NCBI GenBank assembly: GCA_025655595.1
Contig: JAHXIO010000019.1
Coordinates: forward strand, 62,001-126,000
Source of the DNA: Candidatus Thiodiazotropha sp. (ex Monitilora ramsayi)
Lineage (GTDB): Bacteria > Pseudomonadota > Gammaproteobacteria > Chromatiales > Chromatiaceae
DNA length: 64,000 bases
Direction: 5' to 3'
Under the pieces are notes generated by a model. The model had not been told where the DNA came from and did no database searches. It saw only the letters and a program-made list of their open reading frames with translations. Shown here piece by piece: positions 1 through 64,000 of the stretch. The position numbers and the translations under genes were made by a program. The first letter of the stretch is position 1; the number at the start of each line of letters is the position of its first letter.

Positions 1-2
1 CG

Positions 3-323
3 CAACTAGGATTCAAATTACTAGCAGGTCCTATTGGTCCCGAGCCAGTCGCAATTTTGCAGCATCCCTCTGGCGTAACTATTAATTTGATACTCAATGC
101 AGATTCTGGTGTTACTGATAACGTACTTATGGATATTCCTGAAAGGCATCCCGGTTATACTCATATAGCACTCGATGTTAATGACATAGAAGCTGTGGAA
201 GCGTCGGTAAAAAAACTAGGTATTAAGATCACTGAAGGTCCGATCACGTTACCAGACGGTGGGGTGATGTTTTTTATCCGGGATCAAGACAGAAATGTAA
301 TTGAATTTCACCAAAACGGCTGA
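3..323 (+). CDS. VOC/glyoxalase-fold protein, 3' part only
   Basis: The reading frame is open from the window edge, so the start lies outside; the TTG at 57 is internal. The visible 106 residues look like the C-terminal half of a vicinal-oxygen-chelate (glyoxalase/bleomycin-resistance/dioxygenase) protein: a segment HIALDVNDIEAVEA, which resembles the metal-ligand strand and helix of the second beta-alpha-beta-beta-beta module, and a closing strand FFIRDQDRNVIEFH with the usual D-x-D-G/N-x-x-I-E-F pattern. The His of HIALDV and the Glu of IEFH are the expected metal-ligand positions. The substrate cannot be told. Base composition is more AT-rich than the following cytochrome genes. The fold call is fairly sure; the function is unknown. 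Confidence 0.6.
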   Translation, partial: QLGFKLLAGPIGPEPVAILQHPSGVTINLILNADSGVTDNVLMDIPERHPGYTHIALDVNDIEAVEASVKKLGIKITEGPITLPDGGVMFFIRDQDRNVIEFHQNG

Positions 324-413
324 TTCAGCAGCTGACAATTGTGCCAATACGGACGCGATAAGGCATTGTATGCTGTTGCTCACGCCGCCTTTTATTCCCG
401 GTTGTGAGATGAA

Positions 414-680
414 TTAGCGGCGTCTGCCACCACGACCTTTTTTAGGGTTGTTAATCCCTACACCGATGGTACTGCCGTCAATGCTTTTTCCATCAAGCGC
501 GCTTATGGCGGCACGGCCTTCATGTCCTTCCATTTCGACGGTGGCGAAGCCTTTGCACTCGCCTGAGAATATATCTTTAACAAGTTTGATTGAGCGCACT
601 GCGCCATAGGTGGAAAAGAGGGAGGTTACGCTCTCTTCAGTGGATGAGCGCGGAAGGCCACGCACGAATATCGTTATCAA
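414..680 (-). CDS. RRM-domain RNA-binding protein
   Basis: An 88-residue single RNA-recognition-motif protein. RNP2 is IFVRGL near residue 4 and RNP1 is KGFATVEM near residue 43, in the right order and spacing for one RRM, followed by a short basic glycine-rich tail ending RGGRRR. Bacterial stand-alone RRM proteins of this size are thought to bind single-stranded RNA, often in cold or stress responses; that role is inferred here. It lies just downstream of a cold-shock protein gene on the same strand (114 bp gap), so the two may be co-transcribed and act together on mRNA structure. Confidence 0.85.
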   Translation of the reverse strand: MITIFVRGLPRSSTEESVTSLFSTYGAVRSIKLVKDIFSGECKGFATVEMEGHEGRAAISALDGKSIDGSTIGVGINNPKKGRGGRRR

Positions 681-794
681 TGATCTGGCCTGTTTTGAGC
701 GCCGGGAAAACGCGTTTGCCGGCTATGTGTGGTGTCGAATCAACGAAATTGGGCTTGCCGAAACAAGCCCAAAATAGAGATTGCTGGATAGCTG

Positions 795-1004
795 CTACAA
801 AGGGACAACTTCGTTAGCCTGGGGTCCTTTCGCGCCTTCAGCCTCGACGAACTCGACTTGTTGACCTTCGGTCAGGGACCGGTGTCCCTCGCCAACGATC
901 GAGCGAAAATGAACAAAAAGATCTTTGCCGTTTTCACGGGCGATAAATCCATAACCTTTTGCACTGTCGAACCATTTGACAGTTCCGGTCTGTTTTTCAG
1001 ACAT
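795..1004 (-). CDS. Cold-shock protein (CspA family)
   Basis: A 69-residue CspA/CspE-type OB-fold protein. It carries the family start [16 protein letters not shown] (RNP1 KGYGFI) and the RNP2 region LFVHFRSI, followed by the usual [18 protein letters not shown] segment. Such proteins bind single-stranded RNA or DNA and act as RNA chaperones or antiterminators. Length is normal for the family. The upstream region (1005-1420) is long and non-coding as far as I can see, which fits a structured, temperature-responsive 5' leader, although I cannot show one. The RRM gene follows in the same direction. Confidence 0.93.
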
Positions 1005-1420
1005 GCTTACTGAGCCTCGAATATTTTGATGAACTGGAAAAAATGTACCTGCTACTGAATAGAGATTTGGCAGGCAAAATATGAGTCGATCTGGATGGAA
1101 CTCTGAATAGTAACAGCAGACGAGAGATCATATGCGGGACAAATATCAATCAGATACAGAAACGTTATGCGAAAATGTCTGGAAAAGCAATGTTTTATTC
1201 CAATTGATGAGAACTCATGACTTCCCTCATCCTGTAACTCAAGACTGAGAATAAAAATCGATACGTCTGGGTGAATTCAACACACCTCTCTTTCATAAAG
1301 CTCTCATATGTCCGGTTTTTTACGAAATCGTGACCCGGGGCGAGAAGGTATCAGATTCAGTTTGTTTTCATTTTCGTCTGCCAATCTTCGCTACATCACT
1401 AATAGATTGGGAGAATTTCA
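1005..1420. other. Intergenic region between csp-like gene and cytochrome b561
   Basis: Divergent intergenic region of 416 bp that should hold promoters for the minus-strand cold-shock gene and the plus-strand cytochrome cluster. The only coding candidate is a 38-codon frame at 1132-1248 preceded by GAGAGA; it has no recognisable family and I do not call it a gene. A ribosome-binding site GGGAGAA lies just before the cytochrome b561 start. Confidence 0.5.
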
Positions 1421-1984
1421 ATGAGTCAACAGCGTGAAATCAATGTCTGGGACCCGCTGGTAAGGCTGTTCCACTGGACGCTGGTGGGAGCGTTTACCGT
1501 CGCCTGGCTCACCGAGGATGAGTGGATGACGCTGCACAGCTATGCCGGCTACCTGATTATGGGTCTGCTGCTGTTCCGCCTTTTCTGGGGGGTTGTCGGT
1601 CCCCGGTACGCCCGTTTCAGCGACTTCGTCAAGAAGCCGGATACCGTCCTGGGTTATCTGAAGGATCTGACTGTCCTGCGGGCAAAGCGCTATATCGGCC
1701 ATAACCCTGCCGGCGGAGCGATGATCGTTGCATTACTGCTATCGCTGTTAGTCACCACGTTGACCGGCTTGCTGGCCTATGGCGCTGTGGGTTCGGGGCC
1801 GCTCTCCGGGTTTTTACCCGTGAGTTTTGGGTATGGCAGCGAATGGATGGAGGAGCTGCATGAGTTTTTCGCCAATTTCACCCTGCTACTGGTGGTGATC
1901 CATGTGGGTGGGGTGGTCTTCGAGTCACTGTTCCATAAGGAGAATCTGGTTCGCTCCATGTTCACCGGCACCAAGCGGGCCTGA
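1421..1984 (+). CDS. Cytochrome b561-type membrane protein
   Basis: A 187-residue di-haem cytochrome b of the bacterial b561 / Ni-Fe-hydrogenase b-subunit type. It opens with VWDPLVRLFHWTLVGAF, whose His is an axial haem ligand, and has four hydrophobic segments (about residues 13-30, 38-58, 92-118, 143-162); further histidines lie near LHSYAGYL and VIHVGG. It would carry electrons between the quinone pool and periplasmic cytochromes. It starts a tight same-strand run with two c-type cytochromes, a PepSY protein and a two-component system, and is presumably the membrane anchor of that redox module. Confidence 0.88.
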   Translation: MSQQREINVWDPLVRLFHWTLVGAFTVAWLTEDEWMTLHSYAGYLIMGLLLFRLFWGVVGPRYARFSDFVKKPDTVLGYLKDLTVLRAKRYIGHNPAGGAMIVALLLSLLVTTLTGLLAYGAVGSGPLSGFLPVSFGYGSEWMEELHEFFANFTLLLVVIHVGGVVFESLFHKENLVRSMFTGTKRA

Positions 1985-2054
1985 TCCTTTTCAGTTTGAA
2001 TTCAGACCCCGCCATTAGGCTTTACACAGAACATACCTAACAGGAGAGAGAAGG

Positions 2055-2453
2055 ATGATCAGATCTAGGTTCTATTTCGGGATTTGCCTGCTGCTGCCAT
2101 TGCTGGCCCAGGCCGGACCCGTAGAGACATTGCTTGACAACTACCGGCAACAGGGGGGCAGCGATTTTTCCTCCACTCAGGGGGAGACGCGTTGGCAGCA
2201 GGTCAATCGGCATCCCAAGAACGGTAAAGAGAGAAGCTGTAGTGATTGCCATACCAATGACCTGACTCAGACCGGCAAACATGCCAAGACTGGAAAGCGG
2301 ATCGAGCCGATTGCGCCTTCCGCCAACCCGAAACGGCTGACCGATACAAAAAAGATCGAGAAGTGGTTTAAACGAAACTGTATGTGGACCCTGGGCCGTG
2401 CCTGCACGCCGCAGGAGAAGGGCGACTTTCTGGTCTACATGCAACAGCACTGA
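2055..2453 (+). CDS. DUF1924 (SHP-like) monohaem cytochrome c
   Basis: A 132-residue exported monohaem c-type cytochrome. A signal peptide ends around LLAQAGPVE, and one haem-binding motif CSDCH lies near residue 62. The C-terminal half, with KRNCMWTLGRACTPQEKG, matches the DUF1924 / Sphaeroides haem protein (SHP) family as I know it. SHP-type cytochromes bind oxygen or small ligands and pair with the dihaem DHC and a b561, which is the arrangement seen here. A clear ribosome-binding site (AGGAGAGAGAAGG) precedes the ATG. Its physiological substrate is not established. Confidence 0.85.
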   Translation: MIRSRFYFGICLLLPLLAQAGPVETLLDNYRQQGGSDFSSTQGETRWQQVNRHPKNGKERSCSDCHTNDLTQTGKHAKTGKRIEPIAPSANPKRLTDTKKIEKWFKRNCMWTLGRACTPQEKGDFLVYMQQH

Positions 2454-2478
2454 ATGAGAGAGATTAGGAGAATTTCCG

Positions 2479-3081
2479 ATGAAAAAGAGAACGATTTGGT
2501 GGGTTGTACCAATTGCAGTCATGCTGCTGGCGGGGGCCGGCCTGGTCTTCGCCGACCGGGATGAACATGAGTATGAACGCGAGCATGAATCGGAGCATGA
2601 AGAGGGATTCTTCAGCCGTTGGTTCAAAGATGAATCCATGGCATTCAAGACGGAGGAGAGCGCTCTCTATCTGGAGGAGTGCGGCGGTTGCCACTTCCCG
2701 TTCCAGCCTGGATTCCTGCCGGCCGATTCCTGGGTGAAGATCATGCGGGGTCTGGAGGACCATTTTGGTGAATATGCCGAGTTATCGGAGGCGGACAATC
2801 AGCGGATTCTCGACTACCTGAAGGCAAACTCAGCAGGGGAGGTGAATCGGGAGATTTCCAACAAAGTCATGTGGTCCATGCGGTATACTCCGGAGACCGA
2901 CCGTATCACGGAGACGGCCTTTTTCCGCCATGAACACAGAGAGATACCGCCCCGGTTCCTGCAGAACAAGGGTGAAACTATCAGCTTCTCCAACTGTGAC
3001 AGCTGCCATACCCGGGCGATGCAGGGCTCATATGACGATGACGAGATACGGATTCCGGGTGTCGGCCGTTGGGACGACTGA
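2479..3081 (+). CDS. Dihaem cytochrome c (DHC type)
   Basis: A 200-residue exported protein with a hydrophobic N-terminal segment (about residues 4-25), an acidic His/Glu-rich linker (EHEYEREHESEHEEG) and two c-type haem motifs, CGGCH near residue 69 and CDSCH near residue 174. Architecture and neighbours (b561 and DUF1924/SHP) match the DHC electron donor of the SHP system. The His/Glu-rich linker just after the membrane segment might bind metal. It lies 25 bp after the DUF1924 gene with its own Shine-Dalgarno and probably belongs to the same transcript. Confidence 0.88.
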   Translation: MKKRTIWWVVPIAVMLLAGAGLVFADRDEHEYEREHESEHEEGFFSRWFKDESMAFKTEESALYLEECGGCHFPFQPGFLPADSWVKIMRGLEDHFGEYAELSEADNQRILDYLKANSAGEVNREISNKVMWSMRYTPETDRITETAFFRHEHREIPPRFLQNKGETISFSNCDSCHTRAMQGSYDDDEIRIPGVGRWDD

Positions 3082-3088
3082 TTGAGCG

Positions 3089-3397
3089 ATGTTTTCAATG
3101 AATCGTACTTCCATCATTTCCGCCCTCGCTGGCGTACTCCTGATCGGCTCCGCCCTGGCCGATGATGGCTATCTGCATGCCAGACGCCTGGTGGAGGAGG
3201 GCAGGATACAGCCCCTGACCGCCATTCTCGAGCAGGCGCAGCGCATCCAGTCGGGTAGTGTGCTCGAGGTGGAACTGGAAGAAGAGGATGACTTGTTGAT
3301 CTACGAGATCGAACTGCTGGATGAGTCTGGCCGGGTCTGGGAGCTGAAGTTCGACGCGGCGACAGGTGAACTGGTCGAACGCGAGTTGGAGGATTGA
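3089..3397 (+). CDS. PepSY-domain periplasmic protein
   Basis: A 102-residue exported protein with a signal peptide ending near GSALA-DDGY and one PepSY-like domain: ARRLVEEGRIQPLTAILEQA, then an acidic strand region EVELEEEDDLLIYEIELLDE, then WELKFDAATGELVERE. PepSY domains are small periplasmic modules often encoded beside two-component systems and b-type cytochromes. The gene starts 8 bp after the dihaem cytochrome and ends 3 bp before the response regulator, so translation is probably coupled to both. It may modulate the neighbouring sensor; this is inference from position. Confidence 0.85.
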   Translation: MFSMNRTSIISALAGVLLIGSALADDGYLHARRLVEEGRIQPLTAILEQAQRIQSGSVLEVELEEEDDLLIYEIELLDESGRVWELKFDAATGELVERELED

Positions 3398-3400
3398 GGC

Positions 3401-4069
3401 TTGCGACTGCTGTTGGTGGAAGATGATCCTTTGCTCTCCAGTTCCCTGAAGGCTGACCTGGAACAGCAGGGCTACGCGGTCGACCTGGCCGAAAACGGCA
3501 GGGACGGAGAGTTCATGGGCAATGAGATCGGTTACGACTTGATCGTACTCGACCTGGGACTGCCCGAAAAACCGGGGCTGGAGGTGCTGGGGGACTGGCG
3601 GGCTAAAGGGAACAAGACCCCTGTGCTTATCCTTACCGCCAGGGACGCCTGGCATGAGAAGGTGGCAGGTTTCAAGGCCGGTGCGGACGACTATCTCGGC
3701 AAACCCTTTCATGTGGAGGAGTTGGTGGTCCGTCTTCAGGCGCTGATTCGTCGCTCTCATGAGGTTGTCGGACAGATGCTGGAATCGGGCGGTCTCAAAC
3801 TCGATGAGGATCTGCAGCGGGTGATCTTGCCCTCGGGAGAGCAGTTTGACCTGACGGGAACTGAGTTTCGGCTGCTGCGTTATCTGATGCTCAACAAGGG
3901 AAAGATTCTCTCGAAGACCCGTCTTACCGAACATGTCTACGAACAGGACTTCGACCGGGACAGTAACCTGATCGAAGTCTATATCCGCCGACTGCGGGAG
4001 AAATTCGGCAAGGGGGCCATCGAGACCCGGCGGGGACAGGGTTACCGTTATGTGGGTCTTTCCGATTAA
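3401..4069 (+). CDS. OmpR/PhoP-type response regulator
   Basis: A 222-residue two-component response regulator. The receiver domain (about 1-115) has the acidic pair in VEDDPLL, phospho-acceptor Asp in LIVLDLGLP, the Thr of ILTARD and the Lys of GADDYLGKPF. The C-terminal winged helix (about 125-220) includes LTGTEFRLLRYLMLNKGKI and RRLREKFG and ends RGQGYRYVG. The start is TTG at 3401, directly in front of LRLLLVEDD. It overlaps the following kinase gene by 20 bp. QseB/PmrA/PhoP-like; the likely target is the cytochrome cluster just upstream, but the signal is unknown. Confidence 0.92.
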   Translation: MRLLLVEDDPLLSSSLKADLEQQGYAVDLAENGRDGEFMGNEIGYDLIVLDLGLPEKPGLEVLGDWRAKGNKTPVLILTARDAWHEKVAGFKAGADDYLGKPFHVEELVVRLQALIRRSHEVVGQMLESGGLKLDEDLQRVILPSGEQFDLTGTEFRLLRYLMLNKGKILSKTRLTEHVYEQDFDRDSNLIEVYIRRLREKFGKGAIETRRGQGYRYVGLSD

Positions 4070-5390
4070 CTCCCTCGAAAAGCGCCTGCACCTGGGATTG
4101 GCCCTGAGCCTGATCCTTTTGATGTTGCTGCTGTGGCTGATGGGCAGCCGCTTCCTGCAGACGATGACGGAGGATTTCATCGCCTCACGGTTGGAACACG
4201 ATGCCGAGGCCCTGCTCGGATCTTTGATGATCACACCGAACAAGTTCAAGATCCGTCCCGCGCGGATCAATCAGGTCTATCACCAACCCTTTTCCGGACA
4301 CTATTTTGTCATTCGCAGTGAACAGGGTCGTGAAACCGTCTCGCGTTCCCTATGGGATTTCAAACTGGAGATACCCCAGCTCGAACCCGGGGATCAGCAG
4401 CGGTTCCATATCGAGGGACCCAATGGACAGCAACTACTGGTGCGTGCGAATGGGTACCGCAAGCAGGGCAGTGAACTGACGATCGGTGTGGCTGAGGATG
4501 TCACGCCGGTCGAACGACAGAGAGAGCAGTTTCTGCTCAATTTCGCGCTCCTGTCTCTGGTTGGGCTGACACTGCTGCTGCTCTTGCAACACTGGGTCGT
4601 ACGCCGCTCATTTCAACGGCTTGAACCGCTGCGCCAGGAGGTCAAGGCGTTGGCGGAGACCGGTGGTCAGCAGATCAGCGAAGAGGTGCCTACGGAGATC
4701 CGCCCGCTGGTACAGGAGGTGAACCATCTTCTTGGACTCTTGGCGCAGCGCAATGAGCGATCGCGCAACTCGCTGGGTAATCTGGCCCATGCGTTGAAAG
4801 GGCCGCTCAATCTGCTGCAGCGCTATTTCGATCGCTTGCCGGCGGAGGCGCCGCAGGAAGAGGGCGGACAGGCGGCGGTACAGGCCCAGCGTCTGCAGCT
4901 GTTGATTGAACGTGAATTGAAGCGGGCACGTATGGCGGGCATGGGAGCTCCCAGTCAGCGATTCGATCCCCACGGCGATATGGATGATCTGATCGAGGTG
5001 GTGAAGCAGGTTCACCATGAGCGCGCACTGTCGGTCGAGCGGCAGGTCGATCGGACACTGGGCCGGTTCGGGGATCGTGAAGATATGTTCGAACTGATCG
5101 GCAATCTTCTGGATAACGCCTTCAAATGGGCTGCCAGCAGAATCCGGGTCGTTATCGCCGAAGATTCGGTGATCAATATTACAGTGGAAGATGATGGCGA
5201 GGGACTGACGGATGATCAATTATCGCTGTTGGTCCATCGTGGCAGCCGGTTGGATGAAACAGTGGACGGTCATGGATTGGGTCTCTCCATTGCAATGGAT
5301 ATCGCCAAGCTCTACGGCGGCGGGATCGTATTCGATCGGTCCCCCGATCTGGGTGGGCTTCGTGTCTCGGTATCGCTTGCTGGAAGTTAG
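4050..5390 (+). CDS. Sensor histidine kinase (PhoQ-like architecture)
   Basis: A 446-residue membrane histidine kinase, partner of the preceding response regulator. Two transmembrane segments (about residues 13-32 and 158-180) flank a periplasmic domain of about 125 residues with no motif that I recognise. The dimerisation helix carries the phospho-acceptor in GNLAHALKGPL, the N box is ELIGNLLDNAFKWA, and the G boxes are DDGEGL and GHGLGLSIAMDIA. The PhoQ-like form of the H box suggests the PhoQ/QseC group. The stop codon TAG (5388-5390) lies at the left edge of the palindromic element that follows. Confidence 0.9.
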   Translation: MWVFPINSLEKRLHLGLALSLILLMLLLWLMGSRFLQTMTEDFIASRLEHDAEALLGSLMITPNKFKIRPARINQVYHQPFSGHYFVIRSEQGRETVSRSLWDFKLEIPQLEPGDQQRFHIEGPNGQQLLVRANGYRKQGSELTIGVAEDVTPVERQREQFLLNFALLSLVGLTLLLLLQHWVVRRSFQRLEPLRQEVKALAETGGQQISEEVPTEIRPLVQEVNHLLGLLAQRNERSRNSLGNLAHALKGPLNLLQRYFDRLPAEAPQEEGGQAAVQAQRLQLLIERELKRARMAGMGAPSQRFDPHGDMDDLIEVVKQVHHERALSVERQVDRTLGRFGDREDMFELIGNLLDNAFKWAASRIRVVIAEDSVINITVEDDGEGLTDDQLSLLVHRGSRLDETVDGHGLGLSIAMDIAKLYGGGIVFDRSPDLGGLRVSVSLAGS

Positions 5391-5656
5391 GGCCTGTTAA
5401 CACTAATCTGATGGGCTCTGCTGGGGCTGTTTTTGTGCCCGGCAAGGCAGAATGAGCGAGGTGTAGTGACTCTACATGAGCGAATGATAACGCCGCGGGG
5501 CGCAAAAACAGCCCCAGCCCTTCGGGTTGGGTCTGAAAAAGCACCACTCGGCGTTGCTCCTCGCTCATTTGGCATCACCAAACTTCGCTCCTCGCGCCTT
5601 GATTGGCGCTTTTTCAGGCCCAACAGAGCCCATCAGATTAGTGTTAACAGGCCCTA
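5388..5656. repeat. MITE-like three-armed palindromic element
   Basis: A 33-bp perfect terminal inverted repeat (5388-5420 with 5624-5656; outer end TAGGGCCTGTTAACACTAAT) encloses two more inverted repeats: arm A, 5421-5440 with 5498-5517 (CTGGGGCTGTTTTTG type), and arm B, about 5526-5545 with the GCGCTTTTTCAGGCCCAAC copy ending near 5623. A small hairpin TGTAG-TGACT-CTACA lies inside arm A. Folded, the element is a cloverleaf with one long base stem and two arms. It has no transposase. Flanks TTAG (left) and CTAG (right) suggest a TA or YTAG target as used by IS5/IS630-type transposases, which may mobilise it in trans. Short reading frames inside are by-products of the repeat. Confidence 0.85.
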
Positions 5657-5803
5657 GTTTCATACACCATTTTCAGGGTGAGTTCAGGTCACTTCTCTAG
5701 ACTGAAAAATAGAGGGGAGCAGGGAGGCTTGCCGATGTTCTAGTTGCAGTATGGGATGCCATGGACAGGTATCAGGTGCAGTTAAATAAGAGAGGATCCA
5801 GAG

Positions 5804-6409
5804 ATGAAGATGTTGAAGCGTTGGTTGCTGTTGGGTCTGTTGGTTGCCGTTACTGGCATGGTGTCTGCACAACCACCCATGCCTGCGCGGGGTCCTATCC
5901 CTTTTAGCGGTTTCGACCAGGATGGCAATGGCGCCATTACCCAACAGGAGTTTGAGTCGATCCACGCCCAGAGACGACAGGCCTATCCGGGTAGAGGCCG
6001 TATGGGCCAACCCGATTTTAGTGCCTTCGATCTGAATGGAGATCAAATGCTGAGTCCCGATGAATTGGCCGCCGGACAGCGACAACGTGCCAGGCAGCGT
6101 CAAGGGATGGGAATGGGTAGGGGCGCGGGTCCCGGTATGAGAGGCCCTGGTATGGGACCGCGTGCAGGTCGTAACATGCCGAACTTTAATGAGTTCGATC
6201 GCAACGGGGACGGCGTGCTGCACGAAGAGGAGCTGGAGCAGGCTCGAACAGACCGTATAAAGCAGCGGGCACAGCAAGGATATCTGATGAGGAACCTGCG
6301 ATATGCACCGTCATTTTCCGAGATTGATTCTGATGGTAACGGTATAGTCTCGGCTGAGGAGTTCTCAGCCGCGCAACAACGCCATCAGCAGAAGGTGCGT
6401 CCACAATAG
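5804..6409 (+). CDS. Exported EF-hand protein
   Basis: A 201-residue protein with a signal peptide (cleavage near VSA-QPP) and four EF-hand loops: DQDGNGAITQQEF (about 39), DLNGDQMLSPDEL (about 77), DRNGDGVLHEEEL (about 130) and DSDGNGIVSAEEF (about 175). All four keep Asp at loop position 1 and Glu at position 12, so calcium binding is likely. The middle is rich in Gly, Arg, Met and Pro (RGAGPGMRGPGMGPRAGRN). It should be periplasmic or secreted; the partner is unknown. The ribosome-binding site is GAGAGGATC. No gene neighbour explains its role. Confidence 0.85.
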   Translation: MKMLKRWLLLGLLVAVTGMVSAQPPMPARGPIPFSGFDQDGNGAITQQEFESIHAQRRQAYPGRGRMGQPDFSAFDLNGDQMLSPDELAAGQRQRARQRQGMGMGRGAGPGMRGPGMGPRAGRNMPNFNEFDRNGDGVLHEEELEQARTDRIKQRAQQGYLMRNLRYAPSFSEIDSDGNGIVSAEEFSAAQQRHQQKVRPQ

Positions 6410-6484
6410 TAAGACAAGGCTGACGGTGGTGCTATCATCGCCGTCAGCGAAGTGTTTTAGCTATGTTGCAGGGAGGCGACATCG

Positions 6485-6928
6485 ATGCGTAACAATCTGC
6501 CGGCTATGACCATCAGGCCGGGACAATCCAGACATCAGCTTCTTTTTCTCGTCGGCACACATCTGTCGGCGATCGCCGCTCTCATCATCGCGCCGCTTGA
6601 TCCGATACCGCAATTCCTGCTGCAGAGTCTTGTGCTGTTGCATGCAGGGTACTGTCAACGACGCTACTACAGCAGTGATTATGGCAAGCGTATCTCCATA
6701 GCGAGAATCCAATCGGATGGCTCGGTTGAGTTGACGCTGGAGAGTGGCGATAAAAAGCGGGGTAAGATCAGCCGTGAAACCGTTATGACACCCTGGTTGC
6801 TGATTCTGCGATTTACCATCCGGCACCAGTTTCGGCCAGAGATTCTCCTACTCTGGACCGACACGTTGCCCCCGGATGAATTACGCAGATTGAGAGTATT
6901 GCTGAGGTTCAGCCGGATCGATCAATAA
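6485..6928 (+). CDS. YgfX/CptA-like membrane protein
   Basis: A 147-residue protein with an N-terminal hydrophobic hairpin (about residues 20-55), then [18 protein letters not shown] and a C-terminal [12 protein letters not shown]. This pattern (paired transmembrane helices, a G-x-W/V-L beta segment, ending in FRRLRVRLR) is that of YgfX/CptA, normally encoded with sdhE beside nadB and rpoE in gammaproteobacteria. Position next to nadB supports the call. No sdhE (ygfY) is found immediately upstream, which is unusual. The strong Shine-Dalgarno GGGAGG fixes the ATG. It converges on nadB with a 7-bp overlap of 3' ends. Described roles (toxin-like or flavinylation-associated) are uncertain. Confidence 0.7.
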
Positions 6929-8541
6929 GGGCTATAGCTGTCAGGGATCAGTATGGTCGGTTTTTGCTGCACGCGATCGTCGCTGTAGGGGAAATCGATG
7001 GTGTGGTGCAGTCCACGGCTCTCACGCCGGCTCATGGCGGAGCGGATGATCAGGTCCGCCACCTCGACCAGGTTTCGCAGTTCCAGCAGGTCGTTGCTGA
7101 CCCGGAAGTTGCTGTAATACTCGACGATCTCCCGACGCAGCAGATCAACCCGCCGTTTGGCCCGCTCCAACCGTTTGTTACTGCGTACGATGCCCACATA
7201 GTCCCACATGAAGTGGCGCAGCTCATCCCAGTTGTGCGAGACCACCACCTCCTCATCGGGTTCGGTCACACGGCTTTCATCCCAGGGCGCGAGCGGGGGT
7301 GGGGACGGTGTCGCTTCATCCTGAGCGTGAATGTCCATTGCCGCCTGTTCCGCGAAGACCAGGCACTCCAGCAGGGAATTGCTGGCCATGCGGTTGGCCC
7401 CGTGCAGGCCTGTATAGGCGATCTCTCCCACGGCGTAGAGTCCGACAATGTCGGTTCGGGCCTGGAGATCGGCCATGACGCCGCCGCAGGTATAGTGGGC
7501 GGCTGGTACCACGGGGATGGGCTGTTCAGTGATATCGATACCGAAATCGAGGCAGCGTTGGTAGATGGTGGGGAAGTGCTCGCGAATAAAATCGGCCGGT
7601 TTGTGGCTGATGTCAAGATAGACGCAGTCGGCACCGATACGCTTCATCTCATGGTCGATGGCATGGGCAACAATATCCCTGGGAGCCAGTTCGCCTCTCG
7701 GATCGAATTGATCCATGAAACGCGTACCATCGGGCAGTTTCAGTTGCCCGCCTTCGCCTCTTACCGCCTCTGAGATAAGAAAACTCTTCGCCTCGGGGTG
7801 GTAGAGACAGGTGGGATGGAACTGGATGAACTCCATGTTGGCCACCCGGCAACCGGCACGCCAGGCCATGGCGATGCCATCACCGGTGGCCACATCGGGA
7901 TTACTGGTGTAGAGATAGACCTTACTGGCGCCGCCGGTGGCGAGCACAACGAAGCGAGCGCTGAAGGTCTCCACCTTGTCGCTCTCCTGGTTCAGCAGGT
8001 AGGCGCCGTAACAGCGTTTCTGGCGCTTCTCTTCGTCTTTTTCACTGGTGATCAGGTCGATGGCGATATGGTGAGCGAAGACCTCGATATTGGGTCGGCT
8101 CAATACCTGGGCCTGAAGCGTGGTTTCCACCTCTTTACCGGTGGCGTCGGCTGCATGGATCACCCGACGGTGTGAGTGACCGCCCTCCCGGGTGAGGTGG
8201 TAACCGCCACTGCTGGCAGAGGTGTCGTCTTTGGTGAAGTTGACGCCGCCCTGGAGCAGCCATTCGATATTTTGCGGGCCGTGCTCCACAACCAGCTGCA
8301 CCGTCTTCTCATCGCAGAGACCGCCGCCCGCATTGAGGGTGTCCTGTACGTGGGATTCGATACTGTCCGTGGAGTCGAGTACTGCGGAGATACCGCCCTG
8401 TGCATAGTAGGTGTTGGTCTCTTCCAGCTCGCGTTTTGCGACGATGGCGATTTTCAGATGTTGTCCCAGGCGGAGTGCAAGGCTGAGTCCGGCTGCTCCG
8501 CTGCCGATAATGAGAACATCGTGGTTGTGGTTGGTGGTCAT
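6922..8541 (-). CDS. nadB: L-aspartate oxidase
   Basis: A 539-residue flavoprotein that oxidises L-aspartate to iminoaspartate, the first step of de novo NAD synthesis. The N-terminal FAD site [19 protein letters not shown] is at about residue 9. Other family features are [12 protein letters not shown], HTRxGGHSHRR-like [41 protein letters not shown] and [19 protein letters not shown]. Length equals the E. coli enzyme. It is oriented away from rpoE, as in many gammaproteobacteria. Cytoplasmic; works with NadA, which is not in this window. Confidence 0.97.
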
Positions 8542-8751
8542 ATTTGCGGGGGCAGTCAGTTACAGCGATAATGCGTATCAATTTTGATCCGCATCTTTGT
8601 GCGGCGGCTCTTACGTTTGGACGATATCAGAGGTACGTCGATGCCTCAAGACGCCTAATTTTATGGCACCCAATCGTCCGCACGTCGGGTCGACCGGACA
8701 GGTTCAATACGGCTTTTTACTGAACCATATCAATTGAAGTGCGGATTGCGA

Positions 8752-8778
8752 GAACTATTCCAATGTCAGATTGTCAAT
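8752..8778 (+). promoter_or_regulatory. Candidate sigma-E-type promoter for the rpoE operon
   Basis: GAACTA (8752-8757), a 16-bp spacer and TCAAT (8774-8778) resemble the sigma-E consensus GAACTT-N16/17-TCTGA, about 50 bp upstream of the chosen rpoE start. Autoregulation of rpoE/algU from such a promoter is known in E. coli and Pseudomonas. The -10 match is imperfect, so this is only a candidate. Confidence 0.45.
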
Positions 8779-8824
8779 GGGACTGTGCACAGGATGTGCC
8801 CGTCGCGAGGAGGTAAAGGCCCGG

Positions 8825-9403
8825 ATGGGCGAGCGGTTGATCGATCAGGAACTCGTCGTCAGGGTTCAACAGGGTGATAAAAAGGCGTTCGACCTGCTGG
8901 TGCTGAAATACCAGCAGAAGATCACCAATCTGATCTCCCGCTATATCCGAGACCCGCACGAGGTTTTGGATGTCACCCAGGAGGCCTTCATCAAGGCGTA
9001 TCGGGCACTGCCCAAGTTCCGTGGCGACAGCGCGTTCTATACCTGGCTGTACCGAATCGCCATCAACACGGCTAAGAACTATCTCGTGGCTCAAGGGCGG
9101 CGTCCTCCGACCGATGATGTGGAGGCGGAAACCGCTGAACAAATGGATATCGGCGTGCGTCTAAAGGAGACAGGTACGCCGGAGAACCATGTGTTGACCG
9201 ATGAGATTTCGAGGACGGTGCAAAAAGCGATAGACGATCTTCCAGAGGATCTGCGCACGGCCATCATCCTGCGGGAGCTCGAGGGCATGAGTTATGAGGA
9301 GATCGCCAATGCCATGTCCTGTCCGGTAGGCACGGTCCGGTCCCGGATATTCCGGGCGCGAGAGGCGATTGACAAGAGATTGAGTCCGTTACTGAAACCC
9401 TAA
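8825..9403 (+). CDS. rpoE: RNA polymerase sigma-E factor (RpoE/AlgU)
   Basis: An ECF sigma factor of 192 residues when started at the ATG at 8825 (MGERLIDQELVVRVQQGDKKAF), which aligns with the normal N-terminus of RpoE/AlgU; the frame is open to 8771 but the added 18 residues are not family-like. GAGGAGG about 11 bp upstream supports this start. Region 2 contains DVTQEAFIKAYRALPKFRGDSAFYTW (read as two adjoining motifs) and region 4 contains LRELEGMSYEEIA followed by GTVRSRIFRAREAI. It directs transcription of envelope-stress genes and is held by RseA, encoded next. Confidence 0.96.
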   Translation: MGERLIDQELVVRVQQGDKKAFDLLVLKYQQKITNLISRYIRDPHEVLDVTQEAFIKAYRALPKFRGDSAFYTWLYRIAINTAKNYLVAQGRRPPTDDVEAETAEQMDIGVRLKETGTPENHVLTDEISRTVQKAIDDLPEDLRTAIILRELEGMSYEEIANAMSCPVGTVRSRIFRAREAIDKRLSPLLKP

Positions 9404-9419
9404 TATCAGGCATCTGAAC

Positions 9420-9995
9420 ATGACTGAACAAGAGTACGAAAGACTATCTGCACTGGTGGACGATGAACTGCCACCGGAAGAGATTGCAGGTGAGATCAAT
9501 AAGTTATATCAGAGTGATGAGGGCACAAGAAGCTGGTCGAGTTTTCACCTCATCGGTGACGCCATGCGTGGGGACATGGGACCGCTGCACAGCCCGTCAC
9601 TCGCTGCCGAGATCAGCCGTAGGTTGGAAGACGAGCCGGCTATATTGGCTCCTGCCGCGTTGAAAGTGAAAACACACCATAGGAGACGAACAGTGACCGG
9701 TCTGGCGGTTGCCGCCTCATTGGTGGGTGCGGCCGTTGTCTTCGCGCCTCAGCTGATCAGTCCACAGAGTGTCGACGCGCCGCAGCAGTTGGTCGAGGCG
9801 CAACCGCCGGCCGCGGAGAACAAAACATTCTATGTGGCTCAGGATGGCACCCGTTGGGAGCTGTTGAAAAAGCCTGAAGTCGAATCCCGTCTGAATGCCT
9901 ATCTGGTTAATCACCGGGAGCGTTCGCCTGCGAGCAAAATCAAGGGCATCATGCCTTACGCGACTTTTGTCAGCTACGACGGTAACAATAAATAG
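9420..9995 (+). CDS. rseA: Sigma-E anti-sigma factor RseA/MucA
   Basis: A 191-residue single-pass inner-membrane anti-sigma factor. The N-terminal cytoplasmic domain begins EYERLSALVDDELPPEE and contains SFHLIGDAMRGD, both typical of the RseA N-terminal domain that clamps sigma-E. One transmembrane segment lies at about residues 95-115 (TGLAVAASLVGAAVVFAP), and the periplasmic tail includes ERSPASKIKGIMPYATFVSY. It should be degraded by DegS/RseP-type proteases upon envelope stress, releasing RpoE. It lies 16 bp after rpoE and before rseB. Confidence 0.93.
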   Translation: MTEQEYERLSALVDDELPPEEIAGEINKLYQSDEGTRSWSSFHLIGDAMRGDMGPLHSPSLAAEISRRLEDEPAILAPAALKVKTHHRRRTVTGLAVAASLVGAAVVFAPQLISPQSVDAPQQLVEAQPPAAENKTFYVAQDGTRWELLKKPEVESRLNAYLVNHRERSPASKIKGIMPYATFVSYDGNNK

Positions 9996-10010
9996 GCCAT
10001 CCTGATAAGA

Positions 10011-11006
10011 GTGAAGAGAATGAGACAACGGCCCGTCAGATTCTACCATCACCCCATTCTGGTTCTCTTCACTGCACTGGTTATCAATCACTCTGCCTGG
10101 GCTGATGATGACCGCTCAGCCAAGCAGTGGCTCGAAAGAATGATGGATGCCGTTCAGCAACTCAGCTATCAGGGCACATTCATCTACCTCCACGACAATC
10201 AACTGGAGACCATGAGAATCGTTCATGCTGTGGAGGATGACCGGGTTAGGGAGAGTCTGATGTCTCTCAACGGCACACCCAGAGAGGTGATGCGCGACAA
10301 TGATTCAGTCACCTGTGTGCTACCCGAATCGAGGCAGGTCTCGGTGGATCGTCGTCCTCCCAGTGATAAGTTCCTCAATCTATTGCCTGAAGACCTCGAT
10401 CTCCTGGAGGATCACTACACCTTCCATCTGCTGGGCAGCTCGAGAATCGCCAATCATCAGGCCCAGATAGTGACTATCGTCCCCAAGGACCGCCTGCGCT
10501 ATGGCTATCGGTTTTTCCTTGATGAAGACACCGGTCTGCCGCTCAAGTCTGACCTGATGAACGAATTGGGTGAGGTGGTCGAACAGACGATGTTTACCGA
10601 TCTCCAAGTGGGTGTGGCTGAGATCCGCGATGTTTATCGCCGTACCTCTCTCTATACCTATCAACTGAAAAACAATGCGGATGCAGTGGATACGATGGAG
10701 ACCGGTCATGTCAGTCGTTGGGATTTCGAGCGCCTGCCGAGTGGATTCAAGCTGAGTCTTAAACACTATCTACCCGATCCCGAGAGTCTGGAGCCTATCG
10801 AGCAGTATGTGTTTACCGATGGGCTCGGGTCTCTCTCCGTATTTGTCGAGGCTGGAGGTCGAACTGAGGCATTGTCCGGTGTTTCACGCCTGGGTGCGAT
10901 CAATGCCTGGGGTGGACAGGTGGAAGGGTTTCAGGTTACCGCAGTGGGCGAGGTGCCTCCCATCACGCTACTGGGTGTCGTCCAAGGTATGCAGTTGAAA
11001 CCCTGA
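10011..11006 (+). CDS. rseB: Sigma-E regulatory protein RseB/MucB
   Basis: A 331-residue periplasmic protein with a signal peptide ending near NHSAWA-DDD. The mature part starts AKQWLERMMDAVQQLSYQGTFIYLH, cut here at family-typical residues, with MucB/RseB signatures LSLNGTPREV-like MSLNGTPREV and a C-terminal FVEAGG...SRLGAINAWG domain. RseB binds the periplasmic tail of RseA and shields it from DegS; lipid or LPS signals relieve it. The start is GTG at 10011 or ATG at 10020; both keep the signal peptide. It lies between rseA and rseC, as in algU-mucABCD. Confidence 0.94.
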   Translation: MKRMRQRPVRFYHHPILVLFTALVINHSAWADDDRSAKQWLERMMDAVQQLSYQGTFIYLHDNQLETMRIVHAVEDDRVRESLMSLNGTPREVMRDNDSVTCVLPESRQVSVDRRPPSDKFLNLLPEDLDLLEDHYTFHLLGSSRIANHQAQIVTIVPKDRLRYGYRFFLDEDTGLPLKSDLMNELGEVVEQTMFTDLQVGVAEIRDVYRRTSLYTYQLKNNADAVDTMETGHVSRWDFERLPSGFKLSLKHYLPDPESLEPIEQYVFTDGLGSLSVFVEAGGRTEALSGVSRLGAINAWGGQVEGFQVTAVGEVPPITLLGVVQGMQLKP

Positions 11007-11007
11007 G

Positions 11008-11478
11008 ATGATTGAGGAGACCGCTACCGTTGTCGGCTTGGAGGATGGGTATGCCATCGTCGAAACGCAACAACAGGCAGCCTGCGGTAGTTGTGATAGT
11101 GCAGGTAGCTGCAGCACAACAATTTTATCCGGTCTGTTCAAACGTCGACGCAATCAATTGAAGGTTCACAATCCGATCCAAGCGCAACCGGGAGAGAGGG
11201 TGGTCATCGGGCTAAAGGAATCTGCCTTTCTCAACGTCTCTTTCACTGCCTATCTCTTACCATTGCTCTGCTTGATACTCTTCGCAATTGTTTTCCAGAC
11301 TATGGCGGATCACTTTGCGCTGCAGGCAGGGGAACTCCCGACTGTAATCGGCGGTCTATTAGGTCTCATTGCCGGACTTGTTCTGTTCAGACGGATTGCC
11401 CAGAGAAAGGTGACAGACCCCTCTTATCAAGCTGTCATCCTGCGGCAGGCGGACACTCAACCCGTACGATTCGTTTGA
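11008..11478 (+). CDS. rseC: SoxR-reducing/RseC-MucC family membrane protein
   Basis: A 156-residue inner-membrane protein. The N-terminal domain holds a cysteine cluster C-G-S-C-D-S-A-G-S-C at about residues 28-37 (family pattern C-x2-C-x5-C), then two transmembrane segments (about 74-97 and 105-128). RseC/MucC relatives modulate sigma-E activity and, in E. coli, take part in SoxR reduction with Rsx proteins. It starts one base after the rseB stop, so translation is probably coupled. The operon continues into the DegP/MucD-type protease. Confidence 0.92.
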   Translation: MIEETATVVGLEDGYAIVETQQQAACGSCDSAGSCSTTILSGLFKRRRNQLKVHNPIQAQPGERVVIGLKESAFLNVSFTAYLLPLLCLILFAIVFQTMADHFALQAGELPTVIGGLLGLIAGLVLFRRIAQRKVTDPSYQAVILRQADTQPVRFV

Positions 11479-11544
11479 CGAAAAGTCCTTTGTGAAGCAC
11501 CGGGCGATAACCGGTTTAAAAAGTATTCCTCAGGAGTTGTTTTG

Positions 11545-12978
11545 ATGAGAATGAATTTGATCTTACCCAAATTTTTCACGCTCATTGTGTTGGCCTTTTG
11601 TTTCGGCTTCCCACTACAAGCTGCCAATCTGCCCGACTTCACTGTGTTGGCTGAAGATAATGCCGCTTCGGTGGTGAATATCAGTACCAAGCATAATTCT
11701 GCCAGACAGCAGTTACGCCAGTTCAACATCCCCGAATTTAACGATATCCCTGAAGGCGGGCCGCTTGGTGACTTGATGCGGCGGTTCTTTGGTGAGCACG
11801 GTCTTCCGATGCCCGAGGAGGGGCCGGAGAAGCGTTCTCTGGGATCAGGTTTTATCCTCTCGGAGGACGGCTATATTCTGACCAACTACCATGTGGTGGA
11901 CGGTGCCGATCAGATCATTGTCAGAATGAACGATCGGCGGGAGTTCATTGCGGAGGTGATAGGTAAGGATGAGCGCAGTGACATTGCGTTGATCAAGATA
12001 GAGGCACAAGGCCTGCCGGCTGTTAAAGTTGGCGACTCCAAGGACCTGAAGGTGGGGGAATGGGTGTTGGCCATCGGATCACCTTTCGGTTTCGATCACT
12101 CGGTCACTGCAGGTATCGTCAGTGCCAAGGGTCGTAATCTGCCGAGTGAGAACTATGTCCCCTTTATCCAGACCGATGTGGCAATCAATCCGGGTAACTC
12201 CGGCGGGCCTCTGTTCAATCTGGACGGGGAAGTGGTTGGCATCAATTCCCAAATATACAGCCGCTCAGGTGGATTCATGGGCCTCTCTTTCGCCATCCCC
12301 ATCGAGATGGCGATGGATGTGACTAACCAGCTGAAGGCGCGCGGTCGGGTTAGCCGCGGTTGGTTGGGTGTGCTGATTCAGGACATGAATACCGACCTGG
12401 CCGAGAGTTTCGGCCTGGATCGCCCACGCGGCGCCCTGGTGGCTCGCGTGCTGCCGAACAGCCCTTCGGAAAAAGCGGGCCTGCAGGTCGGCGATGTGAT
12501 CCTTGAGTTCAATGGTGAAAAGATCCATACATCATCCGAGCTGCCGCCACTGGTGGGCAGAAGCAATATCGACGAACCTGCCAAAGTGAAGATCTTACGT
12601 AACGGCAAGGAGCGGGTGGTCAAGGTCAATATCGGTGAGCTGCCCCCCGAGGATGCTGTCGAACTTGCTGGTACCCATCCGCCCAAGGTGTCCGAGAATC
12701 GCCTTGGCATGATGGTCTCCGAACTCAATGAGCAGATGAGAAAAAAATACAGTCTCTCATCCCGGCGAGGTGTTGTGGTGGAATCGGTGACCGGACAGGC
12801 CGCCAGGGAAGCGGGTATACAGCAGGGAGACATCATATTGAGTATGAACAATGTCGAGGTTCAGGATGTACGACACTTCAATCATTTGGTCTCTGAATTG
12901 CCCACTGACAAAACCGTAGCACTCCTGGTGCATCGCAATACAGGGCCCATCTTCCTGGCGTTGCGTGTGCCTGAGTAA
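11545..12978 (+). CDS. mucD: Periplasmic serine protease Do (DegP/MucD)
   Basis: A 477-residue HtrA-family protease and chaperone. A signal peptide ends near FPLQA-ANL; the trypsin-like domain has His in TNYHVVDGADQ, Asp in RSDIALIKIE and Ser in NPGNSGGPLF; two PDZ domains follow (about 270-360 and 385-475). The ATG at 11545 sits 8 bp after AGGAG; the TTG one codon earlier is less likely. Last gene of the sigma-E operon, matching mucD of the Pseudomonas algU-mucABCD order. It removes misfolded envelope proteins and thereby lowers sigma-E activation. Confidence 0.96.
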   Translation: MRMNLILPKFFTLIVLAFCFGFPLQAANLPDFTVLAEDNAASVVNISTKHNSARQQLRQFNIPEFNDIPEGGPLGDLMRRFFGEHGLPMPEEGPEKRSLGSGFILSEDGYILTNYHVVDGADQIIVRMNDRREFIAEVIGKDERSDIALIKIEAQGLPAVKVGDSKDLKVGEWVLAIGSPFGFDHSVTAGIVSAKGRNLPSENYVPFIQTDVAINPGNSGGPLFNLDGEVVGINSQIYSRSGGFMGLSFAIPIEMAMDVTNQLKARGRVSRGWLGVLIQDMNTDLAESFGLDRPRGALVARVLPNSPSEKAGLQVGDVILEFNGEKIHTSSELPPLVGRSNIDEPAKVKILRNGKERVVKVNIGELPPEDAVELAGTHPPKVSENRLGMMVSELNEQMRKKYSLSSRRGVVVESVTGQAAREAGIQQGDIILSMNNVEVQDVRHFNHLVSELPTDKTVALLVHRNTGPIFLALRVPE

Positions 12979-13220
12979 TGAAGCAACTGCGACTCTACTA
13001 TCGTTTGGGCTGCCACCTTTGTGAAGATATGCAGGCCCATCTCGAGCAATTGAAGGCGTCGCAGGTCTTCCACTTGGATAGGGTGGATGTAGATAGTGAT
13101 CCAAGCGTAAGGGAACGATATCACCATCGGGTACCCGTACTGGAGGATATGAGCGGAACCATGTTGTGTGAATATTTTCTCGATCAGGCGGCCGTGTTGC
13201 GCTATTTGCAGGGCCCCTGA
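12978..13220 (+). CDS. Glutaredoxin-like protein (DUF836)
   Basis: An 80-residue thioredoxin-fold protein with redox motif CHLC at residues 12-15 and the cis-proline segment VPVLED, typical of the glutaredoxin-like DUF836 family. Its ATG overlaps the mucD stop by one base (TAATG), so the two are translationally coupled. It is small, cytoplasmic and of unknown partner. A strong terminator follows, closing the operon before lepA. Confidence 0.85.
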   Translation: MKQLRLYYRLGCHLCEDMQAHLEQLKASQVFHLDRVDVDSDPSVRERYHHRVPVLEDMSGTMLCEYFLDQAAVLRYLQGP

Positions 13221-13256
13221 TTTGGTATGATTGCCAGCTTTACGCTTTCAGGCGAT

Positions 13257-13290
13257 AGAGAAACGCCCCGGATTGGGGCGTTTCTCTTTT
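13257..13290 (+). terminator. Rho-independent terminator after the sigma-E operon
   Basis: A 13-bp perfect stem AGAGAAACGCCCC / GGGGCGTTTCTCT with a 5-base loop GGATT, followed by TTT. Placed between the glutaredoxin-like gene and lepA, it should end the rpoE-to-glutaredoxin transcript. Confidence 0.9.
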
Positions 13291-13311
13291 ATCGCCAATC
13301 ACTTAGGCATC

Positions 13312-15117
13312 ATGGCTGATTTAAAACATATCCGCAATTTCTCGATAATCGCACATATCGATCACGGCAAATCGACTATCGCCGACCGGTTTATTCAGGT
13401 CTGCGGCGGTTTGAGTGAGCGGGAAATGGCCGATCAGGTTTGTGACTCCATGGATCTGGAGAGAGAGAGGGGTATCACCATCAAGGCACAGAGTGTCACC
13501 CTCGACTATAAAACCCAGGATGGTGAGACCTACCAGCTCAACTTTATCGATACACCAGGGCATGTGGATTTTTCCTATGAGGTTTCACGCTCTCTGTCTG
13601 CCTGTGAAGGCGCGCTGCTGGTTGTTGATGCCGCTCAAGGTGTAGAGGCGCAGAGCGTAGCCAACTGCTATACCGCCATCGAGCAGGGCTTGGAGGTGTT
13701 GCCTGTCCTCAACAAGATAGATCTCCCTTCAGCAGAACCCGATCGTGTTATCAATGAGATCGAAGAGATTATCGGTATCGATGCCGAAGACGCCATCCGT
13801 GTCAGCGCAAAAACCGGTGTGGGCATCAGTGAGCTGCTGGAGCAACTGGTGGACACCATACCGCCTCCCGAAGGGGATTACGATTCGCCCCTTCAGGCAC
13901 TGATCATAGACTCCTGGTTCGATTCCTATGTGGGTGTAATCTCTCTGATAAGGGTTATGAACGGGGTCATCAAATCGAAAGACAAGATGCGGATCATGTC
14001 GACCGGCCGTACCTACCAAGTCGAGAAAGTGGGCGTTTTCACTCCCAAGCAGACTGAAAAACCAGAGCTCAAAGCGGGCGAGGTTGGCTATCTGATCGCC
14101 GGTATCAAGGAGATCGATGGCGCCCCAGTGGGTGACACGATCACTCTGGAGAACCGTCAGGCCGAGGAGGCCCTGCCCGGGTTCGAGGAGATGGTGCCCA
14201 GGGTCTTCTCAGGGCTCTATCCAGTCAGTTCGGACGATTACGAGGATTTGCGCGACGCGCTGCAGAAATTGAAGTTGAACGATGCGGCATTGCATTATGA
14301 ACCGGAGACATCACAGGCACTGGGGTTCGGTTTTCGTTGCGGTTTTCTTGGCATGCTGCATATGGAGATTGTGCAGGAGCGGTTGGAGCGGGAATACGAT
14401 CTCGATCTGATCACAACGGCACCATCGGTCATCTATGAAGTGCTGAAGTCCGACGGAGAACTTATCCGCATAGAGAACCCGGCAGCGCTGCCCGAGCCCG
14501 GCAAGATAGAAGAGGTGCGGGAGCCGATCATCATGGCAACCATCCTGGTGCCGCAGGACTATCTGGGCAACGTCATTACGCTCTGTATCGAAAAGCGGGG
14601 TGTTCAGAAGAATCTCCAATATCTGGCGGGTCAGGTTCAGTTGAGCTTCGAACTGCCGATGAATGAGGTGGTGTTGGATTTTTTCGACCGGCTGAAGTCG
14701 GTGAGCCGCGGCTATGCCTCGTTCGAATATGAATTTGTACGTTTCCAGGCGGCTCCCTTGGTCAAACTGGACATTCTGATTAACAGCGAGCGGGTTGATG
14801 CCCTGTCGATAATCGTACATCGTGATCAGTCGCAGTCACGGGGCAGGGATCTCACCAGTAAAATGAAGGACCTGATACCCCGGCAAATGTTCGAGGTGGC
14901 AATCCAGGCCGCTATCGGTAGCAAAATCATTGCTCGAACCACGGTCAAGGCGCTGCGAAAAAATGTGACGGCTAAATGTTACGGCGGCGATATTACAAGA
15001 AAGCGCAAGCTATTGGAGAAGCAGAAGGCAGGCAAGAAACGTATGAAGCAGGTTGGACGTGTGGAAATCCCGCAGGATGCCTTTCTTGCTGTCTTACAGG
15101 TGGGTAAGGATAATTGA
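13312..15117 (+). CDS. lepA: Translation elongation factor 4
   Basis: A 601-residue GTPase that back-translocates or remodels stalled ribosomes. The start at 13312 ([22 protein letters not shown]) is that of the family; the frame is open further upstream but runs through the terminator. G motifs: [37 protein letters not shown] and SAKTGVGI. The C-terminal LepA domain contains [17 protein letters not shown]. Size matches E. coli LepA (599). The lepA-lepB order is conserved. Confidence 0.98.
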
Positions 15118-15182
15118 CGGCAACGGGAAATTCCCGTGAATATGGCAGAATTAGCCAGCAGATATAGGAAGCAAGTTAAGTA

Positions 15183-16028
15183 ATGAATTTTGATTTCCCA
15201 ACATTTCTGGTTGTCGCCAGTGCGATAACAGGTGGTATTTGGTTGTTTGATGCGGTTTTTCTGGCACCGAAAAGACGTAAGTTGGCTACAGCCGAAGGCC
15301 AAACGGAGGAATCCGATGAGGCACTGCCGAAAGAGCCGCTGTTGGTGGAATATTCACGATCATTCTTCCCGGTCATTTTCATTGTTTTAATACTGCGCTC
15401 GTTTCTGGCTGAACCTTTCCGTATTCCTTCCGGCTCCATGATGCCGACGCTGCTGGTGGGTGATTTTATTCTGGTTAATAAATTCAGCTATGGCATTCGT
15501 TTGCCGGTGTTGAATAAAAAGATTATTGACCTGGGCGATCCTCAACGTGGTGATCCTGTGGTTTTCCGCTATCCCAAGCAGCCGAGTATCGACTACATCA
15601 AACGTGTCGTAGGCATACCTGGCGATACAGTCTACTATCAGAACAAAACTGTCTATATCAATGGTAAAGCGATGGAGCAAACCCCCCTGGGACGGTATAC
15701 GGGGAACGGATCCGGCACGAGGATGACCGGGACAATCAAATCTTCTGAAAACCTGGACGGCACTGAACACAGTATTTTGGTACATCCCGGTGCACCGGAC
15801 TTCCCGATGGGATGTCAGGTGTTGATGTTTGGCCCGAAAACAATTCCTGAAGGTCACTATTTTGTCATGGGAGATAACAGGGATCACAGTAACGACAGCC
15901 GTTGCTGGGGAATGGTGCCGGACGATAATCTGGTTGGTAAAGCCTTTGGTATTTGGATGAACTGGGATTCAGAGCTTGATACATTCCCCCCTATTGCCTG
16001 GGAAAGAATTGGAAAGGGTATCGATTGA
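15183..16028 (+). CDS. lepB: Signal peptidase I
   Basis: A 281-residue inner-membrane serine protease that removes signal peptides from exported proteins. Two N-terminal transmembrane segments (about 5-27 and 59-77). Box B PSGSMMPTLLVGD carries the catalytic Ser; box D IDYIKRVVGIPGD carries the catalytic Lys; box E is GDNRDHSNDSRCWG. Located between lepA and the DUF4845/rnc genes, as usual in gammaproteobacteria. A short palindrome ACGGGAA-A-TTCCCGT sits in the preceding gap (15123-15137). Confidence 0.97.
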   Translation: MNFDFPTFLVVASAITGGIWLFDAVFLAPKRRKLATAEGQTEESDEALPKEPLLVEYSRSFFPVIFIVLILRSFLAEPFRIPSGSMMPTLLVGDFILVNKFSYGIRLPVLNKKIIDLGDPQRGDPVVFRYPKQPSIDYIKRVVGIPGDTVYYQNKTVYINGKAMEQTPLGRYTGNGSGTRMTGTIKSSENLDGTEHSILVHPGAPDFPMGCQVLMFGPKTIPEGHYFVMGDNRDHSNDSRCWGMVPDDNLVGKAFGIWMNWDSELDTFPPIAWERIGKGID

Positions 16029-16059
16029 GAGACTGGATGGTTAAAAAGAGGTGACTTGG

Positions 16060-16434
16060 ATGCATAGCAGACAGAGACAGCAGGGCCTGACATTCATTAG
16101 CTGGTTGATGATTCTGATTGTAATGGGTTTTATGGTAATGGTCGCTCTTAAGATCACACCAGTCTATTTAGATCATTTTGCTGTGAGAGAATCATTAGAG
16201 TCTCTGAAATCTGAACCACTCATTGGGCGCAAGCAAATTTCAGAAATCAGGAAACTGTTAATGAGAAGGCTGGACATAAATAATATTAGGCATCTCAATA
16301 AGGATGACTTTACTATCAGGCGCTCAGGTGGAATCACGATGGTTCAAGTCAAATATGAAGAGCGACGAGAGATAATCGGAAACCTCTCTTTGGTTATGAC
16401 ATTTGACGACTCGATCGAACTCATCTCCAATTGA
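16060..16434 (+). CDS. DUF4845 single-pass membrane protein
   Basis: A 124-residue protein beginning MHSRQRQQGLTFISWLMILI, with one N-terminal membrane segment (about residues 12-34) preceded by a pilin-like QQGLTFI sequence, then KITPVYLDHFAVRESLESL. This is the DUF4845 family usually encoded between lepB and rnc. The ATG at 16060, behind AGAGGTGA, is preferred to the GTG at 16051. Function unknown; the position suggests a link with LepB or membrane protein handling. It overlaps the rnc start. Confidence 0.85.
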   Translation: MHSRQRQQGLTFISWLMILIVMGFMVMVALKITPVYLDHFAVRESLESLKSEPLIGRKQISEIRKLLMRRLDINNIRHLNKDDFTIRRSGGITMVQVKYEERREIIGNLSLVMTFDDSIELISN

Positions 16435-17108
16435 TACAGGATATTGAAAAACTCTGTCGGCGACTGGATCATGAATTCACCGATTCAAGATTGATCGGGC
16501 AAGCTTTGACTCACCGCAGTGCTGGAGGGGATAACAACGAACGTCTAGAATATCTGGGTGATGCGATTTTGGGTTTCGTAATTGCCGATGCATTGTTTCA
16601 TCGGTTTCCCGGTGCCTCTGAAGGGGAGTTGAGTCGTCTCCGTTCTTCTCTCGTAAAGCGAGATACCCTGTCTGATATTGCTAGAGAATATAGCTTGGGT
16701 GACTATCTGACCTTGGGTTCGGGAGAGCTGAGAAGTGGAGGGCATATGCGGTCGTCAATTTTGGCGGACGGCCTCGAAGCGATATTTGCGGCTATCTATC
16801 TTGATGGGGGATATCAAAAAGCTCGTGATGTAATATTAACCGTTTTTTCAAACCGCTTGAAACACCTTAAAATCGAAGATCAACAGAAAGATCCGAAAAC
16901 TCGACTGCAAGAACTCCTTCAATCCCGTAAGCTCAATTTACCAACCTACGATGTCACTAAAATCAAGGGTGATCCCCATGAGCAGGTATTTTATGTTTTA
17001 TGTGCTGTTGATGAACTTAACCAAAAAATTGAAGGTGCTGGTTCCAGTCGTCGCAAGGCTGAACAGGATGCCGCAGCGCGTATGCTGAACATTTTAGATC
17101 ATGACTAA
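16431..17108 (+). CDS. rnc: Ribonuclease III
   Basis: A 225-residue double-strand-specific endoribonuclease for rRNA and mRNA processing. The catalytic signature NERLEYLGDAILGFVIAD is at about residues 36-53, the second acidic cluster is at ILADGLEAIFAAIYLDGG, and a C-terminal dsRNA-binding domain spans about 155-223 (KTRLQELLQSRKL ... GSSRRKAEQDAAARML). The start is a TTG overlapping the upstream TGA (TTGA). Its 3' end overlaps era by 8 bp, the classic rnc-era coupling. Confidence 0.97.
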   Translation: MIQDIEKLCRRLDHEFTDSRLIGQALTHRSAGGDNNERLEYLGDAILGFVIADALFHRFPGASEGELSRLRSSLVKRDTLSDIAREYSLGDYLTLGSGELRSGGHMRSSILADGLEAIFAAIYLDGGYQKARDVILTVFSNRLKHLKIEDQQKDPKTRLQELLQSRKLNLPTYDVTKIKGDPHEQVFYVLCAVDELNQKIEGAGSSRRKAEQDAAARMLNILDHD

Positions 17109-17997
17109 CCCAACTGAGCACTGCGGCTATGTCGCAATTGTAGGCCGCCCGAATGTAGGCAAATCAACCCTCATTAATCGGCTCTTGGGGGTCAGGCTCG
17201 CTATCACTTCACACAAGGCTCAAACAACTCGCCATGCGATTCTTGGCATAAAAACATTCGATCAGGGGCAAGTGGTATATGTCGATACACCGGGTATCCA
17301 TGAGCGTTCAGACAACGCGATGAATCGCTATCTGAACCGTACTGCAAAGAGCGTGTTGAATGATGTGGATCTTTTAATTTTCGTTGTTGAGGCACTACGT
17401 TGGACCAAGGAGGATGAGAAGGTATTGACGATGATTCAGCAGTTGAAGGTGCCGGTCATGCTTGCCGTCAACAAGGTCGACAGGGTGAATCAAAAAGAGA
17501 CACTATTACCATATCTGTCAGAGATCTCATCACGCTGTGATTTCGTAGAGATTATTCCGATTTCTGCAAAACGTGGCAGTAATTTGGAAAATCTTGAAGA
17601 ACGGGTTTTACAGGTCTTACCATATGCTGAAAAAATCTTCCCCGAGGACCAGCTGACGGACCGACCGGAAAGATTTTTTGCTGCAGAAATGATTCGCGAG
17701 CAAATTACCCGGAGATATGCAAAGGAACTCCCTTACGCAACGTCTGTTGAGATCGAGAAGTTCGAAGAACTGGAAGGACGCTATCGGATACATGGTGTTA
17801 TCTGGGTGGAGAAACCCGGTCAAAAAGGCATCATTATTGGAAAAAACGGCCAGGCATTAAAAGCAATGGCAACAGAGGCTAGAAGGGCGATGGAAAAGTT
17901 CTTCAACACAAAAGTACACCTAGAGGTTTGGGTTAAAGTGAAGAAGAGCTGGTCTAGCGACCAGGCAGCACTGGAGAGATTGGGATACAGTGACTAG
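17101..17997 (+). CDS. era: GTPase Era
   Basis: A 298-residue GTPase that binds the 3' end of 16S rRNA and assists 30S maturation. G motifs: GRPNVGKST, TTRHAILG (switch I region), DTPGIHE, NKVDRV and SAKRGSN. The C-terminal KH domain contains KGIIIGKNGQALKAMATEAR. Overlap with rnc and proximity to recO reproduce the conserved rnc-era-recO operon. Confidence 0.97.
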   Translation: MTNPTEHCGYVAIVGRPNVGKSTLINRLLGVRLAITSHKAQTTRHAILGIKTFDQGQVVYVDTPGIHERSDNAMNRYLNRTAKSVLNDVDLLIFVVEALRWTKEDEKVLTMIQQLKVPVMLAVNKVDRVNQKETLLPYLSEISSRCDFVEIIPISAKRGSNLENLEERVLQVLPYAEKIFPEDQLTDRPERFFAAEMIREQITRRYAKELPYATSVEIEKFEELEGRYRIHGVIWVEKPGQKGIIIGKNGQALKAMATEARRAMEKFFNTKVHLEVWVKVKKSWSSDQAALERLGYSD

Positions 17998-18025
17998 AAT
18001 TCGCTTTCCTATTTTATGTGGCTGA

Positions 18026-18736
18026 TTGCCTGTGGCCCAGTATGACTTTATTCCGGCCTGTATCATCCATAGGCGGGATTACCGTGACACCAGCCTGCTT
18101 TTGGAATTGTTCACTCCTAAAGAAGGTAGGCTGCCTGCGATAGCCAAAGGTGCAAAATCGGCGCGGTCTCAAAAATCCGCCGTCCTGCAGCCATTTACTC
18201 CGCTCCTTGTTTCGCTGGGTGGGCGAGGTGAAATTAAACAGCTTTTTAACTCAGAACTGGATGGGCGACCCTTCGCTCTGAATGGTGAGCGGCTCTATTG
18301 TGGTTTCTACGTGAATGAACTGCTGATGAGATTATTGGAACGTAGAGATCCCTTTCCCGCGCTCTATGTACACTATATGCACACGTTGGAGAGACTGGCA
18401 TCACCGGAGTCAGCTGACCAATGTCTACGAGAGTTTGAAGTGACATTGCTGCAGGAACTCGGTTATGGACTTCTTCTTGATTACACTGGAGATAGCGGTG
18501 ACCCAGTGGTGCCTGAAGAAACCTATCATTACGTAGTGGAGCAGGGGCCGATCAAAGCAAGTGGCAGTCAGATCGGACAATTGCTGCATGGACGAACGCT
18601 GCTTTGCCTGCATAATAGACAGAACCTGGATGAGATGGGTATAGCCGAGGCAAAACAGCTGATGCGGCGTATTATGGCGTTCTATCTGGGTGATAAACCC
18701 CTTAAGAGCCGTGAGCTCTTTAAGGGAATTCATTAA
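18026..18736 (+). CDS. recO: DNA repair protein RecO
   Basis: A 236-residue RecFOR-pathway protein that helps load RecA onto SSB-coated DNA. The N-terminal OB fold begins AQYDFIPACIIHRRDYRDTSLLLELFT; KGAKSARSQKSAVLQPFTPL is typical of RecO, as is GFYVNELLMRLLERRDPFPALY (split here). The start is TTG at 18026 or GTG at 18032; no ATG is available. Follows era by 28 bp. Confidence 0.94.
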   Translation: MPVAQYDFIPACIIHRRDYRDTSLLLELFTPKEGRLPAIAKGAKSARSQKSAVLQPFTPLLVSLGGRGEIKQLFNSELDGRPFALNGERLYCGFYVNELLMRLLERRDPFPALYVHYMHTLERLASPESADQCLREFEVTLLQELGYGLLLDYTGDSGDPVVPEETYHYVVEQGPIKASGSQIGQLLHGRTLLCLHNRQNLDEMGIAEAKQLMRRIMAFYLGDKPLKSRELFKGIH

Positions 18737-18752
18737 CCGATATCGATAAAGG

Positions 18753-19487
18753 TTGATCAGCGTGCAAAACGAGATACTTCTTGGTGTCAACATTGATCAT
18801 GTGGCGACTCTGCGTCAATCCCGCGGAACCCGTTACCCCGAGCCGATACAGGCAGCTCTGATAGCAGAGCAGGCGGGTGCTGATGCCATTACCCTGCATC
18901 TTAGGGAAGATAGGCGGCATATTCAGGACAGAGATGTTGAGATGCTGTCGGATATCCTGCAGACACGCATGAATCTGGAGATGGCAGCCACCTCTGAAAT
19001 GGCCGCTATCGCCAACAGATTTCTTCCTCACGACTGCTGTTTGGTACCGGAAAAACGGGAGGAGCTGACCACTGAAGGCGGGCTCGATGTGGCGGCAAAT
19101 CTGGATTACATGAAAGACTATTGTGGCGAGCTGTCAGACGCAGGCATACGGGTATCACTTTTTATCGATGCAGATACCAAACAGCTGGATGCTGCCAAGG
19201 AGGCGGGGGCACCTGTGGTCGAGATACACACCGGACACTATGCTGATGCACATAATGATAAAATACGGCGGAAGGAGCTGGAACGGATTATCCAGGCCGT
19301 GGACTATGGCCTACAGTTAGGACTTCAGGTCAATGCTGGCCACGGTCTCGATTACCACAATGTGAAAGCGATTGTAGGAATAGATGGTATTACAGAGCTC
19401 AATATCGGTCATGCCGTAATCTGTCGGGCAGTTTTTACAGGACTTGAACAGGCGGTACGGGAAATGAAGGCATTGTTATCAAAGTAG
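18753..19487 (+). CDS. pdxJ: Pyridoxine 5'-phosphate synthase
   Basis: A 244-residue TIM-barrel enzyme that condenses 3-amino-2-oxopropyl phosphate with deoxyxylulose 5-phosphate to give pyridoxine 5'-phosphate. Signatures: [48 protein letters not shown] and [13 protein letters not shown]. The start is TTG at 18753 or GTG at 18762. Follows recO by 16 bp. The acpS gene that commonly follows pdxJ is not present here. Confidence 0.97.
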
Positions 19488-19641
19488 TCTAACAGTGGTT
19501 GGCAGCAGCTGATCATAGGGGCAAGGTGGATCCGTTTTTTACGGTTTGTCTCTGTTTCAGTGAAGTGTGACATTTTCACGTTGCCCCAGTTTGTATATCA
19601 TCTACTATCTGAACCATATGTAGAGCAATGGAGTGTTTCAA

Positions 19642-19917
19642 ATGGTCACAGAGAATCGCGGGGGAGAGAGCCCCATTCCAAGTAATCTGAAAGATGTACT
19701 GAATAGCTTGCAACTGCAGGCACTGCAACAGATTGAGAGATTTGGCTGGAAGTTGAAATTCGTCAGAAGACCGCTTTTCCAGGAGGTAATCCCAGTTATT
19801 TCCAATCCGGATGAGACATTATTCGCTGTCCTGGAGAACGACGGCGAGATCAAAATGGAGCCTGGGGAAATTCTACGTTCGTCAGATTTAGAAAAGACAC
19901 TTGTATCTATGAGATAG
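19642..19917 (+). CDS. Small conserved protein of unknown function
   Basis: A 91-residue cytoplasmic protein started at ATG 19642, 8 bp behind GGAG; the GTG at 19633 is an alternative. It contains LQLQALQQIERFGWKLKFVR, then RPLFQEVIPVISNPDETLFAVLENDGEI. I recognise this as a short family repeatedly seen in Chromatiales-like genomes but know no function. No transmembrane segment or metal motif. Isolated between pdxJ and an oppositely oriented gene. Confidence 0.7.
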   Translation: MVTENRGGESPIPSNLKDVLNSLQLQALQQIERFGWKLKFVRRPLFQEVIPVISNPDETLFAVLENDGEIKMEPGEILRSSDLEKTLVSMR

Positions 19918-19991
19918 GCACATTTAGCCTCTTATTCGATGGTGCAGGATCTGCAGTCCTCATACCCGAATTGATGATTCGGCCATCTCGC

Positions 19992-20972
19992 CTATTCCAG
20001 ATGAGTTCTGGCTATAATTGCTGCGACAATGAGTGTCAGTGTGACAACCCAGCCCATGATGTAGATCGACATGGCGCGTTTGGCTTTTTCCTTTTCCGCC
20101 CAGGTGCGGGGTCGAATGCCTTTCACGAGAAAGACCAGTTTAGCAGACAGGTTGACGCAGACGATATTGGCCGCCAGTAGCAGTGCTGCACCCTGAGCCA
20201 GTTCCGGGCGGGCATGTCCCAGCGTCAGGCCGACGGCTGCGGCTGGCGGCAGTAATGCCACGGCAACCATAACGCCGACCAACACACTGGGCAGACCCGT
20301 GGTAAGGGAGAGGGCCGCAGCAGCACCGGATGCCAGTGCAAGAGCAAGAGAATCCATGCCAACATAAGTGCGAGCAAGTAATTCTGTACCCGTAATGCCG
20401 AAGGGCCAGAGGAGCCCGATCACATAAGAGAGTGAGATTGCGATGGCGATCCCGGCAAGCAGGGTCTTTAACGATTTTTTCATCAGGTGTACATCACCCA
20501 GAGCGGTTCCCAGACCGAATGCCAGGTTGGGACCCAGTAAGGGGGCGATGACCATGGCGCCGATAACCACTGCTACATTGTTCTCCACCAGGCCTATTGC
20601 GGCCACCACTGTTGAGAGAATGACCAATACTACATAGTTGATATCCAGTCGGGCATTCTTATCGACCGAGGCATACATGGCTTCACGTGTGGTACTTGCT
20701 TTGTCTTCACGCCTTTCAGCCTCGCTCTTGGCGTGGGGCAGGGTGGCATCCACAGGAAACACGATGATGCGTGCCATCGGCTGAGCACCCAAAACATTCT
20801 GAAGCGCATCGAGCACCAGTTGGACATTTTCATCGGTGACCAACATGCGCATGGCAAGACGGCTATCATCGCCTTCACGGCCCAAGCGAAAATCTCTTGC
20901 TTTGTACTTCTCAGCGATGGCTGAGACGGTGGGGATACTACCTGTGTCAGCAATGACTTCTATAAGTTTCAC
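19992..20972 (-). CDS. TIGR00341/DUF389 family membrane protein
   Basis: A 326-residue protein with a soluble N-terminal domain of about 110 residues and six or so membrane segments from residue 115 onward, including VVAAIGLVENNVAVVIGAMV and IAPLLGPNLAFGLGTALGD, both hallmarks of DUF389. The function of the family is not established; transport or sensing has been suggested. It heads a minus-strand neighbourhood of membrane proteins of unknown function. Confidence 0.88.
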   Translation of the reverse strand: MKLIEVIADTGSIPTVSAIAEKYKARDFRLGREGDDSRLAMRMLVTDENVQLVLDALQNVLGAQPMARIIVFPVDATLPHAKSEAERREDKASTTREAMYASVDKNARLDINYVVLVILSTVVAAIGLVENNVAVVIGAMVIAPLLGPNLAFGLGTALGDVHLMKKSLKTLLAGIAIAISLSYVIGLLWPFGITGTELLARTYVGMDSLALALASGAAAALSLTTGLPSVLVGVMVAVALLPPAAAVGLTLGHARPELAQGAALLLAANIVCVNLSAKLVFLVKGIRPRTWAEKEKAKRAMSIYIMGWVVTLTLIVAAIIARTHLE

Positions 20973-21017
20973 GAATGCTTAGCCCTTCAGATTGTATCTG
21001 TTATCAGTAGCATCTAA

Positions 21018-21317
21018 TTATTGAGGTGTGGCTGATCCATACCAGAGGTGTAGGCCGACGATGAAAAAAGTGATGGCGAGAGAGAAACAGGCTGCAGCAA
21101 TGAATAGGTTACTCCAGCGCCTTCCGCTTTGTAGCAGGGTCCTCACTGCCACAACACCACCGGCAGTTGTGACCAGAAAGCCGAACTCACTGATGAATAG
21201 CAGTGTCAGCAGGGGCAGGGAGAGACTTTCCTGAGAGGACAGTGCACCGCTTTGCATCAATACAAGGGTCAGTACAAATCCAATACCCGCTGCCAGCCAT
21301 GGGAAAGTGAAACTCAT
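21018..21317 (-). CDS. Small three-helix membrane protein, unknown
   Basis: A 99-residue protein predicted by eye to have three transmembrane segments (about 6-24, 34-61 and 70-92), with nothing recognisable beyond hydrophobicity. It lies 45 bp upstream of the DUF389 gene on the same strand and may be co-transcribed with it. Reading-frame length and codon use look genuine. No function can be given. Confidence 0.6.
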   Translation of the reverse strand: MSFTFPWLAAGIGFVLTLVLMQSGALSSQESLSLPLLTLLFISEFGFLVTTAGGVVAVRTLLQSGRRWSNLFIAAACFSLAITFFIVGLHLWYGSATPQ

Positions 21318-21420
21318 TCGCGATTACCACCTGGATAAATATATTCTTGTAATTTCTCTATCCTACAGGAATCAATGTAAAAACGTTACGCTGGACATTC
21401 ATCGGTAGTAGCGGAAGGTT

Positions 21421-21990
21421 TCAGGACAGTTTGATACTCTTTTTCAGTAAATCAAAAAATTGGGCTCGGCAGTGAATGATGTGATGGTGCGGCATGTTGA
21501 CATCGCCCATTAGGCTCAACATGGTCTCTTCATCCAGGTCCAACATTGCAATAGCGCTGATCGCCTCTCTTTCCTTATCGTTAGTGGCCTCCTCAAGGAG
21601 TTTTATTGTTGGTACTTTGTCGACGTATCGTCTTTTGAACCAGACCTCCAAATCTTCGAAAGCAAGTTTACAAAAGCAATTTCGAGGATGTTGGAGATGC
21701 TGCAGTAGTTGATTCTCTTCCTCCTCTCTTTTTTTATTATTCAAGCGCCGGGTCAGATAGAGGGTCATTGAGACTATTAGAAGCGAGATAGAGAACGCAA
21801 AGAGAATGCCGAATACGGATCGACTCTCAACACTCTCCACGGTTTCATTCACCAGCTGTATCGTGAAGGGTGACAGCAGCGCAGTCAGCAGTGCAAGAAT
21901 GAACAGTGGTAAAAGATAACTGTAGCGTCTGCCGTGTTGAACGGCAGGGACACCACTTGTGATCTTGAATCCGTTAGTCTGGTGACTCAT
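21421..21990 (-). CDS. Two-helix membrane protein with cytoplasmic tail, unknown
   Basis: A 189-residue protein with two membrane segments (about residues 25-45 and 61-82), a charged coiled stretch RRLNNKKREEEENQLLQHL, and a C-terminal soluble domain with KEREAISAIAMLDLDEETML and the histidine cluster MPHHHIIHC. No family was recognised. The C-terminal part resembles a small helical domain; metal binding by HHHIIHC is possible but speculative. Same strand as the neighbouring membrane genes. Confidence 0.6.
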   Translation of the reverse strand: MSHQTNGFKITSGVPAVQHGRRYSYLLPLFILALLTALLSPFTIQLVNETVESVESRSVFGILFAFSISLLIVSMTLYLTRRLNNKKREEEENQLLQHLQHPRNCFCKLAFEDLEVWFKRRYVDKVPTIKLLEEATNDKEREAISAIAMLDLDEETMLSLMGDVNMPHHHIIHCRAQFFDLLKKSIKLS

Positions 21991-22169
21991 TTAAATCTCT
22001 GATTTCAGAGACATGCTGAGTCACCGGCTGTCAGAAGAGATCGAACAGATAAAAGCACAGATTCTCTAAGGATGTGTGTTGCCCTGAGCGTTGTGGTTTT
22101 TCTTGATGCATATACAGGTCTTGGAATAGTTCACATGAAACGAGATATCATGCCAACCTCTTATCGAAA

Positions 22170-22598
22170 TCAGCCATTGATGTATCTGACCAGCTGCTCG
22201 ATCACAAACTGCTGATTTTCAATGATAGCCTTGACTAGGTCGCCTATTGAGATGATGCCGACCAAGGAGTCTCCCTGCATGACTGGCAGATGGCGTACAC
22301 GTTTCTCTGTCATGACAGCCATACATTCTTCGATGCTTTGTTCCGGGTGGGCTACAACAACCGGTGTCGACATGATCTCGTGAACCTTGGTCTCTTTGGA
22401 TGTTCTGCCCTTGAGAATGATGTTTCTGGCATAGTCTCGCTCCGAGAAGAGCCCCGTTGGTTTACCCGACTGCATCACTACCAATGCACCTATACTCATC
22501 TCGGCCATCACGGCCAGGGCATCGTAGACTGTGGCATCTCCATCGATAGTCTCGACATGTGAGCCTTTGCTGTTGAGTAATTGACTGATTGTGTCCAC
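22170..22598 (-). CDS. Tandem CBS-domain protein
   Basis: A 142-residue protein consisting of two CBS domains: the first from DATVYDALAVMAEMSIGALVV to GLFSERDYARNIIL, the second from TPVVVAHPEQSIEECMAVM to GIISIGDLVKAIIE. Such stand-alone CBS pairs bind adenosine nucleotides and act as energy-status sensors. The start at 22598 is preceded on its strand by an AGGAGG-type site. Divergent from cysM. The target protein is unknown. Confidence 0.9.
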   Translation of the reverse strand: MDTISQLLNSKGSHVETIDGDATVYDALAVMAEMSIGALVVMQSGKPTGLFSERDYARNIILKGRTSKETKVHEIMSTPVVVAHPEQSIEECMAVMTEKRVRHLPVMQGDSLVGIISIGDLVKAIIENQQFVIEQLVRYING

Positions 22599-22760
22599 CT
22601 GAATCGCCTCCTGAATGTTGTTTTTTCTTAACTATAGAACATCCGATAGAATTCGTAGGTTATTGTGCTGGCGGGTAATATTGGTTTGGCTGTCTGTCAC
22701 AACACGCTGAAATTGCTATTTTTTCTGATCATCGGGGATAAAACAGGTAGAATTATTTCC

Positions 22761-23654
22761 ATGCGATACAAAACTATTGAAGACTTTGTCGGAAATACCC
22801 CACTTGTCAGGCTACAGCGCCTGCCGGGTGATTCCGACAACACGATATTGGTCAAACTTGAAGGCAACAACCCTGCAGGATCGGTTAAGGACAGGCCGGC
22901 GTTGAGCATGATTCGGCATGCGGAGATGCGCGGGACGATAAAACCGGGCGATACCCTGATCGAGGCAACCAGCGGGAATACCGGCATTGCACTGGCGATG
23001 GCGGCGGCAATCAAAGGCTATCGGATGATCCTGGTGATGCCGGAGCATATGAGCATGGAGCGCAGGGCGGTGATGAAGGCCTATGGTGCCGAATTGGTAC
23101 TGACACCGAAGTCCGGCAGTATGGAGGCCGCCATCGACAAAGCTCGTGAGCTGGAAACCGCGGGTGTTGGGCTGATACTTGACCAATTCTCCAATCAGGA
23201 CAATCCTCAAGCGCATATCGAAGGTACGGGTCCGGAGATCTGGCGCGATACCGGGGGGGCAATCACCCATTTTGTCAGTGCCATGGGTACCACTGGTACG
23301 ATCATGGGGGCCTCACAATTTCTCAAGTCTCAGAATTCCGAGGTTGAGATTGTCGGTGTACAGCCGATGGAGGGGGCCAGTATCCCTGGTATCCGTCGCT
23401 GGCCAGAGGCCTATCTTCCCAAGATTTACGACGCCAGTCGTGTGGACCGCATCATCGATGTGTCACAAGAGGATGCGGAAGAGACCACGAGAGCGCTTTC
23501 TGCCAGAGAGGGCATCTTCGCCGGCATCTCTTCTGGTGGTGCCGTTGCGGCAGCGCTTAAGCTCTCATCGATGGTGAACAATGCGGTGATCGTTGCGATA
23601 ATCTGTGATCGGGGCGATCGCTATCTCTCGACCGACGTCTTCCCGGCCAGTTGA
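22761..23654 (+). CDS. cysM: Cysteine synthase B
   Basis: A 297-residue PLP enzyme making cysteine from O-acetylserine and sulfide or thiosulfate. The PLP lysine is in NNPAGSVKDRPALSMI, the substrate loop is TSGNTGIAL, and the phosphate-binding glycines are GTTGTIMG. It starts at ATG 22761 (MRYKTIEDFVGNTPLV), the normal family N-terminus; the frame is open upstream but without homologous sequence. One base separates its stop from rlmD, so the two are co-transcribed. Confidence 0.94.
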   Translation: MRYKTIEDFVGNTPLVRLQRLPGDSDNTILVKLEGNNPAGSVKDRPALSMIRHAEMRGTIKPGDTLIEATSGNTGIALAMAAAIKGYRMILVMPEHMSMERRAVMKAYGAELVLTPKSGSMEAAIDKARELETAGVGLILDQFSNQDNPQAHIEGTGPEIWRDTGGAITHFVSAMGTTGTIMGASQFLKSQNSEVEIVGVQPMEGASIPGIRRWPEAYLPKIYDASRVDRIIDVSQEDAEETTRALSAREGIFAGISSGGAVAAALKLSSMVNNAVIVAIICDRGDRYLSTDVFPAS

Positions 23655-23655
23655 T

Positions 23656-24990
23656 ATGGGACGTAGACGCAGAAGAAAGCAGCTGCCGACAGAGCCGGTG
23701 GAGGTCGAAATCGAATCGATGACCCATGACGGCAAAGGGGTGGCCCATCTCGATGGAAAAGCAACCTTTATCCACGGGTCCCTGCCTGGTGAGCAGGTGC
23801 GTTTTCTCTATACGGGACGGTGGAGAAAATATGATGAAGGCCGTGTGATTGAGGTGCTCAGAGCCTCTCCGGACCGTGTCGAGGCGCGCTGCGGCCAGTT
23901 CGGAAATTGTGGAGGTTGTTCATTGCAGCATCAGGCACATGAGGCGCAGATTGAATCGAAACAGCAAGCCATGTTGGACGCGCTAAAGCACATCGGAAAG
24001 GTGACGCCTTCCAGTGTTCTGCCTCCTCTTGTTGGCGATTCCGAGTGGGGATATCGTCGAAAGGCAAGATTGGGTGTTCGATATGTACCAAAGAAAGGGG
24101 GGGCGCTGGTCGGATTTCGTGAGCGAGGCTCATCCCGTGTTGCTGAGATCGATTGTTGCCATGTCCTACACCCTCGGGTGGGGGAGTTGATTCCCCAACT
24201 GCGTGCCATGATCGACGGTCTTTCGATCCATAACCAGGTACCACAGATCGAGATGGCCATGGGTGATGAAGAATGTGTACTGATCTTCCGGCTACTGAGT
24301 GAGCCCAGTCAATCGGATCTGGCGATATTGAATGACTTTGGGATTCAGCATCGGATCAGTATCTATATACAGGAAGGTGGCCCGGAAACAGTCAAGCCAT
24401 TAAATGGTGCAGGAGTGGATTTGAGCTATGCACTGCCTTCATTTGCGCTCAAGCTGCAATTTCTGCCCAGTGATTTCACGCAAGTCAACAGCGATATCAA
24501 TCGTCAGATGATAGATCGGGCGCTGGGGATGCTTAATCTTCATTCTGAAGACAGCGTGCTTGACCTGTTTTGTGGATTAGGCAATTTTACATTGCCACTG
24601 GCGACTATGGCGGGAAGTGTTACTGGTGTCGAAGGTGATGCGGGATTGGTCGCCAGGGCGAGGGAGAACGCTATACACAACAATATCGGCAATACGACTT
24701 TTTTTACTGCGAATCTATACGAAACGCTGGATCAGGAGCCTTGGCTCAATCAGCATTTCAATAAAGTATTACTTGATCCCCCACGCAGCGGCGCTCTGGA
24801 GATACTCGGTTTTTTGCCAAAGTTGGGTGCTGAGCGGATTGTTTATGTCTCCTGTTATCCCGGCACACTGGCGAGGGATGCGGGTATTTTGGTTCATGAG
24901 CATGGCTATAGTTTAGTCGAAGCAGGTGTTATGGACATGTTTCCACATACTGCACATGTCGAATCTATCGCGCTATTTGAGAAAAGTTGA
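23656..24990 (+). CDS. rlmD: 23S rRNA (uracil-C5)-methyltransferase RlmD
   Basis: A 444-residue SAM enzyme that methylates U1939 of 23S rRNA. N-terminal TRAM domain (about 15-72), iron-sulfur cysteines C-G-Q-F-G-N-C-G-G-C near residue 80 plus a distant Cys, SAM motif VLDLFCGLGNFTLPLA, motif LLDPPRSGA and catalytic region VYVSCYPGTLARD. The ATG at 23656 follows the cysM stop directly. Translation then couples to the CYTH gene, whose start lies near the rlmD stop. Confidence 0.95.
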   Translation: MGRRRRRKQLPTEPVEVEIESMTHDGKGVAHLDGKATFIHGSLPGEQVRFLYTGRWRKYDEGRVIEVLRASPDRVEARCGQFGNCGGCSLQHQAHEAQIESKQQAMLDALKHIGKVTPSSVLPPLVGDSEWGYRRKARLGVRYVPKKGGALVGFRERGSSRVAEIDCCHVLHPRVGELIPQLRAMIDGLSIHNQVPQIEMAMGDEECVLIFRLLSEPSQSDLAILNDFGIQHRISIYIQEGGPETVKPLNGAGVDLSYALPSFALKLQFLPSDFTQVNSDINRQMIDRALGMLNLHSEDSVLDLFCGLGNFTLPLATMAGSVTGVEGDAGLVARARENAIHNNIGNTTFFTANLYETLDQEPWLNQHFNKVLLDPPRSGALEILGFLPKLGAERIVYVSCYPGTLARDAGILVHEHGYSLVEAGVMDMFPHTAHVESIALFEKS

Positions 24991-24992
24991 AT

Positions 24993-25460
24993 ATGGGATT
25001 GGAGATCGAACGTAAATTTCTTGTGGTAAACGAGAAATGGAAAGCAAATGTAGAGAGTAGCAGTCGTCTGATACAGGGTTATCTCTCAACTGAAAAAAAT
25101 GCCACGATTCGAGTGCGTGTTGCCGATGACTGCGCAATATTGAACATCAAAGGGAAAACCACTGGCATCAGGCGCAATGAGTACGAGTATGAGATCCCGT
25201 TGCGCGACGCGATGGAGATGCTGGAAAACAATACCCGTGGTAGAACCATCGACAAGGAGCGCTATAAAGTGCGATGTGGAAAACATATCTGGGATCTCGA
25301 CGTTTTTCATGGCGATAATGAGGGGCTTGTTTTGGCTGAAGTGGAGCTGGCGGCGGAGAATGAGAGCTTTGAACTGCCGGACTGGGCTGGGTTGGAGGTC
25401 TCTAATGATGTGAAATATTATAACGCAAACTTAGTTGAGCACCCTTATCGAAATTGGTAA
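24993..25460 (+). CDS. CYTH-domain (triphosphate tunnel metalloenzyme) protein
   Basis: A 155-residue protein starting MGLEIERKFLVVN, with the diagnostic ExExK motif (EIERK) at residues 4-8, then RLIQGYLSTE, TIRVRVADD, LNIKGKTTG, RNEYEYEIP and IDKERYKV, the alternating charged strands of the triphosphate tunnel. Small bacterial CYTH proteins hydrolyse inorganic triphosphate or organic triphosphates; the exact substrate cannot be told. It starts at ATG 24993, 2 bp after rlmD. Complete length for the short family. Confidence 0.9.
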   Translation: MGLEIERKFLVVNEKWKANVESSSRLIQGYLSTEKNATIRVRVADDCAILNIKGKTTGIRRNEYEYEIPLRDAMEMLENNTRGRTIDKERYKVRCGKHIWDLDVFHGDNEGLVLAEVELAAENESFELPDWAGLEVSNDVKYYNANLVEHPYRNW

Positions 25461-25508
25461 CCGCATGTAATTTTGGCGTTTATTGTACATCACTCTTTTG
25501 GATAGAAC

Positions 25509-26210
25509 ATGATGGAATATAAACTGGAGGTAGGTGTATTAAGAAAGACGTTACTCTGGATAATCATTGTATTGCTGTTATTGAATATTGCGGTTTTGTA
25601 TTCAAAGCTGTTTCTGGGCCATGGAAGACTTTTTGGCCTGGTGTGGTTGTTTAATTTTAATGAGGAAAAAAATATCCCGGCACTGTTTGCTACTTTCCTG
25701 ATACTGATAAACAGCCTTCTGTTTTATCTCCTTTATAAGGAAGGAGTGGCTCAACCAAAAAATGCACGGTGGCGGATATTGTCATATGTATTTGTTTTTC
25801 TTGCCTTGGATGAGCTGTTGTCTTTTCATGAAGAGCTCATTGTGCCGTTAAGAGAGTTCTTTGACGCATCGGGATTATTATATTTCACATGGGTGATTCC
25901 CTATGTAATTATCGTTGCCGCACTGTCGATATATATGATTCCGCTATTCATCAAAATGGATAAAAAATACCTAGCCATGTATCTCGTTTCCGGCATGCTT
26001 TTTATTTCAGGCGCTGTGATTGTGGAGCTTTTTGAGGGCAGGCATTTTGAGAGATTTGGTGATGATGTATGGTTTTACGTATACGTCACATTTGAAGAAT
26101 TACTTGAAATAACAGGTATGACGCTTTGCATGTTTACAAGTATTCACTACTTACATACAAAGTGTGAATCGATTGGTTTTTTCTCTATAAAAGTCGTGAG
26201 GCGAATATAG
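25509..26210 (+). CDS. Polytopic membrane protein, unknown
   Basis: A 233-residue protein with about six hydrophobic segments (near 12-34, 50-75, 84-102, 117-142, 150-170 and 185-215). Charged and His residues recur at helix ends: LALDELLSFHEEL, VELFEGRHFERFGDD and TFEELLEITG; such acidic-His pairs could bind a metal or take part in proton movement. No family name is known to me. The gene is AT-rich compared with upstream housekeeping genes. Stand-alone between the CYTH gene and the peptide transporter. Confidence 0.6.
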   Translation: MMEYKLEVGVLRKTLLWIIIVLLLLNIAVLYSKLFLGHGRLFGLVWLFNFNEEKNIPALFATFLILINSLLFYLLYKEGVAQPKNARWRILSYVFVFLALDELLSFHEELIVPLREFFDASGLLYFTWVIPYVIIVAALSIYMIPLFIKMDKKYLAMYLVSGMLFISGAVIVELFEGRHFERFGDDVWFYVYVTFEELLEITGMTLCMFTSIHYLHTKCESIGFFSIKVVRRI

Positions 26211-26262
26211 ATTCAATCGTTTGGTTTGGCGAACTCCTTGATTTTCGTTCTACTTTCTGTTT

Positions 26263-27831
26263 ATGAATATTCATGGTATGAGCTATGTCTTTATTTTTAA
26301 GAATGCAGTACATTCTCTGTTCCTGATCTTATTCACTGTTTTGTTAACGTCCTGTTCTGTGGAGCAGGTCGTTGATAAAGGTAGTATTAGATTTGGCATA
26401 TCGGCTCGCCCTCTGAACCTTGATCCAAGATTCGCTACCGATGCACTATCGACCAGGCTTAATAGACTATTTTATCAACGCTTGGTTGAAGTGGATAATA
26501 ACAGTTTTCCTGTACCAGGAATTGCTGACTGGTCGATAATTAATCCAAAACAATATCGATTCATATTAAACGAAAATGCAGGTACTTATCCCGATGGTGA
26601 AATAATCAAGGCCAACGATGTGGTGCAGACTTATCGTGCTGTCTTGGATGAAAGCACGCTATCTCCACATAGAGCCGCGCTAGAACTGATCGAAGATGTC
26701 AGATTGATAAATGATAAAACGGTGGATTTTTTTCTCAATAGACAGGATCCGCTGTTTCCAGCATATCTGGAACTGAATATCTTGCCTGCCAAGCAGATCA
26801 ATAACGGTCATCCGTTTGCTAACAGGCCATTTGGTAGTGGCGAGTTCATTTTCTTAGAGACGGACACGGCTGGCGTTATGAAGATTCAACGCAAAAGGGA
26901 TGGCCATATATTTGAAATTGTTGAGGTGAAAAATCCTTTGGTTCGTGTTCTGAAGCTGCTTCGTGGTGAGATCGACCTCCTGCAAAATGATCTTACACCG
27001 GAATTACTTGGCTTTTTAAATAGTCATGAATCTATCGGTATATTGAATAATCCCGGGAGCAGCTTTTCCTACCTCGGATTCAATATTCAGGACCCGATCG
27101 TCAGCGATCTACGTGTCAGAAGGGCGATTGCACACGCTATCGATAGAAAAAAAATCATCGAGATGGTCATGCAGGGTTCTGCTCGGGAGGCTGAATCACT
27201 TTTTCCACCTGAACACTGGGCGGGAAATTCACAATTGACACCCCATAGATTTAATCCAGAAAAGTCCCGTGAGTTGTTAAGAGAGGCGGGATACGGGCCA
27301 AATAATCCTCTGCGATTGGTTTACAAGACTTCCAGTGATCCATTTCGTATCCGCCTCGCCACCATCATCCAGGCTCAACTCAGTCAGATTGGCATTGAGG
27401 TCGAGTTGAAAAGCTATGATTGGGGGACATTTTTTGGTGATATAAAGGCGGGAAATTTTCAGCTCTATAGTCTGAGCTGGGTAGGTGTTCGTACGCCAGA
27501 TGTTTTTCGCTATATATTTGCCAGTGATTCAATCCCGCCAACTGGCGCCAATCGTGGCAGGTATAAAAGTGCAGTGGTAGACGAGCTGTTAAGGGAGGCT
27601 GAACAGGCGACGACCATTGAATCCCAAACTGAGATCTACAGGCAGGTCGCACTCCAAATTCACAAGGATTTGCCCTATGTGCCCCTCTGGTTCGAAGATC
27701 AGTATGCTGCATACGGTCATCGGATTACCGGGTACCGTGTCTCTACTGATGGTAACTACGATGGGCTTAACCATATTGAAATTGTAAATTCCAAGGGGAA
27801 TCTCCATGCACAACCGATCTCTGCGCATTGA
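26263..27831 (+). CDS. Peptide ABC transporter substrate-binding lipoprotein (SBP family 5)
   Basis: A 522-residue extracytoplasmic solute-binding protein of the OppA/DppA/MppA family. The signal sequence ends in a lipobox LLTSC (about residue 30). Family features: the region ATDALSTRLNRLFYQRLVEV, SYLGFNIQDPIVSDLRVRRA, AIAHAIDRKKIIE and SVEWGTFFGD-like SYDWGTFFGDIKAG, and the C-terminal PYVPLWFEDQYAAY. Its 3' end overlaps an L,D-transpeptidase gene by 26 bp, followed by two permeases. The context of murein enzymes suggests murein peptides as cargo (inference). Confidence 0.9.
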   Translation: MNIHGMSYVFIFKNAVHSLFLILFTVLLTSCSVEQVVDKGSIRFGISARPLNLDPRFATDALSTRLNRLFYQRLVEVDNNSFPVPGIADWSIINPKQYRFILNENAGTYPDGEIIKANDVVQTYRAVLDESTLSPHRAALELIEDVRLINDKTVDFFLNRQDPLFPAYLELNILPAKQINNGHPFANRPFGSGEFIFLETDTAGVMKIQRKRDGHIFEIVEVKNPLVRVLKLLRGEIDLLQNDLTPELLGFLNSHESIGILNNPGSSFSYLGFNIQDPIVSDLRVRRAIAHAIDRKKIIEMVMQGSAREAESLFPPEHWAGNSQLTPHRFNPEKSRELLREAGYGPNNPLRLVYKTSSDPFRIRLATIIQAQLSQIGIEVELKSYDWGTFFGDIKAGNFQLYSLSWVGVRTPDVFRYIFASDSIPPTGANRGRYKSAVVDELLREAEQATTIESQTEIYRQVALQIHKDLPYVPLWFEDQYAAYGHRITGYRVSTDGNYDGLNHIEIVNSKGNLHAQPISAH

Positions 27832-28291
27832 AGTTCTCAACCAGAAGTTGATGTGTATGGATGATGGACATCCGGCTAGGACCTATCCCGTCTCTACTGG
27901 GCTGGCCGGTTCCGGTGAGCAGATTGGTAGCGGTTGTACGCCTAGGGGAAAGCATCAAATCCGCTTGAAAATTGGTGAGGGATGTCCGCTGGAGACAGTC
28001 TTTGTCGGGAGAAGGCCGACGGGGGAAGTTTATAACAGCGCGCTGGCAGAGCGCAGTCCCGGGCGTGACTGGGTGCTTACCCGCATCCTATGGCTGACCG
28101 GTCTCGAATCCGGCGTTAATAGAGGAGGCGAGGTCGATACCCTCAGGCGGTACATCTATATCCACGGTACCCCGGAGGAGCACCTGATCGGACAACCTGT
28201 ATCCCATGGCTGCATACGCATGCGTAGCCGTGACCTGATAGAGCTGTTTGATTGGACCTTTAACGGTATGCCGGTGGAGATTGTCGATTAG
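27806..28291 (+). CDS. L,D-transpeptidase (YkuD domain), cytoplasmic-type
   Basis: A 161-residue protein that is essentially one YkuD domain. The catalytic motif is YIHGT ... VSHGCIRMRSRDLIEL, with His and Cys of S-H-G-C-I-R-M in place, near residues 132-138. No signal peptide is visible (MHNRSLRIEVLNQKL), which is odd for a transpeptidase that should act on periplasmic murein; the protein may be exported another way, or it may act on recycled muropeptides in the cytoplasm. Clear Shine-Dalgarno AAGGGGAA. Sits between the binding protein and the permeases of a peptide transporter. Confidence 0.88.
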   Translation: MHNRSLRIEVLNQKLMCMDDGHPARTYPVSTGLAGSGEQIGSGCTPRGKHQIRLKIGEGCPLETVFVGRRPTGEVYNSALAERSPGRDWVLTRILWLTGLESGVNRGGEVDTLRRYIYIHGTPEEHLIGQPVSHGCIRMRSRDLIELFDWTFNGMPVEIVD

Positions 28292-28293
28292 TC

Positions 28294-29223
28294 ATGATCG
28301 ATTTTCTCATATCTCGCCTGATCAGTGCCATGCTGGTTATTGTCGGCGTTGTCTGTCTCGTTTTTCTGCTCATTCATTTGATCCCGGGTGACCCGGTAGA
28401 TGTGATGCTGGGTGAATCCGCACAACTCGTTGACCGTGAGTCGCTGAGGCGTGCTCTGGGGCTTGATCAGCCGCTGTCTATCCAATTAATCCAATATCTT
28501 TCAGGTGTGTTGCGGCTGGACCTGGGGTACTCCCTGCATTCAGAGCGGTCAGTTGTGAGCCTATTGGCCGAACGGATTCCCGCAACGTTGCAGTTAGCCT
28601 TTGCTGCGATGTTGTGTGCTTTTCTCATCGCATTGCCCATGGGAATCCTGGCAGCGTTCAAACGAGGTGGGGTATGGGATTGGGGTGCAATGAGCTTCTC
28701 CGCTTTGGGTATCTCTATACCCAACTTCTGGCTGGGGCCTATATTGATACTTCTCTTCTCGCTCTGGCTTGGCTGGACACCTGTGAGTGGTCGCCAATCG
28801 GTCTCCAGTCTGGTGCTGCCGGCAGTGACACTGGGTACTGGGTTTGCCGCCATCCTAGCCCGTATGATTAGAAGCAGTCTGTTGGAAGTGTTGGGGGAGG
28901 ACTATGTCAGAACCGCTCGGGCAAAGGGGCTCGATGAACCTCGGGTCATGTGGAGGCATGCCATGCGCAATGCTTGGTTGCCAGTTGTTACTCTGATCGG
29001 GTTACAAATGGGGGCCTTATTGGGTGGGGCGGTAGTGACAGAAGTGGTGTTCGATTGGCCCGGCATCGGGTCATTGATGATCGATGCCATTCATAAGCGG
29101 GACTATCCGGTAGTTCAGGGGTGTGTACTTTTTGTCAGCCTTACTTATGTGTTGATCAATACACTCACGGATATTGTCTATGGCTTGGTAGATCCTCGAA
29201 TACAGCATGGGGGCGGGGTATGA
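28294..29223 (+). CDS. Peptide ABC transporter permease (DppB/OppB type)
   Basis: A 309-residue inner-membrane permease with about six transmembrane segments and the family start LISRLISAMLVIVGVVCLVF followed by LIHLIPGDPVDVMLG. The EAA loop is around EDYVRTARAKGLDEPRVMWRH (read in two parts), contacting the ATPase. It begins 2 bp after the L,D-transpeptidase and overlaps the next permease by 4 bp (ATGA). No ATPase gene accompanies it. Confidence 0.92.
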   Translation: MIDFLISRLISAMLVIVGVVCLVFLLIHLIPGDPVDVMLGESAQLVDRESLRRALGLDQPLSIQLIQYLSGVLRLDLGYSLHSERSVVSLLAERIPATLQLAFAAMLCAFLIALPMGILAAFKRGGVWDWGAMSFSALGISIPNFWLGPILILLFSLWLGWTPVSGRQSVSSLVLPAVTLGTGFAAILARMIRSSLLEVLGEDYVRTARAKGLDEPRVMWRHAMRNAWLPVVTLIGLQMGALLGGAVVTEVVFDWPGIGSLMIDAIHKRDYPVVQGCVLFVSLTYVLINTLTDIVYGLVDPRIQHGGGV

Positions 29224-30032
29224 TCTGGCGCTGGTTGCCGGTTTGCGTCTTGCTTCTCTGGGCGATGGCGGCGTTTTTTGGTGATGTGCTATCAACTGGA
29301 GCAAATAGAATCGACTTGGAGCACATTCTTACAGGACCTGGTCAGGCCGGTCTATTGGGTTTCGATGATCTAGGCAGACCGGTAATGCAACGACTGTTGG
29401 CCGGCGCGCAGACATCCTTTGCAGTTGCATTTGGCGTTGTGTCCATATCGCTGGTATTGGGAACCGCTATTGGCCTGTTGGCGGCATATCAGGGAGGATG
29501 GCTGGATCTCTTCATTGTCCGATTGATCGATATCTTTCTGGCATTTCCAGGAATATTGCTTGCGATAGCGTTAGCCGGAGTGATGGGGCCTGGGCTCGAT
29601 AACCTGATTATTGCCTTAACAGTAGTGGGGTGGGTCGGATACGCCCGGTTGGCGCGGGGACAAGTGCTCTCTCTCAGAGAACGGGACCATGTCACAGCCG
29701 CTATCGCATTAGGCAGTTCCCGTTGGTTCATCATCACCAGGCACATGCTGCCATTGGTCGCAGCACCGCTAATCGTCGAGGCAACATTCGGTATTGCCGG
29801 TATGGTTATCGCTGAAGCCGGCCTGTCCTTTTTGGGGTTGGGTATACAGCCGCCTGATGCCTCATGGGGCAGTATGATTCGAGATGGAACCACCTATATG
29901 TTGGTGGCACCTCACTTGGTATTGGCTCCCGGCTTGGTGATGATGTTGGTTGTGCTTTCCCTCAACCTGTTGGGTGATCGATTGCGGGACAGGCTGGATA
30001 TACGTCTGGCTACTGAACAAAGAAAGTCGTAA
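29220..30032 (+). CDS. Peptide ABC transporter permease (DppC/OppC type)
   Basis: A 270-residue permease. The ATG at 29220 overlaps the stop of the first permease (ATGA), which decides the start. It shows DLEHILTGPGQAGLLGFDDLGRPV-type sequence (LGTDxLGRD in classic members), about five to six membrane segments and the EAA loop RDHVTAAIALGSSRWFIITRH. Its 3' end overlaps the antisense FliL-like gene by 23 bp. DppD/DppF-type ATPases are missing from the neighbourhood, so the transporter must borrow ATPases encoded elsewhere. Confidence 0.92.
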   Translation: MIWRWLPVCVLLLWAMAAFFGDVLSTGANRIDLEHILTGPGQAGLLGFDDLGRPVMQRLLAGAQTSFAVAFGVVSISLVLGTAIGLLAAYQGGWLDLFIVRLIDIFLAFPGILLAIALAGVMGPGLDNLIIALTVVGWVGYARLARGQVLSLRERDHVTAAIALGSSRWFIITRHMLPLVAAPLIVEATFGIAGMVIAEAGLSFLGLGIQPPDASWGSMIRDGTTYMLVAPHLVLAPGLVMMLVVLSLNLLGDRLRDRLDIRLATEQRKS

Positions 30033-30429
30033 AAAAGAGTGCACTCAGACCCTCTTTCCCGGTCTGCTCCTTCATTAGTGCATTGACCTGAGAGAGGGCC
30101 TTTTTACGTAGAGCCTCTTTGCCTTCCGGTTTTTTGATGGCTTTCCCGTCCTGTTCTGACAATAGCAGTAGTAGGGTGTGACGTATTGCCGGGTCATGCA
30201 ATTTGAGTGCCTCTAGAAAGGTGTCATCCTTGGTCATTAACTGAATATCGCAGCGAATGTAGCGGCCGCCACTGGCCAGATTGGCCACCAGGGAGGGCTT
30301 GATCTGATAGTAGCTGATAGTCGCCACCTCTTGTTGTCCCTCCTTCTCTTCCTCCTCTTCTGCCGCTGAGGGCAAGGTAAAGGCGAGCAGAGCCGTCAGG
30401 ATTAGGACCGTTACACGCTGATGGATCAC
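30010..30429 (-). CDS. FliL-like periplasmic protein
   Basis: A 139-residue protein with a signal peptide (cleavage near PSAA-EEE), an acidic run EEEEEKEGQQE and a FliL-type domain: YYQIKPSLVANLASGGRYIRCDIQLM, DDTFLEALKLHDPAIRHTLLLLLSEQ and a C-terminal FFTTFFVQ (segments abbreviated to motifs). Flagellar FliL is membrane-anchored; here a cleavable signal seems more likely and no flagellar gene is near. Stand-alone FliL-domain proteins exist in non-flagellar contexts with unknown role. Convergent with, and overlapping, the DppC-type gene. Confidence 0.8.
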   Translation of the reverse strand: MIHQRVTVLILTALLAFTLPSAAEEEEEKEGQQEVATISYYQIKPSLVANLASGGRYIRCDIQLMTKDDTFLEALKLHDPAIRHTLLLLLSEQDGKAIKKPEGKEALRKKALSQVNALMKEQTGKEGLSALFFTTFFVQ

Positions 30430-30550
30430 CTTAAGGTACCTCGATCACATTGTCTGTCCGGCTGATAACAACCGTATTTGAAATCATTGTTTTCCGCACA
30501 CCTATCTTTACGGCATACTGCAGGAAAAATTGAATGAGGCAGTGTACAGG

Positions 30551-31600
30551 ATGAGTCTCGGACCGGTCATGCTCGATCTTGAGGGAACCACGCTTTCGCA
30601 GGAGGAAAGGGTGTTGCTGAGGCATCCCGCTGTGGGAGGCGTGATCCTTTTTTCCCGTAATTACACATCCCATGAGCAATTGAGTGCCCTTTGCCGGGAG
30701 ATACATGAGCTGAGATCGCCTCACCTTCTCATCGCGGTGGATCACGAAGGAGGACGGGTACAGCGCTTTCGGAAAGGCTTCACCCATCTGCCTCCTGCGG
30801 CCTGGTATGGCGAACAGTACGAAAACCAGCCTGGTCATGGCCTGAAACTGGCCGAGCTGGGCGGCTGGCTGATGGCCGCCGAGCTGCGTACCTGTGGGGT
30901 CGATTTTAGCTTTGCGCCGGTACTCGATTTGGGACACCCGATCAGTCGGGTGATCGGTGATCGTGCATTTGCTAAGAGTCCTGATGTGGTGGGCCGTCTG
31001 GCACATGCCTGGATGAGAGGTAGCCACAGTGCCGGAATGGCGGTCGTCGGCAAGCATTTTCCCGGTCATGGCGGTGTGGCGGGTGACTCCCACACTGAGC
31101 TGCCGGTGGATGGCAGGCGATATGAAGATATCGAAATCGAGGATCTGCGTCCCTTTGATCATATGATCCGGTCCGGGATGGAAGCCGTTATGCCCGCACA
31201 TGTCATCTACGAACGGATTGATAAACATTTGGCAGGATTTTCTAGATTCTGGCTGCAGAAAATTCTTCGGGGTCAGTTGGGATTCCAAGGAGTCATATTC
31301 AGTGACGACCTCAATATGGCGGCAGCGGATGCGGCGGGTAACTATGCAGCCAGGGCAGAGGCGGCGTTGAGGGCTGGTTGCGATATGGTACTCGTTTGCA
31401 ACAATCGGCCGGCTGCTCAGGAGGTGGTTGAATATCTCAAAGACTATGACGATCCGGCAACTCATGTACGCCTGGTCAGAATGCATGGGAGAAAACCCAG
31501 AAGCCTCCAGGCGCTACACATGGATCCGCTGTGGCGGGAGGCGGTGGATAAGCTCGCTCAGGATCCCGATGAAATCACACTCAGTCTAAACCTCGATTGA
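30551..31600 (+). CDS. nagZ: Beta-N-acetylhexosaminidase
   Basis: A 349-residue cytoplasmic family-3 glycoside hydrolase that removes GlcNAc from 1,6-anhydro-muropeptides in cell-wall recycling. The signature KHFPGHGGVAGDSHTELP carries the catalytic His/Asp loop; the nucleophile Asp is in FSDDLNMAAA. Start MSLGPVMLDLEGT at 30551 matches the family; the TTG at 30530 would add seven residues. Its 3' end overlaps the hpt start by 4 bp. Proximity to the peptide transporter and L,D-transpeptidase suggests a murein-recycling neighbourhood. Confidence 0.95.
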   Translation: MSLGPVMLDLEGTTLSQEERVLLRHPAVGGVILFSRNYTSHEQLSALCREIHELRSPHLLIAVDHEGGRVQRFRKGFTHLPPAAWYGEQYENQPGHGLKLAELGGWLMAAELRTCGVDFSFAPVLDLGHPISRVIGDRAFAKSPDVVGRLAHAWMRGSHSAGMAVVGKHFPGHGGVAGDSHTELPVDGRRYEDIEIEDLRPFDHMIRSGMEAVMPAHVIYERIDKHLAGFSRFWLQKILRGQLGFQGVIFSDDLNMAAADAAGNYAARAEAALRAGCDMVLVCNNRPAAQEVVEYLKDYDDPATHVRLVRMHGRKPRSLQALHMDPLWREAVDKLAQDPDEITLSLNLD

Positions 31601-32160
31601 AGAAGTCTCTTATGATTACACCCAAAGAAGCCGCAGATACCCTTGCTACAGCCGATGAGCTCTATTCGAGAGTCGAAGTCGAACAGGCGCTGGACAGACT
31701 TGCCGAAGAGATTTCCGCAGCACTGTCGGAAGAGGATCCCATCGTTCTCTGTGTGCTAAATGGTGCACTGATTCCGACAGGCCATCTATTGACGCGTCTC
31801 AACTTCCCTTTGCGGCAGGACTATGTTCACGCAACTCGTTATAGAGGGGAGACATCAGGCGCGGACCTGGAATGGATCGGCCAGCCCAATACTTCACTGC
31901 AGGGAGAAGCAGTATTGGTGGTTGACGATATTCTCGATGAAGGTATCACCCTGGCTGCAATAGTTGAGGCCTGCCGCAAGGCCGGGGCCAGGTCGGTCTA
32001 CAGCGCTGTTCTGGTTGAAAAACAGCACGATAGAAGTAACGGTTATACTGCCGATTTTGTCGGCATACAGGTGGAAGATCGCTATGTCTTCGGTTTTGGA
32101 ATGGACTACAAGGGCTATCTCAGAAACGTGCCGGGTATACTGGCCATCCCTGAAACCTAG
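31597..32160 (+). CDS. hpt: Hypoxanthine-guanine phosphoribosyltransferase
   Basis: A 187-residue purine phosphoribosyltransferase. The PRPP-binding motif is AVLVVDDILDEGITLAAI; the flexible-loop region is HATRYRGETSG; the C-terminal base-binding segment is DRYVFGFGMDYKGYLRN. It converts hypoxanthine (and guanine) to IMP (GMP). The start is TTG at 31597 overlapping the nagZ stop (TTGA), or ATG at 31612. Together with mtnP downstream it can complete salvage of methylthioinosine-derived hypoxanthine. Confidence 0.93.
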   Translation: MKKSLMITPKEAADTLATADELYSRVEVEQALDRLAEEISAALSEEDPIVLCVLNGALIPTGHLLTRLNFPLRQDYVHATRYRGETSGADLEWIGQPNTSLQGEAVLVVDDILDEGITLAAIVEACRKAGARSVYSAVLVEKQHDRSNGYTADFVGIQVEDRYVFGFGMDYKGYLRNVPGILAIPET

Positions 32161-32385
32161 GAATTTCCCTAGTATGCATGGGTTTTTCCGAGGGAATACC
32201 CCTAGGAATATCTTAGTAAAATTCTAATAAAATTAAGTACCTATTGCCATTTTTCCATAGATGGTACAAGCTTATGCCGTAAGCGGGCTAAAGTAACCGG
32301 CAGAGATCGGTTAGCCATATGTTGTATCGCAATCCTTTCGCATAGCGAATTTACACGGATGCATGTTGAATTTTGGAGGGTGGTA

Positions 32386-32826
32386 GTGAGCGCATTAGAT
32401 AACCTAAAAGGCAGTCATTCTGAGATGTTGGATATGATCAGTGACCTTAGGGCAATGATGACCAAGGAGCAGTTGAGTATTCGTCCCAACGCCATGACAA
32501 CGCACAAGCTGATTTGTGATCTCGCGGATAAGATGAAGACACATATGTCGGAGCAGGATAAGTCCATCTATCCTGATCTGCTGATCCATCAGGATCCCAA
32601 GCTCAAATCCATGGCATGGGGATTTCTCAACGGACAGAAGCCGATGAAGAAGCAGTTCGACAGATACCACGCAAAGTGGCTGAAAAACTGCGACTTCAAT
32701 TTCAGTGACGAGTTCATCGCGGAAACCATGGAGGTTTTCGATATGATCGAAGATCGGATACAACGCGAGGAATCGATATTGATACCCACCTTGGAAAGCT
32801 CCGGCATTATGGCGCGTGCTGTCTGA
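32386..32826 (+). CDS. Hemerythrin HHE-domain protein
   Basis: A 146-residue four-helix protein. His/Glu ligands are seen in GSHSEMLDMI, the paired helix HKLICDLADKMKTHMSEQDK and EESILIPTLE, consistent with a di-iron HHE cation-binding domain. The start is GTG at 32386 with GGAGGG 5 bp upstream, preferred to the ATG at 32359, which lacks a ribosome-binding site. Possible roles are oxygen, NO or iron sensing or storage. It has its own intergenic space on both sides, so it is probably monocistronic. Confidence 0.75.
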   Translation: MSALDNLKGSHSEMLDMISDLRAMMTKEQLSIRPNAMTTHKLICDLADKMKTHMSEQDKSIYPDLLIHQDPKLKSMAWGFLNGQKPMKKQFDRYHAKWLKNCDFNFSDEFIAETMEVFDMIEDRIQREESILIPTLESSGIMARAV

Positions 32827-32861
32827 GACTCGGGTTAGCTATTCAATAAGAAGAGAGTAGG

Positions 32862-32889
32862 CGGGGGAAGCGTTAAGGCGCTTCCCCCG
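32862..32889 (+). terminator. Hairpin after the hemerythrin gene
   Basis: An 11-bp perfect stem CGGGGGAAGCG / CGCTTCCCCCG with loop TTAAGG, 36 bp past the hemerythrin stop. The run of T that makes an intrinsic terminator is weak (TACTATTTG), so it may instead be an RNA-stabilising hairpin or a Rho-assisted terminator. Confidence 0.55.
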
Positions 32890-33090
32890 TACTATTTGAG
32901 CGGAACGTCAAGGTACTTGAAGGGATGGAATCCTGAACTTGGCGAGTATGCAGTCGCCCTATTTCGATAACCCCCTTGAGCCCAATGTGGGTGTCGGGTG
33001 ATGTTATTGTCGGCTCCAGTACATCTGTTTCTAATCATGATGGCTTCAAGGTAGAATTGACTGAAGTTTTACCACCCACAATCGAGAATA

Positions 33091-33846
33091 ATGCCAGAAT
33101 TAGCCATCATAGGCGGAACGGGACTGGATAAAATACCCAATCTTGAGATCGTTCATCGGGAGGTTTGCCACACACCCTTCGGTGAGCCGTCAGCTCCACT
33201 TACCCACGGCAGACTCGCCGGCAGCGATGTGGTTTTCCTGCCCCGGCACGGTCCTGCCCATAGTATTCCTCCCCACAGGGTGAACTACCGCGCCAATCTT
33301 TGGGCTCTGAAACATGCCGGTGTAAAAGATATCATCGGTGTCGCAGCCGTCGGTGGTATCCAGAAAGTGATGGCGCCGGGAGAGATCGTGATTCCAGATC
33401 AGATCATCGACTATACTTTCGGTCGTGAGCACACACTCTATGAGGCAGACCTGCCTCACGTTACCCACATCGATTTTACCGAGCCCTATTGTCAGGCGCT
33501 CCGTCAGCAATTGTTAGATGCGGGAGAGCACAGTGGAATCAAGCCGGTCGCCAGTGGTACCTACGGTGCTACCCAAGGTCCGCGGCTTGAGACGGCCGCA
33601 GAGATTGACCGCATGGAACGTGACGGTTGCGATATCGTTGGTATGACAGGTATGCCCGAGGCGTCACTGGCGCGGGAATTAAACCTTTGTTACGCATCAT
33701 GTGCGGTTGTTGCCAACTGGGCGGCAGGAAGGGGTAGTGAGCCAATTAGCATGAAAGAGATAGAAAAAAATCTTGTTCAGGGCATGGAGCAGGTAAAGAC
33801 ATTGCTGATTGCCCTGATGGATTTAAGTCGTAGTACAGCCGGTTGA
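33091..33846 (+). CDS. mtnP: S-methyl-5'-thioinosine phosphorylase (MTAP/PNP family)
   Basis: A 251-residue purine nucleoside phosphorylase of the MTA-phosphorylase family. Motifs: AIIGGTGLDKI, the phosphate site PRHGPAHSIPPHRVNYRANL, VAAVGGIQKVMAPGEIVIPDQ (in two parts), TYGATQGPRLETAAEI and DIVGMTGMPEASLARE. The nagZ/hpt neighbourhood resembles Pseudomonas, where the equivalent gene (PA3004) encodes a methylthioinosine phosphorylase. Product hypoxanthine would feed Hpt encoded just upstream. Whether it prefers MTI or MTA cannot be decided by eye. Confidence 0.88.
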   Translation: MPELAIIGGTGLDKIPNLEIVHREVCHTPFGEPSAPLTHGRLAGSDVVFLPRHGPAHSIPPHRVNYRANLWALKHAGVKDIIGVAAVGGIQKVMAPGEIVIPDQIIDYTFGREHTLYEADLPHVTHIDFTEPYCQALRQQLLDAGEHSGIKPVASGTYGATQGPRLETAAEIDRMERDGCDIVGMTGMPEASLARELNLCYASCAVVANWAAGRGSEPISMKEIEKNLVQGMEQVKTLLIALMDLSRSTAG

Positions 33847-33878
33847 TAACTCAAAGTTTTCACGCTTTTTACTTGATT

Positions 33879-34559
33879 ATGGCATTTAAAAATAAATTAC
33901 TATCAATAAGATATCTAATATATTTAATGTTACTTGTAGTGCCTCAGTCTCAAGCGCAGAGTGGTCCGTTTGAGATGGGAATGACGTCATTGAAAGCAGG
34001 TGATTTTGCAGAGGCCTACTGTCTCTGGCGACCGCTGGCCATGCGCGGCCATACAGAAGCCTCCTATCATCTCGGGTGGCTATATGCGAACGGAAATGGT
34101 CTGCGTGTTGATATCCCCAAAGCCATTTACTGGTGGGGGCAAGCAGCAAACCGTGGACATGATGAAGCCATGTTCGCGCTCGCCTTGGCTTATACCCAAG
34201 GCGAGGGTATTAAAAAGGATGAGGATGAGGCGATTCACTGGTATTTAAAGGCGGCGAGAAATGGCCATGAGGATGCCCGTGAGATCCTGAAGGACAAAAT
34301 ACGCACTGAATCGAAAGCGGTTCAACCCTATCTGCCCGAGATTCTCAAAGAGGCGTGGATAGGGGTTGAGATCGAAATCCAAGCTACAGAAGCCAACCTT
34401 CGTACGGGTCCGGGGGTAGACCGGCCCCTGGCCGGCAAAACGCGGCAGGGCGAGCACTTTATCGCCATACACCGGGTTGGCAAGTGGCTTCAGGTTATCA
34501 GGCCGGAGGATCGTAAATCTGCATGGATCGCCGAGTGGTTAACAGATTTAACACGCTAA
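33879..34559 (+). CDS. Sel1-repeat protein with C-terminal SH3-like domain
   Basis: A 226-residue exported protein. Signal peptide LIYLMLLVVPQSQAQS; then two to three Sel1/TPR-like repeats, e.g. EASYHLGWLYANGNGLRVD and EAMFALALAYTQGEGIKKDE; then a bacterial SH3 domain with ATEANLRTGPGVDRPL and GEHFIAIHRVGKWLQV. Such proteins organise periplasmic complexes or bind peptidoglycan. The ATG at 33879 gives a good signal peptide; the frame reaches back to a TTG at 33843 overlapping the mtnP stop. Confidence 0.82.
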   Translation: MAFKNKLLSIRYLIYLMLLVVPQSQAQSGPFEMGMTSLKAGDFAEAYCLWRPLAMRGHTEASYHLGWLYANGNGLRVDIPKAIYWWGQAANRGHDEAMFALALAYTQGEGIKKDEDEAIHWYLKAARNGHEDAREILKDKIRTESKAVQPYLPEILKEAWIGVEIEIQATEANLRTGPGVDRPLAGKTRQGEHFIAIHRVGKWLQVIRPEDRKSAWIAEWLTDLTR

Positions 34560-34646
34560 TTTGATAGAGATATTTCAAGAGAAGCCTGGTTTAGGCTGTG
34601 CTAGTATGTAAATTCATGACCTGCTTGTAGAATGGGGATTAGTACG

Positions 34647-35744
34647 ATGGCGGAAGATAAGAACGACACTGAGAATACAGTGGCTGATGTGGCGGAAGCG
34701 GAGAAAAAAGAGGCCACAGTAAAAAAGAAAACGGCCAAGAAGAAGGCGGCGAAGAAGAAAGTTGCCAAGAAGAAGGTGGCGAAGAAAAAAGTCATCAGCA
34801 AAAAGGCTGCATCAAGTAAGAAAGTTTCGGCTGCAAAACCGGCGCCAGCCGAGAAATCGCCAGCCACGAAACAACCGGAATCTGTTCCGGCGACAGCGGC
34901 GGCCAGTACTCCCTCGAGTAGTAGTGGTACGAAACAGGCAGCTGAGTCGTCAAGTGCACGTTCATCCGGTGAGTCATCCGCCTCCTCAAGTGTTATCGTT
35001 CAGGCAAAATTAGATAAAGAGGAATCTTCGGAGGAAAGTTCTATGTCAACGGCATCAAAGAGCTCGGGTGGCTTTTGGGTCAAAATCGTTTTTTGGCTGC
35101 TCATCATCATCCTGGCTTTCATCTATATCCGCTCATTGGCCAAGCACCCCGGGGGTGAGGAGAGCGTAGCAGAGACTGGGGTTGCAACCGAGCAGACCTC
35201 TCAACCTCAAACTGCTGATACCGCATCCGAGGCAGCAGCTCCTGCCGAGGTAACCCAGACCAAGCAGGTTACCGGCGACAGTGATGAATCAGATAAGACC
35301 GCAGCTTCAAATGCGCCTGCAGTCGCGAGTGATCAGGCCAAATTCGATCCGGCAGGATCGGATGAGTCGGTGTCCACATCAGTTGCAACGGTTGACTCAT
35401 CCGATGTATCGACTGGTACCGCTGCTGAGACCGCCTCTGCGGAGTCGCCTGCCTCCAGTGGTGAAATGGGAACTGCCGGTGGTGAACCTCAAACCGCAAG
35501 TGAAAGTGGTGCAGCGGTTACCGACCAACGCGCTGAATCGGTCTCTAAAATCCTGAAAGAGTTCGATGAGCTGCGTGAAGCGGCAAGGGCCGAGATGGAA
35601 GCAATGCGTAATCTGATTCAGGCTGAGAGAGAGCTCAGGGAAGCCATGGCGCCACCGCCCCCATCATATCCGCGTGGTTGGGGCGCGCCCGGATACAATC
35701 CCTATGGGAATGCGCCGCAGTATTCGCCTTACGGCAGACCTTAG
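34647..35744 (+). CDS. Histone-H1-like, membrane-spanning low-complexity protein
   Basis: A 365-residue protein of four parts. Residues about 20-55 are Lys/Ala repeats (KKKTAKKKAAKKKVAKKKV) like the histone-H1/AlgP C-terminal tail. Residues 55-135 are Ser/Ala/Pro-rich. A single membrane helix lies near 143-162 (VKIVFWLLIIILAFIYI). After it comes a 150-residue acidic Ala/Thr/Ser-rich stretch, a short predicted coiled coil (EFDELREAARAEMEAMRNLI) and a Pro/Gly/Tyr-rich tail. The basic tail should be cytoplasmic and could contact DNA or RNA. No enzyme domain. The ATG at 34647 has GGGGA upstream; ATG 34632 is an alternative. Confidence 0.75.
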   Translation: MAEDKNDTENTVADVAEAEKKEATVKKKTAKKKAAKKKVAKKKVAKKKVISKKAASSKKVSAAKPAPAEKSPATKQPESVPATAAASTPSSSSGTKQAAESSSARSSGESSASSSVIVQAKLDKEESSEESSMSTASKSSGGFWVKIVFWLLIIILAFIYIRSLAKHPGGEESVAETGVATEQTSQPQTADTASEAAAPAEVTQTKQVTGDSDESDKTAASNAPAVASDQAKFDPAGSDESVSTSVATVDSSDVSTGTAAETASAESPASSGEMGTAGGEPQTASESGAAVTDQRAESVSKILKEFDELREAARAEMEAMRNLIQAERELREAMAPPPPSYPRGWGAPGYNPYGNAPQYSPYGRP

Positions 35745-35763
35745 CGAGACGAAATATACGCAT

Positions 35764-35794
35764 AAAAAAACGGGCACTAAGTGCCCGTTTTTTT
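35764..35794. terminator. Bidirectional rho-independent terminator
   Basis: AAAAAAACGGGCAC-TAA-GTGCCCGTTTTTTT: an 8-bp stem with a run of A before and T after, between the converging histone-like gene and tpx. It should stop transcription from both sides. Confidence 0.92.
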
Positions 35795-35816
35795 AACTCA
35801 GTCTAAAAACAGATCA

Positions 35817-36317
35817 TCAGTCCAGGTGTGCCAGGGCTGAATCGTAATCAGGTTCCTGCACAATCTCCGGCACCAGTTGTGTGTAGATCACTTTGTTATT
35901 TTCATCCAGCACAACAACAGCTCTTGCGGTGATACCGGCCAATGGACCGTCGGTAATCAATACACCGTAATCCTTGGCAAAGTTACGGCTGTGCATCATG
36001 GAGAGAGACTCAACGTTATCAATGCCTTCCGCACTGCAGAAGCGGCTTTGGGCAAAAGGCAGATCAGCTGAGACAACCAGTGCGACAGAATTGGTTTTAC
36101 CTGCCATCTCCTCGTTGAATTTCTTGGTGGAGGCGGCGCAGACACCGGTGTCGAGGCTGGGTACGATGTTGAGTAATTTCTTCTTGCCGGCATAGTTGGC
36201 CAGGCCGACATCGGAGAGGTCAGCTTTGGTGAGTGAAAAATCGGGCGCTTCTGCTCCGACAGCCGGCAGTTCGCCGTTAGTGTTGATCTCATTGCCTTCT
36301 AAAGTGATTTTGGCCAT
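35817..36317 (-). CDS. tpx: Thiol peroxidase
   Basis: A 166-residue atypical two-cysteine peroxiredoxin. The peroxidatic Cys is in [12 protein letters not shown] (about residue 60) and the resolving Cys in [10 protein letters not shown] (about 94), the Tpx arrangement. It reduces hydrogen peroxide and alkyl peroxides with thioredoxin. Size and N-terminus ([18 protein letters not shown]) match E. coli Tpx. A Shine-Dalgarno AGGAT precedes the ATG. Single gene with its own promoter region and a shared terminator. Confidence 0.96.
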
Positions 36318-36635
36318 TTTTTTATCCTGTTGTTGGAGAGTAAAAGTATCGAAATCTTTTCTATTCTATAGCCAGCTCTGGTTCCCTAAAACCTATAGTC
36401 ACTATTTGAATAACCAAGGGCTGTGGAAAGTGGCGGGATTGTTCGAGACATCCTCATTATGGTCGAAAAATTGCGGTAAATGGTTCATGCCATCGGAATG
36501 CGCAGTCACTGCGGTGGATCTGTTCACATCAGGGCGACTCAGCATATGAGAATTTATTCCTGAGTGGCGAAATATTTAATTTATATAAAACAAAATGATA
36601 TTAAATATATTCAATGTAAGTTATCGCTATGTTTT
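36318..36635. other. Intergenic region upstream of tpx
   Basis: 318 bp without a convincing gene. It holds the tpx promoter on one side and the end of the tup/mob/moe operon on the other. The part at 36560-36625 is strikingly AT-rich (e.g. AATATTTAATTTATATAAAA) but I see no repeat or known operator. Confidence 0.5.
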
Positions 36636-37157
36636 CTAAAGCTCAGCTAACCACATACGTGCCTTGAGGCCCAATGGCGTGGTATAGCCAGCCGAGACAA
36701 ATCTTATGTTGTTCTGTTTATCCACGACATAAGCTGTGGGTACGCCTTTGACGCCCCATGTTTTGGCAATGCGGCTTTGCGGATCGGAGATTACCGGGAA
36801 ATTCAATCCCTCCTTCTTAAGATATCGCATCAACTCATTCTCACTGCCTGATTGCATGGCAATTGTAATGACGTCATGGTGTTTGGCGAGCTTGTCGATA
36901 CTGCTGGAAGAGATGCCGCATATCGGGCACCAGGAGGCCCAAAAGTAGACCAGCAAAGGCTTTTCCCTTTGGGTTTTAAGAGAAAATACCCCCCCTGTAA
37001 CAGAGTGACCCGATAACGCAGGAGCATGTCCTTCGGCAGCATCCCAAGTCTGCCAGAGATGGAGGAGATAGAGAGCAAGTATCAGCGCAAGCCCTTCAAG
37101 CAGCCAGCGAATGAGGCGTTGATTCCAGGCCGTTTCTGTTCGGGAAATGGGTGTCAT
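36636..37157 (-). CDS. TlpA/DsbE-like membrane-anchored thioredoxin
   Basis: A 173-residue protein with one N-terminal membrane segment (about 17-37) and a periplasmic thioredoxin fold carrying YFWASWCPIC (redox pair CPIC) and the cis-proline region VKGVPTAYVVD. TlpA/ResA/DsbE-like proteins reduce disulfides in cytochrome c or metalloprotein maturation. The ATG at 37157 lies 34 bp after the moeA stop; upstream in-frame starts would run into moeA. It is the last gene of the tungstate/cofactor operon, so a role in periplasmic FDH or cytochrome maturation is plausible but inferred. Confidence 0.82.
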   Translation of the reverse strand: MTPISRTETAWNQRLIRWLLEGLALILALYLLHLWQTWDAAEGHAPALSGHSVTGGVFSLKTQREKPLLVYFWASWCPICGISSSSIDKLAKHHDVITIAMQSGSENELMRYLKKEGLNFPVISDPQSRIAKTWGVKGVPTAYVVDKQNNIRFVSAGYTTPLGLKARMWLAEL

Positions 37158-37191
37158 CAAGTCGATACAGGATGGTAAATGGTATGGCCAA

Positions 37192-38460
37192 TTAAACCAG
37201 ACTGATGAACGGCTGTATTGTGACGTATTCTCCAGGTTCGACACCATCGCAGGATGCTTCGAGAAGAATGAAGCAGTTGCCATGGCTCATTGAGGTCAGG
37301 ATTCCCGAACCCTGTCGCCCCAGGCTGACCACGCTGTAATCGCCATCGGGAGTCTGTTGCATGGTGCCCCTGACAAATTCAAAGCGTCCCGACCGTTTCC
37401 TTATTATATTTTCGCTGCGGGCTCTTAGTGTGAAGGGCTCATAGCGCTTGCCGGTGGAGAGGACATGCAGGGCTGGCAGTACAAACTGATAGAAGGTGAC
37501 CATTACCGCCACCGGGTTTCCGGGCAGGCCAAAAAACAGAGCGTCATGCAGATGACCAAAAGTGAGTGGACGGCCCGGTTTCATGGCAATCTTCCAGAAT
37601 TGCATCTTCCCCAATGATTGGAGGATCGATTTCGTATAGTCCGCCTCACCGACCGATACCCCACCGGAAGAGAGCACCACATCCGATACACTGGCTGCCT
37701 GTGTAAATGCTTGCCGCAAGGCATCTGGATCATCTTTTATAACCCCGAGATCGAGGATCTCCACGCCTGCACGAATTAACATGCCGTAGAGGGTATAGCG
37801 GTTGCTGTCATAAAGTTCACCCGGCAGCAGAGGCTCACCAACGGAGCGCAGTTCATCGCCGGTTGAGAAAAATGCGACCTTGGGGCGTTGCCGTACATTG
37901 ATCTCACCGAATCCCAGTGATGCAAGTATGCCGAGGTCTGCGGGCAGCAAGCGTCTCCCGGCTTCCAGTACCACCGATCCTTTGGCGATGTCTTCTCCTG
38001 CCTGGCGTACATTCTGGCCGGCCCGATGGCCGTTTCCGATTCGGATATGGTCCGATTCAACGGCCATTGTCTGCTCCTGCATGATCACCGTGTCGGTTCC
38101 TGCTGGCATGGGAGCACCGGTCATGATGCGTACGCACTCACCCGATCTACAGACACCCTGAAACGAGTCGCCTGCATAGATGGTGCCGATCACCTTCAGA
38201 TTGACGTAGTCCTCCGGTAGGTCCGCTGCGGAGAGAGCGAATCCATCCATTGCGGAGTTGGTATGACCGGGTACATCCATGGGGGAGACAATATCTTCTC
38301 CCAGAACCCGGCCAAGTCCATCGCGTATAGCCAGGCGTTCAGTGGCTTCGATTGGCGAGATGCATTTTAAAATACGCTCTCTGGCTTCAGTGACTGACAA
38401 GGTCTCCGGTGATTCAGGATCAGCACAGCTTGTGAGAGTGTTGAATACTTTCTGGTTCAT
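37192..38460 (-). CDS. moeA: Molybdopterin molybdenumtransferase
   Basis: A 422-residue enzyme that inserts molybdate (or tungstate) into adenylylated molybdopterin. Family signatures: MDVPGHTNSAMDGFALSAAD, MTGAPMPAGTDTVIMQEQT, FFSTGDEL, LSSGGVSVGEADY and FGLPGNPVAVMVTF. The N-terminus begins after ARERILKCISPIEATE. Overlaps mobB by 4 bp. In an operon with a tungstate transporter its likely in vivo metal is tungsten as well as molybdenum (inference). Confidence 0.96.
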   Translation of the reverse strand: MNQKVFNTLTSCADPESPETLSVTEARERILKCISPIEATERLAIRDGLGRVLGEDIVSPMDVPGHTNSAMDGFALSAADLPEDYVNLKVIGTIYAGDSFQGVCRSGECVRIMTGAPMPAGTDTVIMQEQTMAVESDHIRIGNGHRAGQNVRQAGEDIAKGSVVLEAGRRLLPADLGILASLGFGEINVRQRPKVAFFSTGDELRSVGEPLLPGELYDSNRYTLYGMLIRAGVEILDLGVIKDDPDALRQAFTQAASVSDVVLSSGGVSVGEADYTKSILQSLGKMQFWKIAMKPGRPLTFGHLHDALFFGLPGNPVAVMVTFYQFVLPALHVLSTGKRYEPFTLRARSENIIRKRSGRFEFVRGTMQQTPDGDYSVVSLGRQGSGILTSMSHGNCFILLEASCDGVEPGEYVTIQPFISLV

Positions 38461-39002
38461 GACGCTTTTTTTCCTACTGTCTGATGCAGAAAGTTATATA
38501 TGAATAAGGCGATCTCGACAGGATCATTGAGATTGAGTTGTGGCAATTTTGTAGGGATATCCGGCAGGGGTGCGTCTGTGGCAACAGCGATGACATGAGG
38601 ATCATCCAGGCAGAGTAGTGGCTTCTTCAGGTCTGATCTGTGAAGTTCGATTTTTGGAAAGTCCTCCCGTTTAAAGCCCTCCACCATAACCAGGTCGATT
38701 CCATCCGGGTCGAGTTCTGAAAGGGTTTCGCGTAACGTGGGTTCAGGGTGATCCTCGCTGAACTCGGTTACCAGCGCCATGCGTCGTCGTGAAGCGATAA
38801 GGGTTTTCACCGCTCCTGCTTTGCGAAGTTCATAACTGTCCTTGTGCGGGTGGTCGATCTCGAATTGGTGATGGGCGTGTTTGATCATTACGATGCGCAA
38901 GCCCCGCTTTCGGAGTAGCGGAAGCAGTTTCGTCAGCAGCGTCGTCTTACCCGTCCCGCTAAAGGCGGAAATACCGATCAAAGGAACGGGATAATCGATC
39001 AT
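38457..39002 (-). CDS. mobB: Molybdopterin-guanine dinucleotide biosynthesis protein B
   Basis: A 181-residue P-loop GTPase-like protein. Walker A is GISAFSGTGKTTLLTKLLP near residue 11; MIKHAHHQFEID and LVMVEGFKREDFPKIELHR are typical of MobB. It supports MobA in forming the bis-MGD cofactor carried by formate dehydrogenases and may deliver cofactor. It lies between mobA and moeA with 4-bp overlaps on both sides. Confidence 0.95.
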   Translation of the reverse strand: MIDYPVPLIGISAFSGTGKTTLLTKLLPLLRKRGLRIVMIKHAHHQFEIDHPHKDSYELRKAGAVKTLIASRRRMALVTEFSEDHPEPTLRETLSELDPDGIDLVMVEGFKREDFPKIELHRSDLKKPLLCLDDPHVIAVATDAPLPDIPTKLPQLNLNDPVEIALFIYNFLHQTVGKKAS

Positions 39003-39595
39003 GCAGCATCTCCGCCCTGAAGCCTATCACGCTCTTCAGGGGTGTTGACGTTGACAAATGTCGAGGGAACATCAGAGAAATCCGCATATGCCACACGATG
39101 TTGTGCATACCAAAGATCGATCTTTCGATCACCTCCATCGAGATAGGCTTGCAGGCTGGCCTGCAGGCGAAGGGGAATCAATGCATAGACCGGCTGCAGG
39201 CGATTGCCATCATGCGCCACAGCAATGTCGGCGTTATCGCGCATACGGGCCTTGGACAGTCTCCCGACTAGATCGTCGGCGAGCAGCGGGCCGTCACAGG
39301 GTACTGTTATCATGTCACTACTCTTTACGGCATCCATGGCTGCGAGGAAGCCTGCAAGTGGGCCCTGATAATCTTCCATTGAGTCTGAAATAACCGGATA
39401 GCCGAAAGCTGCGTAGGCATTTAGATTCCTGTTGGCATTGATAATCAGCGTTTCCACTTGGGGTGCCACGGCAGAAATGACATGCTCAATCAGGGGTTTG
39501 CCATTCAGTTCGATCAGTCCTTTGTCGACTCCGCCCATTCGGCTGCCTCGGCCACCCGCGAGTATTATTGCGGTGATATCCAAATTGCGACTCAT
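38999..39595 (-). CDS. mobA: Molybdenum cofactor guanylyltransferase
   Basis: A 198-residue nucleotidyltransferase that adds GMP to molybdopterin to give MGD. The N-terminal site is ITAIILAGGRGSRMGGVDKGLI, here seen as LAGGRGSRMGG plus DKG; other motifs are DSMEDYQGPLAGFLAAM, TVPCDGPLL and a C-terminal FVNVNTPEE. Bis-MGD is the form used by FdhA in this window. Overlaps tupC upstream and mobB downstream by 4 bp, so it belongs to the same transcript as tungstate transport. Confidence 0.96.
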   Translation of the reverse strand: MSRNLDITAIILAGGRGSRMGGVDKGLIELNGKPLIEHVISAVAPQVETLIINANRNLNAYAAFGYPVISDSMEDYQGPLAGFLAAMDAVKSSDMITVPCDGPLLADDLVGRLSKARMRDNADIAVAHDGNRLQPVYALIPLRLQASLQAYLDGGDRKIDLWYAQHRVAYADFSDVPSTFVNVNTPEERDRLQGGDAA

Positions 39596-40311
39596 GCTGT
39601 GAACCTCATTGGTGAGGGGAGGTGAGATGGTGACAGGGGCATAATCTTAAAGGGTTCCGTTTCCACCAGGCGGCCCTCGTGTAGAAGCAGGCATCGATCA
39701 ATCAATGTGCTGAGGTGTAGCGGATCGTGACTGGCGAGTACCAGTGACATTCCCGTCTCTTTTAGAGAGGTGAGCAGATTCAGGGTGCGTCGACGTGATT
39801 CACGATCGAGATTGGCAGTGGGTTCGTCCAGCATTAGCATCCTCGGTTGTCTTAGCCATGCCCTGGCAAGGGAGACTCGTTGGCGTTCGCCTCCGGAAAG
39901 CTCTTTCGCTGATGTATTGCGAATAGGTTCCAGGCCCGCCCAGTCCATTGCCTGTTTGATTCTCTCTTCCCGTTCATTTGCCGATAACCTGTTCGGCAGT
40001 GCATAAGCAAGATTATAACGGACTGTTCCATCAAACATATATGGTTGCTGGTGAAGATAGAGGGTTTGTTCGAGTAGACGTCGTCTGATCCGCTTCCAGG
40101 CGATGCGACCATCGCCACAATCGATCAGGCCCTGATCAGGCCGTTCCAGGCCGGATAGAATCCTGAGTAAGGTTGTCTTGCCGGCACCGTTGGGACCCCC
40201 CAGTTGAAGGCAGTGGCCAGACTTCAGATCAAGCTCAATTTCACGCAGTACCTCCCTGCGACCGAAACGCTTCTTCACTGAACGTACCGTAAGCAGAATA
40301 TCGTCTTTCAT
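39592..40311 (-). CDS. tupC: Tungstate ABC transporter ATPase
   Basis: A 239-residue ABC ATPase. Walker A GPNGAGKTTLLRIL (about 39), Q-loop LYLHQQPYMF, signature LSGGERQRVSLARA and Walker B RMLMLDEPTANLDRE, H-loop ASHDPLHL. It lies next to TupB- and TupA-like genes, and the order tupA-tupB-tupC with cofactor genes identifies it as the motor of tungstate import. Starts overlap neighbours by 4 bp. Confidence 0.92.
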   Translation of the reverse strand: MKDDILLTVRSVKKRFGRREVLREIELDLKSGHCLQLGGPNGAGKTTLLRILSGLERPDQGLIDCGDGRIAWKRIRRRLLEQTLYLHQQPYMFDGTVRYNLAYALPNRLSANEREERIKQAMDWAGLEPIRNTSAKELSGGERQRVSLARAWLRQPRMLMLDEPTANLDRESRRRTLNLLTSLKETGMSLVLASHDPLHLSTLIDRCLLLHEGRLVETEPFKIMPLSPSHLPSPMRFTA

Positions 40312-41009
40312 GAGACTGGATGCCCCCGTCCCTGAAAATTCTGTAGCAGGGCGTTAAGTGTGAACGCTAGTACAAGAAGAACAATACCCAATGCAATCCC
40401 CTGAGAGAATTCACCTTTGCTGGTTTCCAGTGCAATAGCGGTGGGAATGTTGCGGGTATAGTGGAGGATGTTGCCTCCCAGCATCATTGAAGCTCCAACT
40501 TCTGCGATGATACGGCCGAATGCAGCGAGTAAGGCGGCCATCAATCCGAATCTTGCCTCACGTATGACAGTGGAGAATGCGCGTAAGGGTCCAGCACCCA
40601 GAGTGCGTGCGGTTTCCCACGCACGCCTGTCCACTCCCTGTAGCGCGGCATGCCCCATGGCAGCCAGAATCGGGAATGAGAGGGCGATTTGACCCAATAC
40701 CATGGCTGTCTGGGTGAAGAGCAGTTTCCATTCACCCAGAGGGCCCTGGCGGGATAAGAGTATATAGAGGGTCAATCCCACTACGACGGCAGGAACGGAC
40801 AGGAGGGTGCTATTGATGGAGATAAGGAGTCGTCTTCCGGGAAAGTGAAGGTAGGTTAAGGCAAAGGCAGTCATCAGCGCCGGCGGAACCGCGACCGTAA
40901 TGGCGATAAATGAGACGCGAAAGGAGATACCGATAATCTCCCACAGCTCCGCGTTGCCACTGAACAGCAGTGCCAAAGCGTTGACTGTCGATTCGCTGAG
41001 TGACTCCAT
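40308..41009 (-). CDS. tupB: Tungstate ABC transporter permease
   Basis: A 233-residue permease with five to six membrane segments. The EAA-like loop is WETARTLGAGPLRAFSTVIREA, shortened here to its core ARTLGAGPLRAF; SIMLGGNI-like SMMLGGNILHYTRNIPTAI and LETSKGEFSQGIALGIVLL are typical of TupB/WtpB-type tungstate permeases. Its start abuts the tupA stop. Works with TupA and TupC. Confidence 0.92.
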   Translation of the reverse strand: MESLSESTVNALALLFSGNAELWEIIGISFRVSFIAITVAVPPALMTAFALTYLHFPGRRLLISINSTLLSVPAVVVGLTLYILLSRQGPLGEWKLLFTQTAMVLGQIALSFPILAAMGHAALQGVDRRAWETARTLGAGPLRAFSTVIREARFGLMAALLAAFGRIIAEVGASMMLGGNILHYTRNIPTAIALETSKGEFSQGIALGIVLLVLAFTLNALLQNFQGRGHPVS

Positions 41010-41866
41010 CAGTATGCTTTACTAAATGCGGCAAATTCACCAGCGTCGGCGGACGGTGTGAAGAGCTGATCCTTGCCGATGCGGAATTCACCGATCATTG
41101 TTTGGCCGTCAGGTGAAATGAACCACTTGATGAGGGCCATGGCACCGTCATGGTTCGTATCAGGATGGCGTACTGGATTGACGGCGATAATCCCGTAAGG
41201 ATTATAGAGTAAAGGGTCAGATTCAAATCTGATTTCCAATGGTGATTTGTTGTGATATGCCAACCAGGTACCGCGGTCTGTCAGAGTGTAAGCATCCAGC
41301 TCAGCAGCGATCTGCAATACTTTTCCCATACCCTGGCCCGCTTCACGGTACCAAGTTTTGCTTGGCCTCGTTTCGGATTTATTCCAAAGATATTGTTCCT
41401 TCTTATGGGTACCTGAGTCATCCCCGCGTGAGACAAACAATGACTGAGTCTGGGCGATGAGATCGAGGGCCTGAGTCACGGCTTTGGCGCTTCGAATGCC
41501 GGCGGGGTCGTCCTTGGGTCCGACGATGATAAAATCGTTGTACATGACACCGTACCGTTTCTCACCATAGCCTTCGGCGACAAATTTATCTTCAGTTGCA
41601 CGGGCATGGACTAATACGACATCTACATCTCCATCCCGCCCCATGCGAAGCGCCTTACCGGTCCCCACGGCAATGACATGGACTTCGTAACCGGAGGCTT
41701 CGGTAAATTTCGGTAAAAGGGCTGCGAGCAGTCCTGAGTTGTCTGTGCTGGTGGTGGTGGCTAATCTGATAATGTTTTTGGGGTATTCTTCTGCATGCAC
41801 ACCACTGATCGCTATAAATGAAACCGACAGAATCAGTGATATCAGACAAAAACGCTTGATTTTCAT
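41009..41866 (-). CDS. tupA: Tungstate-binding protein TupA
   Basis: A 285-residue periplasmic binding protein. Signal peptide ends near SGVHA-EEY; the mature part has RLATTTSTDNSGLLAALLP, with the T-T-T-S motif that binds tungstate in TupA, then VGTGKALRMGRDGDVDVVLVHA and MYNDFIIVGPKDDPAGI, all TupA hallmarks that distinguish it from ModA. It captures tungstate with high affinity for TupBC. The ATG at 41866 has GGAAG 6 bp upstream, and a near-perfect sigma-54 promoter lies about 45 bp upstream. Confidence 0.95.
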   Translation of the reverse strand: MKIKRFCLISLILSVSFIAISGVHAEEYPKNIIRLATTTSTDNSGLLAALLPKFTEASGYEVHVIAVGTGKALRMGRDGDVDVVLVHARATEDKFVAEGYGEKRYGVMYNDFIIVGPKDDPAGIRSAKAVTQALDLIAQTQSLFVSRGDDSGTHKKEQYLWNKSETRPSKTWYREAGQGMGKVLQIAAELDAYTLTDRGTWLAYHNKSPLEIRFESDPLLYNPYGIIAVNPVRHPDTNHDGAMALIKWFISPDGQTMIGEFRIGKDQLFTPSADAGEFAAFSKAY

Positions 41867-41909
41867 TTATGCTTCCATACTTGCCGTTGGGTGATTCCAG
41901 CTATTGATC

Positions 41910-41925
41910 TGCAAAAGCAGTGCCA
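41910..41925 (-). promoter_or_regulatory. Sigma-54 promoter of the tup-mob-moe operon
   Basis: On the minus strand TGGCACT-GCTT-TTGCA matches the -24/-12 consensus TGGCACG-N4-TTGCA at all but one position, with the obligatory GG-N10-GC. Expected start of transcription is near 41899, giving a leader of about 33 bases before tupA. The candidate activator binding region lies 135-210 bp upstream. Confidence 0.85.
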
Positions 41926-42058
41926 GTCATGAAACCTTGCAGAAAACGCGTGAAGTAGAAAAGGTATATGTTTTGTCTACTATGAATAGATATTGCCAGT
42001 AATCAGATCTGTGTTTTGGAGGAAAACCCGGGTCAAACACCGCCGGTTGTCGGAGAAG

Positions 42059-42120
42059 TGTCCCGAAATTGGGTCATATGTTCCAAGAACATTGACGATG
42101 AAAGGGACAAAATGACCCAA
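42059..42120. promoter_or_regulatory. Candidate enhancer/operator region: nested palindromes
   Basis: Three symmetric elements within 62 bp. TGTCCC-N6-GGGTCA (42059-42076); the perfect palindrome ATGTTC-CAA-GAACAT (42078-42092); and GGGACA-N3-TGACCC (42104-42118). In addition TTGGGTCAT (42069-42077) and ATGACCCAA (42112-42120) form a perfect 9-bp inverted pair. A further ACCCA-AG-TGGGT lies at 42133-42144. They sit between tupA and the NtrC-type gene, at enhancer distance from the tupA sigma-54 promoter. A similar GGGACA-N3-TGCCC site occurs before the fdh operon (52325-52338). Binding protein inferred, not shown. Confidence 0.55.
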
Positions 42121-42191
42121 CACTCATCGACGACCCAAGTGGGTGTGAGTGTATTTTCAGAAAAACAAATCAGGAAAGAGTGGAACTGACC

Positions 42192-43601
42192 ATGGGAAAT
42201 AGCGCACATGACCTGAAGAGAAAACGTGATGGAAGAACGATTCTCAGACCCAGTGAACAACCGATAAGAATGGCATCGGTATTGGTGGTCGATGATGAAC
42301 CGGGTATACGTAATTTTCTACAGCGGGGTTTGGCAAAATATTTCGGATTAGTCGAAGCTGCAGAAAATGTTGCCGCAGCGGAAGACCTTAGGCAACGCTG
42401 CCATTTTGACCTGATCATCACCGATATCCGTCTGCCAGGAGAGATTGGTGGAGTGGAATGGGTCAAGGAATTACGCAATCAAGGCGGTAATACCGGTGTG
42501 ATCTTCATGACGGCACATGCGGATCTTGAGACTGCAATTGCCGCACTCAGGGCTGGTGCGGAAGATTTCATCATGAAACCTTTCCGTATGGAGCAGATGA
42601 TGGCGGCCGTCGAGCGTTATCTGGCACGCCAGAAGATCCAGAGAGAGAACTTTGTACTGCGAAGGCAGGTGAATCAGCTCTACGACAGTGCCGGTGTAAT
42701 TGGTAATTGCGACCTGATGCGGGACCTTTGCGAAGTCATCAAGCGTGTTGCACCCATGCCTTCAACAGTGCTATTGGAGGGTGAATCCGGCACCGGTAAG
42801 GAACTGGCGGCACGGGCCATACATGAATTGAGCGGCAGGGCAGGAAGTTTTGTCCCCGTCAATTGTGGTGCGGTATCGGCTGAGCTGCTGGAGAGTGAAC
42901 TGTTTGGTCATGTCAAAGGCGCTTTTACGGGTGCGCACCAAGCCCGGGAAGGCCTGTTTACCTATGCAGAAGAGGGCACACTTTTTCTCGATGAGATTGG
43001 TGAAATGCCCCTCCCTATGCAGGCGCATCTCTTGCGTGCTTTGGAGGAGAGATCTATCAGACCGGTGGGGTCAAATCGTGAGATACCGGTAAACGTCCGA
43101 ATTATTGCTGCAACCAACAAGAATCTTGTGGATGAGATTAGAGATGGTGAATTCCGTGAAGATCTCTATTACCGGCTTAATGTGATTTCTCTGCACATAC
43201 CGGCTCTACGTGAAAGACCTGAAGATATTCCACTGCTCGCCAACCACTTTATTCAGCAATTATCAGTTGAATTGGGTGTTGAGGCCAGACAACTGGGTGA
43301 GGGGGAGCTCTCTCAACTTTTTAGCTATAACTGGCCAGGTAATGTAAGGGAACTTAAGAATGTTATCGAGCGTTGTCTGCTATTGAACAAGCCACCCAGC
43401 AGTTGTGTCATCGGTCTCGCATCGAATGACAAGGATCATGGGACAGACGAGAGTGATAATTTACAACTCGACAGTGTTGAAAAGCGCCATATCCTGAGAG
43501 TCTTGAATATGGAAGGAGGGAACAAGTCGGCAGCAGCGCGCATCCTCGGAATCTCTCGGAAGACCTTGGAGCGTAAGGCGCAGGCTTGGGGGTTGGACTA
43601 G
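42192..43601 (+). CDS. Sigma-54-dependent response regulator, NtrC family
   Basis: A 469-residue enhancer-binding protein. Receiver domain (about 28-140) with DDEP and phospho-Asp near residue 78 (LIITDIRLPG); AAA+ domain with Walker A LEGESGTGKELAARAI, the sigma-54 contact loop VKGAFTGAH, Walker B TLFLDEIGEMP and arginine-finger region REDLYYRLNV; C-terminal Fis-type helix-turn-helix GGNKSAAARILGISRKTLER. The start could be ATG 42192 or GTG 42180. It pairs with the kinase gene that follows and is divergent from tupA. It is the only sigma-54 activator in the window and so the best candidate to drive the four sigma-54 promoters found here. Confidence 0.93.
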   Translation: MGNSAHDLKRKRDGRTILRPSEQPIRMASVLVVDDEPGIRNFLQRGLAKYFGLVEAAENVAAAEDLRQRCHFDLIITDIRLPGEIGGVEWVKELRNQGGNTGVIFMTAHADLETAIAALRAGAEDFIMKPFRMEQMMAAVERYLARQKIQRENFVLRRQVNQLYDSAGVIGNCDLMRDLCEVIKRVAPMPSTVLLEGESGTGKELAARAIHELSGRAGSFVPVNCGAVSAELLESELFGHVKGAFTGAHQAREGLFTYAEEGTLFLDEIGEMPLPMQAHLLRALEERSIRPVGSNREIPVNVRIIAATNKNLVDEIRDGEFREDLYYRLNVISLHIPALRERPEDIPLLANHFIQQLSVELGVEARQLGEGELSQLFSYNWPGNVRELKNVIERCLLLNKPPSSCVIGLASNDKDHGTDESDNLQLDSVEKRHILRVLNMEGGNKSAAARILGISRKTLERKAQAWGLD

Positions 43602-43631
43602 TGTTGGGCTCTGGTAAACCAAACACTATCT

Positions 43632-45749
43632 ATGGAGACGCCACGTAAAAGCTTCAGAGAAATGATCAGGACATCCCTGCGCTATAAGCTGTTAGTGCTG
43701 GTTTTGTTTCCAATCCTTCTCATCATGCCGATCTTTCTATTGTTCGCGGTATTCTGGGGATCAAACTTCAGCTACGAACAGTTATTGATAAAAGTCAATA
43801 CCGATTTGGCAGTGGCGGATGACCATTTTATAAGAATTCGTGAAGACTATCTAAACAGCCTTTCCAACTTGGCGGAGTCTCATGGTTTTTATACTGCGCT
43901 GGAGTCGAAGAGTGACAGTGCAATCGCAACGCAATTACAGGCACACCAATTAAATGCAGGGTTTTCCTATCTTTATCTGTTGGACAGAAATGGCAATCGC
44001 TATTTTGATCCTGCAATACATGGTCATACCTCACCCTCTCTATTGGCTGCAATGCAGGGGACGCCACGTGTCGGTATAGAGATCCTTTCGGCAGATGAGC
44101 TGGAAGCCGTATCGCCAGGCCTGGCCAAACGAGTCAAGTTATCCCTTATCGATACGCGTCGCGCGAGACCGACAGAGCGTAAAATCGAAGAGCGGGGAAT
44201 GATGATCCGTGCAATATACCCAGTAAGTGATTCGAGAGGTGAGGTTATTGCACTACTTGACGGCGGTGTTTTATTAAATGGCAATTTTGATTTTGTGGAT
44301 ACCATTCGTGATCTGGTTTATGGTCCCGGCAGCCTGCCCGTGGGTAGCTTGGGGACTGTAACGGTATTTCTGGATGATGTGCGCATAACAACTAATGTTC
44401 CCCGGCGCCCTAAGGAGAGGGCTCTGGGTACACGTGTGTCCGATGAAGTCCGTACTCAGGTTTTGGATCATGGTGAAAAGTGGATAGATCGTGCTTTTGT
44501 TGTCAACGATTGGTATATCTCATCTTATCAGCCCATATTAGATGTCAACGGTGATCGCGTAGGTATGCTATATGCGGGATTTCTCGAAGCTCCGTTTCGG
44601 AATGAACTCTGGCAGGCGTTGATCATTCTGATTCTTTTCTTTCTTGGTTTGATGCTTATATCCGGGTTGCTTTCCGTTTGGGGTGCAAAGTCCATATTTA
44701 AACCGCTAGAGATGATGAGTGAAGTCGTACACGCGACCCGTCAGGGTATCTCGAAGAGAATTGGAGAGGTTGATTCACAAGACGAGATCGGCGTGTTGGC
44801 CCGAGAACTCGACGTGTTGTTAGAGTTGTTGCGAAAACGTAATCAAGAGATACAGGAATGGGCGGATCAACTGGAGGACAAGGTAGATGAACGCACGGGT
44901 GAGCTGAAACGTAAGAACGAAAAGCTTGTCAGCACCATACAGGTGTTACGGGAAACACGGGCCCAGCTGATCGCCGCAGAGAAATTGGCGGCATTGGGTG
45001 AGCTGACTGCCGGTGTTGCACACGAGATTAATAATCCCACGGCTGTAATAATCGGTAATCTCGATCTTTTGGTAGATGATCTCGGTGAGCAGGCCGAACC
45101 GGTACGCAACGAAATTGATTTGATCATAGAACAGGTGTTCCGCATTAAGGAGATCATCCACAATCTGCTTGATTACGCAAAACAGGAACAGGTAAGCGAC
45201 ACACCTTCACTTATAGATGTGAACGAAGTCGTACAAAATACGCAAGCGCTTGTACGCCATCTTCAAAAAAATAACAAGTTTGAGCTTAGGATTTTTTTAC
45301 ATGCATCACAACCTGTTTCAATCAATCCCAGCGAGTTACAGCAGGTACTGGTCAATCTTGTGGTGAATGCTGTTCACGCACTTAACGATGATGACGGTCA
45401 GATTGAGATAGAGACAAAGAACTGGCTAAATAAGGGTGTGGTTATTTGTGTGCGTGATAACGGTATCGGTATGGATGAGCAGACTGCCGGTCAAATATTC
45501 AATCCATTCTTTTCCCAGATGCGAAATGGAAGAGGGACCGGTCTTGGACTCTCTATCAGCTACGGATTGGTAAGGAAGTATGGTGGCGGGATTACAGTGG
45601 AGACCAAGCCCGGTGAGGGTGCTGAATTCTCAGTATGGTTGCTACATCAGCCGCCGCGCGAAAAGAACAATCTGGAGTCAGGGGTTGTCAATGAGTTTAA
45701 TGAAGGAGATGTCTTAAGTGGATCGTTTGTAAAGACAGGGCAGGGTTGA
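43632..45749 (+). CDS. Sensor histidine kinase with periplasmic Cache-like domain
   Basis: A 705-residue membrane kinase. Transmembrane segments at about 19-44 and 327-352 enclose a large periplasmic region that reads like a double Cache sensor (YLYLLDRNGNRYFDP, IYPVSDSRGEVIALLDGG, YISSYQPILDVNGDRVGMLY). Then HAMP (about 353-405), a coiled coil, the H box TAGVAHEINNPTAVIIGNL, N box LVNLVVNAVHAL and G boxes RDNGIGMD and GRGTGLGLSISYGLV. Partner of the NtrC-type regulator 30 bp upstream. Cache domains bind small ligands outside the cell; formate, another carboxylate or an oxyanion would fit the regulon, but that is speculation. Confidence 0.92.
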   Translation: METPRKSFREMIRTSLRYKLLVLVLFPILLIMPIFLLFAVFWGSNFSYEQLLIKVNTDLAVADDHFIRIREDYLNSLSNLAESHGFYTALESKSDSAIATQLQAHQLNAGFSYLYLLDRNGNRYFDPAIHGHTSPSLLAAMQGTPRVGIEILSADELEAVSPGLAKRVKLSLIDTRRARPTERKIEERGMMIRAIYPVSDSRGEVIALLDGGVLLNGNFDFVDTIRDLVYGPGSLPVGSLGTVTVFLDDVRITTNVPRRPKERALGTRVSDEVRTQVLDHGEKWIDRAFVVNDWYISSYQPILDVNGDRVGMLYAGFLEAPFRNELWQALIILILFFLGLMLISGLLSVWGAKSIFKPLEMMSEVVHATRQGISKRIGEVDSQDEIGVLARELDVLLELLRKRNQEIQEWADQLEDKVDERTGELKRKNEKLVSTIQVLRETRAQLIAAEKLAALGELTAGVAHEINNPTAVIIGNLDLLVDDLGEQAEPVRNEIDLIIEQVFRIKEIIHNLLDYAKQEQVSDTPSLIDVNEVVQNTQALVRHLQKNNKFELRIFLHASQPVSINPSELQQVLVNLVVNAVHALNDDDGQIEIETKNWLNKGVVICVRDNGIGMDEQTAGQIFNPFFSQMRNGRGTGLGLSISYGLVRKYGGGITVETKPGEGAEFSVWLLHQPPREKNNLESGVVNEFNEGDVLSGSFVKTGQG

Positions 45750-46079
45750 TGCAAAAAGCTGCTCATTAGTATCGCTGATCACCTTTGTGTCGACTCTGAT
45801 AGGAGTGTGTATTCGCAGTATAGATGGAGTGACGTATCAGGGAGGCTACTTTGAATGGGGGTAGTGTACAGCTGGTCTTTTCTGTCGAAATATTTTACAC
45901 AGGTACTAGATTTCATCATATATGTATTGTGTAACCATCTGAATCTATGAGATTCATATCGATATGGCTCCAATCTTGCTATAACGTTATATAGGAGATC
46001 ACCAAATGGACTATAGGCATTAAACGACTATGCATCGGACCATATATACAGCTGATGCGGGCGATGAGGTATAAGCATC
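45750..46079. other. AT-rich intergenic region
   Basis: 330 bp after the histidine kinase with no convincing gene. At 46006-46023 there is a five-codon frame (M-D-Y-R-H-stop) with AGGAG 8 bp upstream, which could be a leader peptide or chance. No terminator with a T-run was seen after the kinase. Confidence 0.45.
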
Positions 46080-46268
46080 ATGTTAGTGATGAATCTATTT
46101 AACGATCAAGTAGTGGAAGAAGACTTGGCCTCTGATGAGCCGGAATATCCGGATGAAGTTCTTGAATCTGAATGGAACCCGGTACTGGCTGAGATTCAGT
46201 CCACCATCAGTTCAGATAATGACGGTGCTGACACAAAGAAAGACGAACAGATTGAATCAAAATCTTGA
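46080..46268 (+). CDS. Small acidic protein, hypothetical
   Basis: A 62-residue frame preceded by GAGGT at a good distance (about 9 bp). The sequence is highly acidic (EEDLASDEPEYPDEVLESE) with a polar C-terminus and no cysteine, signal or membrane segment. No family recognised. The good ribosome-binding site is the main support; it may be a chance frame in an AT-rich stretch. Confidence 0.4.
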   Translation: MLVMNLFNDQVVEEDLASDEPEYPDEVLESEWNPVLAEIQSTISSDNDGADTKKDEQIESKS

Positions 46269-46662
46269 TTGCTGACCTTAGAGTTACCGTGCATGCTATA
46301 TGTATGATGCATGCAATTATGAATTAGAATCTGGCAATATAATAGATTGAAATCGTAACAGGATTTGATACCCAATAAATCTGATCTCAGAGAATCTTTC
46401 GTTTTCTCTACGTACCCCGTTATACCTTAGCATAGCCATCATCGGCTGAGTGTAGCAAGCCATTAAGCAATAGCTATACAACTCAGGTAATTGAGTCAAT
46501 GGCTATGCCTCATCCGATTAGTGTATGATTCACTATCTCTGATTGTTTTTATATTCAAGATCAGTGGGAAGATCGAATGATCTTGAGTGATCTGTCGATA
46601 TAATTTTTACGTAAATAGTCGTCCCCCTGTCATCAAATTTATAGAAAAAGGATGATCTGTCT
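46269..46662. other. AT-rich intergenic region with inverted repeats
   Basis: 394 bp without a supported gene. A 9-bp perfect inverted pair CATAGCCAT (46431-46439) and ATGGCTATG (46499-46507) encloses an imperfect inner pair CTGAGT-GTAGC / GCTATACAACTCAG, so the RNA could fold into a branched hairpin. TGCATGC and GCATGCA near 46290-46316 form another. No T-run follows either. Could be an unrecognised RNA element or a decayed repeat. Confidence 0.4.
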
Positions 46663-47535
46663 GTGAATACTTTAAAGTATCATGTTTTACTTGGTATCCT
46701 GCTGATAACACTTTCAGATGTCAGTTGTTCCCAATCTCCCGTCTGGAAAGTCACAAATGGAAATAATACTCTTTTTTTAGGGGGGACGGTTCACGTTTTA
46801 AGCGAGTCTGACTACCCACTACCAGTACAATTCGAGGAAGCCTACAGACAATCAGATTCCCTGGTATTTGAAACAGATATTCAGAAACTCAAGTCCACCG
46901 AATATCAGATCGCACTGTTGGGTGAGGTGGTATACACAGACGGTAAAAATTTACAGACATCGCTAAAGCCTGATACTTATCAGGCACTGGAGGAGTACCT
47001 TACAAGCCGGAATATTCCTCTCTCGATCATTAATCATTTAAAGCCCGGTATGGCCGCATTGACATTGACAATGATCGAACTACAACGGTTCGGTCTTGTC
47101 GGTACAGGCGTGGATGAGCATTTCAGTGCAAGGGCAATCAGAGACAATAAGAAGACCGAGGGGCTCGAATCGCCGGATCAGCAGCTGGCCTTTATAAAGA
47201 ATTTTGGTATTGGGTATGAAGATGAACTAATTCTTTATACCCTGCGTGATGCAGAAAATTTACCCGATATCATGAAGAATCTGAAAAATGCATGGCGCAG
47301 AGGCGATAACGCTACGCTCGAAGATCTTGCGCTGACGCCGCTCAAAGGAGAGTTTCCGAAAATTCACAAGATATTGATCGCTCAACGTAATCAGGCATGG
47401 ATAGAGAAAATAGAAAAGATGCTGGATACCCCGGATGTAGAGTTCGTCCTGTTTGGCGCATTACATCTTCTGGGTGAAGAAGGTATTCTCAGGCGGTTGG
47501 AATCCAAGGGGCATGAAGTAAAAATGTTGGAATAA
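46663..47535 (+). CDS. TraB/GumN family protein
   Basis: A 290-residue exported protein. N-terminal signal LLGILLITLSDVSC-SQ (the residues before the Cys are not a canonical lipobox). The mature domain shows the GumN/TraB pattern: LFLGGTVHVLSESDYPLP near the start (G-x-x-H), SLVFETDI, a middle GLESPDQQLAFI, and near the C-terminus FVLFGALHLLGEEGILRRLE (second G-x-x-H). The family resembles Tiki-type metalloproteases, but function in bacteria is unclear. The start is GTG at 46663 behind AAAAAGGA. Confidence 0.82.
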   Translation: MNTLKYHVLLGILLITLSDVSCSQSPVWKVTNGNNTLFLGGTVHVLSESDYPLPVQFEEAYRQSDSLVFETDIQKLKSTEYQIALLGEVVYTDGKNLQTSLKPDTYQALEEYLTSRNIPLSIINHLKPGMAALTLTMIELQRFGLVGTGVDEHFSARAIRDNKKTEGLESPDQQLAFIKNFGIGYEDELILYTLRDAENLPDIMKNLKNAWRRGDNATLEDLALTPLKGEFPKIHKILIAQRNQAWIEKIEKMLDTPDVEFVLFGALHLLGEEGILRRLESKGHEVKMLE

Positions 47536-47711
47536 CAATTATATGGAAACGATATGTCGAATATTTTATGAGCATGAGTGCACTCTTTTCGGTACTAAAA
47601 GCACACGATCAATGAATGAACTCTTTGCTTGTACTCAGGAAGATCGATAGATCAAACGCTAAACTTGTAACAGCGTGGTTTTGTAATGACTCTATGAAAG
47701 GGATTAGATCG

Positions 47712-48080
47712 ATGTCGCCACATGAGACTAAAAACAAACTTGATCTTATTGTAGAAAACGCCCGTCGTGATCGTGAGGAGAGGGAGAAAGGCTACCGTGC
47801 TCAGGCGCTCAAGATGTACCCTTGGATATGCGGCCGATGTGGACGAGAATTTACGCGAGAGAACTTAAGAGAACTTACGGTACATCATCGTGACCATAAT
47901 CACGATAACAATCCTCCGGATGGCAGCAATTGGGAGCTACTTTGTCTTTACTGCCACGACAATGAGCATTCTCGATACATAGATGAAGACAATGCAGTCA
48001 ACGTAGTAGATAAGAATCACAATACGACAACACATCAACCATTTGCGGGTTTGGGGGATTTGTTGAAAGGTAAAAAATAG
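47712..48080 (+). CDS. yajD: YajD-like HNH nuclease
   Basis: A 122-residue HNH-family protein closely resembling E. coli YajD: ALKMYPWICGRCGREFTREN, LRELTVHHRDHNHDNNPPDG and NWELLCLYCHDNEHSRY, with two CxxC zinc pairs (CGRC, CLYC) and the HH/N/H catalytic set. C-terminal FAGLGDLLKGKK also matches. The ATG at 47712 gives the family length; earlier in-frame starts (47616) add unrelated residues. Cytoplasmic; substrate not known. Confidence 0.9.
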   Translation: MSPHETKNKLDLIVENARRDREEREKGYRAQALKMYPWICGRCGREFTRENLRELTVHHRDHNHDNNPPDGSNWELLCLYCHDNEHSRYIDEDNAVNVVDKNHNTTTHQPFAGLGDLLKGKK

Positions 48081-48409
48081 GTATTGACAGTAACAAGCTA
48101 ACCACTGTGTCCCTGCCTAGTCAGGCATCAACCAATTTCATGAGCAGTCATTAGTGATCATTTTCAATATCATGTTGTAAATTGGTATTCACCAGATCAT
48201 ATTTTAATTCCTATCAGATATGTATTTATTTCTTTAAATCCTATTCACAGGGGAACATCTCCATGCTAATTGGATAATAAAATCAATATCTTAAGTGCAT
48301 GTAATTCTGTCGTTTAACATAGATCAAGGATGCCGTATCTGTTCAGAATCAAAATTCGCCGATGCTGTTTCGACCTGGCCAAACTGCCTTTGTCTTCAAG
48401 GAATTGCAC
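48081..48409. other. AT-rich intergenic region
   Basis: 329 bp upstream of the PilJ-domain gene. A weak FNR/Anr-like sequence TTAAC-ATAG-ATCAA lies at 48314-48327 (right half-site perfect, left half poor). No gene or repeat was recognised. Confidence 0.4.
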
Positions 48410-49198
48410 ATGCGCGGACAGAAAATTTATTATCTCTATCTCCTCCTGGGTTTGTTTTGTCTCTTTCCAGCCAATATTTATGCAGATGCCATAAAAGACT
48501 ACGGCGAAGCCATCAACCAGGCTGGTCGTCAGCGTATGTTGAGTCAAAGGATGGTCAAGGCGTTTGCCCAGATTGGGCAGCAGGTTTTATACGCAAATCC
48601 GAGAGGGCAACTGAATTCAGCTATTAAGCTCTATGAAAAGCAGCTAAATAATCTAAAAGGTTTCGCTCGATCGGAACAGACAAAATTTGCTTTAAACAAT
48701 GCTGAAAAGGTATGGGGACGCTACAGGAAAGTGGCCGGCGGTGATGTGAGTCTCGAGAGCGCAATCAAACTCAACAAATTAAGTGAAGAGTTGCTTCAGG
48801 CCAGTCAGCGAGTTGTGGAGGCTTTGGTTAGAGAGGCCCGAACGGAAAAAGCCCATATCGTCGATATCTCAGGTCGTCAACGAATGCTCTCCCAGCGAAT
48901 GGCTAAATTCTATCTATTGCTATCCTGGGGGCTGGAGGATCCTGATTACCATAATGAGTTTAAAAAAGCAGAGTCAGAATTTTCAGAAGCCTTATTGGAA
49001 TTGAATGGCTCGTCGCTGAATACAGTAGAGATCAAACAAGTTCTCGAAAAAGTAAAAAAGCAGTGGCGTTTTTTTCAGTTGACGAAAATCATGGATAAAG
49101 GACAGTATCTGCCGTCAGTGGTTGCACGCACTACAGAGACATTATTAAAGGATATGAACCGTGTGACCGGTATGTATGCGAAAGTTTCAGTTATGTGA
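48410..49198 (+). CDS. Exported protein with two PilJ/NarX-type helical modules
   Basis: A 262-residue protein with a signal peptide (LGLFCLFPANIYA-DA) and two repeats of the PilJ-N/type IV pili methyl-accepting domain: INQAGRQRMLSQRMVKAFAQ near the mature N-terminus and DISGRQRMLSQRMAKFYLLL about 120 residues later. This GRQRMLSQRM helix resembles the P-box-type ligand helix of nitrate sensors NarX/NarQ and PilJ. There is no signalling domain attached, so it is a free periplasmic sensor or binding protein. The ATG at 48410 has AAGGA upstream. It faces the fdhD/regulator genes convergently. Confidence 0.8.
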   Translation: MRGQKIYYLYLLLGLFCLFPANIYADAIKDYGEAINQAGRQRMLSQRMVKAFAQIGQQVLYANPRGQLNSAIKLYEKQLNNLKGFARSEQTKFALNNAEKVWGRYRKVAGGDVSLESAIKLNKLSEELLQASQRVVEALVREARTEKAHIVDISGRQRMLSQRMAKFYLLLSWGLEDPDYHNEFKKAESEFSEALLELNGSSLNTVEIKQVLEKVKKQWRFFQLTKIMDKGQYLPSVVARTTETLLKDMNRVTGMYAKVSVM

Positions 49199-49281
49199 TC
49201 ATCCGTCTATCTGGTGCTTTAACCAGAACAAGATATCAGGAAGAACTGTCTGGATTTCTCACTTATAGATAGACTCCCTGA

Positions 49282-50196
49282 CTATTCATCTCCCCAAATT
49301 AAATCACCCGCCTCAGCGAGATCATATCCAGTCAGACTCTCTGCCATGGCTTGAGAATCAGGTGAGCGCAATCTTGCAATCAGATCCTGAAAAAGTCGTC
49401 TGAACCAGATACTTCTCTGTAGTGCAAGGTCAAATGACTCCCAGCCGAAAGAGATGAAGCCTAGTCCGTACTCAGTTGCAGCTGCCCTAGCACCCGGTGC
49501 AACATCGGCTTGTCCCATGGCTATGCTTGCTGCGGCTTCCCTTTCCGACAAAGCCGTGGCGATACAGTTCAACCGGTCTGCACTGGTTTCATAACGGCTG
49601 AGTACTTCTAACAGAAATCGTTGTGCCCCGGCTCCGCTCTGTCTCAATGCCCAGCGATACTTATGATCGATCATCGCTTCTGGATCCAGACCTTCGGCCT
49701 CCAGTGCCGGGGATATCATCAAACCCTGTTCACGGCGGAACATGCGTATCAGCACCCAATGGCGGAATTGGTTGTACTGTTTCAAAAGTGCGGGATGACG
49801 GGTATGGCTCTCTTCGTTAGGCCCCCAGTGGATGCCACTGGCATCTACACGATTCGCCTGCAGCAGATCCAGACCGAGCCGAGTTCCGGTGGGTGTATAA
49901 CTGACCAGTGCATGGGCGCCTGTGTCCTGGGCAAAATTCATAATCAGGCGATAGAGTAAGGGGTCGTCGCTACCCGCGATAATCAGACGGTTGGTCATCA
50001 GACCACCATGAGCGGAGTCAAGCATCCAGCGATCCACCAGTTCTCTGGGAAAGAGCCACTTGCCGGTGATCTTGGTGGCGGGAATACGTTCTTCATTGAC
50101 CAGAGAATAGATCTTCTTTTCGTTCAAGTGCAGATATTCCGCTACTTGTTTGACATTCATAAAGACCTGCTGCTGTTGTGACATGACTGCTGACAT
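49282..50196 (-). CDS. Excisionase-type HTH regulator with PBP-like domain
   Basis: A 304-residue protein. Residues about 12-60 are an excisionase/MerR-like helix-turn-helix (MNVKQVAEYLHLNEKKIYSL, then IPATKITGKWLFPRELVDRW). The rest is a periplasmic-binding-protein-like fold (NRLIIAGSDDPLLYRLI, YTPTGTRLGLDLLQANRVD, GQADVAPGARAAATEYGLGF), as in ModE-like one-component regulators with a PBP domain. The ATG at 50196 follows GGAGGG. Third gene of the moaA-fdhD operon; likely senses molybdate, tungstate or a cofactor intermediate (inference). Confidence 0.85.
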   Translation of the reverse strand: MSAVMSQQQQVFMNVKQVAEYLHLNEKKIYSLVNEERIPATKITGKWLFPRELVDRWMLDSAHGGLMTNRLIIAGSDDPLLYRLIMNFAQDTGAHALVSYTPTGTRLGLDLLQANRVDASGIHWGPNEESHTRHPALLKQYNQFRHWVLIRMFRREQGLMISPALEAEGLDPEAMIDHKYRWALRQSGAGAQRFLLEVLSRYETSADRLNCIATALSEREAAASIAMGQADVAPGARAAATEYGLGFISFGWESFDLALQRSIWFRRLFQDLIARLRSPDSQAMAESLTGYDLAEAGDLIWGDE

Positions 50197-50212
50197 TTTG
50201 TCTTCCCTCCAC

Positions 50213-51094
50213 TCAGCTCTTTGCATGTTCCACTAACCCTGTTGTACGGCGTATCCCATGCCCCTGCGGAATGGCATCGAAGTCGATCCACTCCGCTCCG
50301 TGATAGACAAGGAAATGATTCCCCTTGGCGCGTGCGATGAGAATCACTCCAACCTGTCTGGCAATATCCAATCCCATCTGAGTGACACCGGATCGCGAAA
50401 GCAGTATGGGTATGCCCATCTGCGCCACCTTGATAACCATCTCCGAAGTGAGTCGTCCCGTGGTGTAAAAGATTTTATCGTCGCCGGAGATTTCGTTGAG
50501 CCACATGTGACCGGCAATAGCGTCCACGGCGTTGTGCCTGCCCACATCCTCGATAAACAGCATCAGTTCTGCGTTGCGACAGAGAGCGCAGCCGTGTACG
50601 GCACCGGCCCTTTTGTAGATCTCGTTATGTTCATTGAGATTCTTCAACAGGGCATAAATACCGGATTGTCTCAAACCGACGCTGGGCAGTCGTATCTTGT
50701 CGATCTCATCCATGATGCCGCCGAACACGGTACCTTGACCGCAACCGGTGGTAACGGTTTTCCGGCCCATCTTTTTATCCAATCCATCAATACCGTCAAA
50801 GGTGGTTACCGCGACAGAGTCAGTCTCCCAGTCGACCTGGATTGCCTTGATCTGTGTAATCTCCCTCACCATGCGCTGGTTACGCAGCCAACCGAGCACC
50901 AGTAATTCCGGTCTCGTGCCCAGTGTCATGAGGGTGACAATCTCTTTTTTGTCGATATAGAGGGTCAATGCGCGTTCTGCGGCAATATGCCCATCCCGTG
51001 CATCACTAAATTCGTCGATTGCAGTAACAGGCTCTGCAGCATTGAGACCGGCATCGGTCATTTGCGGTTTGTAGGGGAAGTATCTTGCATCCAC
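50213..51094 (-). CDS. fdhD: Formate dehydrogenase accessory sulfurtransferase
   Basis: About 293 residues. FdhD passes sulfur from a cysteine desulfurase to the bis-MGD cofactor before insertion in formate dehydrogenase. Family features: LVLGWLRNQRMVREITQIKA (from ELLVLGWL), TTGCGQGTVFG, the CxxC loop VHGCALCRN, FIEDVGRHNAVDAIAG, YTTGRLTSEMVIKVAQMGIP and ILLSRSGVT. The start is taken as GTG 51094 with GGGAG 6 bp before it; GTG 51118, overlapping moaA, is possible. Lies between moaA and the HTH/PBP regulator, divergent from the fdh operon. Confidence 0.94.
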   Translation of the reverse strand: MDARYFPYKPQMTDAGLNAAEPVTAIDEFSDARDGHIAAERALTLYIDKKEIVTLMTLGTRPELLVLGWLRNQRMVREITQIKAIQVDWETDSVAVTTFDGIDGLDKKMGRKTVTTGCGQGTVFGGIMDEIDKIRLPSVGLRQSGIYALLKNLNEHNEIYKRAGAVHGCALCRNAELMLFIEDVGRHNAVDAIAGHMWLNEISGDDKIFYTTGRLTSEMVIKVAQMGIPILLSRSGVTQMGLDIARQVGVILIARAKGNHFLVYHGAEWIDFDAIPQGHGIRRTTGLVEHAKS

Positions 51095-51110
51095 GTCTGG
51101 CTCCCGGTGG

Positions 51111-52133
51111 TTACCCACCTGTAGCGTTCATATGGCGGAAGATGACAGGTTTGGCGGAAAGATCGAATTCATGTCCTTTCGGCTTGATCTGCATGCTGTC
51201 GATGATGGCCTGCCGCAATGGTTCATCGTCTGTCGGATGTGCACGCACCACACGACGCAGATCCACCGAATGTTCCTGACCCAGGCAGAGCAGCAGTCTG
51301 CCTTCTGCGGTAAGGCGGACACGATTGCATGTGTCACAGAAATTGTGGCTATGCGGGGAGATAAAACCGACTCTGTGTGGACTGCCGTTAACACGATAGT
51401 ATCGCGCCGGTCCGCCGCTGCTCTCGTTTGTGGGGGTCATCTGATAGTATTTTTGCAGATCCATCAGGATCTGGTCGCTTGAATAGTAGACGGTCGCCCG
51501 GTCGTGATCCCCAACGAATCCCAGTGGCATCTCTTCAATAAAGCTGATATCCATTCCCCGGTCCTGTGCAAATCTGACAAGATCGGCTACCTCGTCGTGA
51601 TTGTGGTGCTTGAGAATGACAGAATTGATCTTTACCCGGTCGAAGCCGACGGCAAGTGCCGCGTCGATGCCATCGAGTGTGGCCCGGATATCACCTTTTC
51701 TGGTGATTCTAAGGAAGCGGTCTGCCCTGAGTGTGTCCAGGCTGATGTTGATGCGATTGATGCCAGCTGCTTTCAATGGTGCTGCATAACGATTCAGCAG
51801 GGTACCGTTAGTGGTCAGGGTGAAATCCTTCAGTCCCTGGAGTTGTCCCAGTTGCTCAAACAGTTGCATCACGTTGCGACGAGTCAGCGGTTCGCCCCCG
51901 GTGATGCGTATCTTGCTGACACCCAGATCGACAAAGTTCTTTCCGACCCGATAGAGCTCTTCCAGTGTGAGTAGCTGTGAGCGGGGGACAAACTTGATAT
52001 CCTCCGACATACAGTAGATGCAGCGCAGATCGCAGCGATCGGTGACCGAGATACGGAGGTAGCTGATCCTGCGATCAAAATTATCGATCAGCGTCGGTGT
52101 TCCGCTTTCGTGGTGGCCGCTTGTCTTGTTCAT
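51111..52133 (-). CDS. moaA: GTP 3',8-cyclase
   Basis: A 340-residue radical-SAM enzyme, first step of molybdopterin synthesis. The radical SAM motif is SVTDRCDLRCIYCM; GGEPLTRRNV, NISLDTLRADRF and ILKHHNHDE are typical; the C-terminal cluster motif is FCDTCNRVRLTAEGRLLLC (C-x2-C-x13-C); the protein ends in the required Gly-Gly. Start ATG 52133 gives the usual N-terminus; ATG 52172 is possible, but the frame's TTG at 52205 would lie upstream of the predicted transcript start. Heads the moaA-fdhD-regulator operon. Confidence 0.95.
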   Translation of the reverse strand: MNKTSGHHESGTPTLIDNFDRRISYLRISVTDRCDLRCIYCMSEDIKFVPRSQLLTLEELYRVGKNFVDLGVSKIRITGGEPLTRRNVMQLFEQLGQLQGLKDFTLTTNGTLLNRYAAPLKAAGINRINISLDTLRADRFLRITRKGDIRATLDGIDAALAVGFDRVKINSVILKHHNHDEVADLVRFAQDRGMDISFIEEMPLGFVGDHDRATVYYSSDQILMDLQKYYQMTPTNESSGGPARYYRVNGSPHRVGFISPHSHNFCDTCNRVRLTAEGRLLLCLGQEHSVDLRRVVRAHPTDDEPLRQAIIDSMQIKPKGHEFDLSAKPVIFRHMNATGG

Positions 52134-52200
52134 ACACGGTTTCTCATCGTATTTGTTGTCTTGCAAGGACATAAAGACCAGTGCGTCTCCCAGATGGGTA

Positions 52201-52216
52201 CGCAATTACCGTACCC
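52201..52216 (-). promoter_or_regulatory. Sigma-54 promoter of moaA-fdhD operon
   Basis: On the minus strand GGGTACG-GTAA-TTGCG fits the sigma-54 pattern with GG-N10-GC (consensus TGGCACG-N4-TTGCA). The expected start of transcription is near 52190. The same bases form a perfect inverted repeat GGGTACG-N7-CGTACCC (52196-52216), so the site could also be an operator. Confidence 0.7.
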
Positions 52217-52324
52217 AACTGCGACGTTAGGGTAATTCTCTTGGTCTCATCGCAATCCTCACTTCTGTATGTGTTTTGAAGATGGCTCAGGTGGTGTGAT
52301 TTGTACCAATGATGCACCGGCATC

Positions 52325-52338
52325 GGGACATTTTGCCC
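52325..52338. promoter_or_regulatory. Candidate activator site between moaA and fdh operon
   Basis: GGGACA-TTT-TGCCC resembles GGGACA-AAA-TGACCC found upstream of the NtrC-type gene (42104-42118). It lies about 110 bp from the moaA -24 element and about 80 bp from the fdh -24 element, the usual distance for a sigma-54 enhancer, and could serve both. Only two or three instances are known to me, so the motif is tentative. Confidence 0.45.
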
Positions 52339-52418
52339 TCACTTACTCACACTCCGTTTTTCGGATTATTTTCCCTCTGCTGACTATATAAAGGGCCTGA
52401 GGGCCGTCTGTTATGAGT

Positions 52419-52434
52419 TGGTACGCAACTTGCG
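52419..52434 (+). promoter_or_regulatory. Sigma-54 promoter of the fdh operon
   Basis: TGGTACG-CAAC-TTGCG matches the sigma-54 consensus at all core positions (GG-N10-GC, ACG, TTGC). Expected start near 52444, leaving a 32-base leader with the strong Shine-Dalgarno GAGGAGGG before the first gene. Confidence 0.85.
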
Positions 52435-52475
52435 GTTTCCTACTGAGAACCTTATCCCTATGAGGAGGGTGGTAC

Positions 52476-52997
52476 ATGTCTCTACGCTACGCTGATGAGG
52501 TGGGTGAGGCACTGCCTGATACCTTTGCAATCTCGATCATCATGCAGGAGTCACCCTCGGAGAGTCCCTGGCTCGCCTCTGAATGGGAGGCGGTTGGCAT
52601 ACTGGCGGGTGAACTGCGTGAGGATGACGAATGCCAGGATGCCGAGTTGGTCATGAGCGAAGGGGGCATCAAGCAATACCTCTATCGTGGTTTTACCATC
52701 AGGCTGCATGTGGATGAGTGCGAAAGCTACTATCACAACCTGATGTCACCCTCACCCCATGCATATATCGTGGCCAACACAGATGATTCTGAAAGGCCCC
52801 TACCCATGATGGTCAGCCTCAGTTTCGACGAGGCGCATGCCTACCTTGAGGGGGATGAGAATCTCTACACGGTGCCGATCCCGCCTGAAATCTACCAATG
52901 GATCGAGGCGTTCATCCTTGCCCACTATGTACCGGTCAAGCGCACCAAGCGAAAACGTCAGGATTGGCGGCATCAGGCGCAGGGGAACCGTCGATGA
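52476..52997 (+). CDS. DUF3305 protein of formate dehydrogenase cluster
   Basis: A 173-residue cytoplasmic protein. It begins with FAISIIMQESPSESPWLASE followed by WEAVGIL, the conserved DUF3305 opening, and has YLYRGFTIRLHVDECESYYHN and PMMVSLSFDEAHAYLEGDE, then IPPEIYQWIEAFILAHYVPV. DUF3305 is nearly always encoded with DUF3306 and formate dehydrogenase; its job is unknown but is presumably in FDH assembly. First gene after the sigma-54 promoter; overlaps the DUF3306 gene by 4 bp. Confidence 0.88.
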   Translation: MSLRYADEVGEALPDTFAISIIMQESPSESPWLASEWEAVGILAGELREDDECQDAELVMSEGGIKQYLYRGFTIRLHVDECESYYHNLMSPSPHAYIVANTDDSERPLPMMVSLSFDEAHAYLEGDENLYTVPIPPEIYQWIEAFILAHYVPVKRTKRKRQDWRHQAQGNRR

Positions 52998-53548
52998 AAT
53001 CCGTTGAACCGATTGAGAGAAGCGGTGAGACGGATGAGGGTTTCCTGAAGCGCTGGTCTCGTCTCAAACAGGATGCAGATCAACCGCCGGTGATCGAGGA
53101 GGAGCTGGAACTGCCTGCCAAATCCGAAGCGCCCCCGCCATTGACCGATGCCGACATGCCGCCCCTGGAAAGTCTGGATGAGAACTCCGATTACAGCGGA
53201 TTTCTCTCTCCCGAAGTGACCGAAAACCTACGCCAGCAGGCGTTGCAGAAACTCTTTCGCAGTGCCTGTTTCAATGCCTGCGACGGCCTGGATGACTATG
53301 CGGAGGATTTTACGTCGTTCGAGAAGCTGGGAGATGTAATGACCGCGGATCTGAAATATCGCCTGGAGCAAGAGGCGAAACGAATGGCGGAAAAGGAGAA
53401 AGCTGCGCCGGATAAAGAAGAGATCGACACATCAACCGCTGATCAGCAATTGGCACAAACCTCTGAAAGTGCGGACATTGCGGATGAGGCACCACTACCG
53501 AAGAGAGCATCGACAGAAGTGCAAGACGATCAAGAGAGTTCATCATGA
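52994..53548 (+). CDS. DUF3306 protein of formate dehydrogenase cluster
   Basis: A 184-residue acidic, proline- and glutamate-rich protein. DUF3306 core: GFLKRWSRLKQDA near the N-terminus, LTDADMPPLESLDENSDYSG and FLSPEVTENLRQQALQKLFR, then CDGLDDYAEDFTSFEKLGDV. The C-terminal third is low-complexity and charged. The ATG at 52994 overlaps the DUF3305 stop (ATGA), and its own stop overlaps the next start in the same way. FDH assembly or stability factor by association only. Confidence 0.88.
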   Translation: MKSVEPIERSGETDEGFLKRWSRLKQDADQPPVIEEELELPAKSEAPPPLTDADMPPLESLDENSDYSGFLSPEVTENLRQQALQKLFRSACFNACDGLDDYAEDFTSFEKLGDVMTADLKYRLEQEAKRMAEKEKAAPDKEEIDTSTADQQLAQTSESADIADEAPLPKRASTEVQDDQESSS

Positions 53549-55158
53549 CCCCGCAACAGAGCATCAACCTGAAAGCCAAAACGGCAGCATTGGCCGCCAT
53601 GCAGCGCCTGCCGATTGAACCCACCAGCCTGGTGAACTATCGATCGAAAGGGCGTGTGGTGATAATCGGTGACAACCAGGCCCTGGAGATTGCGCCAAGA
53701 CTCAATGAACGGCTCCACGCCATGGTGATCTTGACCCAGGGTGTCGAAGAACCCGGTGTGCCGCTGATTCCGCTGGGAGGGAGGGCTATCCATATAGAAG
53801 GTTATCTCGGCGACTTCAGGATCCTGCTGGCAGGCGGCGGCGAACACAATACAGAGACGATAGCTGCAGACCTGATTTTGGATCTGAGCCCAACACCGCT
53901 GATCAATGCCCAGATGAAACCGCCGGGCTATGTCTATTCCGAGATGGAAGAGGTCGCGCTGCAGGCGGCGGTCGAGGAGTTGGAGGAGCTGACCGGCAGC
54001 TTCGAGAAACCGCGCTATTTCGACTACAACCCCGATATCTGCGCCCACGGACATGCGGGCAAGACGGCCTGCAACCGTTGCATCGAGGCCTGCCCCGCGG
54101 ATGCCATCAAAAGTTTGGCGGAGACGATCGAGGTCAATGCCCATCTCTGCCAGGGTGGCGGCGTATGTGCGACAGTCTGTCCCAGTGGGGCCATCCGCTA
54201 TGCCTATCCGAATCCCAAGGACAATCTGGATCGGATGCGCAGGCTGTTGTCGGTCTATCGGGAGGAGGGCGGCTTTGACCCGGTGGTTGTCTTTATCGCC
54301 GAGTCCGATGACTTTGTTACAGATTCACTGCCGACCAATTATCTGCCGTTTCTCGTCGAGGAACTCGCCAGTGTGGGCTTGGAGTTCTGGCTCTCGACGC
54401 TCGCTTTCGGCGCCCACTCAGTGTTGCTCCTGAACGGAGGTGGCGTGCCGGAACGTTCAGTAAAAGCCCTGGAAGAGCAGTTGCGTACAGTCGACGAAAT
54501 CATCACCGCCATGGGTTATGCGGCCGGTCTGGTCAGCCTGATCGCCCCAGAGGATCTGGATACAGAGCAGATAGTATCGATGCCGGCTATCAAGCCTGCA
54601 GGCTTCTCAGGTTTGGGAGGCAAACGCCAGACCGCCTATCTCGCCATTGATCATCTGTTTACAGAGGCGGAAAAGCCCAAACCCATGGTCAGCCTCACTG
54701 TAGGTGCTCCGTTCGGGAAGGCCGATGTGGACGCAAATGCCTGCACGCTCTGTTTTTCCTGCGTCGGCGCTTGTCCCGGCAAGGCACTGCAGACCGGCGG
54801 TGAAGGTGTACCCCAGTTGCTCTTTATCGAGGATAACTGTCTGCAGTGCGGTATGTGTACCCGGACCTGTCCGGAGGACGCTATCTGGATTACGCCGCGC
54901 CTGCTGTTCGATGCCGATCAGCGTAGACAGAAACGCAAACTGCATGAGGAGGCGCCATTCCTGTGCACCTCCTGCGGGAAGCCTTTCGCCACCCGTTCGG
55001 TGATCGACAACATGCTCAATAAGCTGCAGGGCCACTACATGTTTCAGAATGAACGGGCCCGCAAACGCCTGACCATGTGCGAAGACTGCCGTGTCATCGA
55101 CATCGTGCAGGATCAAGAGGCCATGAATGGCGGTATCGATGGCCGGTTTCGGCAATAA
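53545..55158 (+). CDS. Multi-[4Fe-4S] ferredoxin-like protein of fdh cluster
   Basis: A 537-residue cytoplasmic iron-sulfur protein. First cluster pair at about residues 170-220: CNRCIEACPADAIK and CQGGGVCATVCPSGAIRY. A middle region (FDPVVVFIAESDD ... AFGAHSVLLLNGGGVP) resembles MvhD/HdrA-associated modules. Second pair at about 395-450: CTLCFSCVGACPGKAL and CLQCGMCTRTCPEDAI. A C-terminal CTSCGKPFATR and CEDC may bind zinc or another cluster. Typical partner of DUF3305/DUF3306 in fdh operons; it may pass electrons between FDH and soluble acceptors or deliver clusters. Overlaps the previous gene by 4 bp. Confidence 0.9.
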   Translation: MTPQQSINLKAKTAALAAMQRLPIEPTSLVNYRSKGRVVIIGDNQALEIAPRLNERLHAMVILTQGVEEPGVPLIPLGGRAIHIEGYLGDFRILLAGGGEHNTETIAADLILDLSPTPLINAQMKPPGYVYSEMEEVALQAAVEELEELTGSFEKPRYFDYNPDICAHGHAGKTACNRCIEACPADAIKSLAETIEVNAHLCQGGGVCATVCPSGAIRYAYPNPKDNLDRMRRLLSVYREEGGFDPVVVFIAESDDFVTDSLPTNYLPFLVEELASVGLEFWLSTLAFGAHSVLLLNGGGVPERSVKALEEQLRTVDEIITAMGYAAGLVSLIAPEDLDTEQIVSMPAIKPAGFSGLGGKRQTAYLAIDHLFTEAEKPKPMVSLTVGAPFGKADVDANACTLCFSCVGACPGKALQTGGEGVPQLLFIEDNCLQCGMCTRTCPEDAIWITPRLLFDADQRRQKRKLHEEAPFLCTSCGKPFATRSVIDNMLNKLQGHYMFQNERARKRLTMCEDCRVIDIVQDQEAMNGGIDGRFRQ

Positions 55159-55214
55159 ATAGGCAGGGGCTTGGTGATTCTGCTCCCTTTTTGTCCCTAT
55201 TTTCTCACCAACTC

Positions 55215-55230
55215 TGGCCCGCAGCTTGCC
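55215..55230 (+). promoter_or_regulatory. Internal sigma-54-like promoter before torD-like gene
   Basis: TGGCCCG-CAGC-TTGCC has the GG-N10-GC core and differs from TGGCACG-N4-TTGCA at two positions. It lies in the only sizeable gap (95 bp) in the first half of the fdh operon, 24 bp before the torD-like start with its AGAGGAG site. A half-site TGTCCC lies just upstream (55192-55197). Confidence 0.65.
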
Positions 55231-55253
55231 ACTGTTTTTTAGAGGAGTGTGCG

Positions 55254-55916
55254 ATGACGAATCATAGCCGGTCTGCCCGGGCAGACGAGCGAACTGAAGA
55301 TCTAGCCCGAGCCGTCACACCGCTTTCGGCAGCGGCAATGAAGAGTGAAGAGCAGATCTATCGCAGCGGTGCCTACAGCATGCTGGCCAGGTTGCTCAGA
55401 TCGCCACCTGACAGACAGGTGATGCAACAGGTGGCCGGATTCGCCAAAGTGGAATCGAAGCAGGATGAGATGACACTGGCCATGTCGATGCTGGGACTGG
55501 CCGCTTCCACCTCCAGTCCGGAAACGGTGGATGATGAGTTTCATGCGCTGTTCATCGGAATCGGTCGCGGAGAGCTGGTGCCTTACGGCTCCTGGTATCT
55601 CACAGGTTATCTCATGGAGAGGCCCCTGGGTCGGTTGCGCGATGATCTCGCAGCACTCGGATTCCAACGCCAGGATGGCGTGAAGGAGCCGGAGGACCAT
55701 GTGGCCGCGCTCTGTGAGGTGATGGCCGTGTTGATAGACGAGGGCAGTCCTGCACAGATGCAATCGCACTTCTTCGAGAGGCATCTCGCCGATTGGATGG
55801 AGCATTTCTTCACCGATCTCAGCGAGTCCGGATCGGCAGTCTTCTACAAGGCCGTGGGGCGCTTCGGCGCCGCATTCGCCGGACTGGAGAAGCGCTATCT
55901 GCGTATGCCGGTGTAA
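55254..55916 (+). CDS. TorD/DmsD-family chaperone for formate dehydrogenase
   Basis: A 220-residue all-helical protein of the TorD/NarJ-like family of cofactor-insertion chaperones. Features: IYRSGAYSMLARLLRSPPD, ETVDDEFHALFIGIGRGELV, PYGSWYLTGYLMERPLGRLR and, near the C-terminus, FFERHLADWMEHFF (E-x-x-H-L-x-x-W). It would bind the Tat signal of FdhA until bis-MGD and clusters are in place. AGAGGAG upstream. Followed by a small Tat-signal protein and fdhA. Confidence 0.9.
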   Translation: MTNHSRSARADERTEDLARAVTPLSAAAMKSEEQIYRSGAYSMLARLLRSPPDRQVMQQVAGFAKVESKQDEMTLAMSMLGLAASTSSPETVDDEFHALFIGIGRGELVPYGSWYLTGYLMERPLGRLRDDLAALGFQRQDGVKEPEDHVAALCEVMAVLIDEGSPAQMQSHFFERHLADWMEHFFTDLSESGSAVFYKAVGRFGAAFAGLEKRYLRMPV

Positions 55917-55951
55917 CACAGACATTCAATGACAGACCGGGAGGAGATCCC

Positions 55952-56164
55952 ATGAAAAAAGCGAAGAAGTATTCACTGGATCACAAGCGCAGACGCTTCC
56001 TGCGGAATACGGCAACCACCGGTGCCGGTATTGCGGTTGCAGTGACGCTGCCCGGCCTGGCTGCCACATCGGCTGACTATGAAGTTTCGGCCGAGACCAA
56101 GAGTAAGAAAGGCTATCGCCTGACCCCACATATCGCCGCCTACTACGAGACGATGACCAGCTGA
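55952..56164 (+). CDS. Small Tat-signal protein of fdh region
   Basis: A 70-residue protein with a twin-arginine signal RRRFLRNTATTGAGIAVAVT and a short mature part ending in LTPHIAAYYETMTS. This is the 'formate dehydrogenase region TAT target' type (TIGR02811 as I recall). Always next to fdhA; may be a small subunit or assembly aid that travels with the folded enzyme. Shine-Dalgarno GGGAGGAG. Nineteen bases separate it from fdhA. Confidence 0.85.
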   Translation: MKKAKKYSLDHKRRRFLRNTATTGAGIAVAVTLPGLAATSADYEVSAETKSKKGYRLTPHIAAYYETMTS

Positions 56165-56182
56165 TGATACAGGGTGATTCGA

Positions 56183-59080
56183 ATGAAACTGCGTAAGACC
56201 TCCGATCTCGCGATCGACCAAAGAGCTGAGTCCGAAATTTCTTGCAAGAGTGACAGCGGCGGTCAGACCATGACCCGACGCGACTTTCTGCGAAACTCCG
56301 GTCTGATGGCCGGTGGCGCCGTTTTGGCGACCAACTTCGCACCAGGTATGGTCAAACGGGCCAGTGCCGAAGAGATGGGTGCGGGCTCCGTCAGTAAGGT
56401 GAAGACCATCTGTACCCACTGTTCAGTGGGATGCGGCATCATTGCCGAGGTGCAGAATGGCGTCTGGATCGGCCAGGAACCGGCCTTTGATCATCCGTTC
56501 AGTCACGGTGCGCACTGTGCCAAGGGTGCCTCGGTAAGAGAGCACGGCCATGGTGAAAGGCGTCTGAAATATCCCACCAAGTTGGTCGGCGGCAAGTGGA
56601 AACGGATCTCCTGGGAACAGGCGATCAACGAAATCGGCGATCAGATGCTGCAGATCCGCGAACAATCGGGTCCCGACTCGGTCTACTGGCTGGGGTCCGC
56701 CAAACACAACAACGAGCAGGCCTACCTGTTCCGTAAGTTTGCCGCGTTCTGGGGCACCAACAATGTGGATCACCAGGCGCGAATTTGTCACTCCACCACC
56801 GTAGCCGGTGTGGCCAACACCTGGGGCTATGGTGCGATGACCAATTCCTATAACGATATCCATAACTCAAAGGCGATATTGATCATTGGCGGTAACCCCG
56901 CGGAAGCGCATCCAGTCTCTCTGCAGCATGTCTTCAAGGCAAAAGAGGAGAACAATGCCCCCCTGATCGTGATCGATCCGCGCTTTACCCGAACTGCTGC
57001 CCATGCCAACCAATTCCTGCGTCTGAGACCGGGAACCGATATCCCGGTGGTTTGGGGCATGCTTTGGCATATCTTTAAGAACGGCTGGGAGGACAAGGAG
57101 TTTATCCGTCAACGTGTCTACGGTATGGAGGATGTAAAGAAGGAGGTCGCCAAGTGGACGCCTGATGAGGTTGAGCGGGTCTCAGGTGTGCCTGAACATC
57201 AGGTTTATGCCGCAGCCAAGACCATGGCTGACAATCGGCCCGGTACCTTCATCTGGTGTATGGGCGGAACACAACACACCATCGGCAATAACAACACCCG
57301 AGCCTACTGTGCATTCCAATTGGCACTGGGCAATATGGGTACCGCTGGTGGCGGCACCAATATCTTTCGTGGCCATGACAATGTACAGGGTGCCACCGAC
57401 TTCGGTGTCCTTTCCCACACATTGCCTGGCTATTACGGTCTTTCTGCAGGTGCATGGAAACACTGGGCGAAGGTCTGGGATGTGGACTATGAGTGGCTGG
57501 CCGCTCGTTTCGACGAGGGCAGCTATGAGAAGTCCAAGGGCAAGGATATGCCGATCATGAATACCAAGGGTATTCCGGTCTCCCGTTGGATCGATGGCGT
57601 GTTGGAAGAGAAAGGCAACATTGCGCAGAAAGACAATATCCGTGCCATGGTGCTCTGGGGACATGCCCCCAACAGTCAGACCCGTGGTAAGGAGATGAAG
57701 CTGGCGATGGAGAAGCTGGATACCTTGATCATCGTCGATCCCTATCCGACCGTTTCCGCCGTCATGCACGACAGAACCGACGGTGTCTATCTATTGCCTG
57801 CCTGTACACAGTTTGAGACCTATGGTTCGGTGACTGCCTCCAACCGCTCTTTGCAGTGGCGCGACAAGGTGATTGAACCCATGTTCGAGTCTATGACGGA
57901 TCAGACCATCATGTACCGGCTTGCGAAGAAACTGGGTTTCGCCGATGAACTGTTCAAGCACATCAAGATAGAGAATGATGAGCCGCTGATCGAAGACATC
58001 ACCCTTGAATACAACAAAGGTATGTGGACGATCGGTTACACCGGCCAGAGCCCGGATCGCATGAAGAAGCAACAGAGGAACTGGGGCACCTTCGACTACA
58101 CCAGCCTGTTGGCCGAGGGTGGACCCTGCCATGGCGAATACTACGGACTGCCATGGCCCTGCTGGGGCACGGCGGAGATGGGACATCCGGGTACGCCGAA
58201 TCTCTACGACACCAGTAAGCCGGTATCCAGAGGCGGTCTCAACTTCCGCGCCCGTTTCGGTGTGGAACGTAACGGTGTGAATTTGTTGGCTGAAGGATCC
58301 TATCCGGTGGGCAACGAACTCAAGAGCGGACATCCGGAATTTACCGATAAACTGCTGAAGAAACTCGGTTGGTGGGATGATCTCACCGAAGACGAGAAGC
58401 AGTTGGCAGAAGGTAAAAACTGGAAGACCGACCGTTCCGGAGGCATACAGAGGGTTGCTATCAAACACGGTTGTGCACCATTCGGTAACGCCAAGGCAAG
58501 GGTCGTTGTCTGGACCTTCCCCGACCCGGTACCGATTCACCGCGAGCCGCTCTATACCAGTCGGCGGGATCTGGTGGAGAAGTACCCCACCTACGAAGAT
58601 CGCAAGTCCTACTATCGTCTGCCGGTACGCTACGGCTCGATACAGGCGAAGGATTACTCTCAGGACTATCCTATCATCCTCACCTCGGGACGACTCGTGG
58701 AGTATGAGGGCGGCGGCGATGAAACACGGTCCAACGCATGGCTGGCGGAATTGCAGCAGGATATGTTCGTCGAGATGAATCCGCGCGATGCCAATGATGT
58801 TGGTGTCAGGGACGGCGACGATGTCTGGCTGGAAGGTGCAGAAGGCGCCCGTCTCAAGATAAAGGCGCAGGTCACCAGAAGAGTAGCGCCGGGTGTGGCA
58901 TTCATGCCGTTCCATTTTGGCGGTCACTTCGAGGGCCGGGATCTGCGCAGCAAGTATCCGGAAGGTGCCGACCCATACGTCTTGGGTGAGGCCTGTAACA
59001 CGGCGATGACCTACGGTTACGACTCGGTGACACAGATGCAGGAAACCAAGTGCAGCTTGTGCCGGATCAGCAAGGCTTAA
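56183..59080 (+). CDS. fdhA: Formate dehydrogenase catalytic (alpha) subunit, periplasmic
   Basis: A 965-residue bis-MGD oxidoreductase oxidising formate to CO2. Tat signal TRRDFLRNSG near residue 31 after a 30-residue leader that is normal in this FDH group. [4Fe-4S] cysteines CTHCSVGCG plus HCAKGAS. The metal ligand is Cys in RICHSTTVAG, where E. coli FdnG has selenocysteine, followed by the catalytic His. Other cofactor regions: ILIIGGNPAEAHPV, GGTQHTIGNNNTRA and, at the C-terminus, FHFGGHFEGRDLRSKYPEG. Start ATG 56183 is 5 bp after AGGGTGA. With tungstate uptake co-regulated, the enzyme may carry tungsten. Confidence 0.96.
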   Translation: MKLRKTSDLAIDQRAESEISCKSDSGGQTMTRRDFLRNSGLMAGGAVLATNFAPGMVKRASAEEMGAGSVSKVKTICTHCSVGCGIIAEVQNGVWIGQEPAFDHPFSHGAHCAKGASVREHGHGERRLKYPTKLVGGKWKRISWEQAINEIGDQMLQIREQSGPDSVYWLGSAKHNNEQAYLFRKFAAFWGTNNVDHQARICHSTTVAGVANTWGYGAMTNSYNDIHNSKAILIIGGNPAEAHPVSLQHVFKAKEENNAPLIVIDPRFTRTAAHANQFLRLRPGTDIPVVWGMLWHIFKNGWEDKEFIRQRVYGMEDVKKEVAKWTPDEVERVSGVPEHQVYAAAKTMADNRPGTFIWCMGGTQHTIGNNNTRAYCAFQLALGNMGTAGGGTNIFRGHDNVQGATDFGVLSHTLPGYYGLSAGAWKHWAKVWDVDYEWLAARFDEGSYEKSKGKDMPIMNTKGIPVSRWIDGVLEEKGNIAQKDNIRAMVLWGHAPNSQTRGKEMKLAMEKLDTLIIVDPYPTVSAVMHDRTDGVYLLPACTQFETYGSVTASNRSLQWRDKVIEPMFESMTDQTIMYRLAKKLGFADELFKHIKIENDEPLIEDITLEYNKGMWTIGYTGQSPDRMKKQQRNWGTFDYTSLLAEGGPCHGEYYGLPWPCWGTAEMGHPGTPNLYDTSKPVSRGGLNFRARFGVERNGVNLLAEGSYPVGNELKSGHPEFTDKLLKKLGWWDDLTEDEKQLAEGKNWKTDRSGGIQRVAIKHGCAPFGNAKARVVVWTFPDPVPIHREPLYTSRRDLVEKYPTYEDRKSYYRLPVRYGSIQAKDYSQDYPIILTSGRLVEYEGGGDETRSNAWLAELQQDMFVEMNPRDANDVGVRDGDDVWLEGAEGARLKIKAQVTRRVAPGVAFMPFHFGGHFEGRDLRSKYPEGADPYVLGEACNTAMTYGYDSVTQMQETKCSLCRISKA

Positions 59081-59095
59081 TCAGAGGAAATCATC

Positions 59096-59725
59096 ATGGC
59101 ACGTATGAAATTCTATTGTGACCCCGAACGTTGTATCGAATGCAACGCCTGTGTGACAGCCTGCAAGAACGAGAACGAGGTCCCGTGGGGCGTCAATCGC
59201 CGCCGGGTGGTGACCATCAAGGATGGCGATCCTGGAGAGCGGTCACTTTCTGTCGCATGTATGCACTGCTCTGATGCGCCTTGTGCAACGGTGTGTCCGG
59301 TCGATTGTTTCTATACCACACAGGATGGTGTGGTACTGCACGACAAGGATATCTGCATTGGATGTGGCTATTGCTTCTATGCTTGCCCGTTCGGTGCACC
59401 ACAGTTTCCGGAAGATGGCGCCTTCGCCACCCGCGGCAAGATGGACAAGTGTACCTTCTGCGCAGGTGGGCCAGAAGCGGATCACAGTGCGGACGAGCAC
59501 CGGAAGTATGGTTCAAACCGATTGGCGGAAGGCAAATTGCCGCTTTGTGCCGAGATGTGTTCGACCAAAGCGTTGCTCGCAGGTGATGCGGATGTCATTT
59601 CCGATGTCTACCGGAAGCGCATCATCAATCGTGGTGCCGCAGTTTTGGCCCGTGGTGTCTCTTTTCAAGATGCATCTTTCCGTGCACCCAGTAATTTAGG
59701 CGGCAAGAGCAGCTCACAGGAGTAA
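59096..59725 (+). CDS. fdhB: Formate dehydrogenase iron-sulfur (beta) subunit
   Basis: A 209-residue ferredoxin-type subunit with four cluster motifs: CIECNACVTACKNE, CMHCSDAPCATVCPVDC, CIGCGYCFYACPFGAPQ and CTFC ... CAEMCSTKAL. It carries electrons from FdhA to the cytochrome b subunit. It has no signal peptide and should ride out with FdhA by Tat. It is shorter than E. coli FdnH and lacks its C-terminal membrane helix, like the FDH3 group. Fifteen bases after fdhA. Confidence 0.95.
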   Translation: MARMKFYCDPERCIECNACVTACKNENEVPWGVNRRRVVTIKDGDPGERSLSVACMHCSDAPCATVCPVDCFYTTQDGVVLHDKDICIGCGYCFYACPFGAPQFPEDGAFATRGKMDKCTFCAGGPEADHSADEHRKYGSNRLAEGKLPLCAEMCSTKALLAGDADVISDVYRKRIINRGAAVLARGVSFQDASFRAPSNLGGKSSSQE

Positions 59726-59742
59726 TGTAAATAATAATGGAT

Positions 59743-59774
59743 CTGTCCCGGCGCGGATCGAAACGCCGGGACAG
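59743..59774 (+). repeat. Perfect hairpin between fdhB and fdhC
   Basis: CTGTCCCGGCG (59743-59753) and CGCCGGGACAG (59764-59774) form a perfect 11-bp GC-rich stem with a 10-base loop. No T-run follows, so it is more likely an mRNA processing or stabilising hairpin setting the ratio of soluble to membrane subunits. Its outer bases TGTCCC/GGGACA match the half-site of the candidate activator motif. Confidence 0.7.
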
Positions 59775-59832
59775 TCTGAATGACTGAGAATACTGGTCAT
59801 CAACAGACGAGCGGAAGCGGGGAGTGGATCCG

Positions 59833-60927
59833 ATGAGAACGCCGGCACACCATAAGACCGTGCCTCATGCGCTGGGTGTTTTTGGCATTTATTTACTAGG
59901 TTTGTGCCTTCTGCTTTTCAGTACGCTGGTAGACGCACAGGAAAAGCAACCCAAGGAACTGCCAACTGTCCAGATGATGAATCCTGCAGCTGAGTTCTGG
60001 CGTGATGTCAGACAACGCTCGGCGCCGGTAAGTGGAAAGACTCAGGTCGGCGGAGTCGAGACAGGTGTGCTGATCAACGCTACCGGTGATCGATGGCGCC
60101 AATTCAGAATGAGTCAGCTGATACCGATCAGCGGTTATATCCTCGGCGGTATGGTGATTCTCCTGGTGGCTTTCTATGCCATTCGGGGACGTGTACCCAT
60201 TGAGGGTGGTATGTCGGAACATAAGTTGCCGAGATATACCGGGTACGAGCGCATGATCCACTGGTTCATGGCATCGATATTTATCTTTCTCGCCGTCACT
60301 GGTCTGATTCTGCTGTTTGGACGTCCACTGCTGATTCCCGTTCTTGGGAAGGAGGGTTTCTCCATTCTCGCCTCGGCCAGTAAGGAGGGACACAATCTGA
60401 TGGGGCCGCTCTTTCTGCTGGCGCTGGTTATGATTATCATCCAATTCGTCCGGCGTAATATCTACCAGAAAGGAGACCTGAGCTGGCTGATCAGGGGGGG
60501 CGGTATCATTGGCAAAAAGCATGTGCCCTCAAACTTCTTCAACATGGGCGAAAAGACAATGTTCTGGCTGCTGGTCTTCGTCGGCGGTCTGATCGGCGTT
60601 TCGGGACTCATCCTGGTCTTTCCTGTACTGGGGCTGGGAAGGGAGATTATGGCGCTGGCGCATGTGGGTCATGCGATAGGTGCCATTCTGATGATCACGG
60701 TTATCATCGGTCACATCTATATCGGTACTGTCGGTATGGAAGGGGCCATTGAAGGGATGAAGACCGGTTACTGCGATCTCAATTGGGCCAAGGAGCACCA
60801 CGATCTCTGGGCAAGTAAAGCAGAAGAGAACGGCGAAGCTTTATCCAATCAAGAGGTAGCGAAAATGAGAGGCGATCGTGGCTCTGTACCGCCTGTGCAC
60901 TCCGGCCTACAGGAGTCAGGTAAGTGA
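59833..60927 (+). CDS. fdhC: Formate dehydrogenase cytochrome b (gamma) subunit
   Basis: A 364-residue membrane subunit. An N-terminal signal or anchor (LGVFGIYLLGLCLLLF) precedes a short periplasmic part, then four core helices (about 98-118, 142-165, 190-208 and 244-265, with more after). Haem-ligand histidines are expected in YERMIHWFMASIF, the helix of SKEGHNLMGPL and LAHVGHAIGAIL / IIGHIYIGTVG. It passes electrons to quinone. The ATG at 59833 follows GGGGAG; GTG 59824 is possible. Overlaps the NarI-like gene by 4 bp. Confidence 0.93.
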   Translation: MRTPAHHKTVPHALGVFGIYLLGLCLLLFSTLVDAQEKQPKELPTVQMMNPAAEFWRDVRQRSAPVSGKTQVGGVETGVLINATGDRWRQFRMSQLIPISGYILGGMVILLVAFYAIRGRVPIEGGMSEHKLPRYTGYERMIHWFMASIFIFLAVTGLILLFGRPLLIPVLGKEGFSILASASKEGHNLMGPLFLLALVMIIIQFVRRNIYQKGDLSWLIRGGGIIGKKHVPSNFFNMGEKTMFWLLVFVGGLIGVSGLILVFPVLGLGREIMALAHVGHAIGAILMITVIIGHIYIGTVGMEGAIEGMKTGYCDLNWAKEHHDLWASKAEENGEALSNQEVAKMRGDRGSVPPVHSGLQESGK

Positions 60928-61565
60928 TCGGTGAATTTATCGATGGACCGCTATGGTATTTCTCGATCACCGCATTCGTGATCGGCGTTGTCTGGCGTAT
61001 CGTTGCTATCGTCAGAGCAGGATTGAAGCCGGATCTCTCCATTGCCAGGGGCAGTGCGGGGAGTGGGGCGGTAAGAGCGATCTTCAGCCGATTCGTGCCA
61101 GAGCGCACAGTGACCACAAGAAGCCGGCTTCAATTGATTGCCGGCTATATGTTTCACGTCGGTCTTTTGGTTCTGCTTTTTTTCGCTCAGCCCCATGTCG
61201 ATTTTATCGCTGAACGGATCACGGGGTTTGACTGGCCGGCAGTCCCTCATTGGGTGTTCATCGTTACCGCTGAGTTTGCCTTTGCGGGACTGATTCTGTT
61301 GTGGCTGCACCGGGTGCTCAATCCGGTAACGAGGCTGCTGTCGGATCTGGATGACCATATCGGCAGTATCTTGGTCTTTCTTGTTATGCTGACAGGCTGT
61401 CTGGCTCTGGCACAGTCCCACGAATCACTACGCCTGCTCCACCTCTTTCTTGCGGAAGTGTTTTTAATCTACTTCCCCTTCAGCAAACTGATGCATGCCT
61501 TTACCTTTGTCATGAGCCGTGGCTATACAGGGGCGACCATGGGCAGGAAAGGCGTCAATGCATAA
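60924..61565 (+). CDS. NarI/DsrM-like cytochrome b membrane protein
   Basis: A 213-residue five-helix membrane protein. Helices at about 10-30, 70-88, 108-128, 142-162 and 170-190. Histidines in YMFHVGLLVLLFF, LLWLHRVLNP and SHESLRLLHLFLAEVF fit the NarI-type di-haem b fold, and KLMHAFTFVMSRGYTG is a typical NarI/DsrM ending. Start GTG 60924 overlaps the fdhC stop (GTGA). Together with the next gene it makes a DsrMK/HdrED-like membrane pair that is not part of standard FDH-N or FDH-O. Confidence 0.88.
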   Translation: MIGEFIDGPLWYFSITAFVIGVVWRIVAIVRAGLKPDLSIARGSAGSGAVRAIFSRFVPERTVTTRSRLQLIAGYMFHVGLLVLLFFAQPHVDFIAERITGFDWPAVPHWVFIVTAEFAFAGLILLWLHRVLNPVTRLLSDLDDHIGSILVFLVMLTGCLALAQSHESLRLLHLFLAEVFLIYFPFSKLMHAFTFVMSRGYTGATMGRKGVNA

Positions 61566-61577
61566 GGAGAAGCGGAG

Positions 61578-62843
61578 ATGAGTGAACAGTTCGAACAGGG
61601 AGTCGCGGCACTGCGAAATCAGATCGATGCGAGAATCTCATCCTACCTTTCCAGTTGTGTCCATTGCGGTATCTGTGCCGAAGCCTGTCTCTTCTATACG
61701 GAGACCCAGGATCCTCGCTATACGCCAATCCACAAGATCGAACCGCTGAAAAAATTGTGGAAAACGGAAAATACCTTCTGGGGGAAAATGGCTAAGTCTA
61801 TGGGCCTGATCGAGCCGTTGACCGAGTCCGACTTTGCGCAATGGGAAGAATTGATCTATGACAGCTGCACCCTTTGCGGCCGCTGCTCCATGGTCTGTCC
61901 GGTGGGGAACGATATCACCTACATGATTCGTAAGATCCGGGAAGGGTTTTCCGTAGCAGGATATGCGCCGGATGGCATGAAGGAGGCGACGAAACGCGCG
62001 CTGAACATCGGCAGCCCGATGGGGGTTACGCTCAAGACCCTGAAGGCTGCATTGGCGCACGTGGAGAGGGACACCGGATTATCGATACCCATTGATAAGG
62101 CGAATGCGGACTACATGACGCTCTTTTCCTCCATGGAGATCGTCAATTTTCCGGAATACATCGAGAGTATCGCGAAGATCTTTGATACAGCCGGCGTGTC
62201 ATGGACCATCAGCAGCAAGGCGTTCGAGGCCACCAACAGCGGTATACAGATAGGCAATCGTGATGCGGCAGCGGAACTGGTGGGGCGGGTAGTGAATGCG
62301 GCCGAGACGTTGGGTGTCAAGTATGTGGTCAGTCCTGAATGTGGACATGCGTATACGGCGATTCGTTGGGAGGGTCCCAATCTGATCGGTCGTGCATATG
62401 ATTTCGAAGTGATACATATCCTCGAGCTTCTGGACAAGCTGAAAGTCGAAGGCAGGATTAAACTGTCTGGCAAAGACGATACGCCGATGACATTGCATGA
62501 CCCCTGTCAGATCGTCAGACGAGGCGGGGTGGTTGATCCGCCGCGAAATCTGCTTAACAGTGTTGCCGACCACTTTACCGAGATGCAGGATCACGGTGTG
62601 ATGAACTGGTGTTGTGGTGGCGGTGGTGGCGTCAGCGCCAACGAAAGGGCTGAACCCTTGCGGCTTAAGGCCTTTGATCGCAAAAAACATCAGCTGGAAG
62701 AGTTGGGTGTCAACACCATGGTGACGGCTTGTGCCAACTGTCGAATTATCCTCGAAGAGGGTCTGGAGCATAACGAAATGGATACTGAGGTAGTGAGTCT
62801 TACAGAACTGTTGGCAGAGCATCTCCAGTCAGGAAACACTTAA
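61578..62843 (+). CDS. HdrD/DsrK/GlpC-like (Fe-S)-binding protein
   Basis: A 421-residue protein with an N-terminal double ferredoxin, CVHCGICAEACLFY and CTLCGRCSMVCPVGN, followed by a catalytic-type half. The second cysteine-rich CCG domain is intact: HDPCQIVRRGG, WCCGGGGGVSANE and ACANCRIIL. The first CCG domain is reduced to ECGHAYTAIR, as in DsrK/TmcB-like proteins. Such subunits bind an unusual [4Fe-4S] cluster and exchange electrons with thiols or a partner protein. With the NarI-like gene it forms a membrane redox pair in the fdh operon. Cytoplasmic side expected. Last gene of the operon. Confidence 0.92.
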   Translation: MSEQFEQGVAALRNQIDARISSYLSSCVHCGICAEACLFYTETQDPRYTPIHKIEPLKKLWKTENTFWGKMAKSMGLIEPLTESDFAQWEELIYDSCTLCGRCSMVCPVGNDITYMIRKIREGFSVAGYAPDGMKEATKRALNIGSPMGVTLKTLKAALAHVERDTGLSIPIDKANADYMTLFSSMEIVNFPEYIESIAKIFDTAGVSWTISSKAFEATNSGIQIGNRDAAAELVGRVVNAAETLGVKYVVSPECGHAYTAIRWEGPNLIGRAYDFEVIHILELLDKLKVEGRIKLSGKDDTPMTLHDPCQIVRRGGVVDPPRNLLNSVADHFTEMQDHGVMNWCCGGGGGVSANERAEPLRLKAFDRKKHQLEELGVNTMVTACANCRIILEEGLEHNEMDTEVVSLTELLAEHLQSGNT

Positions 62844-62869
62844 AAGACTCTCAAGAAAATAGACTGTAT

Positions 62870-62904
62870 CGCCATGAACTGGACCGGTACTGCCATTCAT
62901 GGCG
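62870..62904 (+). other. Hairpin after the fdh operon
   Basis: CGCCATGAA (62870-62878) and TTCATGGCG (62896-62904) form a perfect 9-bp stem with a 17-base loop, 27 bp past the HdrD-like stop. No T-run follows; it may protect the 3' end or attenuate read-through into the next gene, whose Shine-Dalgarno GGAGG begins right after it. Confidence 0.55.
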
Positions 62905-62920
62905 CCATTTGGAGGTTGTT

Positions 62921-63349
62921 ATGAGTCATATGATTTCAAAATCAGTTAGCCTTTTACTCCTTCTCTTCGCAACTGTGTTTACAGCAATTGCCGTCACTCC
63001 AGCGACCGAGGGTACGGTTCTCTACATCATCTCACCACAGGATGGGGATGTGGTGAGCAACCCGGTAAGGGTCCAGTTTGGACTGCGTGGTATGGGGGTC
63101 GCTCCTGCCGGGATAGATAAACCGAAGACCGGTCATCACCATCTGTTGATTGATGTGACGGCGATGCCAATGATGGACAAGCCTCTGCCTTCTGATGACA
63201 AGCACCGCCATTTTGGCGGAGGACAGACTGAAGTGGATTTAACCCTTTCCCCAGGCAAACACACTCTACAGTTGGTATTGGGGGATATGAATCATGTCCC
63301 ATTCTCGCCACCCATTATGTCAGAAAAGATTACTATCTCTGTGAAATAA
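62921..63349 (+). CDS. DUF4399 exported protein
   Basis: A 142-residue periplasmic protein. Signal peptide SLLLLLFATVFTAIAV; the mature part contains the DUF4399 features VLYIISPQDGDVVSNPVRVQ, FGLRGMGVAPAG, TGHHHLLIDV, KHRHFGGGQTEV and LSPGKHTLQLVLGD. Clustered histidines (GHHHL, KHRHFGGG) suggest metal binding, but function is unknown. ATG 62921 behind GGAGG. Just downstream of the fdh operon; possibly co-transcribed. Confidence 0.85.
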   Translation: MSHMISKSVSLLLLLFATVFTAIAVTPATEGTVLYIISPQDGDVVSNPVRVQFGLRGMGVAPAGIDKPKTGHHHLLIDVTAMPMMDKPLPSDDKHRHFGGGQTEVDLTLSPGKHTLQLVLGDMNHVPFSPPIMSEKITISVK

Positions 63350-63714
63350 AGACTATTCAATCACTAGAGAGTCGGGATGTTTCAGGATGGGGTATTGATC
63401 GGACATCCCATGTGCCGATCGTACCTCGGTATTTTTGATGGCTGGGTGATTTTTAAAAAAACACCAAAAAACAAAAAGAAAAGTCATGTTGTGCATCTAA
63501 ATTATGAGTTTCCGTGAACTGACTCACAATTTGATAGGAACTTTGAGTCGTCAGGAATATCATAATTAAAGAAAATGCTAATATAGTCGATATATTTAGT
63601 AGGAAGAGGGTACTGCTCCAGCTTGGATACTGTCTGAATTGATAATTGTCACTGAAGAAAGTAGCCAAGTTTGTAAGAATATTAGCAATACCTTAAGTAG
63701 TAGCGAGGTACATC
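63350..63714. other. Intergenic region after DUF4399 gene
   Basis: 365 bp with no supported gene. At 63397-63420 a hairpin GATCGG-ACAT-CCC-ATGT(G)-CCGATC with one bulged base may be part of a terminator (ATTTTT follows about 12 bases later). The rest is AT-rich. Confidence 0.5.
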
Positions 63715-63945
63715 ATGTCAATCCTGAACTGCAAACGTTTACGTCAAGTCGTCATCCTGGCCGGTGTGTTCTTGATTGCAGGCATGTTTCTTGAAGTCAT
63801 TGCCCACCAGCTTTTGGCAACCTCCAGTCTGATACTGATTCAGCCAATTGCTCTCGGCATGGTACTGGCGAGCCCGGTTATTATCCTGTTGACTGTCGTC
63901 ATCTCCTTGATACCTGGTCTTAGCTTAAAAGATTGCGTGCACTGA
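63715..63945 (+). CDS. Small two-helix membrane protein
   Basis: A 76-residue protein with two hydrophobic segments (about 11-30 and 40-68) and short polar ends. GAGGT lies about 8 bp before the ATG, and a strong terminator follows, both supporting a real gene. No family was recognised and no function can be offered. Confidence 0.6.
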   Translation: MSILNCKRLRQVVILAGVFLIAGMFLEVIAHQLLATSSLILIQPIALGMVLASPVIILLTVVISLIPGLSLKDCVH

Positions 63946-63962
63946 GTCAGAGGTTGACTGAG

Positions 63963-63997
63963 AAGCCTACCCAGCTTTGAAGTTGGGTAGGCTTTTT
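63963..63997 (+). terminator. Rho-independent terminator
   Basis: AAGCCTACCCAGCT-TTGA-AGTTGGGTAGGCTTTTT: a long stem with one G-T pair followed by five T, closing the transcript of the small membrane protein at the window end. Confidence 0.9.
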
Positions 63998-64000
63998 GTT

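Follow-up and report, generated by a model that had tools for sequence, protein, structure and literature searches.

A predicted formate-responsive sigma-54 regulon joining tungstate uptake, cofactor synthesis and formate dehydrogenase in Candidatus Thiodiazotropha

The stretch analysed here (the window, 64,000 nucleotides) is predicted to carry a dedicated formate-responsive sigma-54 regulon, a reading to which we assign a probability of roughly 0.7. Periplasmic formate would bind the Cache_3-type module of a membrane histidine kinase at R251, T254 and T267 (suggested by homology and an invariant triad), and the kinase would phosphorylate the adjacent NtrC-type activator (suggested by adjacency and receiver co-evolution). 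Activator dimers would then occupy a pair of 17-bp palindromes separated by about three helical turns, and AAA+ hexamers would remodel sigma-54 RNA polymerase at the tupA, moaA and fdh promoters, palindromes and promoters alike having been located by conservation. Formate dehydrogenase would thus be made together with tungstate uptake, moaA, moeA, mobA, mobB and fdhD sulfur transfer. A single switch, for which a ligand can be predicted, would govern uptake of the metal, assembly of the cofactor and the enzyme using both and, if this is correct, formate would gain a histidine-kinase sensor. The features are listed in Table 1.

Table 1. Genes and sites of the predicted regulon (positions are those of the window)
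Feature	Position	Strand	Sequence or basis
moeA	37192-38460	-	Overlapping genes downstream of tupC
mobB	38457-39002	-	As for moeA
mobA	38999-39595	-	As for moeA
tupC, ATPase	39592-40311	-	ABC_tran; no tungstate-specific family match
tupB, permease	40308-41009	-	Best family TupB, below equivalog cut-off
tupA, tungstate-type binding protein	41009-41866	-	Best family TupA, below equivalog cut-off
Sigma-54 promoter, tup operon	41910-41925	-	TGGCACTGCTTTTGCA; matrix score and conservation
Candidate enhancer palindrome 1, tupA/activator intergenic region	42070-42086		Conservation
Candidate enhancer palindrome 2, tupA/activator intergenic region	42103-42119		Conservation
NtrC-type enhancer-binding response regulator	42192-43601	+	Pfam Response_reg, Sigma54_activat, HTH_8
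Membrane histidine kinase, periplasmic double-Cache sensor (sCache_3_3)	43632-45749	+	Pfam, fold and profile matches
Codons spanning the R251/T254/T267 triad	44382-44432	+	Kinase-ortholog alignment
HTH_17 and PBP_like regulator-like protein, recurrent neighbour	49282-50226	-	
fdhD, sulfurtransferase	50213-51118	-	Pfam FdhD-NarQ; below NCBIfam equivalog cut-offs
moaA, GTP 3',8-cyclase	51111-52172	-	In-frame ATG at 52172 or 52133
Sigma-54 promoter, moaA-fdhD-HTH/PBP genes	52201-52216	-	GGGTACGGTAATTGCG
Candidate enhancer palindrome common to moaA and fdh promoters	52292-52308		One half degenerate in this genome
Candidate enhancer palindrome common to moaA and fdh promoters	52324-52340		
Sigma-54 promoter, fdh operon	52419-52434	+	TGGTACGCAACTTGCG
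DUF3305	52476-52997	+	
DUF3306	52898-53548	+	
4Fe-4S protein, fdh operon	53545-55158	+	
Conserved -24/-12 site before torD-like gene, without palindrome pair	55215-55230	+	TGGCCCGCAGCTTGCC
TorD/NarJ-type chaperone	55254-55916	+	
fdhA, formate dehydrogenase catalytic subunit	56183-59080	+	Tat-type N-terminus; start and signal by eye
fdhB, fdhC (cytochrome b), TmcC-like and DsrK-like electron-transfer genes	59096-62843	+	

All four GG-N10-GC sites proposed in the sequence-only reading were found where it had placed them and, judged by sequence comparison, they are real and conserved -24/-12 sites close to TGGCAC-N5-TTGCW. Only the tupA site matches this consensus perfectly; there are six perfect matches (the tupA site included) in the 4.68-Mb genome and two for the reversed control pattern. 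With a matrix of approximate weights, not taken from any published table, the tupA, moaA, fdh and torD sites score 18.0, 10.3, 13.5 and 12.3 bits, respectively, and 18 positions on both strands of the window reach 10 bits. Consensus matches with up to two mismatches number 34 in the window against 35 expected from shuffling, no excess over chance, and the case for the sites was therefore built on position and conservation. That the sites and repeats are products of chance or sequence composition would agree with these counts, and some palindrome-like matches are indeed chance, but this explanation is refuted by conservation of both position and sequence over many genera and by helical phasing, and we regard it as virtually dismissed. 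Comparison with relatives, the check that had been proposed, was passed: the tupA site is retained in 21/21 same-genus genomes with enough upstream DNA (this genome included), the fdh site in 27/27 relatives and the torD site in all 22 loci with a gap of at least 90 bp before torD. Among 80 named fdh loci, the promoter is present in 64 (2.9 expected), and 60 of these 64 also have the palindrome. An rpoN gene was found in the genome, and RpoN dependence of these promoters is predicted.

The palindrome, TGGGWCA-WWW-TGWCCCA, occurs in tandem pairs spaced by about 32 bp and helically phased to the promoter, one pair upstream of tupA and one halfway between the moaA and fdh promoters, which point away from each other. 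When a matrix built only from tup palindromes was used, the two fdh palindromes ranked 18th and 330th in the window (21st and 308th with an earlier matrix), and with an fdh-only matrix the second tup palindrome ranked 24th; the two sets are thus related but not identical. The core of palindrome 2 is the sole exact GGGWCAWWWTGNCCC in the genome, and with up to one mismatch the core is found 22 times genome-wide, compared to 20 for the reversed control, which is no enrichment. Further targets were sought genome-wide by taking the best -24/-12 site per strand in each 3-kb locus, within 200 bp and on the proper side of a palindrome, and only tup and moaA/fdh among 15 palindrome places have a site of at least 10 bits. 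Conversely, TGGYAY-N5-TTGC occurs at 44 places, of which 14 (tup and fdh among them) had no locus and 30 were scored, and no palindrome above 10.6 bits lies upstream of the best site in those 30 loci. A looser palindrome search gave too many matches to be usable.

Both TupA (239 of 400 bits) and TupB (193 of 320) fall under the curated equivalog cut-offs; TupB clears that of the broader permease subfamily NF038017. Elsewhere in the genome (G000:C3:605958-606584) lies a gene for a distinct molybdate permease, ModB, whose match is over its own cut-off. We infer that tungsten, not molybdenum, is the metal used, and tungsten is predicted at the Fdh active site. In two genomes, G029 and G241, similar accessory genes and sites flank a gene for aldehyde:ferredoxin oxidoreductase, a tungstoenzyme family. 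The PBP-like regulator encoded next to fdhD had no match when compared to solved structures.

The NtrC-type activator with an intact GAFTGA loop reported beside tupA was confirmed as a response regulator with receiver, AAA+ and Fis-type HTH domains, followed by the histidine kinase gene. The ORF encodes 473 aa from a GTG at 42180, with the ATG at 42192 the likely start. In this window the cognate kinase is adjacent and the receiver phosphorylation residues (D38, D39, D82, T111 and K133) are intact. Among 56 relatives, the activator co-occurs with this fdh operon in 27/27 genomes that have the operon. In the class sample, promoter and palindrome are both present at 12/16 activator-positive and 4/14 activator-negative fdh loci; one of these four does hold an activator (47 % identity, below the cut-off), and G145, which was scored as activator-negative and lacks the elements, carries a more divergent one (41 %) next to its fdh genes. 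In relatives, five tupA loci without this activator in the vicinity all lack a sigma-54 promoter, and three named tupA loci without the activator have neither promoter nor palindrome; at such loci the promoter is absent, as is the operator where scored. In the culturable relative Sedimenticola hydrogenitrophicus SB48 (L208), a kinase match was found together with the fdh promoter and two palindromes, and the stretch compared contains no match to the activator.

The tandem operator in common, the co-occurrence of the genes, the absence of promoter and operator without the activator, and kinase/receiver co-evolution make control of tup, moaA-fdhD and fdh by this pair a well-supported prediction. 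The sequence-only reading had assigned all four promoters to it; this is supported for these three but not for the torD-like site, which is conserved but has no operator. Could a different sigma-54 activator serve the -24/-12 sites, the one by tupA being merely a neighbour? Proximity is weak proof, the activator query gave 97 candidate stretches in this genome at first look (29 of them scored), so that many related regulators may be present, and the four activator-negative loci have both elements. However, the near-perfect co-occurrence among the relatives, the location of palindromes between tupA and this very activator, the bare tupA loci and the 47 % homologue at one of the four exceptions make this very improbable.

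The sequence-only reading named no signal; the sensor domain of the kinase points to formate. By Pfam, fold comparison and profile matches it resembles formate-binding domains and has a Cache_3-type fold. The two best-matching solved domains, 8py0 and 8py1, are chemoreceptor domains in complex with formate (according to the titles of the structure entries), although other Cache domains score at most about one Z unit away from 8py0 and level with 8py1, and 8py0 is at rank 11 in Foldseek's own ordering. The R251/T254/T267 triad is invariant in 26/26 aligned orthologs, where it makes up three of 55 invariant columns, and its R-x2-T-x12-T spacing is that of R142/T145/T158, the formate-site residues of PacF (PMC12501870); Arg-Thr-Thr at matching spacing is also found in 8py0 and 8py1. 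The PacF site sits in the membrane-distal module (PMC12501870), whereas the kinase triad is in the second module. As the best matches are formate-bound and the triad is invariant, formate is the likely signal, and this assignment is what is new here.

The kinase of the same regulon might instead read another periplasmic cue, such as redox state, tungstate/molybdate or a small carboxylate other than formate. In its first sensor module it is similar to the dicarboxylate/citrate sensors DcuS and CitA, and because the regulon includes tungsten supply and aldehyde:ferredoxin oxidoreductase lies nearby in G029 and G241, what its genes have in common may be the metal cofactor and not formate. We consider this unlikely, though well short of negligible, given the two formate complexes and the triad at PacF spacing in every ortholog.

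PacF, Atu0526 and McpF are formate chemoreceptors (PMC12501870). They and 8py0/8py1 share the Cache_3-type sensor fold with the kinase but are chemotaxis receptors, whereas here the module belongs to a histidine kinase and lies behind another module, which is DcuS/CitA-like. Comparative sigma-54 regulons in Desulfovibrio include formate metabolism via pyruvate formate-lyase, but the main text of that study has no word starting with tungst-, molybd-, fdh or tup (PMC4641369). The Methylorubrum extorquens moeA1-mobB-tupBCA cluster links tungstate transport to cofactor genes and a tungsten formate dehydrogenase, and the accessible text describes no sigma-54 control or two-component system for it (PMC13197769). 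Our literature search, of partial coverage, found no description of such a tup/fdh sigma-54 regulon and, among the papers listed, no formate-sensing or formate-responsive histidine kinase. Formate and methanol oxidation genes are reported to be expressed in lucinid-clam symbionts (PMC11171427, PMC12172469), for which the predicted regulon could explain, in a way open to testing, when formate gets used.

AtoS/AtoC, ZraS/ZraR and DctB-type pairs have the same architecture, a kinase with a receiver-AAA+-Fis activator. The best NCBIfam matches include AtoC/AtoS and ZraR/ZraS, with scores far under the cut-offs of those families, and the DctB sensor is among the fold matches of the kinase sensor. 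The operator and regulon differ here, and the kinase is repeatedly non-adjacent. The nearest known parallel is FhlA of Escherichia coli, likewise a sigma-54 activator through which formate controls formate dehydrogenase and maturation genes. No kinase is involved there: FhlA is itself the formate-binding protein, in the cytoplasm, with N-terminal GAF domains where a receiver would be, and it acts on the formate hydrogenlyase genes. In the present system, the predicted sensor is a membrane kinase, and the predicted targets are the genes for tungstate uptake, those for the cofactor and those for a formate dehydrogenase that has a Tat-type signal. Membership of FhlA was rejected for the activator, which has an N-terminal Response_reg and no GAF match among those listed.

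Where the kinase is non-adjacent, 15/19 activators have a receiver that has lost phosphorylation residues (G031, G089 and G029 exemplify such decayed receivers), compared to 0/50 where it is adjacent; a tree-based co-evolution test confined to well-supported branches gave four kinase/receiver pairs (p 0.25, not significant). Tentatively, and with a little less than even confidence, we suggest that a tungstoenzyme regulon of this type, defined by a histidine kinase that senses formate in the periplasm and by the NtrC-type protein paired with it, extends across many Gammaproteobacteria and has repeatedly lost the kinase. Its genes would be those for tungstate uptake, the cofactor, sulfur transfer and formate dehydrogenase, joined in places by aldehyde:ferredoxin oxidoreductase. 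After loss of the kinase, the activator would drop phosphorylation residues and keep its operators and targets, passing from two-component to phosphorylation-independent control. The pattern would be a natural series for how response regulators turn phosphorylation-independent.

The torD site probably serves the fdh operon as a secondary sigma-54 promoter. No palindrome pair was found there in the loci compared, so its assignment to this activator is unproven, and we give even odds to its being either a second promoter under another activator or one reached by a relay over 2.9 kb from the enhancers upstream. Conservation of the site in the 22 loci, yet with no palindromes, speaks for such an arrangement; against it, a comparable gap is missing upstream of torD in three relatives (G027, G043 and G048), and the promoter is hence dispensable. 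A T-rich block just upstream of the site, seen by eye, is conserved in the same 22 loci.

The sequence-only reading placed one kinase and activator over four sigma-54 promoters. As a prediction from sequence comparison, the regulon holds for the tup, moaA-fdhD and fdh promoters, and control of the torD-like gene by this activator remains a candidate only. The window forms part of a 4.68 Mb genome (G000), and relatives of the same genus include Candidatus Thiodiazotropha records, G005 and G018 among them. Candidatus Thiodiazotropha are symbionts of lucinid clams. The gene groups and sites are listed in the table; in one relative, G095, the entire set forms one compact cluster in the order moeA-mobB-mobA-tupCBA, activator-kinase, fdhD-moaA and fdh.

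Features of the tup-fdh locus (window positions)
Feature	Position	Strand	Remark
tupA-tupB-tupC-mobA-mobB-moeA		minus	
NtrC-type activator, histidine kinase	42192-43601, 43632-45749	plus	divergent from tup genes
HTH/PBP-like protein, fdhD, moaA		minus	
HTH_17 + PBP_like protein	49282-50226	minus	
DUF3305-DUF3306-4Fe-4S protein-torD-like-fdhA-fdhB-fdhC-TmcC-like-DsrK-like			divergent from moaA group
TmcC-like and DsrK/HdrD-like genes	60924-62843	plus	close the fdh operon
tupA -24/-12 site	41910-41925	minus	
moaA -24/-12 site	52201-52216	minus	
fdh -24/-12 site	52419-52434	plus	
torD-like -24/-12 site	55215-55230	plus	
sigma-54-like site TGGCTCCAATCTTGCT	45965-45980	plus	12.4 bits; 216 bp past kinase
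tup palindrome pair	42070-42086, 42103-42119		
moaA/fdh palindrome pair	52292-52308, 52324-52340		midway between moaA and fdh promoters, own genome

All four -24/-12 sites are present, and their conservation in relatives supports them. Only the tupA site matches the consensus perfectly (one of six such sites in the genome). Consensus-like sites within the window occur at chance level, and conservation was therefore used as the test. The promoter matrix applied to upstream regions had approximate weights and was not a published table. The tupA site scored at least 12.5 bits in 21 of the 22 genomes of the genus, the own genome among them; the remaining one, G014, is cut by a contig end. Among the 30 of 34 TupA matches that had loci, it was further seen in G022, G027 and G043 and was missing upstream in G024, G029, G036, G042 and G045. 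The fdh site scored at least 11.1 bits in 27/27 loci, and the torD site was found in all 22 loci with a gap of at least 90 bp ahead of torD; a comparable gap is missing in G027, G043 and G048, and two loci had no torD match. Most loci also have the divergent moaA/fdhD site, which is weak or absent in G007, G012, G021 (with a contig end nearby), G024, G043 and G048.

Directly upstream of the torD site there is a conserved T-rich block (TTTGTCATTTCTTT-like; e.g. L151, L148 and L156). Sites like the one past the kinase lie farther past it in the two closest relatives (TGGCGTTAATCTTGCT and TGGCGCTAATCTTGCT; L191:4496 and L192:3111). Elsewhere in the genome, three perfect sigma-54 consensus sites fall inside 19 kb (G000:C4:171597-189956).

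Reading of the upstream regions revealed a recurring palindrome, TGGGWCA-WWW-TGWCCCA, which most of the genus carries as a pair. Measured from the -24 element, the two copies stand near -92 and -125 at fdh and near -163 and -197 at tup; in the own genome, the moaA/fdh pair lies at -92/-124 relative to moaA and at -95/-127 relative to fdh. Training sites for a first tup-versus-fdh cross-check were picked by matrix from both promoter sets, and as this mixed them the check was redone with tup-only and fdh-only matrices, own genome left out. Both converge on TGGGACA-AAT-TGTCCCA. In the 64-kb window, tup site 42103 comes 1st and 42070 24th with the fdh-only matrix; with the tup-only matrix, fdh site 52324 comes 18th and 52292 330th. 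By this cross-ranking the two sets are clearly related, the link being stronger one way than the other. The only exact genomic copy of the core GGGWCAWWWTGNCCC is the one at tup; genome-wide, matches with at most one mismatch are no more frequent than those of the reversed control.

Scanning named genomes with a DUF3305 alignment gave 106 confirmed stretches, 80 of which were retained. A -24/-12 site of at least 10 bits lies upstream in 64 of these 80 loci (2.9 expected from letter shuffles), and a palindrome of at least 9 bits in 60/64 loci with the promoter (shuffle rate 1.8 %) and 1/16 without; the loci are related and we set the thresholds, and the figures are therefore not independent. 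Outside Thiodiazotropha, the positions of 70 palindromes follow a period of 11 bp (R 0.61, of eight periods tested), and the spacing is 30-33 bp in 20 of 23 pairs; an activator that has to face the polymerase would be expected to give this pattern. Where tupA lies within the locus (17 of the named loci), promoter and palindrome occur in 14/14 with the activator nearby and 0/3 without.

Activator orthologs (E <= 1e-130) were found in 28 of 56 relatives, namely all 27 with DUF3305 plus G029. A class sample of 369 genomes, four of them shared with the relatives, has the activator in 25, DUF3305 in 46 and both in 23. Promoter and palindrome were scored at 30 of the 46 DUF3305 loci and occur together in 12/16 activator-positive and 4/14 activator-negative genomes. 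One of these four exceptions has an activator of 47 % identity adjoining tup and fdh; in another, G241, the activator was not seen, and is known only from its genus mate G118. The remaining two lie on short contigs. G145, with neither promoter nor palindrome, has a 41 % activator adjoining its fdh genes.

The kinase is present in 19 of the 22 same-genus genomes, own included; in G018 kinase and activator are on separate contigs, and G017 (L091) retains only a short kinase remnant. Receivers were compared in 70 activator loci, some genomes appearing twice under two ids, with one contig-edge locus set aside; intact meant five residues, allowing Asp/Glu and Thr/Ser. The residues were intact in 50/50 loci with an adjacent kinase versus 4/19 without, the four being G017, G048, G338 and a truncated second copy in G318. 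In a quick tree with 68 rows there are 11 kinase-state and 8 receiver-state changes. Well-supported branches alone yield 4 pairs, on average 2.8 agreeing and none opposing, and with so few pairs the tree test is not significant. We read the pattern as the kinase being the putative normal phosphate source, with repeated kinase loss followed by receiver decay. In G012 (L185) the activator has in-frame stops at a contig end, which could be an assembly error; G012 and G017 are smaller-genome Thiodiazotropha, in which the system is possibly decaying.

The binding protein and the permease match the TupA and TupB families best, yet score below the equivalog cut-offs. ModB exceeds its cut-off in all same-genus genomes except G014 (here at G000:C3:605958-606584), and Tup is therefore probably not the sole importer. 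Searches of G014 (L093; 2.6 Mb, 93 % complete) recovered tupABC-mobA-mobB-moeA but no fdh, activator, kinase or ModB. In G029 (L272) an activator relative (about 50 %) and moaA-fdhD-HTH/PBP are grouped next to an aldehyde:ferredoxin oxidoreductase and a ferredoxin-like gene; a single 20-bit palindrome lies between, and the promoters are weak (about 6 bits). In G241 (L343) an aldehyde:ferredoxin oxidoreductase operon is divergent from moaA-fdhD, with -24/-12 sites both ways (11.4 and 11.6 bits) and, between them, a palindrome pair 32 bp apart. Tungsten is the classical metal of aldehyde:ferredoxin oxidoreductases, and formate dehydrogenases contain either tungsten or molybdenum, which suggests tungsten supply as the common theme.

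The predicted system is a new form of sigma-54 two-component regulon, functionally parallel to FhlA but not an FhlA member, and formate is the likely signal. What is added to the sequence-only reading is this signal, the operator with its phasing and breadth, the tie with another enzyme family that depends on tungsten, and the loss of the kinase accompanied by decay of the receiver. Searches of open-access literature (including PMC4641369, PMC12316311, PMC11171427, PMC6712303, PMC12172469, PMC13197769 and PMC12501870) turned up no such regulon, an absence that is weak evidence. Formate dehydrogenases are among the sigma-54 targets predicted in silico within COG3383 (PMC12316311), and sigma-54 control of some of these enzymes was thus already predicted.

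By eye, the fdhA product carries a Tat-type signal, and a cysteine at the position where some relatives have selenocysteine. In many relatives the HTH_17 + PBP_like protein is encoded beside fdhD/moaA, whether the kinase is there or not, and it may regulate these same genes in response to Mo/W inside the cell. The TmcC-like and DsrK/HdrD-like genes suggest an unusual electron route from formate.
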